Source: Liolophura sinensis
Lineage: Eukaryota; Mollusca; Polyplacophora; Chitonida; Chitonidae
Assembly: GCF_032854445.1 (NCBI RefSeq)
Contig: NC_088300.1
Coordinates: 79,709,084-79,773,083 of the forward strand
Direction: 5' to 3'
Length of the DNA: 64,000 bases
Shown here: positions 1 to 64,000 of the stretch, one piece after another
How positions within the stretch are numbered: the stretch's first letter is position 1
Layout of the letters: each line of letters opens with the position of its first letter
Position numbers and translations under genes: made by a program
Notes under the pieces: generated by a model
The model's input: only the letters and a program-made list of their open reading frames with translations
Databases searched by the model: none
What the model was told of the DNA's origin: nothing

Positions 1-225
1 AATACACCCACAAACAGATCTGTTACCTGTACAATACACCCACCAACAGCCCTGTGTCCTGTACAATACAACCACCAACATCCCTGTGTGCTGCACAATA
101 CACTCACCAGTAGACCTGTCCTGTACAATACACTCACCTACGGACCTGCCCTGTACAACACACTCGCAAACTACAGTGTCCAGTACAATACACCCACAAA
201 CTATCCAATGTCCCAAACAATTACA
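1..225. repeat. Minisatellite cut by the window edge (about 32-35 bp unit)
   Basis: Units built around ACAATACACCCACCAAC and CCTGTGTCCTGT recur about six to seven times with point changes and run off the left edge. The array lies on the far side of exon 9 of the CLN3-like gene, so it is probably in an intron of that gene. The open frame across it is repeat-derived. Confidence 0.75.
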
Positions 226-539
226 TGTAGTACCTCCTGCTTTCTCCAGTTTTTACAAAGGAGTTGAGACATTTCTAATGAAACTATTGCTTTAACCATG
301 ATACAAAAACTGGAATTACAACAAGAAAAATAACTTTGCTCAGGCACTTATATTGAAGTTGATTTTTGACCTTTCTCTAAAACCATAATGGCTATACCTA
401 AATAACTCATTTTTTAAATATTTCAAAAAATTGAAAATGGTGTACTTACATTTAAGGCAAGCCAAAGAATAAGTTTTAAACACCTGATATATCTGTGACA
501 TCTGCTCTCCTCTATCACCTCTGAGTCATCTGTAAACAC

Positions 540-1990
540 CACCAAATACATCCCCAATCACTTATCTTACAAGTATGTGCCATATGTGAACACCACCAAA
601 TACATCCCCAATCACTTATCTTACAACTCTCCGCCATATGTGAACACCACCAAATACATCCTCAATCACTTATCTTACAATTCTGTGCCATCTGTGAACA
701 CCACCAAATACATCCCCAATCACTTATCTTACAAGTCTGTGCCATATGTGAACACCATCAAATACATCCCCAATCACTTTATCTTACAAGTCTGTGCCAT
801 ATGTGAACACCACCAAATACATCCCCAATCTTTCATCTTACAATTCTGTGCCATCTGTGAACACCATCAAATACATCCCCAATCACTTACCTTACAATTC
901 TGTGACATCTGTGAACACCACCAAATACATCCCCAATCACTTACCTTACAATTCTGTGACATCTGTGAACACCACCAAATACATCCCCAATCACTTACCT
1001 TACAATTCTGTGCCATCTGTGAATACAACCAAATATATCCCCAATCACTTATCTTACAAGTCTATGCCATATGTGAACACCACCAAATACATCCCCAATC
1101 ACTTATCTTACAAGTCTGTGCCATATGTGAACACCATCAAATACATCCCCAATCACTTTGTCTTACAACTCTATGCCATATGTGAACACCACCAAATACA
1201 TCCCCAATCACTTATCTTACAACTCTGTGCCATCTGTGAACACCATCAAATACATCCTCAATCACTTATCTTACAATTCTGTGCCATCTGTGAACACCAC
1301 CAAATACATCCCCAATCACTTATCTTACAAGTCTGTGCCATATGTGAACACCATCAAATACATCCCCAATCACTTTATCTTACAAATCTGTGCCATATGT
1401 GAACACCACCAAATACATCCCCAATCACTTTATCTTACAACTCTGTGCCATCTGTGAACACCATCAAATACATCCCCAATCACTTACCTTACAATTCTGT
1501 GACATCTGTGAACACCATCAAATACATCACCAATTACTTACCTTACAATTCTGTGACATCTGTGAACACCACCAAATACATCACCAATCACTTACCTTAC
1601 AATTCTGTGCCATCTGTGAACACCACCAATTTACATCCCCTATCACCTACATGTACATGTAACAATTTGTGAACAACACTCTACTGTTGCTACATCCCCA
1701 TTCACCTATCTTACAGCACTATGCCATCTTTAAATGACACCAAATATATCCCCACTGACATATCTTACAACATTATGCTGTCTAAGAATTACACTAGCTA
1801 CATCACCAATCACCTATATGTATTTAAAAGACTATGCCATCTATAAACGAAACCAAATACATCACCAATTACCTATGTTACAACACTACGCCATCTGTGA
1901 ACACCACCACATACGTCCCCAACCATCTATGTTACAACACTATGCCATCTGTAAAGAACACAAACTACATCCCCGTTACAGCCAGCATTT
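540..1990. repeat. 54-bp minisatellite, about 20 good copies plus a decayed tail
   Basis: A 54-bp unit (ACCACCAAATACATCCCCAA, then CACTTATCTTACAA, then TGTGCCATCTGTGAAC) repeats almost without gaps from about 540 to 1650. It continues as diverged copies to about 1990. Because 54 is a multiple of three, shifted open frames of about 200 codons appear, but they are only the repeat read in different registers. It lies just downstream of exon 9 of the CLN3-like gene, presumably within intron 9. From 230 to 540 I see nothing but AT-rich sequence. Confidence 0.9.
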
Positions 1991-2032
1991 TGAAATCACA
2001 AGAATGATAGTCTGTTCTGCATGAGTTCCTAC

Positions 2033-5000
2033 TTGTGGGAATCTGTCCAGCCAGTAAGGGGGCATCCTCTGAGTCCTCCACCTGGGCATGCTGCACGTTG
2101 ATGTTGGTCCGACTGAACAGGTCAGGTGAGTAACCAGGCTCATGGATGACCACAAAGTAAGCCAGCCAATAAATCAGCACCACAGGGGTCGTCAACAGGA
2201 AGGCCATCCTGTGCACAGACAAGGTAAATACAGAGTTGTCAACAGGAAAGCCATCCTGTGCACAGACAAAGTAAATAAAGGGTTGTCAACAGGAAGGCCA
2301 ACCTGTGCACAAACAAGGTAAATACGGGGTTGTCAACAGGAAGACCATCCTGTGCACAAACAAGGTAAATGCGGGCTTTTCAATAGGAAGGCCATTCTGT
2401 GCACAGGTAAGTTACATGTAAATGTGGGGTCGTCAACAGAAAGGCATTCCTGTGTGCAAACAAGGCAAATGCGAGGGCGCCAACGAGAAAGCCATCCTGT
2501 GCGCAAACAAAGCAAATGCGGAGTTGTCAACACGAAGGCCTGTCTGTGCACAAACAAGGTAAATACAGGGTTGTCAACAGGAAAGCCATCCTGTCCACAA
2601 ACAAGGTAAATACAGGGTTGTCAACAGGAAAGCCATCCTGTGCACAAACACGGTCAATAAGGGGTTGTCAACAGGAAGGCCATCCTGTCCACAAACACGG
2701 TAAATAAGGGTTGTCAACAGGAAGGCCATCCTGTCCACAAACATGGTAAATAAGGGGTTGTAAACAGGAAGGCCAAATGCGGAGTTGTCAACACGAAGGC
2801 TTGTCTGTGCACAAACAAGGTAAATACAGGGTTGTCAACAGGAAAGCCATCCTGTTCAGAGACATAGTAAATACGGGGTTGTCAACAGGAAAGCCATCCT
2901 GTGCACAGACAAGGTAAATACTGGGTTGTCAACAGGAAGGCCATCCACAGGCCATTGTCCACAAACAAGGTAAATACTTATAATAAATGAAGGAATGCTG
3001 AATAACTGTATTCTCCAGCTTGTAACAGGGCCAACACCCACAACACCCAGGGGCAACATCCACAACATCCAGGGACAACACCCACAACATCCAGGTACAA
3101 CACCCACACATCCAGGAACAATACTCAAAACATCCACGGACAACACCCAAAACATTCAGGGACAATACCCACAACATCCTGGGACAACACGCACAACATC
3201 CAGGGGCAACATCCACAACATTCAGAGACAACATCCAGGTACAACACCCACAACATCCAGGGACAACATCCTGGGACAACATCCACAAGATCCCAGGACA
3301 CACCCACAACATCCAGAGATAACACCCACAACACCCAGGGGCAACATCCACAACACCAAGGGGCAACACCCACAACACCAAGGGGCAACATCCACAACAT
3401 CCAGGGACAACACCCACAACATCCAGGTACAACACCCACAACATCCAGGAACAATACTCAAAACATCCACGGACAACACCCAAAACATTCAGGTACAACA
3501 CCCACACATCCAGGAACAATACTCAAAACATCCACGGACAACACCCAAAACATTCAGGGACAATACCCACAACATCCTGGGACAACACGCACAACATCCA
3601 GGGGCAACATCCACAACATTCAGAGACAACATCCAGGGACAACATCCTGGGACAACATCCACAAGATCCCAGGACACACCCACAACATCCAGGGATAACA
3701 CCCACAACACCCAGGGGCAACATCCACAACACCCAGGGGCAACATCCACAAGATCCAGGGGCAACACCCACAACATCCAGGGATAACACCCACAACACCC
3801 AGGGGCAACATCCACAACACCCAGGGGCAACATCCACAAGATCCAGGGGCAACACCCACAACATCCAAGGATAACACCCACAACATAGGGGCAACATCCA
3901 CAAGATCCAGGGGCAACACCCACAACATCCAGGGGCAACATCCACAACATCCAGGGACAAAATCTAGGTACAACATCCAGGGACAACACCCACAACATCC
4001 AAGGAAAACACCCACAAAATTAACCTTCCACACATCATACAGATGTTCTCATCAACACAAATACTACTGTCCCACTTAGCATAAACATTATAGTGGAGAT
4101 TACCAAAAATACATATGTAGACAATAACTCAAAAATGATGGTAGAAATTTGCTGTACAGTACTGAACATTTTTCAAGTGACACAGTTTGCTTGATTCTGA
4201 CTGTTTCATCTATGTTTTTGCGAAGTTTAATTAATTCTTATTGTATAAACTTAATTATTGGCATCAAACCTATCACTTTTAGGACAACATATTCATGTGA
4301 TAAAACATTTTTACATACCAAACTTTAAATGATACCCAGTAATACTGTTTTGGAGATTAACAATACTGATAGAATCAACACAAACATGATAATAAAGACT
4401 TACACAAGGAGGGTTGTAGACATTTACACAACAGGGTTGCAGACATTAACACAAACAGGGCTGGAGACACTAACACAAACAGGGTTGCAGAAGTTAACAC
4501 AAACAGGGTTGTAGACACTAACACAAACTAGGTCGTAGACATTAACACAAACAAGGTTGTAAACATTAACACAAACAAGGTTGTAGACATTAACACAAAC
4601 AGCTCTGTAGACATTAACACACAGCACTAGACATTAACACACAGCACTACACATTAACACAAAGTTGTAGACATTAACACACACAGCATTGTAGACATTC
4701 ACACAAACAGCACTGTAGACATGAACACAAACACAGTTGTAGAGATCAATCCATGTAGGATAGGGCTAGGACATTACTACAAAGAGGGTACTCACTTGTT
4801 GAGGCGGCGCAGCTGTTGCTCATCTCCCGACTCTGTGCCCACAGAGCAGTCTGCACAAACACACACAAAATGACATACAATGTATTTGTTTTCAAATGAA
4901 CTGTAAATATGGTCAAACAATACACCTCAAAGGGCTAAATCTTGTCATGACACTGCACTGCTAGATGGAAAAGTGCCCTAAATGGATAAAGCATCTGCTC

Positions 5001-8000
5001 TGAGATCAATGCATCACACAAATAAGGATGATACTACCTGACCTCTTCATAGATCAGAAACAGAAGTACATAGCCATTCAAGTGCATATAAAAGTGCATA
5101 TGTTATGAACAATAAATGACATGTTTAGCTAGGCAGATTTAACATGGTATATATTCTATATTGGGACTCAGACAGTGCTTCAGCACCTGTAATGATACCC
5201 CTGTGGTTGTGTGACTTCTGACTGAGTGACAATCCATACATTGGCTTCAATGACCTAACAACTTAACAACAAAATTAACATCTCATGCATCTCATGCCTC
5301 GAATGTATCATACACTCTATATCAAGTTCCCTGCAGTAAACTTACGCTCATTTAACTAAACCCTTCGTCATTTTGTTCATTATTAATTCAGCCTATAAGT
5401 AGCAAATACGTGGCACATCCCATTTAACAGCATTTCCTCCCAAATTGCATGTTTGCTACACAAAGAGGCACCAGGCATGGCACCAAGGATGGCACCAGGC
5501 ATGGCCCCACCATTCCACTCGCAAGGCAGACACCTCACTCACAAACATGTACTCCACAGCTTACAGTTTGGCATCAAAAACCTTGGCTCTTCACAGTAAA
5601 GTTATAAGAGGTCTACATAGTTAGTGGACTGTTCATGCTCTATTCAAAATCTAATCACATACTAAAAATAACAAGGCTATATTCAAAAGAAATCTCTGAA
5701 ATGTTTCTATAAGCAACTAGTATTCAAATCCATGTTAGAAATTCGATATGCCAATGTTTCAGACTAGGGGTAGTTATTTTAATGGTGGCTTGTACATGTG
5801 CATTGGCAGCAAAATTTCAGTTTCAGAAGCAGATATGAATAGACTGTACATCAGCGGTTGATAGATGTCGACCTTAACTATCAATTATTGCCACTTAAGA
5901 GCTTAAAAATACTGAATACACAGTTTAAAAAAACTCAAAAGTATGCTACAAGGTACAGAAAAGCTGAATATGTTTCAGTAACACTCAATTCTGAAAAAGA
6001 CACTCCTTGTGAAATATGCGGAGGTCGGAACGTCTTTATCAGTGCTGTCTGAAAGTTTTGTTTTCACTACATGTTCATACCACACTTTCCTGCCATTTTG
6101 ACAATCATCCCATCATTTTCATTGCTGCTGGTCATACATCACCTTCGACTTCCTTCTTTGCAACCTGGGACACGTCACCCTCAATACAGATTTATGGTAA
6201 CCCCACACCCATATAATACATTCACCATCACACTGTACAGAGAATTGTCATATATATGTACTGTTTTTAATAATATTGTTTGATTGATTTTAACTTGGAA
6301 ATAGTGTTAATTAAAGAATTAATCATTAAATTACATTTGATATTCTTTGCTTATGTATTACCTCACTCATATAAATAATTGACTGCATCACAGCTAGTGC
6401 AACACTTTTCGTATTCCGATGACCCTCTTCAGCCTGTACATGGCAGACTGATGCGTCACACATATTTTGCATTGCAGTTTAATTCTATAATCACCTCTAT
6501 TAAACATCACTATCAAAGCTCAGAATGCACTTATCCTTCAATGGCCATATGTAATAGGGTTTTTTATGAACGGTTTACGCCTTCCACCAGGTCACTTTTC
6601 AAACCATGTGTGCGCACAAACTTCTCAGAGATGTGAACAAGCGCTTTAATTTGGGATTATGAAACAAGACATTTCATTGGTCACGTAATTTTCATTGAGC
6701 CAATCACAGGTCACATTACACAGTAGTCTATGCTCACCGATGCAAGCAGCCATTTTCCTGTCAGTTACCGGCGTCAATGATCAATTACATTCTGTTTAAA
6801 CTGGCATAAAGATTGAAAGATTTTCTTGTCATTAAAATGAATATATAGTACATATGAATACCAACTGAAAGCTACCAACTGAAAGCAAACTGTACTTGCC
6901 AACATATGAAATTGTTGTTCTCTTGGAGTTTGCATGGTGATCGAGAATTTATGCTTACATGGCTTATCCATTACTCTATTACAGGGCATTATATCTGGAA
7001 AAAAACTCAATATGGCACTATTACAGGGCAGTTAGACCTGCAAACAAACAAAATATGGCACTATTACAGGGCAGTTAAATCTGCAAGAAAACTCAATATG
7101 GCTCTATTACAGGGCATTATATCTGGAAAAAAACTCAATATGGCACTATTAAAGGGCAGTTAGACCTGCAAACAAACAAAATACGGCACTATTACAGGGC
7201 AGTTAAATCTGCAAGAAAACTCAATGTGGCACTATTACAGTTCAGTTAAATCTGCAAAAAAACTCAATGTGGCACTATTACTGGGCGCTTAGATCTGACA
7301 AAAACTCAATATGGCACTATTACAGGGCACTTAGATCTGACAAAAACTCAATATGGCACTATTACAGGGCACTTAAATCTGAAAAAAAACTCAATATTTC
7401 TGGTAGAGTAGTTAACATTTCGACATCTATTAACCCCTGTACATCTGCAAGAGTAGCAATTTATCCTATCATCTGTCACTCCATACAGCAATCCTAATTT
7501 GTCTTAATGGGTAACACTTCTTGGTTCAATCCTCACAGCTTAGTTTGAGTACATGGATCAGTGCCCAGATATATATTTTAATATTATACAGAAACATCAC
7601 CACCTACCTGTAGACTTAATATGAAAAAGAAATCCATGTCTCCAAATACTTGTTTACAAAAAATACTTGTTATGCCATTATTTGTGTAGCATATCTAAAT
7701 ACATCATGTTGAACCACTGATTCAGACAATTACTCATTTTACCAGTTAATAAATATAATTAAACACATACAGAAATAGGGCCTCTAGTCAATTTACCCCA
7801 GTCCGGGTTTTTACTTTAACTGCAAGGTGACATCATGTTTACTCTAGCTCTTTAATTTCCGTATTATAGTCAAAGCAGTACTCTAAGGCAAATAAAAGTT
7901 GTGAACTTTGGCGATGCAGGTCAAAGTGATAAATAGCTTTCTCGGACATTGGACATACTGGAGGGATGTTTCTTACACTACTCGATCTGTTGATACAGTA

Positions 8001-11000
8001 AGCCTGCTGTGTCATTTACAGTTTATGTAGCCTGCAGATACAAGGCCCGGGTATTCCTGGCTCAGGTCATAGCCTCCCTAGGGCTTGTGCTGGTGATTTT
8101 GACCCCTATTAAATACATACAAAATTACAATAGGACTGTTGTACAACTAGATTCATGCTTAATTCTGAAACAATGGAAATAAATCTAGGCACCACTGAGG
8201 CTGATCTACGCAAAAAAATAGAAAATCTTTTCTTTGTATGCAAGAAAGACAAAGGAACAAAGTTTAAAATCTTAAATTTTTATAAACTTGAAGAAAAAAA
8301 ATTATATCATAAGACTTCATCATGAATTAATTTTAACCATTGCCCGGTCAGATGCCATCTTCTCAATCGCATCAGCCTTCGGCATCCCCAATAAATTGTT
8401 CACCGATTCTGATATTTGCTTTTTAGAAAATGCTGATTAAACAGTAACATAAACGACAAAAAATGTATTTGTAAAATTTGAACAGCGTGTCTAAGTAGAC
8501 CTATTGTCTGCTTGGGAGATGAATGCGATTTGGGCTAAGATAGTATGGCACTGCCTGTCATAATTTGTGACAGCGTCACAAAAATTTAGGCCACACAATC
8601 TGATAGCAAAGTGTTTCCCTTACCCTTATAAGGTATACTTCAGATGTATCTGAGGTGTGTTGAAGGTGTATCTGAGGTACTGCCAATTATTCAAATTAGT
8701 ACCTCAAGTACACCTGTAGTACACCTCAGTGGAGGTGTACCCTGTAAATAAGGTAAAAAATATGATGCCTGAGGTGTATTTGAGGTACTACTAAGGTATA
8801 GCTGAGGTATACGTTTCTATTTATTTATTTATTTATTTCATTGGTGTTTTATGACGTACTCAAGAATATTTCACTTATACGACAGCAGCCAGCATTATGG
8901 TGGGTGGAAACCGGGCACAGTCCAGGGGAAACCCACAACCCACCGCATTGGTAAGAGACTCCTGGGTCATCACGCTGTGCTAGCGCACTAACCAACTGGG
9001 CCACGGAGGGCCCCTACACACTTATAAGCAAGGTGGATGGATGGATGTATACTGTTTTCACTTTTACTTTGATAGAAAACAAGCTCAAAACACTTAAATA
9101 GAAATTATGGATAAATTTAAGGTAGTTTGTAAGTGCATGCTGTTCTTGGTTCACAGTATCTGTAAATCTCAGCTGACTTACAATAACAACAAGAGTGATT
9201 TACGGTTATGTGAGGCTTTCTAGCAGCTTGATGCAAATTTAGTGCTACCCCTTTCCTATGCATTTTAGAACTGTTCATGTGCCCAATCATGTCACACATT
9301 CTGTCCCTGGAAGCATCAATCAGTGTTTGGGTTGTTTTCCGACGGCGCGGAATATATGCACCTTTGTGTGTATTCAGTCAATCCATGTGTGTATTCGGTC
9401 AATCCATGCTCTGTTCTAAATACACCTGTTGATATTGTCACATTATGATCACCCATGTAACTGGGTCCACAATCAACGAAGTCAAAGAAAGAAAGAGTAC
9501 ATCAAAATATTTGAGTGCCGAAAAATCTATATACACCTCATACTTTAGATCTAATAAACTCATACACCATACAAATGAGTAAAGCTATCAAAAATGTGTA
9601 GGTCTCCCATAGGCATATAAACTTCATCTGAGATGCAGTTGTGGTGCTTATTTGCATATTGTGTACGACACCTCATCTCCACCTTGGATAGGCTTTCTCT
9701 ACATCTCCAACTACTATAGGTAGGTATATGTGTGTGTATGCTTGTCCAGCTACTATAGGTATATGTGTGTGTATGCTTGTCCAGCTACTATAGGTCTATG
9801 TGTGTGTGTGCTTGTCCAGCTACTACAGGTATATGTGTGTGCATGCTTGTCCAGCTACTACAGGTATATGTGTGTGTATGCTTGTCCAGCTACTATAGGT
9901 CTATGTGTGTGTGTGCTTGTCCAGCTACTACAAGTATATGTGTGTGTATGCTTGTCCAAGCTACTATAGGTATATGTGTGTGTATTTGCTTGTCCAGCTA
10001 CAATAGGTCTGTGTGTGTATGCTTGTCCAACTACTATAGGTATATGTGTGTGTATTCTTGTCCAGCTACTATAGGTATATGTGTGTGTATGCTTGTCCAG
10101 CTACTACAGGTATATGTGCGTGTATGCTTGTCCAGCTACTATAGGTATGTGTGTGTGTATTCTTGGCCAGATACTATAGGTATATGTGTGTGTATGCTTG
10201 TCCAGCTACTATAGGTATATGTGTGTGTATTCTTGTCCAACTACTATAGGTATATGTGTGTGTATGCTTGTCCAACTACTATAGGTATATGTGTGTGTAT
10301 GCTTGTCCAGTTACTATAGGTATGTGTGTGTGTGTCTGTCCAACTACTATAGGTATATGTGTGTGTATGCTTGTCCAGCTACTATAGGTATATGTGCGTG
10401 TATTCTTGTCCAACTACTATAGGTATTTGTGTGTGTATTCTTGTCCAGCTACTATAGGTATATGTGTGTGTATTCTTGTCCAGCTACTATAGGTATATGT
10501 GTGTGTATGCTTGTCCAGTTACTATAGGTATGTGTGTGTGTGTGTCTGTCCAACTACTATAGGTATATGTGTGTGTATGCTTGTCCAACTACTATAGGTA
10601 TATGTGTGTGTATGCTTGTCCAGCTACTACAGGTCTATGTGTGTGTATGCTTGTCCAACTACTATAGGTATATGTGTGTGTGTGCTTGTCCAGCTACTAT
10701 CGTTCTATGTGTGTGTATGCTTGTCCAGCTACTATAGGTATGTGTGTGTGTATTCTTGTCCAGCTACTATAGGTATATGGGTGTGTATGCTTGTCCAGTT
10801 ACTATAGGTATGTGTGTGTGTGTCTGTCCAACTACTATAGGTATATGTGTGTGTATGCTTGTCCAGCTACTATAGGTATATGTGCGTGTATTCTTGTCCA
10901 ACTACTATAGGTATTTGTGCGTGTATTCTTGTCCAGCTACTATAGGTATATGTGTGTGTATTCTTGTCCAACTACTATAGGTATATGTGTGTGTATGCTT

Positions 11001-14000
11001 GTCCAGTTACTACAGGTATATGTGTGTGTATGCTTGTCCAACTACTATAGGTATATGTGTGTGTATGCCTGTCCAGCTACTATAGGTATTTGTGTGTGTA
11101 TGCTTGTCCAGCTACTATAGGTATATGTGTGTGTGTGCTTATCCAGTTACTATAGGTATATGTGTGTGTGTGTTTGTCCAACTACTATAGGTACATGTGT
11201 GTGTATTCTTGTCCAACTACTATAGGTATACATGTGTGTATGCTTGTCCAGCTACTATAGGTATATGTGTGTGTATTCTTGTCCAGCTACTATAGGTATA
11301 TGTGTGTTATTCTTGTCCTGTTACTATAGGTATATGTGCGTGTATTCTTGTCCAACTACTATAGGCATTTGTGCGTGTATTCTTGTCCAGCTACTATAGG
11401 TATATGTGTGTGTATTCTTGTCCAGCTACTATAGGTATATGTGTGTGTATGCTTGTCCAGTTACTACAGGTATATGTGTGTGTATGCTTGTCCAACTACT
11501 ATAGGTATATGTGTGTGTATGCCTGTCCAGCTACTATAGGTATTTGTGTGTGTACGCTTGTCCAGCTACTATAGGTATATGTGTGTGTGTGCTTATCCAG
11601 TTACTATAGGTATATGTGTGTGTGTGTTTGTCCAACTACTATAGGTACATGTGTGTGTATTCTTGTCCAACTACTATAGGTATACATGTGTGTATGCTTG
11701 TCCAGCTACTATAGGTATGTGTGTGTGTATTCTTGTCCAGCTACTATAGGTATATGTGTGTGTATGCTTGTCCAGTTACTATAGGTATGTGTGTGTGTGT
11801 CTGTCCAACTACTATAGGTGTATGTGTGTGTATGCTTGTCCAGCTACTATAGGTATATGTGCGTGTATTCTTGTCCAACTACTATAGGTATTTGTGCGTG
11901 TATTCTTGTCCAGCTACTATAGGTATATGTGTGTGTATTCTTGTCCAGCTACTATAGGTATATGTGTGTGTATGCTTGTCCAGTTACTATAGGTATGTGT
12001 GTGTGTGTGTCTGTACAACTACTATAGGTATATGTGTGTGTATGCCTGTCCAACTACTATAGGTATATGTGTGTGTATTCTTGTCCAGCTACTATAGGTA
12101 TGTGTGTGTATGCTTGTCCAGTTACTACAGGTATATGTGTGTGTATGCTTGTCCAACTACTATAGGTATATGTGTGTGTATGCCTGTCCAGCTACTATAG
12201 GTATTTGTGTGTGTATGCTTGTCCAGCTACTATAGGTATATGTGTGTGTGTACTTATCCAGTTACTATAGGTATATGTGTGTGTGTGTTTGTCCAACTAC
12301 TATAGGTACATGTGTGTGTATTCTTGTCCAACTACTATAGGTATACATGTGTGTATGCTTGTCCAGCTACTATTGTTCTATGTGTGTGTATGCTTGTCCA
12401 GCTACTATAGGTATATGTGCGTGTATGCCTGTCCAACTACTGTAGGTATATGTGTGTGTATTCTTGTCCAACTACTATAGGTATATGTGTGTGTATGCTT
12501 GTCCAGCTACTATAGGTATATGTGTGTGTATGTAACATTCCTTGACACAGAGTATATCCTGTGGCCATACAAAAGTTCAAAATGCTTCACAGCTTTTTCT
12601 TAAAATGGCTCATCAATGAATCTATAAACTAGAGGAGTTATTTCACTTTTTTCTAATTTTGGGGTCCATCTTTCGTCAGTTTCCTTAAAACCATACTCTT
12701 CACTCTTTAGGATCTTTTCATGTATCCTTTATGCTGACCTCAGTTTTGTACAGATTCGAACACTGGAAAGGTAGCCTTATTACTCACTGACCAAAAATGA
12801 TGAACAAGCTTGATCCTAGAACACCAGCCATCCCTGTGCCACTGGACCAGGCGTTGACCAGCTTACTGGGAAACTTGTGCAGGTATCCTAGGGTAACACT
12901 GACAACACACGGAAAATAATAGTCCATGTGCAGGCTGTCCATAGACTCAAACCACAGTGATATTCTCTCTTTGATTCTAAACATGTCATGCAGGGAATCC
13001 CATTCTGACCTTTTCACAATAAAATATATATTGTTTCACATCGCTAAAGTTATGAGTTCTGAAACCCAAATATCTGTTTACTTTTTATTTGCAGTAAACC
13101 CTGCACAGTGGTACAAGATTTACACTACACGACAGTTCACATTTTGGTGGATTCACGCAAAGTGACTCTACAGGAATCCATTCAGATCCAGGTTAAAAAC
13201 AACGAAAACATTTTACTTTTGAAGGTGTGAATGGTGTCACTTGCTTTTATTTCAATAAGCAGAGAATTCCATAATGCTGTACCAAGCACTGAGAAACCAT
13301 TTTTGAGATACTTATATGTAGTTTCGATTTAGGAATGGACACATATCTTGGTGAATGAACAGGATGAACATGAACGTAACCACGAACTTGAACACAAATG
13401 AGCAAAATCAGTTCTTTCAGATGGATGTGCCCATTATTTCTCCAATCGAACAGTGAAATCAATCAAGCAAGGAACAAAAACTGTAGCCTTCTAGTGCACC
13501 TAAAAAGTGTCCAGTGACGATACCTGATAAAGAAATCAAGAAAAACACACAAGGTCTAACACGGCACCAAACACACATGCAAAGACCCAAATGCTACTCA
13601 CTTTTCACCAAAGGCTGAACTTGATCCCACAATAACCTGCAACAAGCGTTCAGGAGAATTCAGTGCGTGTACAAACAACTATGTTAGTTTGAAACTAGTT
13701 TTAATAAGTAACCAAGGGGGTTATTTGCGGTAACCGTAATTTTCACGTGGTGCAGTATGCCAGATAGCTGTTTGGAGATGTGAATAATTGCGCATGAGTA
13801 AAATGTGTCATACTGTAGATAGATAAACTAAATATAGATAAGCATAATCCTTCATGTGCACCTATTACAGATTTCAATATAGAGCTAAGCTCTAGTCTGT
13901 TTTCAGTGTTTTTGTCTGAGTTTTCCATTTAAAACAGTCCTTGAGCCCATGTTTAGTCTTAAATATCACACAGACACACAAAATGCATGAAATTGTGCGT

Positions 14001-16895
14001 GACTGCCTATGGTTACAATGCTTTTATCATAGCCACGAGGAATTGTTTGTCTACCAGTGGTAATTCTGCAGTCTAAACAGCTACATGTATCTGGCTTATA
14101 GTGTTATACGTCGCTTCCAATCTTCCTTGAAATATTGTTGCGTAGTTGACGTTGATGTTTTATTAGCTTCATTGTTTGGGTCGGTTATTAATCCATCAGT
14201 TGATTGCTTGGTAAACCCGAACCTAAATAGGGTGTCTGCAACTACGCTACGAACATCCTGAGCCAGAACGTATTTCCCCCCGAGTAAACGTTCACCCCTA
14301 CAAGTGAACATATCCACCTAATGTGTTCCCGGTTTTATTTAGTGTGTAATTAAATATCATAGCTACTGAGACCTGACAGCTAAGATGGAAAGGTCTTACC
14401 TCCATTGTTTCAGCAGTTGGTATTCCCAATATGGTTTATCAAGGAGTGCTCAGTATACATGCAGCTCAACGTGCAAAGAAGTTTCACTTTCAATTTGAGA
14501 GGCACTTCTTATCAAAATACTCACAATGCAACCTATGGCAAATCCAAAACTTGTGGCGTATGCAACACCAAACAGACCTGAAAAAAAACCCCAGATATTT
14601 AGTTACACGTATATCTGACAGCACATTTGCAAAAGAGAGTAAGTGTGCTGAGACATTAAATTAGGGATATCCTTCGTCCTTACATGTTAATTTACATACT
14701 GTGTATTAAGAATGATAATATGGTCAGCAATGTACATGTACTAGTATCAAGTCGAGTAACATATCTTGTTTCACACAGTTATACAGCCTGTATACAGGCT
14801 AAACATGTTCAGTGAATAACAATATAAAAAATCATCAATATAATGTTTTCGAGATAAAAGAAGTACTGAAACTAAATTGTTTTTCTATTATTCAGCAGGT
14901 GTACTTACCACTCAGCATCAGGCAACCACTGACAAGAAACCTTATCCAATAGAACACCATGAAGTAAAACAAAGGTATTCAGCAAATGTGCTTACCAATC
15001 AGCATCAGGCAGCCATTGACAAGAAACCTTATCCGGTAGGACACATTGAGCAGAAGAAAGGTATTCAAACCTGCAAACATAAGACTTGTAACATGCGTAA
15101 TCGGCAGGAGACAATGTAAATTGCTCATAGATGATAACTGTATCAGATCTGAATATAAACTGTGAGAAAATTAATTACAAAATGAACGCTGAATTTGTTT
15201 TTTGTGCTTTGTTCACTTCTTAACATTATATAAAGCTTACATATTAAATAATCAAAACAATGTTACAAGAAAACTTGTGCTTCTTCAAATGACTCAAATG
15301 AGTGCTTCCACTCACATTTCACAAAAACAGAGAGAGAGACATTAGCACCAAACACCAGTCCTACAAAGTTCCTCACACCAAAGCTGAAAAAAAAGAACAC
15401 AGATCTAGACAGAAAGTGATATGAACACTAACCCAAGTGAGTCAATCAACAAATGTTTAATCAAAAGTGTTACATAGCTTCAACAGGTCTCAATTCAGTT
15501 CTGTTATTGTCTTGTGTGTGTTATCCAATAAGTTACTCATTTCATCCATTCCAAACACAAAAACCCAGTTCAATTACCAAACCATTTTAAGATGTTACAG
15601 ACATTTGATATATTCAGTCTGATTCACAGAGACAGGATACTCATGCTATGTTCTGTAATGCTAACTTGTGGGAAAAACTGATGTAATTTGAAGTTTTTGA
15701 GTAATTTTTCATCTACTTGAATGTACGTTACCCAAATATTATTGACTTCTTTGAGATTTACAGTGTACTATATTTTTTATCTATCCTGAAAAGCATTTTG
15801 TACCCAAAAATAATAATATACAATAAAAAACTAAATACGTTTCTCAGTCGCAAGAATCGATATAAACAACTAATATGGGTTTAACTTACAGTTCTATTGG
15901 CATAAATAAAACACAAAAATGAAAGACATAAAAATGAAAATGGTCAATGTGTTGTTAGTAGAACAGATTCATATTGTGCTAGATATACCCCTACCTGCTG
16001 GCAATAGAACTGGCTGCAGAATTCACAATAACATATGGCAGATTGTTTATAGCTCCCATAAGAAAGAGTCCCAGCTGAAACAAAGAGGAGAAGTGTGTAA
16101 AGGTCTGACAGAGGAATCACAGCAGTGTTCACAAAGCTTACACATTCAGCTGAAGCATTGCATTTTACACTCATATTTAATTCTTTTAATTCCTTCAATC
16201 ATCAAGGAAAATTGCTGTAGTACAATTTATCAAACCAATGCAAGTCCATCTCAATAAACCAACACTCTGCTCATACCCAAAATAACACAATCTGCTCATG
16301 AATATATCCACCAACGTATCCACCCAAAGCTAAGCTGGACGTTCCTACCGAAACGCCCAGCTTCGGTCATCTAGACTTCCATGCAGACAATTTCAGTCAA
16401 AAAACATGGTTTAAGCCCAACCTTATTTTTACTATCCACTCTGATTCTCTGATATGAACAAACCGTAAAATGTCAAAGCCAGCATCGGTAAACCTCCTTT
16501 CAAAAGTAATCCTGCCATTTAAAACTTTTAAATTGGGCAAACCAAATTAAGGTCTGCCATGTTTGGAATTTTTCTTTTCAACTTCTGGCAGGCTGATGGA
16601 CCGCGGAAATCTTATCACACCCAACATTGTGTTTACAGAACATGCAATTTTTTCAAATGCAGTTCACATATTAACATTGCCAAAATATTGTGTCGAGGGA
16701 ACATTTAGTATGAAAATAAAGGTATTGGTGTTCTCCTATTAGCACCGATCACGTGCTGGTTGAAGTCATGTTGATCAGTGCTAAATCCAGGTGTTTGTGC
16801 AGCCACAACAGTTAATGAGAATTAACACTAGTTTATATCAAAATAATGTCAATATTCTAAATTTTCGAACGCACCCAGTTTCTCTTGGAAGCCAT
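2033..16895 (-). CDS. CLN3: CLN3 (battenin)-family lysosomal membrane protein, N-terminal half
   Basis: This is a multi-pass membrane protein of the CLN3 family, which acts in endolysosomal membranes; CLN3 is the Batten-disease protein. Nine minus-strand exons splice in consistent phase: 16895-16875, 16074-15995, 15383-15316, 15070-14996, 14577-14525, 13636-13602, 12898-12792, 4850-4796 and 2208-2033, giving 223 codons. Hallmarks are LFLMGAINNLPYVIV in exon 2 (human has LLGLCNNFSYVV) and FGEN...NAWSSGTGMAGVLG in exons 6-7 (human GLGEV...SWWSSGTGGAGLLG). Exon 9 carries a membrane segment followed by an acidic EDSEDAPLL loop. The C-terminal half lies off the left edge. The start MASKRNW is the only good ATG in phase and gives a short N-terminus. 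Intron 7 (about 7.9 kb) and intron 8 are full of minisatellites. The gene is head-to-head with the F-BAR gene. It could be a diverged CLN3-like paralogue rather than the strict orthologue. Confidence 0.85.
2209..2970. repeat. Minisatellite made from the 3' splice site and first bases of CLN3-like exon 9 (about 47-bp unit)
   Basis: About 15 units of roughly 47 bp lie directly upstream (in gene sense) of exon 9. On the minus strand each unit carries CAGGATGGC(C/T)TTCCTGTTGAC, which is the acceptor AG plus the first codons of exon 9 (MAFLLTTP), followed by intron sequence. Open frames across it on the minus strand read HRMAFLLTTP-like blocks repeatedly. The real exon continues after ACGACCCC; the repeats stop matching there. 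Confidence 0.9.
3025..4020. repeat. Short-unit minisatellite (about 19-21 bp), roughly 48 copies
   Basis: GGACAACACCCACAACATCC and the variant GGGGCAACATCCACAACA alternate for about 1 kb, with sub-blocks repeated in higher order: the stretch near 3120-3230 reappears near 3525-3640. It lies in intron 8 of the CLN3-like gene. The long open frames on both strands are by-products of the repeat. Confidence 0.92.
4385..4740. repeat. 24-bp minisatellite near exon 8 of the CLN3-like gene
   Basis: About 14 copies of a unit around TTAACACAAACAGGGTTGTAG, with later copies losing the GGTT. It ends about 55 bp downstream (gene sense) of exon 8 (4850-4796) but does not copy exon sequence. Confidence 0.85.
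4860..6985. other. Intron 7 of the CLN3-like gene, no recognisable element
   Basis: AT-rich, unstructured sequence with only short chance open frames on both strands. A few local duplications (GGCACCAGGCATGGCACCA near 5467) are visible. I see no exon with plausible borders and no RNA gene. Confidence 0.5.
6985..7400. repeat. About 43-47 bp minisatellite, roughly nine copies
   Basis: Units around ATGGCACTATTACAGGGC followed by TTAAATCTGCAAGAAAACTC repeat in intron 7 of the CLN3-like gene, with alternating variants (TTAGACCTGCAAACAAACAA versus TTATATCTGG). From 7400 to 8620 I see no further element. Confidence 0.88.
8620..8815. repeat. AGGTGTA/TACACCT-rich palindromic repeat, copy 1
   Basis: Imperfect short units of GAGGTGTA and GAGGTAC occur in both orientations (for example AGTACACCTCAGTGGAGGTGTAC near 8719). 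The same composition recurs at 53695-54005, and both copies abut the 3' tail of a SINE. It could be a degraded MITE-like or foldback element; I do not recognise a named family. Confidence 0.6.
8815..9013 (-). mobile_element. tRNA-derived SINE, family 1, minus orientation
   Basis: Read on the minus strand it starts with a tRNA-like head (GGGGCCCTCCGTGGCCCAGT, box-A-like). It continues through a degenerate GTTTCCCC segment and the CCACCATAATGCTGGC core to ATATTCTTGAGTACGTC and an (AAAT)n tail at 8815. It matches the fuller plus-strand copy at 53388-53655 but has an internal deletion. Confidence 0.85.
9715..12535. repeat. 35-bp minisatellite, about 80 copies with higher-order structure
   Basis: A 35-bp unit (GTATATGTGTGTGTATGCTT then GTCCAGCTACTATAG) fills 2.8 kb of intron 7 of the CLN3-like gene. 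Variants (CCAACTACTATAG, TATTCTTGTCC, a shortened TGTGTCTGTCC form) recur at spacings of about 454 bp, which is 13 units; the block at about 10917 reappears at about 11371. The 67-149 codon open frames read CVCLSSYYRYM-like periodic peptide and are not genes. Confidence 0.95.
14904..14990 (-). pseudogene. Decayed tandem copy of CLN3-like exon 4 with its donor site
   Basis: This 87-bp block is a second copy of the adjacent exon 4 and its 5' splice site (15070-14991), offset by 87 bp. It keeps the GATAAGGTTTCTTGTCA stretch and a good donor (GTAAGTAC). It carries one extra base relative to exon 4, which shifts the frame, and it has no AG acceptor at its upstream border. It is therefore probably not used as an exon. 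Confidence 0.75.
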
Positions 16896-17541
16896 AGCGA
16901 AACGTAAGTTTAATGTAGGGCGGTAGGTTTCGTCTGCCAGTTCTGGCATGCACAGGTACCGCACGCTACGACACGAAACACAAATGACAGGGCAGCAAGG
17001 GTTATCAGTGATGACGGCTTCCTCTGAGCATATATAACAAAATCAATGTCCACCGCATATATCTTTAACTTATTAAATCCCACAAACAATTTCTAACTCT
17101 TTTAACCTGTCAAAGTTCCCTTTTAGTGTAGTTAATACTAAACACAACTCTACAACAGAAGACTTCTCCACGGTCAAGAAACAAAATACATAGTTACCTC
17201 CCTTGTGACAGCATTCATTTATGAATCGGGTGAGTGCTTGGGGTTTAACGTCGTTTTATGAATCGAAAGAAAGATATAAATTAACTTGTTGTTTGGTTTA
17301 CGGGCGCAAATATTTCTATATGCTGTTGTGATAAAATAAGACAAAAAACAAAAATGAAAAGAAAAAAAAAAACATAAAAACTCCTGAGATGCAGACGTAA
17401 GACTGATTGTGACGTCATAAAATCGCGTGGCAACTCGCGGCGTCAGTATTGCCAAGTCGATTGGAGCTGATGGCCAGGATGGAAGGCTTTGACGTTTTCG
17501 TACAGCCTTTAAGCTGAGCATTAGTCCATCGACTTTCCACA
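16896..17541. promoter_or_regulatory. Shared intergenic region between divergent CLN3-like and F-BAR genes
   Basis: Only about 646 bp separate the two divergent start codons (16895 minus, 17542 plus), so the 5' UTRs and core promoters of both genes must lie here or overlap. No TATA box is obvious, and several CpGs lie near 17415-17470, in keeping with a bidirectional promoter. A fragment matching the tail of SINE family 2 (GTGAGTGCTTGGGGTTTAAC) sits at about 17228-17250 and is the only element recognised. Confidence 0.55.
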
Positions 17542-20500
17542 ATGGAAACAAATCCGTTTGTTTACAACCGTGCTCTGCTAGAAAACGCTTTCAAGCGATA
17601 TGAATCTGGCGTAAGGTGAGTCATCTATAATAAAACGATGTCTTATGCCCTATGGTCAGTCCCTCAGTCAGGGTGTCCGGCCGTCGGTCCATGAATGATA
17701 TTTGTATCACTCATGATTGGCTTCTTTGTTGTAGCCGGTACAGGCATATATCTCAGATCTGTCAACCAATCAATATTATAGGCCTAGTGTATCGTCAACA
17801 CACTTAAACTTAGAAATAGAAGGGCTTTTATTTCCAGATGTTTTGACAAAGAAAGGCCTACACCATTATCAGCTTCAGTTAACTTTGTGTTTAGTAAAGA
17901 CACTGATGAATCCGCTATAGATCTATACTGTTTGTAATTATAAATTATTTATTTATTAGTATTTTAAGAATATTTCTCTAGTACAATGGCGGCCAGCATT
18001 ATGGTGGGAGAAAACCGGGCATCGGCAGGTTACTGCAAGACCTTCCCACATTCGATCGGAGAGGAAGTCAGCATGTACTGGACTTGAACTCAGAGCGACC
18101 GCATTGGTGAGAGGCTCCTGGGTCATTGCGCAGCACTAGCACCCTAACCACCAAGCCACAGAGGCCCTCAGAAGTTAAAAATTATAGAGTACTCCCATGT
18201 ATAGATAAGTGACTGCGGGTGATGGTACCGGTATTGATTTATCACTTCGTAATTATTATTTTTCACCTTAGAGCGACCCATTTGGGAAGTGAAATCCTGG
18301 CAGAACGAGCGGAAGTAGAGCTGAAGTATGCTCGTGCTCTGAAGGAATGGGCTGTCAAAAGCAGACTTATTGTGGACAGTAAAGGTATGTCCTATGTAAG
18401 CTGCTGTAGGCCCTACGTGCTGTTTCATATAAACTATGAGTTGACGCGCCGATACCAGCATTCATTTATCTTGTCTGGCTCTGTTTCTTCTTCTTTTTAT
18501 TTTCTTTTTTGGGACTCTGAAAGCGAACGGAGTCTTATGAGGCCATTTCTGAGGTGGTGAAAACTGTCACCGATTTTCCGATGTAGTTCCAGTTTTAGAG
18601 TGTACTGCTGTGGTATGTTTTAGCATCTCTGTAAGGTTTTCTTCTATTTTGGGTATATGTAAACACACCTAGAGCATCGTTGTTGTGGAGCATAAGATTT
18701 ACTTCATAAAATACCGCTCAAATTATGCTTTTTTACAATAAAATTTTAGTGTTGCCTGTTCGCACTCTTTAGCTGCATGATATAAAATGGCTGCATTTCC
18801 AGTTATTCGACCAGGCCATGATCAAAGAAAAATGTTTGTTGCGGGCAACGTGACGCAGTCGCTAAATTCGGGCCAACTCAAATTTTTTTCCTGAAATCTG
18901 AGAATTTCTTTCTTCGGGAGACAAACATTGCACAGCACGGGGCCGATTTACCCAAATTAGGTATAGTATTACAGGTTTTCCCTGGCCGGAGTCAGAAGAA
19001 AATTCATTTCACCCACTACCTACAGTACATGTATGCATCTTCACACAATGAATGTAGGTCCTAAAAGTCTAAAAATGGCATTAATTCTTTGTGTGAAAAT
19101 AGCTGAAAGGCAGCCGTAAACGACTGTATGCTGAGGCATAAACAAAAGCGCCGAAATGTATTGGTTTGTCTAGCATGCAAGCACTCTTATATTGCATACT
19201 GCATGTACATGATTAAATGATTCTGTCAAGCTTTGAGAGGGTTGCTACGGGTATGACGGTTTAACTATTGAGTGTATTACCGTAAATAAAAGTTGTAAAG
19301 CCAAGGGTGAAATGCCCCAAGAGAGCTTCCTTTCAAGTTTACCATGTTCCAATTGCATCGATCTTTTCCATCAAAATAAGCCTGATTTTTCGAGCGGCGA
19401 TGGTCTATTCCTTCACCATTTTGCTCGACCCACGGGTGTTTTCAACACTCAAAACTGTCCGGTAACCCTTAATTTGACAGACATAAAGGTGATGTTCGTG
19501 TATTTTCCCCTAGTCGAAAACTGCTCGGCACGATACTGCGTCGTTACATCAGCTGATCCACATTCGTGCGGCTAATAATACCTGCAACTGCACTCCACAG
19601 TAACCACAACCCTTTTAAACCCATGGTTCTAGTATTTTTATTGCATTGTTTTTTGATGTTTTTTGTTTGTTTGTTTGTTTGTTGTTGTTTTTTTTTGTAT
19701 CCTTTCACTCCTTATCATTTTGTTACTTATACAGTCCGAATGTGTTTGAATGTTCCACTTGAAAGATCTTATCATTGACCGTATTGATTTTCACCTGGAT
19801 CTACAGGATTAGCGCTGTTGTATATGACTCTGGGTGTCCCCTTTTCAGATTTCGACCCATCCACTGAGATTCGTCAACTCTATCTGGGCGCATGTGCACA
19901 GGCAGAGAGTCTATCTCAGCTGCATCATGATGCATTTAATGCATTTCGGAATCGGAACAGTCCCTTCGAAAAGATCACTAGGTGAGTATACCTTGTGTTT
20001 TATTCTCTGACCTCACCGCGTATGGTGGCCTCGGTTGCAATAATCCGTCGACTACCCTCTGGCCGTTTGAGTAGTCTACTGCTGAAAACCACTCGTCAAC
20101 TGTTATGGTGTGCATGTCTGCAGGTCGCACGTGAGACGCGCTCGTCAGTAAATGGCCAAAAGTCGGTGGTTAACGCCGGGCACTCCGGTTTGATCCACAC
20201 GTATAGGAAACTGACATCCATCGTACAAGTGAAACACTCTTGAGCAACTATCAATTGAGACAAAGATGTATAGTTCGAGACTTTATGGGTGAATGAGCTG
20301 ATAGGACTGTATGCCGATATGTGTGACGTCCAATTGTATGATGACCTCTACTAAACGGCAATAAACATTACCGCATTCATTTATTTCTTTTACATAATTA
20401 AGCCGTTGTGCGCGGGGCGCGTAAATTTCTGCTAGAGTAAGTTATAATAAAACAGTTAGAATAAAACCCTGACTGCATGAGGTAAACTGACAATAGGACG

Positions 20501-23500
20501 TACTTCACTGGTAACGTGTGACCATTAGCCAGCCCATCTGTCGTCGCTGCTCTGGATTTACTCTCCTTGCAGTAATCTTGCATATTTAATTGGTCATCCT
20601 ATAATTTATACTAAATGCCTTTCCTCCATTGTAGTATATCTAGTGTCTCGGAGTCTAATATACAAACATACTAGCATACACGGTGTGTTGATAACGTCTA
20701 CACTGATCTTCACCAAACTTAGCTAGGCCTACAAGCTTTAATGAGTCCACTTGAATACATGGATCAAAAATGAAAGAATGAATGATAGATTGGGATTGAA
20801 CCCCACATTGGCGTTATGTCATCTATACCCTGGAGAAAACATACTAGAACTAGGAAACATTTACGGCTTTAGGCAAGTGGATGAAAACAAAACAAAACAA
20901 GAAGATTGACGTGTTTAAAATCAGCTACATTCAAATGAATACAAACTTTTGTTCTTGCCGACAAAAGTCTTGTCATATTTGATGTGTTGGATGTCATGCA
21001 CAAGACTTGTTGCAAAACACACAAGTTTTTGTTGTTTTGCATAAATTACCTAATTTTCGTTCAACACAAGTCTGTGTTTGTAACACAAACATGTGTACAT
21101 GTACATTGTTATGTGCACGACTGCCGTCAGTTTCTAAATTTAGCTTGCCACTGTTTACATACGCTGAGTTCGGCGCCTGCTGTCTGCCTCTGCCTTAGAG
21201 TATTCCACAATGCGCGCAGTTCGGTGCCTGTTTGTTTACATCAAGTTTTCAGGAATTTTCTTATTCTATACAATTCCACCAGGCTATATAAGACCTATGA
21301 AAGCAGGTCAAACGGAGAGAACGGAGAAAGACGAATTATTGAGAGCTTGGATGCTTTTGCTGTGTATTACTTTAGTAGGCCATTTGTGCTGAATTTTGGT
21401 GTCTCTATAGCCTCTGGCTTTGTTATATCCTATCTCCACCGAGCACTTGTTCAGTCTGAACTTGTATGTTTAATTTGTGCTCTTGCATACACAGTGCTTA
21501 TTAGTACACGAACCCTGTCTGTGGAATTTTGTGTATATTTCGTCATACACTCAGTTATACTGTGGATTTTCCCTCTTGTGAATTTGCCTCTGAGCATTTA
21601 TGCCTGTGTGGTATATATATTGTGGAATATATGCGTCCTTTTGGACTTGACACCGTAAGTACTTTAGTATTTGTATACATACTGCTATCCTTTCTTGTTA
21701 AACTTAAGTGCTTTAGTATTTGTATAAGTCTTATTATCTGTTCTTGTTAAGCTATGAATTGTAAAATAAAATCTGCTGGTTTTGGTTACTTTTTTGTGCG
21801 GCTAAACTGTAGTGTATTTCGAACAAGCCATCTCTTTATAATACAGACAGTTTGGGTCGTAACAACATTACATTTATTTAACACTTGTTTGTGTTGGAGT
21901 AACACTTGTTTGTGTAGGGGTAGCACTTGCTTGTGTTCTGGTAACACTTGTTTGTATTGAGGTAACATTTGTTTGTGTTGGGGTAACACTTGTTTGTGTT
22001 CGGGTAACACTTGTTTGTGTGGAGGCAACACTTGTTTGTGTTCTGGTAACACTTGTTGGTGTTGGGGTAACACTTGTTTGTATTGGGGTAACATTTATTT
22101 GTATTGGGGTAACACTTGATTGTTTTGGGGTAACAATTGTTCATGTTGGAGTAACATTTGTTTGTGTTCTGGTAACACTTGTTTGTGTTGGGCTAACATT
22201 TGTTTGTGTTGAGGTAGCACTTGTTTGTATTGGGGTAACACTTGTTTGTGTTGGGGTAACATTTGTGTGTGTTGGAGTAACACTTGTTTGTATTGAGGTA
22301 GCAGTTTTATGTTGAATGAAAGCACAAGTTGTTGTGTTCGATTTCAACACAAGTGTTGTTTTTATGTGTAAGAAGAATGCTATTGAAGTCTTCATTGCAT
22401 TTCCACATTTGATGTGTTTTTCTGTTCATTTGCTAGTGTTTTGGCCGTTTTGGGACAGCTGTGTTTTAAATATATACAATGTGGGCCCTGGCCTATCTGG
22501 AACCAGTCTACGCCAGCATAGTTGTGCTTGGAAGCTTCATGAGATATCAAAGACTTAAGGTACTATAGTCTAGCTACGTGGTTTGCAAGAAATCCAACAT
22601 TTTTACTTCTTTCTCCAGTATTGAGCAATCCCGCAAAGCCCGCACTGGCAGGGAGATCGACGTCGGGAAACTCACTGCTGATTTCAAAAAGGCCAAAGCT
22701 ACTAGGCGCTCCCTGCAGGACTGCGAGAGCCAGTGGATGAGGGTAAGGAACATTGGCACTACAGTTAACCAGTGGAAATTTATCACGATTAATCGTAGTC
22801 GCATACCCAAATATTTGCTTTCTAAACACCAAAGAAAAAGTTAGTGTAGACTGATATACTATACATATAACTAATGAAATCATGTTCTTATGCTCTTACT
22901 TTTTACGAAACAAGACAACTGAAATCTATGATATATGTTTTAACAGCATTACGTATATGGTAAAGTTGCTGGATCGAATGAAGCTACTCTGTTTCGGCCC
23001 AGATTTTAATCTTCCATTTTTGCTAGGTATTAATATGGGGGTTTCCTGTCTGATTGAATGAGGCAGTAGGGGAGGCGGATACTGCATCACTATGGTGCAG
23101 TGAGTTTGATAAGCTTCTGAACTCTGTTAACACTGCTGAGAGTAAGACATACGTGTTTGAATCTTTTCCTGTGCCTAAGCATGCGGTGCTACACGCTATG
23201 ACGTTTGAAGTAGTCAAGCTGTTGTATGTAATATGAAAAAAAGCAAATTGCCTGGCAAAGATTGTTTTCACGTTGAACATTTGCAGTATGCATCTCCAGT
23301 AGTGATATATCAAGTGTATAAATGCGTTATTTAGCCATTATTATCTGCCACCTGAGCTTACATTTGTTGCTATTACACCACTTGTTAAAAATAAAAGTGG
23401 CAGTATAACTAGCCTTGACAATTATAGACCAATAGCTCTTAACACGGTGATTTCCAAGCTGACTGAGCAAATTATCTTGAATAAGTGCCAGTATGCGCTT

Positions 23501-26500
23501 CATATATCTGATTTCCAGTTTGGCTCCAAGTCAGGCAGGTCTACTGACCAGTGTATTTATGTTATGAAAGAAGTAATGCATTTTTATAGTTCTCAAGGCA
23601 GTTTTAAGATGTTTTTTAGATGCTAGCAAGGCATTTGGTCGCGTGAATCACTGAACTCTTCTGCAGAAGTTAAATAAGCGAGGTGTGCCTATGGATAATG
23701 TGAAATTACTCCTTGTGTGGTTTAATACTCAAATCTTTGCTGTTAAATGGGACTCAGTTGTTTCTGAGGTTTTTGGTGCAGGTAATGGTGTTATACAGGG
23801 TGGGATCCCCAGCACTTTTACATGCATGGACTGGACACACCTCTCACTGAAGCTAAAATAGGACGTAACATTCAAGGTGTTTTTATAATTCATCTCTTAA
23901 TCGCAGATGGCATGTGTATTATTTGCCCCTCTGCTAAATCCTATCAATCCCTCTTTTCCACTTGTGACAAATTTTCTGTTTTACATGATGTTATGTATAA
24001 TACCAAAAAGACTCTGTATGCCTCTCTGCCAGACCCAAGGCCTATAAGAATTGTGTTCCTCCTTCGCTGTGATTAAGTGGTAATCGGCTTGCCTGTGTTG
24101 ACACAGTCGTATCTAGGACATATAATTTCTGATGATCTGAAGGATGATAAGGATATAGAATGCCAAAGAGAAAATTATGCATCAGAGTGAACGTTCTCCT
24201 TAAGAAATTCCGTGCTTGTTCTGACCTAATAAAAACATTCGATCTTTCGATCTTACTGCTGTAACATATATTGTAATTATTTGTGGTGTTCGTATAATAA
24301 GAAAACAGTCAATGCCCTGCATGTGACATATAACAATTCACTGAGATGGCTGCTGAATTACCGAAAGGATTGTAGTGCTAGTTACATGTTTTGTATTAAT
24401 AGGATTTCAACCCTTAGTTAAGGTTTGCGTAAATGAGAGCTGAGATTTAGACATCTCTCGTTTAATTCGCAGAATGTGCTCATTCATGACATGATGAATA
24501 CTGCTGTATGTGTCTACTCTAAACTCGAAGCCAAATGGTTTGTCACGCTATATCTACATGTTCACATGTAGTTTTCCCCTCTGTGTATAGAATCACGTTC
24601 CTGTTGTATCCTGCTGTATGTTTTTTCACTTTTTTTCTTCCTTTGTCGTATTTATAACAATGGACTTTGTTTGTCTGAAATAAAGATGTTATTATTTATA
24701 TTATTAGTATGTTATTAAAATGATAAAATAACCAAATAGACTACACAATAAGATTTATGTATTTATCATTTTTAAGATGTTTTAGTTGCATTGTTAACGC
24801 TTTAAAGTGTGTGGAAGTGTAGAATTAGGGGAGTTTGGGTTACTTATAAGAACGAAATGTCTATTTCGATTCGGTATGGTTTTGAAGGTGCGTGACCGCT
24901 ATATACAAGAGCTTAAGAGACTGGCCGAGACGGATCTGAGCGGCGACGACTCTAGAGAGACCAAGCGGCAGAGTTTAGATGCACAGATCACCGATCTGCA
25001 GGCAAAGATTGACAATGCCAACAAACGTGTGGCATCTTCCGGCGCCAAACTCAAGGCATTTGAAGAGAAACAAACGGAGGTATGACAACTGATATAGCCT
25101 AGAATAGTGGATAAATTTATAACACTCAGTTATACGTCAAGTTTCATTAACTGGGCTTAGTGCAGTCTTGCTTTGGTGGTTTTGCGTCAAGGTTAGCAAT
25201 TTCCTCTGCACTGTGTACTCCACTCACTGTGATTTTTGTCTGTTGTAGCAAGAGTCCGGGGATCATTAGAAAGAATCGCATCATGCATGTGTATAAATTA
25301 TTCTTTACACTAACCATGCATGAGGTAAATAGTGTTACATGTCTCTTGCATGCCCGCGTGAAGTCTGCGCTCTTTCACCTTACTTATGTCGTTCGCTATC
25401 ACCAGGTGTTCAAGGCCACATTCAAAGATCTACAGGTCGTGGAGAGACACAGACTTGAGGCTACAGTTGAAGCTTTCAAACGTTTCCACGAGATCACCTA
25501 TAAAACAGAGCGAATGGAATGGAGGTAAGACCATGCTTTACATCTACGTTCTCTAACCTTGACAGAATATACATGTACCAGGACACCGGGGAGTTATGTT
25601 TAACAGACAGTAAACCATGAGGGCTCCCACACCAGGAGAGGAATCCAGTATCCAACAAATGCGTACTGATGTCACAGAATCGGGTACTCATGAAGCTCCC
25701 CACTGTTCTCATACCGGCTTAGACCACTTAATGCTTGCCCCGAATTAAGAACTGTGCTTCAGAATATTTGTTTGGCTTAATGCATGCTGTATGGCGACAT
25801 TTTTCATGTGGAAATAGAGAAATATATTTTACATTACTGGTAATGATTTCATTTATTTTGATGATCTTCACAAATCACACATACATATATTCACGCAATG
25901 TAGTCAACCAGGATATTATTAATGGTGATCATGATGATTATAAAACGATAACAAAGAGTTTTAGAAAAAAAACATTTAAGTGAATCTACACACAAACAGA
26001 TGTTTGTTTACTCGATTTGTGTGTTAGTTTTCTCCTTCACACACTGTGTCTGTGTGGTCTTACACCTCTGGTATTCAGGTCGTGCCTGGCTGACAGGATC
26101 GCCTACCTAAAGACGCTGGTCGCCTCGGTGCGCGTAGATAAAATCATCAGTCGCTGGGAAGAGGACACAGACACCAAGCTCAAGTCATCGATATCTCGAC
26201 AATCCAAGTCGCTTATGGTAAACAAGACATACTTTCTGTGCGATTTTGATTAACATTCCAGATTAACACGATATAAAGTAAATTTTATAGAAGGGGGTAA
26301 GAGTTGACCCTTTCAGAATTACCGTGAGCTCTCTGGTTTCCCGGTTTCCTCCCACTATTATGCCAAGTGATGCTATTTCGTAAAAGTAAAACTTCACTAG
26401 AATAAATAAATAAGACAGAAGATGTCCGAAATGCTTGTCGCGAAGTGCCTCTGACCAGATATGAATACTTCTGACCCGGTGTGGAAAAGAGTGGTTCCTC

Positions 26501-29500
26501 TCATCAGTTTAGCATAAATAAAACGAATGTAACTCCGAGTTGAAGTCACAATTGTCAATCTTATTTCGGTGACTGTTTTGTGATAATGGGACAAACATTT
26601 GTGATAATGGGACAAACATAATCGTCGAATTATTGATTGATATTTATGTTTTCACTCGGAGTTAAGTACCTTAATATCGTTTGTTCCCATTTAGAGTATT
26701 CTGTTTGACACTCATCCTGCACTGAGGCGGCAGGGCCAGAATTTTGGATCAGACATTGGACGTAGGCCTGGCAGTTCTCAGTTTATTGCCGGAAATTCAC
26801 TGAAATATTGGTAAGTGTTACTGGTCGACATCCACACCTGTGTGAAAGGATGTGGAGACCACATCAAACTTTCCTCTTGACTTGTAATACACCAGTCACC
26901 TCGATAACTCTGGTGAAAAGGTAGTAGTTTAAGCAGGTTAAATAACGATGTTCTGTATGTCTATACATAAATAAATAAATAAAGTCCAAGATTATCTCGG
27001 TCCAAATGTCTTTAACGCCCTATCACACTAGTTTACCTAACAAGCTTGTATATACTCTTGGGCCTGTACAGCCGGTTACTAACTTTGATGGAAGCCAACT
27101 AGTTTGAAAATTTTGCACAAACTGCTATATGATTAATCGACCACCAGACATATTCTGTATGGAATCATCTTGCTTTCTTGAGTGTACCTACTGTAACCAG
27201 TCATCACATGTGCAACATATCATCTAATCGCATAATTGCAGTTGTACTTTACATGGAGTTAGAGAAGGTCAAAATGGTGGACGGTAGACCTACGCTGTAA
27301 TATGTTTGGCCACACACGAAACCTATGAGTCATTGATTCTGTACGACATTCACATGACCTGTTTTTGTAGCGAGTCTTTGGCATGTCGTCGAGAACCAAT
27401 TCGAATCCGCCCAGGAAAACGTCAGCAGCCAGCCCCGGAAAGCCAAGGCAAGGACCAAAGCTTGATGGGGGCCTTCTACAGCTCGGGGTCATCATGTGAG
27501 AGCCTGACCCCAGTACCACAGAACAGGACGCCAAAGGCTCATGTCGTCACCGTCATCCCGGCCACAGAGATCCTAGGTTGGTCTTCGAGCACATCTGGAA
27601 CATGCGATTTACCTTTATGTATCTCGCGGCGATGGGCACTACTATTTACTCTGTCTTTAACATTTCATTTCTGCTTGATCACTTTGCAAAGTTCATTTAA
27701 TCTTAGTAGAATCACCAGAATAACAAACATTTGCTAACTTACTGATTTTGACATAAGAATAAAGATAGAACTCTGAAGTAAAGTACAGCTGATCATTATG
27801 TTTGTAACAGAGACGGACATTCTCTGCTCACACACATAGGATAATAGTTACATTTGTATATGACGTACCTACATCATTGCTTGTTGAAAAACCCTTGTCT
27901 TGTATTATATATAAACAGTACACCATTGATATAAACAATAGTTTAAAGCATCTGAGTAGCTAGTCTCACATGTGATAGTTAAAGCACCTGACGGGAATGA
28001 TCACTGTGTCGTCGTCGTCGTTCAGTTGATTCACTTACATTTTCTACTGTGCGTTTTCCCTGTACAGAGAGTACCAGCATTGGCAGCTTTGACAACCCAG
28101 AGAAGATGATAGCTGTTCCCGCCACCCTGGCCCCCAACATCGCGCCCACCTGTCTGCTAGAGTTCTGTGCCCCTTCCCAGGAACTCTCGCAGGAAGTGTT
28201 TCAGGTGTTGTCCACATCTCCAGCCCGACTTTCTCTAACCACTGGCATCGTCTCTCCCATTGATCTGGCCAATGATGCCACTGACGTCGAGCCAGGTAAG
28301 TGTGCTGGGAACTCAGGGTTGCGTATATAGCCTAATGACCAATCCCCATATTAGCTCTCTGTTTTGTTTCAACTGCTGCCTGGACGTCCAGTTCCTTGTG
28401 GACAAGGTTAATGATTAATAAGGGAGACAATTCAAGACGGGTAAGCACTGTAGACACTGACAAAGGTTTGGAGCCATAGAGATTTCTGACCAATTGGATA
28501 TTATTCTCATTGATTAAATGTAAAGGAAAAAAAATGAAAATTGAAGTATATACATTAGATGAGGTGCTATCAAAAACTGCCCAAAAAATAATTTGATATC
28601 TTTTCTCAGAATTTTTCTGGCGGAGTAAAATGATTTTAAAACCTCACTTTCTACGGTGGCCTGTAATGACTGAGTATCTGTGATGTCACATCCATATTGT
28701 TTGCTGGAAATGATTCCTTTCAAGGTCCATTCGGTAAATGTATTCATAGATCTATATGTATATGCATTTTGGATGATGAAATGTAGCGTTCTGTATGTGT
28801 TAAGTAACAATAACAAGTCTGACGCTACTAGTCCCAATGTGGTCAGAAAAGGACACCATAAAATCCTTGTCTGACACTACTAGTCCCAATGTGCTCAGAA
28901 AAGGACACCACAGAATCCAGGTCTAGCGCCACTGGCCTCAATGTGGCCAGAAAAGGACATCACAGAATCCTTGTCTGGCGCCACTGGTCCCAATGTGGTC
29001 AGAAAAGGCCACCACATAATCCATGCCTGGCGCCACTGGTCCCAATGTGGTCAGAAAAGGTCACAACAGAATCCATGTCTTTCGCCACTGGTCCAAATGT
29101 GGTTAGAAAAGGCCACCACAGAATCCTGGTCTGGTGCCACTGATCCCAATGTGGTCAGAAAAGGCCACCATAGAATCCTTGTCTGACGCCACTGGTCCCA
29201 ATGTGGTCAGAAAAGGCTACCACAGCATCCTGGTCTGGCGCCACTGGTCCCATTGTGGTCAGAAAAGGCCACCACAGAATCCTGGTCTGGCGCCACTGGT
29301 CCCAATGTGGTCAGAAAAGGCCACCATAGAATCCAGTGGTTTCAATGCATTTTAGGTCAAAACAGTAACAGAATAGTTTTGATGGACAATGTTTAATGGT
29401 CTTTCAACAGACAGTGTACTTTAGCTTTTTCATTTTTTTTGTTTCGTTGCCTTTAAGATAACCCATATCTCGTATTCTATGCTTTAAAAAAAACAAAAAA

Positions 29501-30428
29501 ACAATAGACCAAATGCGTATGTATCAATTAAGTATCCTGCATTAAGTTTAAATAGTACATTCTAGTTCTACGACACCGCAGTTCAAAGTCAGTCATATAG
29601 CGCATATTAAGAAACTCAAAAGCGCTACCATTTTATGAATTATAGCCAATCAATCACAAGTTATTTCTAAATCCCGAGGACGCATCCGTTTCTGCTGACA
29701 CCCGTACCCTGTTTTACTTTTAACCATGTGAAAGTGAGGTGCGACACAACATCATGTTTCCGGTTACTCTAACATGGAGTATCCCATGGCCTCGAAAGAA
29801 TTTCTCATTAAAAATTGATTTTTAGAGTTGGTAAGCAGGTCAGAATAAATGGCTGGGAGGTTTTTACTAGAGTGAAAGCAATTTGAAAGATGAATCTGAA
29901 AGTTGATGGATATTTTTTTAGCATATTTATTTTTAATATACCCAGGTCATTACACGCATTATGGCAGTTTGCTGCATTGTATGTTTACAGGCGCCGAAGA
30001 AGAGGACGCTGGCAGTCTGGTGAACAGCAAGGTCCGCGCTATTTGTGACTACTTCACCCAGGAACAAGGACATCTGACCTTCAGCAAGGGTTAGTATCCA
30101 TCTCCACAGTTATACGGCAATTGATTTCCTCAGTCCGTATGGAACTCACTGCTGCTCTGAACAATACATTACCGAATGTAACTTGACCAAACGTATTATT
30201 ACCATGTTACTGCACGTTACTTAAACGTTAGGCAACGCTTGAAAATATTCTCAGCAAAATACCTGCATTAACACTTCACATATCTTTTCCTTTCCAGGTC
30301 AGGTGATTAAGCAGAAGGTTGCACGGGATGAACACGGCCACTGTTTTGGTTGGACCAAAAATGGGCGATTCGCGCCGAAACGTTATGGATTCTATCCGGC
30401 CGAATACGTCTCCTTCTATCAGAAGTAG
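17542..30428 (+). CDS. F-BAR and SH3 domain membrane-curvature adaptor protein
   Basis: Thirteen plus-strand exons join in consistent phase: 17542-17615, 18272-18384, 19849-19981, 21283-21306 (24-bp microexon, less certain), 22619-22742, 24888-25079, 25406-25524, 26079-26217, 26695-26810, 27371-27576, 28068-28295, 29991-30089 and 30298-30428, ending in TAG (565 residues). Residues about 1-275 are helical and F-BAR-like: LAERAEVELKYARALKEWA matches the family signature of early F-BAR helices, and a long charged coiled segment with FEEKQTEVFKATFKDL follows. A Ser/Pro-rich linker leads to a C-terminal SH3 domain (about 504-563; AICDYFTQEQGHLTFSKG ... GFYPAEYV). Such proteins bind curved plasma membrane and recruit actin or dynamin partners through SH3. 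The N-terminus has an NPF tripeptide. The layout resembles PACSIN, PSTPIP1 and nostrin; I cannot say which, so no symbol is given. Intron 5 holds a LINE, and introns 4 and 11 hold minisatellites. Confidence 0.9.
17944..18172 (-). mobile_element. tRNA-derived SINE, family 1, in intron 1 of the F-BAR gene
   Basis: On the minus strand the head GGGCCTCTGTGGCTTGGTGG leads to a box-B-like GAGTTCAAGTCC, the CCCGGTTTTCTCCCACCATA core, AATATTCTTAAAA and an AAAT-rich tail. It is diverged from the 53388 copy. Confidence 0.8.
21878..22315. repeat. 21-bp minisatellite in intron 4 of the F-BAR gene
   Basis: About 20 copies of GGGGTAACACTTGTTTGTGT, with variants GGAGTAACA, GAGGTAGCA and CTGGTAACA. Being 21 bp long it keeps frames open on both strands (NKCYPNT- and LVCVGVT-like peptides), which are not coding. 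The interval 20250-20980 holds nothing I recognise. Confidence 0.92.
23040..24715 (+). mobile_element. 5'-truncated, degenerate non-LTR (LINE) retrotransposon in intron 5 of the F-BAR gene
   Basis: Broken plus-strand frames read in order: a pre-RT segment (ASLWCSEFDKLLNSVN, about 23080-23130), then the RT start (ITPLVKNKSGSITSLDNYRP, about 23371-23430) with ALNTVISKLTEQIIL and FQFGSKSGRSTDQ. These are followed by a damaged GVIQGG region (about 23790), and YLGHIISDDLKDDKDIE (about 24110-24160). It ends near an AATAAA at about 24680 and TTATTA-rich sequence. Many stops and frameshifts show it is dead. The linkage of these motifs is typical of LINE reverse transcriptases; I do not assign a clade. 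Confidence 0.85.
26325..26412 (+). mobile_element. Degraded 3' fragment of SINE family 1
   Basis: GGTTTCCCGGTTTCCTCCCA followed by CTATTATGCC and an AATAAATAAATAAG tail matches the body and tail of the family 1 SINE with decay. It lies in intron 8 of the F-BAR gene. Confidence 0.55.
28825..29335. repeat. 52-bp minisatellite in intron 11 of the F-BAR gene
   Basis: About ten copies of a unit containing GGCGCCACTGGTCCCAATGT, GGTCAGAAAAGGCCACCACA and GAATCCTGGTCT. It does not resemble the neighbouring exons. The rest of intron 11 (29340-29990) is unannotated AT-rich sequence. Confidence 0.92.
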
Positions 30429-30596
30429 GCGTGTGAATGCACAGTTTGGTGTCACCTCAACTATTTATACTACTCTATTACAAGTGTGCCAGATCTAAGT
30501 ATTTATGTACAGTATATCTGGACTTTTGTGAAAACAAACTGATGGCTGTTTTTATCTTTACAGCGTTGTTTTAGAAGTCTTTCACAACGTCTTAAT

Positions 30597-30602
30597 AATA
30601 AA
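30597..30602 (+). terminator. Polyadenylation signal of the F-BAR gene
   Basis: An AATAAA hexamer lies about 170 bp after the TAG stop codon at 30428, a reasonable 3' UTR length. No other AATAAA lies closer. Confidence 0.6.
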
Positions 30603-30859
30603 GCCTGTTCGTTGAACATTTCCTGTATTCAAACAAGAGTTACACATCCTAAGGCTGACTGATATGACGTGTAATTTTGTCCACTGCTCAGATTGCACAA
30701 TCGTGCTCCTTGTGTCATGAGCTCCATCAGTACCTGTGTACTACGATACACCTTCCTCAGTTTCCACATTCATCTTGTTTATAATCGAAATAACAAATTA
30801 TTAGTCCGGTTACAATAACACCTGTCTGCTGTTAATATCATAGCATAAGCTATGGATAT

Positions 30860-31480
30860 CAAATAAGGACGTCATACGTTTTGGAGCTTAGATAAGATGG
30901 GCATACGTATTGGATATCATAGAAGAACGACATGCGTTTTCGATATCAGATAAGACAGGCATATATACGTTTTAGATATCTGGTAAGAAAAGCATAGGAT
31001 TTGGAGCTCAGATAGGATCGGCCTACGTCATCGATGTCAAATAAGAACGGCGTAAGTTTTGGAGATTAGATAAGATCGATATACATCATGTAAATACGGT
31101 ATACGTTTGAGTATCAGGTACCAATAGCATATGTTCTCGATATCAGATAAGAACAACATGTATCCGTTTGCGATATTGGATAAGAACGACATAGACCTAT
31201 ACACGTTTGGGATATCAGAGAAGAATGGCGTATAGAGGTTTGGGTTATCACATAAGAACGGCATACCTTTTGGTGATCCTATCGGAGCGGTCTACGTCAT
31301 TGATATCAGATAAGAATGGCCTAGGTTTTGGAGATCAAGAGCGGCCTACGTCATTGATGACCTTATAACGGCCTAGGTTTTGAAGATAAGATCGATGTAC
31401 ATCATGTAAAAACGGTATACGTTTGAATATCAGATAAGAAGGCCACCTGTACGTTTGCGATATCAAAGAAGAATCACCTA
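30860..31480. repeat. Irregular repeats around GATATCAGATAAGAACGGC
   Basis: About 17 loosely spaced copies of a roughly 30-40 bp motif (ATATCAGATAAGAA, then GGCATACGTTTTGG) lie between the convergent 3' ends of the F-BAR gene and HSPA12-A. The spacing and sequence are more worn than in the other arrays. Confidence 0.75.
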
Positions 31481-31666
31481 GGTTTGGCTTGAGCGTATGA
31501 TTTAAATGTAGCTGTATTAAAGTGTCTGATATGCAAGCTTCTCCACAGCGCAATAATTATATCTGTTTTCCTTTTTGTCATCCATAAAATAACTTAAAAC
31601 CGAGTATCTCTTTAGCCACCTACCTAAATTCTGTTTTAATTTAAACTCACAAAATGTGGTCCACTT

Positions 31667-34600
31667 TCACTGAAAGCCAAACGTAGCCTCGGTAATGTTG
31701 CCAGTGGCCTTCTCCTCTGCCTTTACCCGCAAACTTGTTTCCCCAAAGACAAACCTGACCCCTACGTCCCGAGCACTCCTCCCGATCAGAGTCGGCAGAG
31801 TGACAGTGAACTTTCCCAGCTGTCGACATGAGTGGTCTGTGATGTACTTCGGAGCTCTCTCTGTAGACATATACACTGGCAGAGACATTGTCTTCTGGTC
31901 AGAGTACACTGGTGTAAAGATCTCCTCACTCGATTCCTTATAGCACGGCACTTCTTCGCCCTCAGCAATAAACGTTTTGAAAACATCTCGACAATACCTT
32001 TGGCCGTCCACAATATGCATCTTGTCTTTGTCGTGTACCGCATCATTGAAGAATGGCCAGTATCTCATCCCATATGTACATTTTGCCAGACGGACACAAA
32101 CGACGCCAGGGTGATGGCCGAATATCACCGCACCCTTCATCACAGACAAAACGGCGTCCAGTGGGGTCACCACCATCACAGTCGGGAAGTTCTTTCGAAA
32201 AATTTCTTGAAGAAATGGCGAATCTGAAAACCCGCCTACCAGTAAGATGTGGGAAATCCCTGAGCACTTGGGATCCGCCATGAGTGTTTCCACATGACTA
32301 ACGATCTTCTGGATGGTGGGTTTCATCAAATCCTGCATCACTTTGCCATTGATTCTCATCTTGTCACCTATAAACCTCACGAGCCCCGCAAATCGTGAAT
32401 TGGAGACATGTTGCTCTAATGAACACGTGTTGTACAGGCTAAACGCCTCCCGCAGAGACGCCGGTAACCGGAAGCTGGAAACCTGCAGGTCGTTACCGGA
32501 CACCTTACGTTTATTTATCTCAAACTCTTTTTCAAGCTCCAGCCAGTCAGATTGGTGTGTTTTGCCGAACTCCTTCATCACCTTTATAGTAAATATTTCC
32601 AACAAGAGTTCGGTGAATTGATCGTCCACTTGAGTTCCACCCCAATCTCCCCCGCTAGCCTTGTGCAGCTCTTTCAGTTTTCCACTTGTCATCACTTCAT
32701 GGACGGTTGTGTCCACTGTACCCCCTGAGAATTGAAATGGATATTAATAACTGTAATACTTAGATCTCGACTTACCTTAACAGTGTCTTCTGAAATCAAC
32801 ATGCTAACAATTGACCCCTAGCAAGGAGTTTTTGAAACCGCTTTTATTCTGGGTTTGTACAAATCACTAAAGAATTTTCAAATTAACGTCTGTCATAAGA
32901 GAGTATAAAGGATACAAACGGCCAAAACGATAATTTACTCGTAATGATTGGGTATATTTACATTTATCATCGGCCTTCCACTACTCAGCCCATTCTTTAT
33001 GTCCTGATTTACCTCCAGCGTCCACGACGATGTACCGAGATCCGGGCTCTGAAATGTCAGCACCATTAAACTCGTAAGAATTTCTGCTGGAGAGAACTCG
33101 GAAGAGAACGGAGGCAGCTTCCGGCTCCAAGGCGAGTGTGAGTCTTTGTGGAGAAATTCCCGCCTGTGAAGTAAAACAAACGACAGCGCTGTTACCCATT
33201 ACACCTAAGGCCTCTAGTTTTAAACATTAAATTTATATCTTAAAACTGAAATGATCACCATGACAGCCATCGCGTACGACCTGAGAGTTTCATTGATATA
33301 GTTTTGCGTTCGAAACGGCTCTGTTGCGTGAATCCTCACTCGTTTACGCTTGTTGTAATCTCACGGGCTGGACTTTCGATTTATAATAACTAAGAAAGCA
33401 TTTCCCGTTAAACTTACCTATGGAACAGCATTCTGTATGCACCTGTCCCTTTCTTACTGTTGAAGCGGCTTTCCTCATGAATTCTGGACCTACCTGTACC
33501 ATTTCATGAAATGTTGACTTACTTGTGTAGCGGATTTCCTTTTATGCATCTATCCCTTACTTATACAGTCGTTTTCCTCATGAACTGTTGACTTATCTAT
33601 ATAGAGGCTTACCTCATGAACTGTTGCCTTACCTTTACGGCAGCTTTCTTCATGAACTCCTGACCCACATGTACAGCGGCTTTCCTCATGAACTGTTGCC
33701 TTACCTGTACTGCAGCTTTCCTTACTAACTCTTGACCTACCTGTACAGCGGTTTTCCTCGTGAACTGTTGCCTTACCTGTACTGCAGCTTTCCTTATTAA
33801 CTCTTGACCTACCTGTACAGCGGCTTTCCTCGTGGACTGATGCCGTACCTGTACAACAGCTTTCTTTATGAACTTATGACGTACCTATACAGCGGTTTTC
33901 CCCGTGAACTGTTAACTTACCTGTACAGCAGCTTTCATTATTAACTTGACCTACCTGTACAGCGGCTTTTCGTTGTGAACTGTTGCCTTACCTGTACTGC
34001 AGCTTTCCTTATGAGCTCTTGACCTACCTGTACAGCAAATTTCCTTATGAACTGTTGCCTTACCTGTACAGTAGTTTTCCTTATGAACTCTCCACCTACC
34101 TGTAAAGCGACTTTACTCGTAAACTGTTGCCTTACCTGTACAGCATCTTTCCTTATTAACTCTTGACCTACCTGTACAGCAGCTTTCCTCATGAACTGTT
34201 TGGCATCCTCGTCCCATATAGCAGGTACTGTGATCACGTACTGGATCTCTGAATCAGCGACCTGCTGCGGAAGACTTTGGCTAAGATGCTCCTTTAGGTA
34301 CCGTATGGACATGGCGAATACACTGAGAGCATTAAAACGTTGTCCGGACAGCGACTCTAACTCCATAGATTCGCTTATCTGGAAAACAAAAAACAGCCAA
34401 CTGTGGGTTTTATTTTCACAAATCATATTTGTTTTCTAATTAATAGATTGCTCAACGCTCTCAATTATCCTCAGTAACTTCCCTGAACAGACTGGAATCG
34501 GCCATGCAATGATTCAGGTGCCACTCACCAATGCGGTTGCTGTGAGTTCAAGTCCAGCTCATGTTGGATTCCTCTCCGGTCGTACCTGGAGAGGTCTTTT

Positions 34601-34981
34601 GGGTCTTTGTAACAGTTTTGTAAAGTGACATGTTAAAAGAAGAAAATACCTCACTGATCCATAATATACCTTTCTGGTGTAAAGTGTCATCTTGAATCGG
34701 CGAAATAAGAGCCACTGCTTCTGCTTAGATGCCCTGGCCAACTCAGAATACTTGGCCTCGGCTTCATACCCGAAACTGTGAAACTGCCACTCAGGGTCTA
34801 TCAGTACAGAGGTCGGGGTTTTGTACGACGTGTGCAGCTGGTTGTATCCATCTTGCCAAACCTTGTTGGTTGTGATCTTCAGTTTATCAGCCAGAAACTC
34901 GTGTTGGAAGGAGAAGGCGTAGCCCGAATAGGTTGTACCCATATCAATGGCGACCACGAGAAGGGGCTTGGACTGAGCCAT
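31667..34981 (-). CDS. HSPA12-like HSP70-family protein, copy A
   Basis: This encodes a member of the atypical HSP70 branch (HSPA12A/B type), which has an actin-fold ATPase and lacks the usual HSP70 peptide-binding tail. Four minus-strand exons join in phase: 34981-34670, 34378-34172, 33163-33013 and 32724-31667, giving 575 residues. Nucleotide-binding motifs are AIDMGTTYSGYAFSF (phosphate 1, residues about 11-25), VDAGGGTVDTTVHEV (phosphate 2, split by intron 3) and ILLVGGFSDSPFLQE (adenosine loop). The gene lies tail-to-tail with the F-BAR gene and in tandem with copy B, as expected from the HSPA12 expansions known in bivalves. Intron 2 contains a minisatellite copied from the end of exon 2, and intron 1 has a SINE fragment. 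A cytosolic stress or innate-immune role is suggested by the family only. It looks intact. Confidence 0.92.
33440..34171. repeat. 36-bp minisatellite made from the exon 2 donor of HSPA12-A
   Basis: About 20 monomers of 36 bp fill the start of intron 2. On the minus strand each reads roughly FMRKAAVQ followed by GTAAG or GTAGG, a copy of the last 29 coding bases of exon 2 plus its 5' splice site. The exon 2 frame stays open for five complete 12-residue units (VGQELIRKDAVQ, VRQQFTSKVALQ, VGGEFIRKTTVQ, VRQQFIRKFAVQ, VGQELIRKAAVQ) before it is lost. Confidence 0.93.
34495..34600 (+). mobile_element. Head fragment of SINE family 1 in intron 1 of HSPA12-A
   Basis: CACTCACCAATGCGGTTGCT and GTGAGTTCAAGTCCAGCTC match the region around box B of the family 1 SINE (compare 53445-53480), followed by the start of the body (CCTCTCCGGTCGTA). 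The rest of the element is missing. Confidence 0.75.
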
Positions 34982-35584
34982 GACTGTCTTTGGAATAAAT
35001 TATATGCTGTAATAAATATTTAGGAAGAAAAAATGTATTATATGTAATGACGAACAGTTAGGTGAATAGAGGTAAAAACATATTCAAAGCATCAACATGA
35101 GACATTAGTATAACGAGCGAGTTTTGTTCCAATGTGTTTACCTTTGCTGTACTCTGTACACATCATCTTGCAGTTCATGTTTTGCATCATAGGCATGGCC
35201 CCAGTCATGCCACTTTGACTGTATACTCAGTGCAAACTTTAGAACTATAACTTAGCTCAGTATTTCCACACGACATCACCCCTTTTGACACGTTATTTAT
35301 CTGATTGTTGTTTAACACAATTTCACTCAAAAATTTTATGGGTGAGTTATATCGAAATAAACGACAGATCTTGCCAATTCACTGACGAATTTTCCGACGT
35401 GTAATGTACAAAGATATGCACACCTTACTGTATGGTGGAAAACTATTGGTCAGCAACCAATGCTGAGCTGCACAGCCACACATGAGTTGTCAGTCGGATA
35501 CTCCCACCCCTACCTCGTAGGCCTGTGTCAGTGAAAAAACCATTCTCAAACACATAGGCCTAAAACTCTAACTTCCAAGTATAC

Positions 35585-37095
35585 ACCTGTGTCTGTATCC
35601 AGGGCGCAAAACTGTACAAAGCACCTGTTTCTGTATCAGGGCGCAAAACTGTACAAAGCACCTGTTTCTGTATCCAGGGCGCAAAACTGTACAAAGCACC
35701 TGTTTCTGTATCCAGGACACGAAACTGTACATAGCACCTGTGTCTGTATCCAGGACACAAGCCTGTACGTGGCACCTGTGTCTGTATCCTGGACATAAAC
35801 CTGTACGTCGCACCTGTGTCTGTATCCAGGACACAAACCTGCCCGTGGCACCTGTTTCTGTATCCAGAACACAAACCTATACATGGCATCTGTTTCTGCA
35901 TCCAGGACACAAACCTGTACGTGGCACCTGTGTCTGTATCGAGGACACAAACCTGTACATAGCACCTGTGTGTGTATCCAGAACACAAGCCTGTACATGG
36001 CACCTGTTTCTGTATCCAGGAAACAAACCTGTACGTGGCACCTGTGTCTGTATCCAGGACACAAACCTGTACATGGCACCCGTTTCTGTATCCAGGACAC
36101 AAGCCTGTACGTGGTACCTGTGTCTATATCCAGAACACAAACCTGTACATGGCATCTGTGTCTGTATCCAGGACACAAGCCTGTACGTGGCACCTGTGTC
36201 TGTATCCAGGACACAAACCTGCCCGTGGCACCTGTGTCTATATCCAGAACACAAACCTGTACATGGCATCTGTGTCTGTATCCAGGACACAAACCTGTAC
36301 GTGGTACCTGTTTCTGTATCCAGGACACAAACCTGTACATGGCGCCTGTGTCTGTATCGAGGACACAAGCCTGTAACTGGCACCTGTGTCTATATCCAGA
36401 ACACAAACCTGTACATGGCATCTGTGTCTGTATCCAGGACACAAAGCTGTACATGGCACCTATTTCTGTATCCAGGGCATAGATCTGTACGTGGCACCTG
36501 TGTCTGTATCCCGAACACAAAGCTGTACATGGCACCTGTGTCTGTATCCTGAACACAAAGTTGTACGTGGCACCTGTTTCTGTATCGAGGACACAAACCT
36601 GTACATGGAACCTGTTTCTGTATGTAGGACACAAAAGTGTACATAACACCTGTGTCTGTATCCAGGACATAGATCTGTACATGGCACCTGTGTGTGTATC
36701 CAGAACACAAAGCTGTACGTGACACCTGTTTCTGTATCCAGGACACAGATCTGTACATGGCACCTGTGTCTGCATCCAGGACACAACCCTGTACATGGCA
36801 CCTGTTTCTGTATCGAGGACACAAACCTGTACATGGAACCTGTTTCTGTATGTAGGACACAAAAGTGTACATAACACCTGTGTCTGTATCCAGGACATAG
36901 ATCTGTACATGGCACCTGTGTCTGTATACAGGACACAAAAGTGTACATGGCACCTGTGTCTGTATCCAGAACACAAACCTGTACATGGCATCTGTGTCTG
37001 TATCCAGGACATAGATCTGTACGTGGCACCTGTGTCTGTACCCTGAACACAAAGCTGTACCTGTCACCTGTTTCTGTATCCAGGACACAAAACAG
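35585..37095. repeat. 36-bp minisatellite, about 42 copies, upstream of HSPA12-A
   Basis: The unit TGTCTGTATCCAGGACACAA plus ACCTGTACATGGCACC is repeated for 1.5 kb starting about 600 bp upstream of the HSPA12-A start codon. Since 36 is divisible by three, and stops are absent from most frames of the unit, frames stay open on both strands, up to 458 codons on the minus strand. The peptides are strictly periodic (VSWIQTQVPCT-like) with no independent sign of coding. Confidence 0.95.
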
Positions 37096-37099
37096 TCCG

Positions 37100-38425
37100 T
37101 AGCCGTCTCAGTATAGCATGCCTTGTTCAATGGGATATTGAGGCAGATAAATATCAGAGATCGTTGAAAATAGACCTCAACGTCTAATTTAATTGAACTA
37201 TAAGAATCGTCAGCTGACCATAACGGTACGATGTTGAAGTTGCTCCGCAGTGTGCAGTCTCGATCGATATAGCCTTCCTCTCTCTGGTCCTGCAGAATAG
37301 CCCGTTCGCTTATTACATAGGGTGTAAATTACACAGAGAACCGCCACAGTTTGAAGCACTCATCAGGAAGCTGTATAAAAAGATCTATTCCACACTCTTA
37401 CCTGACGTGTAAAATGGACCACAGTGGGTTGGACGTATAAAGCCACGTTGTAGGGGTAACACTAGTCAGCTCACACACTTAACAACGTTATGACAACATA
37501 ACGGTCTGGGTGCATAGCCGGTAACCACGACCTGAGTCAGATTGTGGGCTGTAAATGCGTGTCACAAGCTCTTCTCAGAAATGAAAGGGAAAGTGAAACT
37601 TACAGTGTGTAATAATTATGTAATATTTCACCCACGGGGAGGCCGACACGTTTTGATTCCATTGCGCTTTAAGTAACAAGACATTAACCTGTAAAGATTA
37701 TATGATTACAACGAGGAGAGTAAGACCAGACCAGTCAGTATGATAGTTGTCAAATGGCCATGCGCGACCAGGGAAAGTCAGCACCTTATCAGTTTACCTC
37801 ATTAGAGTTTTATGCTAAATGTTTGAAAATGCCTAAAAAGTGACAAATTACACGCTCTCTAGCATTATGGCTTAAGCAGAATTAGGTTTTAACAAATGCA
37901 GTGATGTTAATTACATCTTATTACTCGTCAATGGGCCGAGTTTTTTTATCGTACATTTGTCGTACGATATTTTGTACATCACAATTACCGTACCATTGTA
38001 GTATATGGGCGATTATCGTACATGTTCGACAACTTTGTGAAACTGGGCCCATGCATGTAATTACTCAAAAGCTGTGTTGTTGTAATTTACACTGAGAAAT
38101 TGTCGCAAACAAATGACATTTTACTGCGCTATGTGTGAGGTTGAAAGGAACACCTGTTTGTTAACATCGGCTTCACTGATGTTAAACATTGGTAATTACT
38201 TTGCCACTGGAGGGAAACTGTGGACGATACCATTTGTACTGAGCGGACGTCCAACAAAGAACGATGCTGCTGAAAGGTATTCTTTGCTGCCCACCTTTCT
38301 TTACATGATAAGCAAAGCGCCCCGAGAGGATTGTTTCCTTCACTAATCTCATATTCCTAGTGACCATGTTTTCTCAACCAGTCTTAGGTGCCTGGAGAAC
38401 TGATAAATACATTTGGGAAACATCT
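37100..38425. other. Spacer between arrays, nothing recognised
   Basis: Unique-looking sequence with only short open frames and no exon with matching borders. A stretch near 37961-38020 is rich in CGTAC and GTAC words. I see no RNA gene or transposon. Confidence 0.5.
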
Positions 38426-39370
38426 GCAGGACTTAGTCAGTCTTACACCTCTCCACCATGGAGCCATTAGAGCCTGCGACTCACAGTCAGCCTTACACCT
38501 TCCCACCATTGAGCCGTTATAGCCTGCGACTCACAGTCAGTCTTACACCTTCCCACCATTGAGCCGTTAGAGCCTGCAACTCACAGTCAGTCTTACACCT
38601 TCCCACCATTGAGCCGTTATAGCCTGCGACTCACAGTCAGTCTTACACCTTCCCACCATTGAGCCGTTATAGCCTGCGACTCACAGTCAGTCGTACACCT
38701 CTCCACCATTGAGCCGTTAGAGCCTGCGACTCACAGTCAGTGGTACACCTTCCCACCACTGAGCCGTTATAGCCTGCGACTCACAGTCAGCCTTACACCT
38801 TCCCACCATTGAGCCGTTATAGCCTGCGACTCACAGTCAGTCGTACACCTCTCCACCATTGAGCCGTTAGAGCTTGCGACTCACAGTCAGTCGTACACCT
38901 TCCCACCACTGAGCCGTTATAGCCTGCGACTCACAGTCAGCCTTACACCTTCCCACCATTGAGCCGTTAGAGCCTGTGCCTCACAGTCAGTCGTACACCT
39001 CTCCACCATTGAACCGTTAGAGCCTGCAACTCACAGTCTATCTTACAGCTTCCTACCTTTGAACCTTAAAGCCTGTGACTCAAAGTCAGTCTAACAGCTC
39101 CCTACCATTGAACCGTTAGAGCTTGCCACTCAGTCAGTCTTACACTTCCCCACCCTTGAACCGCTAGAGTCTGCGACTCAGTCAGTCGTACACCTTCCCA
39201 TCATTGAACCGTTAAAGCCTGCGACTCACAGTCAGTCTTATACTTCCCCAATGTTGAGCCGTTAGGGCTTGCGACTTAATCAGTCTTACACCTCTCCAAC
39301 ATTGAACCGTTAGAGTCCGCGACTCACAGTCAGTCTTTCACCTCCCCACCAATGAGCCGTTAGAGACTGC
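38425..39370. repeat. 50-bp minisatellite, about 19 copies
   Basis: Units of GCCTGCGACTCACAGTCAGT, CTTACACCTTCCCACCATTG and AGCCGTTATA repeat head to tail between HSPA12-A and HSPA12-B; copies decay toward 39370. There is no unique spacer between copies, so it is not a CRISPR-like array. Confidence 0.93.
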
Positions 39371-39560
39371 GACACATCTTTGCGTGTAACACTCTTAATC
39401 AACAATCCTTGTTTAGCTACTACAGCATTCATTGCAATTAATGTATATTAAATTATGTCCGTCTGTCCGTATTCGACCGCCAGTGCGAGAGTCTTTTTAT
39501 GTGAGACATTCAGCAAAAAGAAAACTCATACATATGACTTGCTTACATTTTTTCACATAA

Positions 39561-39570
39561 TTTATTTATT
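39561..39570 (-). terminator. Candidate polyadenylation signal of HSPA12-B
   Basis: On the minus strand two overlapping AATAAA hexamers (AATAAATAAA) lie about 330 bp after the stop codon at 39898, beside an A/T homopolymer. Confidence 0.5.
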
Positions 39571-39897
39571 AAAAAAAAAAATAGTACAAAACTGCTTTTT
39601 GTAGCGATCGTGATTAACAGCTTACAATACAGTTTAAAACCGGTTAAGCCGACCATTTTTTTTGGGGGGGGGGGGGGTCTGTGTGTATGTCGCAGTGTCT
39701 TGGTTAAATGTCTTCCATCAAGCCGGATAGTGTTCGAATGAGTTGGTTGGTTACGTAAACGGTTACTGCCAACCTTTTATGTTCATCAGTATTTGTTTAA
39801 TAATTAATCCATCAAGCCAATTTATAACGAAGCTGATCGGAGAAGATCCACTCTCCCAACAGGGAGCCCTCAGCCGGAGCGGGGTTAATGAATTTAC

Positions 39898-42800
39898 TTA
39901 TTTGGTGATGAAGTTGAAGGCGGCCTCGACCAGCTTGCCCGTTGTCTTCTCCTCTGCCTTCACCATCAGCTCCGTGCCACCGAATACAAACCTGACACCT
40001 ACCTCACGATTCCTCTCCCCCATCAAGGCCGGCATGGGGACAATGAACGTGCCCAGTAGCGTACAGGAGGGGTCTGTTGTATACATGGGGCTTTCCTCCG
40101 TGGATTTAAACACAGGGAATTCCATCTCCGTCTGACCGGTACACATCGGAGAGTACACTTCCTCCTCCGTCCCTTTCCCAAACGGAACTTCTTCGTTCAT
40201 GGCTACAAATCTGCAGAATATATCATTGCAGAATCTTTCTCCCTCCACTACAACCATCTTTTTACGATCATGTACCCGTGCGTCAAACTCTGTACAGGTG
40301 TCTAAGCCATAAGTGAATGTGGCCAGGCGGATACGAATGACCCCAGGGTGATGGCCGAATATCACCGCACCCTTCATCACAGACAAAACGGCGTCCAGTG
40401 GGGTCACCACCACCACAGTCGGGAAGTTCTTTCGAAAATTTTCTTGAAGAAATGGCGAATCTGAAAACCCGCCTACCAGTAAGATGTGGGAAATCCCTGA
40501 GCACTTGGGATCCGCCATGAGTGTTTCCACATGACTAACGATCTTCTGGATGGTGGGTTTCATCAAATTCTGCATCACTTTGCCATTGATTCTCATCTTG
40601 TCACCTGTAAACCTCACGAGCCCCGCAAATCGTGAATTGGAAACATGTTCCTCTAATGAACACGTGTTGTACAGGCTAAACACCTCCCGCAGAGACGCAG
40701 GCAACCGGAAGCTAGCAATTTGTTGATCATTGTGTGACACTCTTCGTTTATTTATCTCAAACTCTCTTTCAAGTTCAAGTTGGTCAGATTTGTATTTTTT
40801 GCCGAACTCATGCATAACTTTGGTCGTGAAAATCTCCATCAGAAGATCTTGAAATTCCTGGTCCACTTGAGTGCCTCCCCACCCTCCCCCGCTGGCCTTG
40901 TGTAGTTCTTTAAGCTCTCCTTTGACGATTTCATGGACTGTCGTGTCTACTGTCCCACCTAAACCAAGGGTCAACGATGACTGAATCAGTCACGACAGTC
41001 TGTCTTTGCTTACCGAGGCAATATTATATCTTTTAACATTACATTATCGTACAGTATAAATGATTTGTTAGAATGGAATAGACCACCCACACTCGTAATG
41101 GAAATAGATGTCACTTGACATGTCTGACGGCTGGATTGGTTAACGGAAGCAGTATGCCAGAAGGGAATACCACGTGTGAGTGATTTGAATATACGGACTT
41201 CAAAACTCACCATGCAGGTGTGTTATGAAATAGCATGTTTTATGTACTTTGAAAACTAAATTTAGTTAATATTGTTACCGCCACCTGACAATTTATTATC
41301 CTATTAACGGGCATTTGAAGGTTTCAGAGAAATTTTCGTATGCCTCTTGATTTTCACCGCATCAGAATTGCGTAGTGACACGGGCCTACCTCCGGCATCC
41401 ACGACAATGTAGCGTGATCCTGTTGCCGAGATGTCGTCTGGGTCACTCATATCGCCCCCTGAGCCTTTGGTTGCCAGCAGAGCCTGACAGAAAATGGACG
41501 CCGCTTCCGGTTCCAAGGCCAGGGTGACTTGCTCACTGGGAATCCCGGCCTGTGAACATGTGAAAAGTACCTGCCGGAAACTCATTAAATGCAATGGTTT
41601 TAAAGCTGACCTGTACTTGTAGGTTATTCTCATTTTGTATGAAAAAAAGTTGAGAAGGTTTATTTGAAAACAGTTTTAAATTGCATAATTTCCCTTAAAT
41701 GGCGAAATTCGCGTAAAACTACTGGAGTGCCGAGTAGAGTAACCGATTTTTTTTAAACCTTATGTTTTTTTTTACATTTCTGAACCGTGCTCATAATCTG
41801 TTGGTTTACATGTAGGCCTACAGCGGCTTTCCTCATGGACTCTTGACTTACCTGCACAGCAGCTTTTCTTATGAAGTGTTCACTTACATGTATAGCGACT
41901 TTCCTCATGAACTGCTAATTTACCTGCACAGCAGCTTTCCTTGTGAAGTGTTCACTTACATGTATAGCGACTTTCCTCGTGAACTGTTAACTTACCTGTA
42001 CAGCGGCTTTCCTTGTGAAGTGTTCACTTACATGTATAGCGACTTTCCTCATGAACTGTTAACTTGCCTGTATAGCGGCTTTCCTTGTGAAGTGTTCACT
42101 TACATGTATAGCGACTTTCCTCATGAGCTGTTAACTTACCTGTATAGCGGCTTTCCTTGTGAAGTGTTCACTTGCATGTATAGCGACTTTCCTCATGAAC
42201 TGTTAACTTACCTGCACAGCGGCTTTCCTTGTGAAGCGTTCACTTGCATGTATAGCGACTTTCCTCATGAACTGTTAACTTACCGGTAAAGCGGCTTTTC
42301 TTGTGAAGTGTTCACTTACATGTATAGCGACTTTCCTCATGAACTGTTAACTTACCTGCACAGCGGCTTTCCTTGTGAAGTGTTCACTTACATGTACAGC
42401 GACTTTCCTCATGAACTGTTAACTTACCGGTAAAGCGGCTATCCTTGTGAAGTGTTCACTTACATGTACAGCGACTTTCCTCATGAACTGCTAACTTACC
42501 TGTACAGCGGCTTTCCTTGTGAAGTGTTCAGTTACATGTACAGCGACTTTCCTCATGAACTGTTAACTTACATGCACAGCGGCTTTCCTAGTGAAGTGTT
42601 CAATTACACGTATAGCGACTTTCCACACGAACTGTTAACTTACCTGCACAGCGGCTTTCCTTGTGAAGTGTTCACTTACACGTATAGCAACTTTCCTCAC
42701 GAACTGTTAACTTACCTGTATAGCGGCTTTTCTTGTGAAGTGTTCACTTACATGTATAGCGACTTTCCTCATGAACTGTTAACTTACCTGCACAGCGGCT

Positions 42801-45343
42801 TTCCTTGTGAAGTGTTCACTTACATGTACAGCGGCTTTCCTTGTGAAGTGTTCACTTACATGTACAGCGACTTTCCTCATGAACTGTTAACTTACCGGTA
42901 AAGCGACTATCCTTGTGAAGTGTTCACTTACATGTACAGCGACTTTCCTCATGAACTGCTAACTTACCTGTACAGCGGCTTTCCTTGTGAAGTGTTCAGT
43001 TACATGTACAGCGACTTTCCTCATGAACTGTTAACTTACATGCACAGCGGCTTTCCTAGTGAAGTGTTCAATTACATGTATAGCGACTTTCCACACGAAC
43101 TGTTAACTTACCTGCACAGCGGCTTTCCTTGTGAAGTGTTCACTTACACGTATAGCAACTTTCCTCACGAACTGTTAACTTACCTGTAGAGGGGCTTTCC
43201 TTGTGAAGTGTTCACTTACATGTACAGCGACTTTCCTCATGAACTGTTAACTTACCTGTACAGCGGCTTTCCTTGTGAAGTGTTCACTTACATGTATAGC
43301 GACTTTCCTCATGAACTGTTGACTTACCTGCACAGCAGCTTTCCTTGTGAAGTGTTCACTTACATGTATAGCGACTTTCCTCATGAACTGTTGACTTACC
43401 TCGATAGCGGCTTTCCTTATGAAGTGTTCACTTACATGTATAGCGACTTTCCTCATGAACTGTTAACTTACCTGTATAGCGGCTTTCCTTATGCACTCCT
43501 GGCGTACCTATACAGCAGCTTTCCTCATGAACTTACCTGTACATCGGCTTTTCTCATAAACGGTTGACTTGCCAGCACAGCGCTTTTCCTTGTGAACCGT
43601 TGTCTTGTCTGTGAAACGCCTTTCCACATGAACTGTTGACTTACTTGTAGAACAGCTTTCCTCATAGACTGTTGATTTATCTGTAAGGTGGCTAACATCT
43701 TGAAGTGTTGCTTTACCTCTACAAAAGCTTTCCTTATAAATTCTTGGCCTACCTGTACAGCAGTTTTCGTTATGAACTCTCGACCTACCTGCACATCAGC
43801 TTTCCTTGTGACCTCTTGAGCTACGTGTACAGTTGCTTTCTTTACGAACTCTTAGCCTACCTTTACTGCAGCTTTCCTCATGAACTCTGGATCTACCTGT
43901 GCAGGGGCTTTCCTCGTGAACGGATGCGTTACCTGTACAGTAGCTTTCCTTATGAACTCTTGACCTACCTGTACAGCGGCTTTCCTCATGAACTGTTTGG
44001 CATCCTCGTCCCATATAGCAGGTACTGTGATCACGTACTGGATCTCTGAATCAGCGACCTGCTGCGGAAGACTTTGGCTAAGATGCTCCTTAAGGTACCG
44101 TATTGACATGGCGAATACACTGAGAGCATTAAAACGTTGTCCGGACAGCGACTCTAACTCCATAGATTCGCTTATCTGTCAAATAAAGTTAAGTGATTTT
44201 TTCCTATAACTTCAAAAATTAAAACCCACGCAAACTGCCAGTATCTGTTACAATTCCAAGCCTTTACTGATGGACGAGAGAAGAAAGTCCCCAATCAGCC
44301 AAAAGCCCACAAGACTATATTTGACTGCAATCTGGCAACATGTCACCAGTAAAGGCAGGCATCTGATATGCGCAGGTTTAACCGCTGAGCGGAATACTGT
44401 CATATGGCCATCATGGTAAGTAATTTATCCACTTACCCACAAATGGTGAGAAGGTCACTTGTATATAGGCTTGTCACATTGTTCTCCATCCCTGACGCCG
44501 AGGTCGCCTAGCTTTGGCTTTGAAATCATTTGGCAATTACTAATAAAAGCTCACAGCCTATCAAGCACTAGTGGTAAGTTTCGCTTTCGTTTAGTCACCT
44601 ACAATCTACACTCTGGTGCCATGTTTGTTACCTGACAGTACGCAGGTAATACAGCCGTGCTATGTATTTAGTACAAGTTCCTTGCTAAAATGCGCCTTCT
44701 CAAACATCCCTCACAAGAACATTGTCGCCAATGATAAAATGATGATTTCCATTTCTATTTCTATATTCTATGTAAATCCTCACAAAGTAAGTAGAAAGGT
44801 TAATATTTTAAAATCAGACTGCTTGATACACTAAGTATCAATATTAAAACGAATAGTGATACAGAGATATTTGTTCACTGGCTTTGTGAAACCCGACGCT
44901 CTAAACGTGGATAACTAGATGCTATACTGAAGCAAAGAATCATGACACAACATTGTAATAGTAGGCTACACTCAGATAGGTACGAGATGAATGAAAACCC
45001 CGTCGCGGCTAACAGTGCCCGCTGTTCTCACCTCACATCTGTAAAGGTTCATCTTGAATCGTCTGAATAATAGCCAGTTTTTCTCGCCCTTGTTTTTGGT
45101 GAGATCCGAATACTTAGCCTCGGCTTCATATCCGAAACTGTGAAACTGCCACTCAGGGTCTATCAGCACAGAGGTCGGGGTTTTGTACGACGTATGCAGG
45201 TGGTTGTATCCATCTTGCCAAACCTTGTTGGTTGTGATCTTCAGTTTATTAGCCAGAAACTCGTGTTGGAAGGAGAAGGCGTAACCCGAATAGGTTGTAC
45301 CCATATCAATGGCGACCACTAGAAGCGGTTTGTAGCCGGCCAT
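39898..45343 (-). CDS. HSPA12-like HSP70-family protein, copy B
   Basis: This is the second HSPA12-type gene, with the same four-exon plan as copy A: 45343-45032, 44175-43969, 41549-41390 and 40958-39898, giving 579 residues. Exons 1 and 2 have exactly the same lengths as in A (312 and 207 bp), and exon 3 is 9 bp longer. Motifs AIDMGTTYSGYAFSF, DAGGGTVDTTVHEI and ILLVGGFSDSPFLQE are intact. Exon 2 and the middle of exon 4 are almost identical to A, while exon 3 and the C-terminal third are clearly diverged. The chosen start aligns with that of A; the frame is open 24 codons further upstream (to 45415), but a splice-acceptor-like CAGCTCAG lies there. Intron 2 is 2.4 kb, mostly the exon-derived array. 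Confidence 0.92.
41815..43968. repeat. 36-bp minisatellite (72-bp dimers) made from the exon 2 donor of HSPA12-B
   Basis: About 60 monomers of 36 bp occupy intron 2. Most of the array alternates two monomer types, AGCGACTTTCCTCATGAACT and AGCGGCTTTCCTTGTGAAGT, giving a 72-bp higher-order unit; copies near the exon are more diverse. The monomer is the last 29 coding bases of exon 2 plus its donor. The exon 2 frame runs on for three 12-residue units (VGQEFIRKATVQ, VTHPFTRKAPAQ, VDPEFMRKAAVK) before a stop. Confidence 0.94.
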
Positions 45344-45479
45344 GAGTGCCCTCTGAGCTGTAACAGTGTAAGTTAATATTGCCATCACTACAGACATCAC
45401 TATATTGTCATACACTACGGTAAAACTTTATGAAAACTTTCCCAGCTGATTGGCAAATTCATGCCCTTAACCAACAAAC

Positions 45480-45680
45480 AGACTGGCTGAGTCAAGTGGC
45501 CCAGGAGACCCGTAGCCGGTTGCTATAAATGGCCCGAGTCGACTGGCCTACGAGGCCCTTGGTCGGTAGTCATGACTGGTCTAGTCGAGTGGCCCTTTGA
45601 GCGATAGCCAAGAATTATCGAATCGAGTGGCTCATGGAGGCCCTCCATTGGTGGTAGCACTAAAATGGCCACTGGGCACT
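45480..45680. repeat. Degenerate repeat of about 60 bp upstream of HSPA12-B
   Basis: Three to four worn copies of GAGTGGCC...AGGCCC...GGTAG...ACTGG patterns lie just upstream of the gene. The open frame on the minus strand here has no recognisable features. From 45680 to 46590 I see nothing else. Confidence 0.5.
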
Positions 45681-46589
45681 GTCCGCTTTCCTTCATACGT
45701 AGAACTGATGGCTTACACTGATGGCGAATGCTTTTGTATACGGAAATGCTGTCCTGTAGCGACATGCGCACAGGGAGTAGCACCAGCCAGATACAGGAAG
45801 AGCTGTTATAGCATGAATGTTAAGTGTTTAGCGTCACACTGACGGTGTTTATCCTAATCATATATGGTGCCAAAGCACAACTATAATTTACATGATCAAA
45901 ATGCATAGATATCATGATCACTGTTTTGAAAAAAATCTTGAAGGGAAATAAAGGTCGTATACAGTGACATTTGTTAAGACCAGAAACTCACTGATTTCGG
46001 ATGATTTAGCTTAACGTCTTTCTCCCTCTCTCTGCAGCACGGACCGTCTACACATGCAGGTGGCACTCTCAATCTCATGGGACGACAGTGAAGTCACTTC
46101 TGAGAAGTAGCGTGAAACTGAAACTAGATCGTCGCACAGGCGATGAATCAGACGAGTCGACTCTACAAATTACATGTCCTACACTATATATATCACTATG
46201 CCCCATATTAGTATAAATCGACCACAAATAAATAGATCTCAGTTGTAGGTGTAATTGTTTTCTTGCATTATTCGTCCGCTGTGAACCCTAAAAGGAATGG
46301 TACCTGTAATGTTGACTTCGCCACCTGTGTACTCTGCAGGTTGTATTTATCGATATTTGTTCAGCCATACGATTGTTGTTCAAGGACATCTTCAGAGGTC
46401 ATTTGCACACTGACATCTCAGCTGTGTTATCTAGATGGTAGGTTTATATTAGCTTATCAACGATATCATGTTGTCGTGGAAGAAAGGCTGTGAAATCGAT
46501 GACATAAGCCCGATTCAAGTCATCAGCTTTTGCATATGCACTCGTCGCGAGGAAGCCCATTGGGGCCATGACTTTTTCACGCTGTCCAG

Positions 46590-46945
46590 CCTCATCACAA
46601 CTCACTCTGTCCCGCCGCGTCACAACTCACTCTATCCCGCTGTATCACAACTCACTCTGTCCCGCCGTATCACAACTCACTCTATCCCGCTGCATTACAA
46701 CTCACTCTGTCCCGCCGTATCACAACTCACTCTATCCCGCCATATCACAACTCACTCTATCCCGCTGCATTACAACTCACTCTGTCCCGCCGCATCACAA
46801 CTCACGCTGTCCAGCCGCATCACAACTCACTCTGTCCAGCCGCATCACAACTCACTCTGTCCAGCCGCATCACAACTCACTCTGTCCCGCCGCATTACAA
46901 ATCACGCCCTCAAACCGCATCACAACTCACGCCGATGTTCGGTGC
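46590..46945. repeat. 24-bp minisatellite, about 14 copies
   Basis: CATCACAACTCACTCTGTCC plus CGCC repeats, with variants TATCACAACTCACTCTATCC and CAGCCG. It lies in the intergenic space 5' of HSPA12-B. Its open frames are periodic and not coding. Confidence 0.92.
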
Positions 46946-48020
46946 ATTTATGTCACCGCTGGTCTTCCGTAATTACAAACAAAGGCATAACATGAATACA
47001 CTTATCCTTAATGTGTATCGTATTAAATGTTATTAACTGTGCACAGGAATTTATCAGCGAATATATTTATATTCGTGAAACAGTAACTTAGAACTCTAAG
47101 TATATGTTCCCAAACGGGCTACCATACATTCAAATTTCACGGCTTGATTGAATAGAACAAACTCAAACAGCTTTATTTCCGCCTGTTAACTGCAGGAAAA
47201 CATTATTTCATTGCCGAATTAACTTTTAACTCACAAGTTTTCCTGCAAAAAGCTAAACATAAACATTAATAAGAAAAGCGTGCTCGATAGCACACGATCG
47301 CATGAGACGTGATTATCGTCTGCAGAAACCCTCATTTTAATTATGAATCTAACGTTTCTTTGCATGAAATACATGCAGCCCTTGACATATAAAGGTAAAC
47401 TATTATCTTAGGGATGAGACCACGTCAAAACCTTAAGAGAAGGTGCGTGTAGACCGACGGGTGCTACTAAAACACGGAGTTCACTAAGCGCTCACGGACT
47501 TTCAGTTTGCTACAAACGTTCACTCCTATTGAAAGTCTTCACATTTACTGAAGTACTGTATATTTTTCGCAGATAAATGTAATTACTCAAAATAAAATCC
47601 CCAATACCACATCTTCAGATACACTAGCAAATCAGGAAGCGCTGATATCTCTAGTTTATTCTATTAAAATGTTTAAACGAGGAATATTTTCCCATTCACA
47701 GTATCATGTAAAAGAGAATTTAAGACTGAAAGTGTACCACACGTACCACCCGTGCCTAAGGCATGTTTCAAGGTCATTGGTCTAGAGCTAGAGGCTGAAC
47801 AGTGGCAGAGGGCTGAACAGTGGCAGAGGGCTGAACAGTGGTAGGCCCTACTTGTTGCTGCCTCACTTGTTCCTCAGCACCGAGAAGCTAGAGAAAGGAA
47901 GCAGGACTGGTTGACCTGGTGTCAGTGTGACTGGGTGGGTACGCATGACTCGCACTGCGACAATGACACACTATATGTACACATACCTAATGACTCCTCA
48001 TCGTCATAAGAATGAAAAAT
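46945..48020. other. Intergenic sequence with a small triplication
   Basis: No gene or element is recognised. An 18-bp unit GGCTGAACAGTGGCAGAG occurs three times at about 47795-47845. Confidence 0.5.
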
Positions 48021-48021
48021 T

Positions 48022-48175
48022 GTTTAGGGCTGTTTACCACAACATGTGGCAGTATATTTCCCCTGTTTAGGGCTGTTTGCCACAAGATGTGGCAGTATAC
48101 TTCCCCTGTTTAGGGCTGTTTGCCAAAACATGGGGCAGTATATTTCCCCTGTTTAGGGCTGTTTGCCAAAACAGT
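48022..48175. repeat. Tandem repeat (about 43 bp, four copies) left of the DIRS-like element
   Basis: Four units built from GGGCTGTTTGCCACAACATG and GGCAGTATATTTCCCCTGT. They resemble the longer array at 50905-51605 on the opposite side of the DIRS-like element (shared CTGTTTACCACAACA and TGGCAGTATATTTC). Confidence 0.85.
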
Positions 48176-48199
48176 AATCTTTTTCGTATGGCCTCGGCC

Positions 48200-50890
48200 T
48201 AATTCGGGGTCACCATTCACATTCTATCATGCGGTCAGCTGACAACGTGATCTTCAACGAGATTTCTTCTTGAACAGCGGGTGTTTGCCAGTTACCATTA
48301 CCAGTGGTGGGTGTGCCTATCAACAGCATTATGGCAGATAACGAGCGATTTGTCGTACCCGACATTTTTATTCCAACAGAAGTCAAAGTCGGCGTAGATA
48401 AAATAGATGTTGAGAAAATTATGGAAAAACATACAATTCCAACAAATAGTCCTGGTTTGAACTCCATAAATGCTTGGGTGAAACAACGGGATGCGTCCCT
48501 TCAAAAAGTGCTGGCCTTACTCGGTTACGGCATCACGGCAGTGGGCCGTTTAGCGCAATCTTTATGCAAGCAGAAATATTCAGTTAATATCCACGCGTGT
48601 CGGTCCACAGATTCCTAGTCATTATTATTCATATTTTGATGTGTCTATCGCACGACAGCAGGTGTTCAAACCGTTCCAAGCCAAAACATATGCCGCCCTG
48701 TGCGCTCCTAATGTACCCACTACACACAGCCTGTTGGCAACACTATAAAAGAACGGGTGTCTGAGATAGACAACATCGCATGAGTGAGGAAGAGGACGGA
48801 ATTACTTTCCCGTCGCCCCCAATAGCAATGGTCCTCTCGAGGAAGAGGCGGTTTTGTCCCGCACAATCAGAGCTGGCGACGAAGGGGCCGAGCCAGGATG
48901 TTTCAGCCGCGAGGGTATGAAGGCTACACCTACCCCCAATAAGAGGGTAGAGCCAAACTTTTCCAGGAGCCATTAGTAATAATATTTGTCACTGGAAATC
49001 AATTACAAACGATCCATGGGTATTACAAAACGTTACTGGACATAAAATTCAGTTTTCTCAGGCCCTGGTGCAGAGTGTGGCACCAGCTCCTATTTCATTC
49101 TCTGAAAATGAGAAAGAACACGTTAATGATCAGATTTTGGATTTCCTTAAAATCGGTGCAACTGAAGGGTGAACTCAGTTTTTATCAAATATATTTCTGC
49201 GGTAAAAAATAATATTAAATCTCAGACATCTCAATGCATTTGTTGAATACAATTATTTCAAGCAAGAAATACTTTAGATAACTCTTCAGTTGGTACAGCC
49301 AGATGATTTCTTCACATCGATAGATTTCAAAAAAGCATATCATAAGCATACCAATCGATGTCACACATCTTCAGTATTCACGATTTATTTGGGAAGGATC
49401 CTTATATCAGTATACATGTCCTTCCCTTGGTTTGGCTTCAGCGCCAGAAGTATATACTAAAACCTTCAAACCATTGTATGTGGTTTTCCGCTCAAATTGC
49501 ATTCGTTGTGGATATTTCATAGATGATTCTCTGCTCATGCACCAGAGCCTAGTTGGTTGTAGTCAGCAGACTAATTATGTTTGTTCAAGTTTCCAAAGTT
49601 CGGGTTCACCGTTCACCAGTCTAAGTCGGTATTAAATCCAACGCAGGAAATCATTTCTCTTGGATTTATTATCAATTCCCAATTTTTTTACAGTTTTCCT
49701 TGACAGAAGAAGATCAGAGTATTGAATTTTTCAAGGGAAATTTTGTTATCCCCAGCAGTAACTATTCGTCAAATTGCCAGGTTAGTTGGGTTGTATGTAT
49801 GGTGTGTACGTGTCATACGTTTGGGTACATTGCACTATGGAAGTCTTGATCAAGATAAAATGACCGCTCTTCATGATACACAAGATTATGACTCTGTTAT
49901 GACATGATCGAGTTCAGGGCGTTCTGCTATTAACTGGTGGATTCAGAATCTGCATTCTCACCACGGATGCCGCATTAGGTTGCCACGTGCTGACATAGTT
50001 ATATATACTGACGCATCTTTACTTGGTTGAAAAGCTACCTGCCCCATATAAGGCACTTCAGCTCATGGTCGATGGTCATTGACAAAATCGGTAAAACATA
50101 CAAATGATTTAAAATTAAAGACAGTCCATCCAGCTTTGCAGGCTTTATCAGGCTGATCTCCTATCTGGACAATTTAATGATAACTTGGAGTGGGGCTTGA
50201 ACACCACAATATTTAATCGGATAAGTAAAACATTTTTTAAACCCAGTATTGATCTTTTTTGCCACAAGAGTCCATCAGAAAGTGGTGACGTACGCAACTT
50301 GGGGACCTGATCCGAGTGCCTGTATAACAAGCTGTTTTGTGTACTCTTGAACTAAATTTGAACCATATTGTTTTCCACCTTTTAGGCTGATATCGAGGGT
50401 CCTCGCCACAATTATAGACGATGGAGTAGCCATGGCCATTATAATAGTATCACGCTGGACAACACAGCAGTGGCTTCGGAAAGTGATCAACATGCTCATC
50501 GATCATCCTGTCTGCCTTCCTTGGAGCCCACACCTGTTACCTCTGCCTGGTTCTATCAGGACTCACTCCATGGGCCAGAAACTGAAACTAGTCGCTTGCG
50601 TTATTATCTGGGATAGCCTCCGAAAGTCAGGAGTTTCTATCGAGGCTTCAACATTCATCGTCAAATCCTGGCGACAGTCCACTAGTTGCCAGTATGAATA
50701 TGCCTGGAAAAGATGGTGTTTTTGGTGTAACAAACGGAAGGTTAATCAATTTTCGCCCTCAACGATTGATGTATCAAATTATCTCGCCAATGTGGCGCAT
50801 AGAATATGCATGATGACGTCGGCCTTTTATACTCCAAGAATCCCTCTCACCCTGCACATCTCTACGAGATGCTGGGGTGAGAGGGGGGAT
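48200..50890 (+). mobile_element. Degenerate DIRS-type tyrosine-recombinase retrotransposon
   Basis: In order on the plus strand: a gag-like ORF (48331-48618, SINAWVKQRDASLQKVLALL), then the start of pol (near 48990-49160, SNNICHWKSITNDPWV and ENEKEHVNDQILDFL). The reverse transcriptase follows, with TSIDFKKAYHK (about 49313) and the catalytic FIDD (about 49519). Next come the RT-RNase H connection VTIRQIARLVGLY (about 49755), an RNase H-like IYTDASLLG (about 50000) and SRWTTQQWLRKVINMLIDHP (about 50447). Last is the N-terminal half of a tyrosine recombinase (SLRKSGVSIEAS ... SWRQSTSCQYEYAWKRW, about 50610-50720). The recombinase catalytic part is missing. Stops and frameshifts make it inactive. 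RT plus RNase H plus tyrosine recombinase defines DIRS elements, which lack LTRs and an integrase. Confidence 0.88.
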
Positions 50891-50904
50891 TTTTCTTCAG
50901 TTCT

Positions 50905-51605
50905 AAGGCTGCATCATCACAACAGTATGGCAGTATATTTCTTCAGTTCAGAGCTGTTTACCACAACAGTATTTTTCTTCACGACAGTATGAATGTATTT
51001 TACTTCAATTCTAATACCGCTTCACCACAATAGTATGATAGTACTTTTCTTCTGTTCTAGGACTGTTCACAATAGTATGATAGTACTTTTCTTCTGTTCT
51101 AGGACTGTTCACAACAGTATGATAGTACTTTTCTTCAGTTCTAGTACTGTTCACAACAGTATGGCAGTACTTTTCTTCTGTTCTAGGACTGTTCACAACA
51201 GTATGGCAGTACTTTTCTTCTGTTCTAGGACTGTTCACAACAGTATGGCAGTACTTTTCTTCTGTTCTAGGACTGTTCACAACAGTATGGCAGTACTTTT
51301 CTTCTGTTCTAGGACTGTTCACAACAGTATGACAGTACTTTTCTTCTGTTCTAGGACTGTTCACAACAGTATGGCAGTACTTTTCTTCTGTTCTAGGACT
51401 GTTCACAACAGTATGGCAGTACTTTTCTTCTGTTCTAGGACTGTTCACAACAGTATGGCAGTACTTTTCTTCTGTTCTAGGACTGTTCACAACAGTATGG
51501 CAGTACTTTTCTTCTGTTCTAGGACTGTTCACAACAGTATGGCAGTACTTTTCTTCTGTTCTAGGACTGTTCACAACAGTATGACAGTATTTTTCTTCTG
51601 CTCTA
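50905..51605. repeat. 42-bp minisatellite right of the DIRS-like element
   Basis: About 15 nearly identical units of CAGTATGGCAGTACTTTTCT, TCTGTTCTAGGACTGTTCAC and AA. The first, more diverged units (50905-51010) look like the repeat at 48022-48175. The array ends about 160 bp beyond the TRDMT1 stop codon. It is open on both strands (NSMAVLFFCSRTVH- and RTEEKYCHTVVNSP-like), 42 bp being divisible by three; not coding. Confidence 0.93.
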
Positions 51606-51762
51606 ATACTCTCTTTACAACAAGGCATTTGTTACTGATAAATTCAGGAAATTGTATCTTTAATAGGTTAATGTTCCTGTCATCAAAAAATTTACACATA
51701 AAATTGACATATAATTCATTATTGCACAATCCTTCCCCAAAGCATTCAGCACATTCTACAAA

Positions 51763-54700
51763 TCAGCATTTGCCTCCCTCCATCAGTAACAATCTTATCA
51801 AAACAGAAACTACATGCACATTTAAACTGTTCCCCAGACATTTGTACATCTGCTTTCTGGTCACATCTTCAGGAAAACCTGAAAGAGTAGAAATAAAGCT
51901 GGTCAATACCTTCATATAATAATTATGTAATAATAATTAAACACAGGCTGCATCAATGTCTCTCTAGTTTAAGTTTTCCACATCCACTCACTGTAGACAA
52001 TCATATAACTATATAACATGTTTTGACCCAGTGGAGTCTTTGTGACACTGCTCACTGCCCACTAAGTTCATGAGCACTCAGTCTCAGGAAGTCTTCAAAT
52101 CTCACTAAAAACAACTCAACTTTCTCAGATCAAATGAAACTGGATTTGAACACACAATCCAAGTGGACAGAAATGCAGTCATGTTTCACTATGTATCGTG
52201 CAGATTACAACTAAACAACCACTCAAATTTATTCTGAAGGTAATATGTGCAGACTGATATATTTTGCAAGTAAGTGGGAAGGTTTGCCAACAACCTGCAG
52301 ATGGTCGTGGGTTTCCCCCGGGCTTTGCCCGGTTTCCTTCCACCATAATGCTGGCCGCCGTCATATAAGTGGAATATTCTTGAGTACAGCGTAAAACACC
52401 AATCAAATAAATAAATAAATATGTTTTGCAAAGTTTAAAATTGGCCAATGTAGTTTTGTCTCTGAAAGTCTGCACTGAAAGTTGCTCTTTCATATGTGAA
52501 ATTGTTGAGGAATTAGGGAAATGGTAGCCACTACACCGCATGTAAATCTGTCTCAATGGACATGGTTTTAAACTGAAGAATAGCTGACTCTGTCTGTCCT
52601 TCACCCGCTGTACTTTACACACCTCTCCAGCTGACCTCAAACTGTCCATATAAGTTTCTTACAACAATAGACACAGCTACCCAGAAAATAGTGAAATTAA
52701 CAACAAAGACTACAACCTAAAGGCTACATGATGGAGTAAGATGACGTACTAAATGATGCAGGGAAGCACAACAAGTTAGCCATCTCCCTGGGGGTGAACC
52801 AGCGTAGCTGTAAATCCCTCAGTGTGACCATGGTATGTTCTGGCCACTCCTCTTTAGGGTCACCTTTCTTCTTCTCCAGACATGTTTTCATTTCACTTGC
52901 ACACTTCACAGCCTGACAACATAACACAAAGGTATGAGTCACTATGAGTTACTGACAGCAGACATGGCACAAAACCTGCTGGCATTAATGTTTTGGTACC
53001 ATATTCCCCATGAAGGACATGCACGGCATTGTGCCCGGAAATGAGATATGTACCAAGACATACAAACAGGTGATGGGAAAATCTCGAGCTCACAGACTGA
53101 AATATGCACATTCTTAACTGCAGCCATCGTGGAATAATCAGTGGCAAATATATTCTTGCTCTGTAATTGGTCAATATTTGCACACTGCATGGCAAATCAG
53201 ACAATAGCTTATATTTATTTAGTAATCATTCTTTTACCACAAAAACATTTGCAATTTTGTCACCATTTTGTTTGAAGTAAAATGTTTGAATCTCATCTCT
53301 TATTTTAAGACTTTAAAAAAGTGGCTGAAGGGTACATGAGATACATGATCACATAATTATATGGTACATGATCACATAATTATATGGTGGGGCCTCCGTG
53401 GCTCAGTCGGTTACCGCGCTAGCGCAGCGTAATGACCCAGGAGCCTCTCACCAATGCGGTCGCTGTGAGTTCAAGTCCAGCTCTTGCTGGCTTCCTCTCC
53501 GGCCGTAAGTGGGAAGGTCTTTCAGCAACCTGCGGATGGTTGTGGGTTTCCCCCGGGCTCTGCCCGGTTTCCACCCACCATAATGCTGGCCGTCGTCGTA
53601 TAAGTGAAATATTCTTGAGTACGGCGTAAAACACCAATCAAATAAATAAATAAATCATTATATGGTACATGATCACATAAATATATTCAAAAACTGTCGA
53701 AGTCTGTAAGGTGTACCAGAGGTACATCATTAATTTTTTTCAACTTTCAAAGTTTCTGAGGTATGCCTGAGGTACATCTTCTAAGTGTTGATTTGTTTCC
53801 AAGTTGCTGAGGTCTATTTGAGGTACATTACCTGATATTCAAAAAAAGTTCCTGAGGTATATCTGAGGTATAGGCATACGGCTGGGGTGTACATGAGGAA
53901 CAGTACACCTCAGATAATATGGATGAGGTATACACCTCATCTATACCTCACACTGTGGTGTACAAATACCTCAAACAGAGATGTACACCTCATGTCTTTA
54001 AGGGCTTTGCTGTTCACAGACATTTGGGTAGAAGCTTGGATGTGTGAGTGAGTGAGTACTTAACAATTTTTCAGTCATATTAAAGTGTATATAATGTGCC
54101 TCCTTGTCACTGGACGGATTTCCACCACTCTTTTGTCAACGAGGTGTTGCACTATCCCCTTAATGCTGAATGCCATGCGAGGAAGTTACAACTTCCTCTT
54201 TTTTTTTTTTAAGGTCTTAGGTGTGAGCAAACCCAGGATTGACCCTGGATCTACCGCTTCCAACATGGACGCTCTACCAACTGTGCTATCGGGACCAGTG
54301 CTTGTGTGAGAATGTATGAAGCCTTGCTGAAAGAAGTTGCAAATAGTCCCAACAGAATGAAACCTTTGGCTTATTTGGGTTTACCTTGGTATAAACAAGT
54401 AGAGTGCAATGACCACTTGACCCGACTCACAGTTTGCACTTGATAGCATTTAGTATTAATGGTGGTGGTCACAAGGGGAATTTTTGACCATAATATATCT
54501 TGTGTGGAATGACCTGGCAGATGGCAGTAAGAGAGAGCAGCAGAAGCTTGGAATTGTGGCATAATTCTACACAATAGAGACTGCTGTAGCAGGCCATTGA
54601 CAGAAGTGGGATATAAGTAACAACAATACTACTTACCTGTGGGTTGTCAGTCATCAAGAAAACTGATCCTCCTCCCTCGATAAAATTACCATACCTGACA

Positions 54701-57700
54701 ATGCAAAAGGTAGAGAGATTAGTCCTTACTTGACCACATTATATACAGTCATGTATATCAGCTAAGGAAGAGGCTTCTGAATACCCTGAATATCACAAGC
54801 ATGAGATAACCATGGAAGTTCTCCATGGTTTAGAAAGCAACTGCTGCACCTGTATCTATCAACTGTATGGTTCAGAAGGCAACAGACAGCTGCACCTGTA
54901 TCTGTCAACTGTATGGTTTAGAAAGCAACGGACAGCTGCACCTGTATCTCTCAACTGTATGGTTCAGAAGGCAACAGACAGCTGCACCTGTATCTATCAA
55001 CTGTATGGTTCAGAAGGCAACAGACAGCTGCACCTGTATCTATCAACTGTATGGTTCAGAAGGCAACAGACAGCTGCACCTGTATCTATCAACTGTATGG
55101 TTCAGAAGGCAACAGACAGCTGCACCTGTATCTATCAACTGTATGGTTCAGAAGGCAACAGACAGCTGCACCTGTATCTGTCAACTGTATGGTTTAGAAA
55201 GCAACAGACAGCTGCACCTGTATCTGTCAACTGTATGGTTCAGAAGGCAACAGACAGCTGCACCTGTATCTATCAACTGTATGGTTCAGAAGGCAACAGA
55301 CAGCTGCACCTGTATCTCTCAAGTGTATGGTTCAGAAGGCAACAGACAGCTGCACCTGTATCTCTCAACTATATGGTTCAGAAGGCAACAGACAGCTGCA
55401 CCTGAATCTGTCAACTGTATTGTTCAGAAGGCAACAGATTGCTGCACCTGTATCTATCAACTGCATGGTTCGGACGTCAACAGACAGTTGCACCTGTATC
55501 AATCAACTCTATGGTTTGAAAGGCAAGTCAACTGCTGCACCTGTATCTACTTGTATCTACTCCCTGGTTCACTGCTTCCAGTATACAGGATTCACACCAA
55601 AGGCACACAGACTGCTCCCTCATACTTTCCACATCAATTATTGGCCCAAGCTGACTTAATGAATGTGCTTAACCATCATTGCAGACTACCATTTCCATTT
55701 CTTCTAAAAGCAATATGGTTCAATTTACAGTTTGTTTGCTTTGGATTACGGAACACTGATGCAGATGTACATATGACAACAGAGAGAATAAAAATCAACC
55801 TGTGTATCTGAGCGTCATCTGACATTCATATACCAGTCATACACCATAAAGTTCATTCCAAATCAATACTGAGGATTTAAGAAATTGTTCCACACACTAT
55901 GGGGAAACAGCTCTTGGTACATTCTGTGTGCACAAGCACGTAAGCACAGCTGAGTAATCATGTCACAATGAATTTTCAAATGTTATTCAATCAAATGTTA
56001 TTCAATCAAATGTTATTCAGACAAATGATATTCAGACAAATGTATCCAAAAAAGACCCCATCTGTATTTCCTACACTTGTACATACAACCCACCTTCTGG
56101 CAAAACAAGACGTTTTCCTGGCTGAGGAGGGAACTATGTCCATTATGATAAATCTTCGGAGTTCTTTATCTGACAACAAATACTTCTGGAAATATTCCAA
56201 ACTGTTCTCCTCTAAAAAGTTCTCTACTCTTTGGCAGTCAGGATATGGCCTGTGATCATCATCATACTGTTGCCGCAATGTCTGGCTGAACTCTTCTATG
56301 ACAGTCTTTCTGCTGTTATCAGCCCTTACATGATGATGACTGCAGGAGTTGTCATCCTTGATCTCACACACATCGATAGCTGTTACTCCTGCCCTAGAAT
56401 GGTCTTTATTTGAGGTTAAAATACACCCATTTTGAGAGTTTTCTCCCAGATGGCTGTTACAGGACTCTGGAGTCGGATCTTTATGAACAAGGAAAGGTGT
56501 ACAACATTCTGGGATTTCTATTACTATCTGAAATCAAAATAGTTCAGAATTCAGACAAAAAAAAACATGACAATTTGAAGACAAAACAAAACAGAGCAAA
56601 GTTCTGAAAGAAATCCCAGTTCACTACAATACCCCGATGGATTTAGTGTAAAGCTTAAAATGAGTTATAATCAAAGATTCTGAGCATGCAAACCCCGCTT
56701 TTGATAATCATAAAGCATATTAGTCACGCATACTCAAGTAAATTCAGAGTGTAATATACACAATTTTAAATGTTCAAATACGCACCAAGCACAAGTGTCT
56801 AACTTTTGAGACCGGAGACATCCAGGCATCGGTCAGCGGCAAGCAGACGACGAGGTGAGAGATAACATGGGAAGGTATAGAGAGGTGAGTTTTGTATTAA
56901 CCCCCATGTTATTTAGACAACATTTTCACGGCCGTGTGAGTCACTACACCTGTTGGTATGAGTAAAATGGCAAATGTCCGAATGTCTGCAGTCTCAAACA
57001 CTGACTGTAAAGCTGTTACTCCTCTAATTGGTTTTCCAGATATGACCATATTACACCAAAGTCAGTCCTGCAACAGCTATAAATGTGATCCCCCACTTAT
57101 CAAGTAGGGGGCCTAACAAGCTAATCCCAGAGGTTTCATATTCTGCAGTAAATATACAAAAATCATGTATGGATCTAGTTAGTTTTTGATCTTGACCTGA
57201 GGGACTACCAAATGAGTCTGCAAAACTAATTTGGTCAAAATCAGACAATATCACTGAACAGTTATTGCCAACTAGAACAAAAGAAATCCTTATGAAATAT
57301 GCAAAATAATACGAACTTGCACACAAAAACATGCAGAGCTTAGGCACTCTGCTGGTTTTGAACTTGATGCACACTTCATATTACTACTTACATCTGATTG
57401 CCTCACAAAAGAAAACTGAGCTGCTTTTCTCTGGGCTATAAGATAATACCTCAAGCGAGAGTTGGGAATCCCAAACTGTAGAGGGGTCAGCATGAACTCC
57501 TGGGAGAAAAAAAAACCTAATGTGAGATTGTGATAGCGCATAGAGATTATCCCGCACATTCAGCATAAACTGGATGATCAGAGAGAGTAAACCCGAAAGT
57601 TAGACTGTGATTTTCATGAGCCATCATTCTGTAGGTGGATGTATGTACATGTAAGCACCTGAAAGTACAAGTACCTGTACATGTGTACCTACATCACCTG

Positions 57701-60700
57701 TACCAACAATACTTTGAACAAGAAACACGGAACTGCAGATTCTGCGTGTGACAGCAGAGTGAATCACAGTCATTGCCATTAGACTTGTTGTTCATCCTAA
57801 TACACAGGAATGGCCTATGTATTAGTGAGATGCTCCTGGGTCATTGTGCCGCCCTAGCATGCTGACTACTTCTGCTCTGGTGGTAGCTGGGATTAAGATA
57901 CATGTAGACGGAGGGATATGAAGCTCTACTGTTTTCGCTCAGTCAGGCTTGAGAATCTTGTTTCTCTTGATCACGCAGCAGTCTGAGACTTCACCAGACT
58001 AGCTTCCCTTGATCATGCAGCAGTCTGAGACTTCACCAGACTAGCTTCCCTTGATCATGCAGCAGTCTGAGACTTCACCAGATTAGCTTCCCTTGATCAC
58101 GCAGCAGTCTGAGACTTCACCAGATTAGCTTCTCTTGATCACACGGCAGTCTGGGACTTCACCAGATTAGCTTTTCTTGATCACACGGCAGTCTGGGACT
58201 TTACCAGATTAGCTTCTCTTGATCACGCGGCAGTCTGAGACTTTACCAGATTAGCTTCTCTTGATCATGCGGCAGTCTGAGACTTCACCAGATTAGCTTC
58301 TCTTGATCACACGGCAGTCTGGGACTTCACCAGACTAGCTTCTCTTGATCACGCGGCAGTCTGAGACTTCACCAGACTAGCTTACATTGATCATGCGGCA
58401 GTCTGGGACTTCACCAGATTAGCTTCTCTTGATCACACGGCAGTCTGGGACTTCACCAGATTAGCTTCTCTTGATCACACAGCAGTCTGAGACTTCACCA
58501 GACTAGCTTCTCTTGATCACACGGCAGTCTGGGACTTCACCAGATTAGCTTCTCTTGATCACACGGCAGTCTGGGACTTCACCAGATTAGCTTCTCTTGA
58601 TCACGCGGCAGTCTGGGAATTCACCAGATTAACTCAACAGCCACAGAAGAAGTCATCGCTTAATCTTTGCCGTAACACTTCAAAATACGCCTAAAGTCAT
58701 CAACCAGATTCCAGAAAAGGTTGCAGAGGTCAGTATAATGTAGTGAGTGACTGCATGGGGTTTAACGTCTTCTGTAATGTGCCTCTTTGTAGCAGGAAGG
58801 ACTTCCTCCGCTCATTTATCCAGTGCTGATTCACTGACACGGCTTACCAAAGGCAAGTAAGCCGCCCCAACCCAGCCATTATACCGATACAAGTCAACCA
58901 GTCATTGCACTAACCCCTTAATGCTGAACGCCAACCGAGGAAGTTACAACTTCCTCTTTTAAGGACTTGGGTGTGACTCGACCCAGGATTGACCCTCCCG
59001 AAGCGGACACTCTAGAAACTGTGCTATCGGAGCCGGTCAGTATAATATGTTTGTTTACATATTAATTCAACTATCATGAATTCGATTGGTATTTACCCCC
59101 GAAATTAATTCTACATTTCTTGTGGTATGATCCAGAGTGTCGTCAAAATGGCATCGTCTCAAATGTCTGCTCTTCTGGTAGAGGGGTCATGTTTCAGTTT
59201 TATTAAAAAAATATCAGTCCCAGTCCCACCCCAAGCCTGAACAATGCTGACTTAATTAATGTGATTTCGGAAAATGTACCTAAAGTAAATATATTTTTGT
59301 ATTATGCAATTTGCTGCATTTTTTCTTTTGTTGAAAACATCTAAAAATAAGACCATAAGTGGGAAGGTCTGTAGCAGCCTGCGGATGGTCGTGGGTTTCC
59401 CCCAGGCTTTGCCCGGTTTCCACCCACCATAATGCTGGCCATCGTCGTATAAGTGAAATATTCTTGAATACGGCGTAAAACATCAATCAAATCAAATAAA
59501 TAAATCTAAAAATAAGAATTTTCAAATTCTCCTTTGTGTTTTTAGTTTTCACCCTAGGGCTTCAAAGCTTAAAAGATGACCCAGGTTTTGTTAGTTTTAG
59601 GCACTGAACTCTTGTAGCACTTTTGCAGCATTAAAATTTGGGGCGCTACCTTCGACACAAGTGAGAAAAACCCCTACGCAAATCACACTTTAAAACTGCA
59701 ATGCTGTCGGGTCATCCAAAATCAAGTTAACGCGCCCAGGGACTAAAATCTGGTAGATTACAGGTTGTAATTGCCATGTAAATAGTTGTACGTCTATGAG
59801 TCATGTTCTTTATCCTTAATGGCGTAAAAAAAATATAAAAAAAGAGCATGTTTCATTTACAATGAATAGTCATTTTTGGACATCTTTTTTTTAAATAATT
59901 TATTTGTTATGAATTTCTTTTCTGTTAAGCTGTGAACAGCTGTATGAAGTCGGCTGTTTTGTTTTTATTTTTAATTCCACAGTGTAATCCTGCACAGGCA
60001 AATGTTCAGTAACAGTACTATTTAAATTTTAGATATTTATTTCAGCAACAAAAGCATTAAATATTGCTTGGAGTGTCTTCAATTATTTTAGTGTTTGTTG
60101 CATTTATTTACAACAGTACAGCATATACAATGAAAACCGAGAGGTAAGGTTAAATTGAACTGTGTAATATTATGGAGTTTATAGCGCAGAAGAATAATTA
60201 ACTGTCAGCAAGTGTATGGCACGTGGATGTTGGGTCCACTGGATCAGGGATTAAGAGATGTCTCAGGGATTAAGAGATGTCTCAGGGATTAACAGATGTC
60301 TCTTAATCCCAGGTGGTAGACAAATAGTGAACACATTCTATGATCCTTAAGAGAAGCATCTTTGCAAATACAGTGTATACTGTAATAAGTTTTACAGTGT
60401 ATAATGTAATAAGTTTTACAGTGTATAATGTAACAAGTTTTTACATTGTATAATGTAATAAGTTTTTAAGCAAGCTTTCTAGTTTTCTTCTACGCCAACC
60501 ACAAGAGGTGCCGGCAGAGAGAGCAGCATACTTTACCAAGTACATGACCACCCAGGAGACCTGAAGCTTGTGCTCGGAGCCTGGAGTTCTGGGGAGGACA
60601 GATGACAGTTATCCACCTGACAGTCCACAGTTCCAATGTCACCATATGATATATATGTCACCCATGTAAATCTGACAGGGTAAATCGCAGCATTTCCTCT

Positions 60701-61438
60701 TTTGTGTCACTTATCTCCTGAATGGACACAAAGTAATCTTTCTCTGTATCCAGCTAACTGAACAGAATAAAAGTGACCAGACCTGGTAGATGTACTGACA
60801 CTGTCCCAGTGTCTCCAGCAGGGAACCTCTGGCCTGTGATGTCTCAAACCCTTTCACATTCTCCACCCAGTAGATACTGAGGCGGGCAGGCAACCTGTCA
60901 AGGGGAGACAACCACAACACCACAAACTTACTATTGGTACCTGTTTTCAACCTTTAACATTTTGAGAGCAGATGTGTCATTCAAAGAATTTTCAATGACT
61001 TATTTATCTGATTGTAGTTTTATGCAGTACTCAAAAATTTTTCAGCTATACAACAGCAGCCAACATTATGGTGGGAGAAAAGCACACAGCCCCTGGGGGA
61101 ATCTTCAGTGATCTGTGGTTACATGTGGATTGTTTTTCTGCTCTTACAGGTGGATTGTTTTATTTTGTGGTCATAGGTGCATATATTTCCTGCACAGAAG
61201 CTTTGTTTTTCTGCAGTCACAGCTGGATTGTTTTTATGTTGCCATACTTTGTTATAAGAGTCGAATTCAAAGACTCAAGATACACTTGCCTTTGTAGGAG
61301 TGTGAGGAGATAGCTGAAGGAGTTGGTCCTTGTGTCTGCCAGGTCTTTCTGTCTGCCCATCCTCGTGAATGGCTGACATGGGGGACTCATCACAATCATG
61401 TCTACACACAGGCTAGTCAGCTTTTCCACAGTCACAGC
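51763..61438 (-). CDS. TRDMT1: TRDMT1 (DNMT2), tRNA cytosine-5 methyltransferase, lacking the 5' exons
   Basis: DNMT2 enzymes methylate C38 of tRNA-Asp and related tRNAs using S-adenosylmethionine. Seven minus-strand exons join in phase: 61438-61290, 60894-60783, 57499-57392, 56527-56094, 54694-54637, 52912-52750 and 51878-51763 (379 residues plus TGA). Motif IV MSPPCQPFTRMGRQ with the catalytic Cys, motif VI WVENVKGFE, and FGIPNSRLRYYLIA (motif VIII region) are present. So are the target-recognition region SCFARRYGNFIEGGGS, RWFTPREMANLL (motif IX) and CLGNSLNVHVV (motif X). The SAM-binding N-terminus (motif I, about 50-60 residues) must lie beyond 64000. The first visible intron has a GC donor (AAG/GCAAGT). 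The DNMT2 hallmark CFT reads CFA here. The intron upstream of the PPCQ exon is a minisatellite copied from that exon's start; other introns hold SINEs and two arrays. Confidence 0.94.
52262..52425 (+). mobile_element. 5'-truncated SINE, family 1
   Basis: Body and tail only: TGGTCGTGGGTTTCCCCCGG, TTTCCTTCCACCATAATGCT, ATATTCTTGAGTACAGCGTA and AATCAAATAAATAAATAAAT. It lies in the last intron of TRDMT1. Confidence 0.85.
53388..53655 (+). mobile_element. Full-length tRNA-derived SINE, family 1
   Basis: This is the best copy in the window. It has a tRNA-like head with box A (GTGGCTCAGTCGG) and box B (GAGTTCAAGTCC), and a body with CCCCCGGGCTCTGCCCGGTT and CCACCATAATGCTGGCC. It ends with TTGAGTACGGCGTAAAACAC and an (AAAT)n tail. 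Both sides carry ATTATATGGTACATGATCAC, a likely target-site duplication with some extra local repetition on the left. It lies in the TRDMT1 intron between exons at 54637 and 52912. Other copies: 8815, 17944, 34495, 52262, 59352 and 61000. Confidence 0.9.
53695..54005. repeat. AGGTGTA/TACACCT-rich palindromic repeat, copy 2
   Basis: Clusters of CTGAGGTAT, GAGGTACAT and, in the second half, the complement TACACCTCA recur at irregular spacing, giving foldback potential. It resembles 8620-8815 and follows the tail of a SINE, as that copy does. Confidence 0.6.
54090..54302 (-). mobile_element. tRNA-derived SINE, family 2, minus orientation
   Basis: Read on the minus strand the right end starts TCCCGATAGCACAGTTGGTA with a box-A-like AGCACAGTTGGTAGAG. 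A box-B-like GGGTCAATCC follows, then the shared body GGAAGTTGTAACTTCCTC (partly palindromic). It matches 58752-59040. Confidence 0.75.
54810..55565. repeat. 46-bp minisatellite in a TRDMT1 intron
   Basis: About 16 units of CAACTGTATGGTTCAGAAGG, CAACAGACAGCTGCACCTGT and ATCTAT. It starts about 115 bp upstream (gene sense) of the TRDMT1 exon at 54694-54637 but shows no exon sequence. Long open frames (197 and 314 codons) are repeat read-through, the latter running into unique intron sequence. Confidence 0.93.
57940..58635. repeat. 42-bp minisatellite, about 16 copies, in a TRDMT1 intron
   Basis: Units of CTTCTCTTGATCACACGGCA plus GTCTGGGACTTCACCAGATTAG alternate between GGCAGTCTGGGAC and AGCAGTCTGAGAC variants. 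The array lies between the exons at 60783 and 57499. Confidence 0.93.
58752..59040 (-). mobile_element. tRNA-derived SINE, family 2, minus orientation
   Basis: The fuller copy of the family seen at 54090. On the minus strand it begins GGCTCCGATAGCACAG, passes through GGAAGTTGTAACTTCCTC and ends in GACGTTAAACCCCATGCAGT, the typical tail, at about 58760. A fragment of the same tail sits at 17228-17250. Confidence 0.75.
59352..59507 (+). mobile_element. 5'-truncated SINE, family 1
   Basis: Body and tail only (TGGTCGTGGGTTTCCCCCAG, CCACCATAATGCTGGCC, ATATTCTTGAATACGGCGTA, AATAAATAAAT), in the TRDMT1 intron between the exons at 60783 and 57499. From 59510 to 60240 I see no other element. Confidence 0.85.
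60240..60475. repeat. Two small tandem repeats
   Basis: TCAGGGATTAAGAGATGTC occurs three times at about 60243-60300, and a roughly 25-bp ACAGTGTATAATGTAATAAG unit four times at about 60370-60470. Confidence 0.75.
61000..61085 (-). mobile_element. 3' fragment of SINE family 1, minus orientation
   Basis: Minus-strand reading gives CCCACCATAATGTTGGCTGC and a worn AATTTTTGAGTACTGC followed by AAATAAGTC. It lies between the exons at 61290 and 60894 of TRDMT1. Confidence 0.65.
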
Positions 61439-61440
61439 CT

Positions 61441-64000
61441 GAAATAGTGAACAGAATATAAACTGGAGATGTGCTGACATGGGGGGACTCATCACAATCA
61501 TGTCTACACACTGGCTAGTCAGCTTTTCTACAGTCACAGCCTGAAAGAGTGAACAGAATGTACACTGGAGATGTGCTGACATGGGGGACTCCATCACAAT
61601 CATGTCTACACACAGGCTAGTCAGCTTTTCCACAGTCACAGCCTGAAATAGTGAACAGGAATATACACTGGAGATGTGCTGACATGGGGGACTCATCACA
61701 ATCATGTCTACACACAGGCTAGTCAGCTTTTCCTCATTCACAGCCTGAAATAGTGAACAGAATGTACACTGGAGATGTGCTGACATGGGGGACTCATCAC
61801 AATCATGTCTACACACAGGCTAGTCAGCTTTTCCACAGTCACAGCCTGAAATAGTGAACAGAATGTACACTGGAGATGTGCTGACATGGGGGACTCATCA
61901 CAATCATGTCTACACACAGGCTAGTCAGCTTTTCCTCATTCACAGCCTGAAATAGTGAACAGAATGTACACTGGAGATGTGCTGACATGGGGGACTCATC
62001 ACAATCATGTCTACACACTGGCTAGTCAGCTTTTCTACAGTCACAGCCTGAAAGAGTGAACAGAATGTACACTGGAGATGTGCTGACATGGGGGACTCAT
62101 CACAATCATGTCTACACACAGGCTAGTCAGCTTTTCCACAGTCACAGCCTGAAATAGTGAACAGAATATACACTGGAGATGTGCTGACATGGGGGACTCA
62201 TCACAATCATGTCTACACACAGGCTAGTCAGCTTTTCCTCATTCACAGCCTGAAATAGTGAACAGAATGTACACTGGAGATGTGCTGACATGGGGGACTC
62301 ATCACAATCATGTCTACACACAGGCTAGTCAGCTTTTCCACAGTCACAGCCTGAAATAGTGAACAGAATGTACACTGGAGATGTGCTGACATGGGGGACT
62401 CATCACAATCATGTCTACACACAGGCTAGTCAGCTTTTCCTCACTCACAGCCTGAAATAGTGAACAGAATATACACTGGAGATGTGCTGACATGGGGGGA
62501 CTCATCACAATCATGTCTACACACAGGCTAGTCAGCTTTTCCACAGTCACAGCCTGAAATTAGTGAACAGAATGTACACTGGAGATGTGCTGACATGGGG
62601 GACTCATCACAATCATGTCTACACACAGGCTAGTCAGCTTTTCCTCACTCACAGCCTGAAATAGTGAACAGAATATACACTGGAGATGTGCTGACATGGG
62701 GGACTCATCACAATCATGTCTACACACAGGCTAGTCAGCTTTTCCACAGTCACACCTGAAATAGTGAACAGAATGTACACTGGAGATGTGCTGACATGGG
62801 GGACTCATCACAATCATGTCCACACACAGGCTAGTCAGCTTTTCCTCACTCACAGCCTGAAATAGTGAACAGAATGTACACTGGAGATGTGCTGACATGG
62901 GGGACTCATCACAATCATGTCTACACACAGGCTAGTCAGCTTTTCTACAGTCACAGCCTGAAATAGTGAACAGAATGTACACTGGAGATGTGCCGACATG
63001 GGGGACTCATCACAATCATGTCTACACACAGGCTAGTCAGCTTTTCCACAGTCACAGCCTGAAATAGTGAAACAGAATGTACACTGGAGATGTGCTGACA
63101 TGGGGGACTCATCACAATCATGTCTACACACAGGCTAGTCAGCTTTTCTACAGTCACAGCCTGAAATAGTGAATAGAATATACACTGGAGATGTGCTGAC
63201 ATGGGGGACTCATCACAATCATGTCCACACACAGGCTAGTCAGCTTTTCCACAGTCACAGCCTGAAATAGTGAACAGAATGTACACTGGAGATGTGCTGA
63301 CATGGGGGACTCATCACAATCATGTCTACACACAGGCTAGTCAGCTTTTCCACAGTCACAGCCTGAAATAGTGAACAGAATGTACACTGGAGATGTGCTG
63401 ACATGGGGGACTCATCACAATCATGTCTACACACAGGCTAGTCAGCTTTTCTACAGTCACAGCCTAAAATAGTGAACAGAATGTACACTGGAGATGTGCT
63501 GACATGGGGGGACTCATCACAATCATGTCTACACACAGGCTAGTCAGCTTTTCCACAGTCACAGCCTGAAATAGTGAACAGAATGTACACTGGAGATGTG
63601 CTGACATGGGGGACTCATCACAATCATGTCTACACACAGGCTAGTCAGCTTTTCCACAGTCACAGCCTAAAATAGTGAACAGAATATACACTGGAGATGT
63701 GCTGACATGGGGGACTCATCACAATCATGTCTACACACTGGCTAGTCAGCTTTTCCACAGTCACAGCCTGAAATAGTGAACAGAATGTACACTGGAGATG
63801 TGCTGACATGGGGGACTCATCACAATCATGTCTACACACAGGCTAGTCAGCTTTTCCACAGTCACAGCCTGAAATAGTGAACAGAATGTACACTGGAGAT
63901 GTGCTGACATGGGGGACTCATCACAATCATGTCCACACACTGGCTAGTCAGCTTTTCCACAGTCACAGCCTGAAATAGTAAACAGAATGTACACTGGAGA
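61441..64000. repeat. 101-bp minisatellite made from the start of the TRDMT1 catalytic exon
   Basis: About 25 units of roughly 101 bp run to the right edge. On the minus strand each contains TTTCAGGCTGTGACTGTGGA (acceptor plus first codons). The copy continues through KLTSLCVDMIVMSPPCQ, a copy of the first about 70 bases of the exon at 61438 including the catalytic PPCQ, and then drops into intron-like sequence. A frequent variant reads TGAGTGAGGAAAAG or TGAATGAGGAAAAG, giving AVSEEKL or AVNEEKL. The frame of the real exon stays open upstream through about four to five units (to about 61816). Confidence 0.95.

Follow-up and report, generated by a model that had tools for sequence, protein, structure and literature searches.

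Minisatellite arrays built across exon-intron junctions in the chiton Liolophura sinensis, with a moderate excess at donors in two sampled gene families

The window analysed here, a stretch of 64,000 nucleotides from the genome of the chiton Liolophura sinensis, contains exons of a CLN3-like gene, of two HSPA12 paralogues (copies A and B) and of TRDMT1; all of the features described below within it lie on the minus strand. Using Tandem Repeats Finder (TRF), we detected junction-spanning tandem arrays with units of 47, 36/72 and 101 bp, and at each of the four loci (CLN3-like exon 9, HSPA12 A, HSPA12 B and TRDMT1) the true splice junction was located inside the array. The original prediction that the exon-intron junction itself is the amplified unit in these gene families is thereby confirmed, as is its estimate of a coding piece of about 25-70 bases per unit, since the exonic part amounts to approximately 24 nt in CLN3-like exon 9, 29 nt in HSPA12 and 67 nt in TRDMT1.

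The CLN3-like gene gave two matches to PF02487 (E 1.8e-4 and 2.6e-4), both slightly below the family cut-off. The 47-bp array (2185-2946, in overlapping TRF rows) covers the acceptor and the first 24 nt of exon 9 (2033-2208), so that the exon-proximal array copy forms the 5' end of this exon; the acceptor lies between positions 2209 and 2208, and AG is kept in 14/14 aligned copies. A two-copy form is present, as predicted, at exon 4 of the same gene (14895-15070), where the exon (14996-15070) with its donor is accompanied by an 86-nt tandem copy (14895-14980) that has no acceptor, the pair being identical in 71 of 87 alignment columns. Two further arrays of this gene are placed just left of the window (L022), one at exon 10 (129 bp x 7.7) and one at the donor of exon 11 (73 bp x 23.8), and a CLN3 paralogue on C7 has one junction array as well. 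The arrays do form a recurrent class, but their number had been set too low. In searches with PF02487 and PF00145, the array copies of the window were not listed as repeated matches.

In HSPA12 the 36/72-bp arrays cover the donor of exon 2, at 33555-34200 in copy A (exon 34172-34378, donor 34172/34171) and at 41822-43997 in copy B (exon 43969-44175, donor 43969/43968). Exons 1, 2 and 3 of copy A splice into one open frame, and the exon 2 donor is therefore taken as the true one. GT is present in 15/16 aligned copies of the A array and in 52/58 of the B array, i.e. the number of copies has changed since the gene duplication. No array was found across the exon 2 donor in 19 close HSPA12 paralogues (C6:50.81-50.99 Mb) and one distant paralogue. 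Because the 19 close paralogues are devoid of it, the array is taken to have arisen once, in the lineage leading to A and B; two separate events were rejected on this ground and in view of the 98% identity of the two exons. The units of 36 nt are in frame with the exon, and a ribosome reading through into the array would run into an in-frame stop codon, 76 codons on in A and 38 codons on in B.

The array of TRDMT1, with a 101-bp unit, occupies positions 61372-64000 and comprises the acceptor (61439/61438) and the first 67 nt of the exon encoding the PPCQ motif (61290-61438), which contains a match to PF00145 (window 61292-61423, E 0.008) above the family cut-off. It extends for approximately 10.7 kb past the window, to L039:4727, for a total length of about 13.4 kb. 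It holds approximately 130 copies, and AG is kept in 130/130 of those aligned. This length is uncertain, because a typical read of the assembly (HiFi coverage 14x, mean read 8.3 kb; PMC11068029) cannot span 13.4 kb.

The same anatomy, a unit composed of exon plus adjoining intron with the junction lying within the array, was observed both at the window loci and elsewhere. Both the 5' and the 3' exon boundaries are affected: the acceptors of CLN3-like exon 9, TRDMT1, M3 and M6, and the donors of HSPA12 and others. The insertion of one repeat family at different junctions was considered and rejected, since each unit that was read derives from its own host exon and intron. The periods of 21 listed arrays (31-140 bp) fall inside the range of 10-160 bp given for the amphioxus mirages, i.e. 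minisatellites across exon-intron boundaries (PMC3087553); the original prediction had known of no named system of this kind, and in this respect it was mistaken.

The frequency of such arrays was determined in two chosen gene families, the chaperonins and the myosins, with the expectation derived from the array density in the adjoining intron. For the chaperonins, 70/76 rows were used, the six outside nine multi-exon genes being dropped and rows repeating the model positions of an exon being merged; for the myosins, 83/84 rows were used (C1:39788328 was dropped), and exons are missing because 65/213 candidates were scored. Nine myosin regions were chosen for compactness, and once the first result was known the sample was enlarged by the remaining rows, corresponding to another 38 exons. 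Several tblastn matches that were out of order or placed in arrays were excluded by eye (M4 13786 and 13895; M5 9641, 10876 and 13638), as were further matches in M6 (803 and 898), M12 (2192) and M13 (6209). One CCTe exon with wrong automatic edges was corrected after the arrays had been seen; left as it was, it would raise the number of spanning arrays by one at donors and by one at acceptors. Three donor-derived arrays (36 bp in CCTh, 82 bp and 32 bp in M5, the last scored as "near") were left uncounted, on the grounds that the exon had been located through the array or that the first copy had decayed. The L059 array, which is the far side of the L058 array, was retained as an acceptor neighbour. 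No donor was obtained for 3/143 exons, and some introns had low-scoring sites.

The sampled gene sequence amounts to 201 kb, and arrays occupy 14.6% of it. In this family-picked sample they span 12 of 359 junctions and affect 9 of 29 gene regions. Spanning arrays were found at 10/178 donors versus 3.68 expected (P = 0.0014) and at 2/181 acceptors versus 2.90 expected (P = 0.81), the donor to acceptor ratio being 10:2 (P = 0.021). The proposal that arrays lie across junctions more often than by chance thus holds at donors but fails at acceptors: the excess is donor-side only, and it is moderate. It appears in both batches (6/140 vs 2.27, P = 0.016; 4/38 vs 1.39, P = 0.037), and likewise in the chaperonins (3/64 vs 1.06, P = 0.07) and the myosins (7/114 vs 2.62, P = 0.009) taken separately. 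It survives the omission of any one of the seven carrying gene regions (P 0.002-0.010), is stable over window widths of 150-600 bp (P 0.0004-0.005) and whether the unit-length cut-off is set at 20 or at 30 bp, and is also seen when only exon pieces of up to 60 nt are admitted (6 vs 2.43, P = 0.029). The 93 complete introns taken alone revealed no significant excess on either side (donors 3 vs 1.37 expected, P = 0.15). In none of the 12 arrays counted does the exon piece reach the length of a full unit, and the surplus copies therefore lie on the intron side. A hidden junction origin of the other intronic arrays was sought by means of donor and acceptor motifs and was not found; the 61 non-junction arrays contained no excess of donor motifs on the sense strand (2 sense vs 2 antisense, shuffled mean 0.7).

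As in mirages, many but not all of the copies keep AG or GT (e.g. in the HSPA12 B array and in that of CCTh, where GT is present in 14/25 copies). Conservation was assessed in a whole-unit test of 11 of the arrays found, in which the unit was rotated to keep the splice site off the unit edge. GT/AG was intact in all aligned copies of 6 of these arrays; in 8 its conservation was slightly above average, a difference short of significance (mean mid-rank 0.40 relative to the rest of the unit, P = 0.12). In a narrower, site-anchored comparison, GT/AG was slightly better conserved than the adjacent positions in 14/16 arrays (M6 is absent, since the motif was not found there); of the two, we relied on the whole-unit test. 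The period is divisible by three in 6/21 arrays, which corresponds to the chance level, and the reading frame is not favoured.

Taken together, it is probable that these elements are minisatellites of the mirage type, i.e. tolerated tandem duplications of junctions, whose surplus copies are carried in the intron. A short tandem duplication would happen to cover an exon-intron junction; one copy would remain the working junction, and the extra copies, sitting in the intron, would be removed by normal splicing, presumably without harm. The array could then change its copy number, by unequal exchange or slippage, and become partly homogenised in the manner of other minisatellites, probably under neutrality. 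Survival may contribute to the donor excess, since a copied acceptor would lie upstream of the true one and be met first, whereas a copied donor would lie downstream and could be ignored. Survival by itself is unable to raise donors above the neighbouring intron. Random placement predicts so few of the donor-spanning arrays seen that something favours donors. This bias is probably of mixed origin: besides survival, duplications may arise more readily at exon ends or persist there for longer, the latter part being our guess.

Plain coincidence, whereby common arrays and short introns dictate that some junctions must be covered, with no excess anywhere, agrees with the acceptor counts, the high density of arrays and the result for complete introns; it is unlikely in view of a donor excess that is stable over window widths and unit cut-offs and was repeated in the second batch. 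A mutational process targeting 5' splice sites (e.g. through co-transcriptional structure or U1-bound nascent RNA) and seeding tandem duplication would fit the contrast between donors and acceptors in both batches and both families, their ratio, the robustness to dropping single regions and the excess with short exon pieces. It is decidedly unlikely: the complete introns, the lack of sense enrichment of donor-like motifs in the other intronic arrays and the nature of the sample (two families, one genome) all speak against it. We regard as very doubtful the proposal that, in the germline of this chiton, tandem duplications are started by a process with a preference for 5' splice sites, with approximately 1 exon in 20 carrying a surplus-donor array; if true, splicing or transcription would shape the birthplaces of minisatellites. 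Selection maintaining the arrays as decoy splice sites, as the original prediction had put forward, or as alternative ones, which might vary exon length or regulate splicing, could draw on the six arrays with GT/AG in every aligned copy and on the in-frame HSPA12 units. The lack of significant conservation, the 11/25 CCTh copies without GT, the periods, the stops met on read-through and the 19 HSPA12 paralogues without an array make it highly improbable. The view that the arrays are assembly artefacts may appeal to the TRDMT1 array, which exceeds a typical read, and is almost certainly wrong, as copies deviate on average by 2-15% from the consensus (11 arrays) and the other junction arrays measured to their end are all shorter than 2.5 kb, within one read.

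Read as mirages, the chiton arrays extend a class that had been reported at a small number of amphioxus loci: nearly a third of the mollusc gene regions sampled have them, and a count per junction is now available. If the sample is representative, the Liolophura genome, with about 28,000 genes (PMC11068029), would contain thousands of junction arrays. Each of them constitutes a natural test of the spliceosome's choice among up to about 130 near-identical sites, and the arrays may also furnish splice sites from which introns could be gained or exon lengths altered. The donor bias, for its part, is specific enough to be tested with published annotation.

Related phenomena have been described in other eukaryotes. 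The internal tandem repeats of human segmental duplications, as reported, are likewise minisatellite expansions at boundaries that alter gene structure; they differ in being short (about 4 units of 30 bp), in having been recognised by comparison of recent paralogues and in having transcript evidence, and splice-site copying does not appear in that report as their defining feature (PMC2812944). In the intron gain of Rogers, described for potato RdRp, a tandem duplication across an intron-exon boundary also copies splice signals (PMC4974935), whereas in the chiton an old junction has been multiplied within an existing intron, and no new intron is shown. The closest counterpart is provided by the mirages of Adh3, of the globin genes BflGb6 and BflGb9 and of other amphioxus loci, in which the Adh3 data and globin RT-PCR suggest that splicing is undisturbed (PMC3087553). 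Shared with these are minisatellite-like tandem repeats over 5' and 3' boundaries, units that range from a few tens up to about 160 bp, and AG/GT kept in many, not all, copies (PMC3087553). Further traits of mirages are length instability between alleles and in somatic tissue, and homogenisation within the array to the exclusion of its boundary copies; in the chiton, a difference in length was observed between the paralogues HSPA12 A and B. The differences concern the host, a mollusc instead of a cephalochordate, the number of copies (up to about 130, compared with 3 and 6 in two BflGb6 haplotypes; PMC3087553), and the family-picked sample, in which the share of affected gene regions and a donor bias were measured. 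The chiton arrays probably belong to the mirages, a kind of element that is already known and rarely reported, and that is common in this mollusc.

All four arrays that the original prediction had described as amplified exon edges are present in the window (C6:79,709,084-79,773,083), and true splice junctions lie inside them. All are on the minus strand. At CLN3-like exon 9 the 47-bp unit takes in the acceptor and 24 exonic nt; in the two HSPA12 paralogues, A and B, 36-bp units, grouped at a higher order of 72 bp, take in the end part of exon 2 and its donor; and in TRDMT1 the 101-bp unit takes in the acceptor and 67 exonic nt. The TRDMT1 array extends beyond the window into the adjoining piece of the genome (to L039:4727), totalling approx. 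13.4 kb; the TRDMT1 exon terminates, at 61289-61290, in a GC donor (AAAG|GCAAGTG), i.e. a GC-AG intron. The two-copy form at CLN3-like exon 4 is identical in 71 of 87 columns, and exons 1 to 3 of HSPA12 copy A are in frame when joined.

The CLN3-like gene gave two matches to PF02487 slightly below the family cut-off, and its paralogue on C7 seven above it. TRDMT1 matched PF00145 above the cut-off (E 0.008), and we take the PPCQ motif as a further basis for its name. HSPA12 is the name used in the original prediction; database comparison identifies no more than a distant HSP70.

Several other repeats occupy the window. A 35-bp array of ~80 copies (9721-12532), with no visible junction source, occupies a large part of a CLN3-like intron. 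A pair of arrays with 43- and 42-bp units, ~3 kb apart (48021-48173 and 51026-51605), look related by eye and contain a plus-strand stretch resembling an acceptor, with no exon seen. Inspection by eye also revealed reverse-transcriptase-like remains (23,000-24,700), in one intron of the gene that lies on the plus strand between CLN3-like and HSPA12, and a recurring dispersed short interspersed element or its parts (53390-53660, 8820-9020 and 59350-59510), whose copy at 53390-53660 has a tRNA-like head.

Junction arrays are also present outside the window. Just to its left, the CLN3-like gene carries 129-bp units (7.7 copies) comprising most of exon 10 and its donor, and 73-bp units (23.8 copies) at the exon 11 donor, while the C7 paralogue has a donor array of 55-bp units. 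In 19 close HSPA12 paralogues (C6:50.81-50.99 Mb) and one distant paralogue, the exon 2 donor is not crossed by any array. The HSPA12 array thus has a single origin, with A and B diverging afterwards (16 aligned copies in A, 58 in B). One of these paralogues lacking the array (L002) shows a weak 20-bp repeat, in two copies, within the intron. The 19 exon 2 copies (C6:50,810,910-50,990,832), spaced ~7-17 kb apart on one strand, represent a cluster of tandem genes remote from the pair in the window.

Because the window had been picked for its arrays, chance placement was assessed by sampling gene families elsewhere in the genome (609,464,459 bases in 632 contigs): 201,218 bases made up of gene regions, nine for chaperonins (PF00118) and nine for myosin heads (PF00063), and later 38 more myosin exons with 380 bp on either side, from 11 further places. 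Regions were chosen from match tables with the sequence unseen, one chaperonin array already showing there as repeated matches. Exons were called from profile matches and cross-paralogue tblastn, and junctions from frame and continuity; the expected junction cover per array was obtained from unit length and array-edge density over the neighbouring 300 bp of intron. One region (M1, L040-L041) is a muscle-type myosin gene in which several exons cluster on identical model positions (3170/3608, 5295/5788/6391, 11659/12568) and are probably alternative to one another.

The original prediction of a process acting at junctions was supported in part, for donors, 10 of 178 being spanned by an array (3.68 expected, P 0.0014), but not for acceptors, which showed no excess (2/181, expected 2.90, P 0.81; 2/143 in the first batch and 0/38 in the later). 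The donor excess appeared in the first batch (6/140, expected 2.27, P 0.016), the later exons (4/38, expected 1.39, P 0.037) and the myosins (7/114, expected 2.62, P 0.009), with chaperonins at 3/64 (expected 1.06, P 0.07). It was stable across intron widths of 150-600 bp (P 0.0004-0.005) and with unit cut-offs of at least 20 or at least 30 bp, persisted whichever of the seven gene regions carrying these arrays was omitted (P 0.002-0.010), and was seen with exon pieces of up to 60 nt (6 versus 2.43, P 0.029). It weakened when only the 93 complete introns, at array-free lengths, were used (3 versus 1.37, P 0.15; acceptors 2 versus 1.37, P 0.40). Donors outnumbered acceptors by 10:2 within the sample (P 0.021); over the wider list of junction arrays, which includes ascertained ones, the ratio was 17:4 (P 0.007). 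Since acceptor counts are near expectation and donor counts above it, chance placement explains the acceptors and part of the donors, leaving a donor excess of moderate size.

Selection for decoy splice sites, the other process originally proposed, is unsupported. Retained decoys would predict GT/AG better conserved than the remainder of the unit, and in 11 arrays of 6 to 130 copies no significant conservation of this kind was detected (mean mid-rank 0.40, 0.5 expected, P 0.12; wider splice-site window 0.49, P 0.45). GT/AG was unbroken in all aligned copies of six of these arrays, and GT was missing from 11 of 25 copies in the array of the chaperonin gene CCTh. Of 21 arrays, 6 had a unit length divisible by three, and read-through of HSPA12 reached a stop after 76 (A) and 38 (B) codons. 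Among 61 non-junction arrays with units of at least 20 bp, donor-like motifs were not in excess on the sense strand (two sense, two antisense, 0.7 on average after shuffling), nor were acceptor-like motifs clearly so (three, one and 2.4). Differential survival of arrays would fit the direction of the bias, a surplus acceptor lying upstream of the true site and a surplus donor downstream of it. Survival alone cannot lift donors over the neighbouring intron, and so we infer that an effect on seeding or retention would also be required. The arrays have a slightly higher G+C (0.404) than the intron background (0.373), and exons a higher one again (0.466), which may aid seeding at exon edges but does not set donors apart from acceptors.

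The chiton assembly was first published as Liolophura japonica (PMC11068029), a name later corrected to L. sinensis (PMC12441733). The word "tandem" is absent from the main text of the former paper, as are "tandem repeat" and "satellite" from a comparative chiton genome paper (PMC12005716); no matching passage was found in PMC3902484. No closer counterpart, in molluscs or under other names, was found in the open-access library searched, which does not prove its absence from print. Human boundary tandem repeats in segmental duplications (PMC2812944) and Rogers-type intron gain by tandem duplication (PMC4974935) are related systems, no closer to the chiton arrays than the mirages, minisatellites spanning exon-intron boundaries in the Adh3 and globin genes of amphioxus (PMC3087553). 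Of the seven features listed for mirages, four were found in the chiton arrays when tested. The donor bias is suggestive and open to testing; the arrays themselves are mirages as in amphioxus, but residing in a mollusc, where they are common across the genes sampled.
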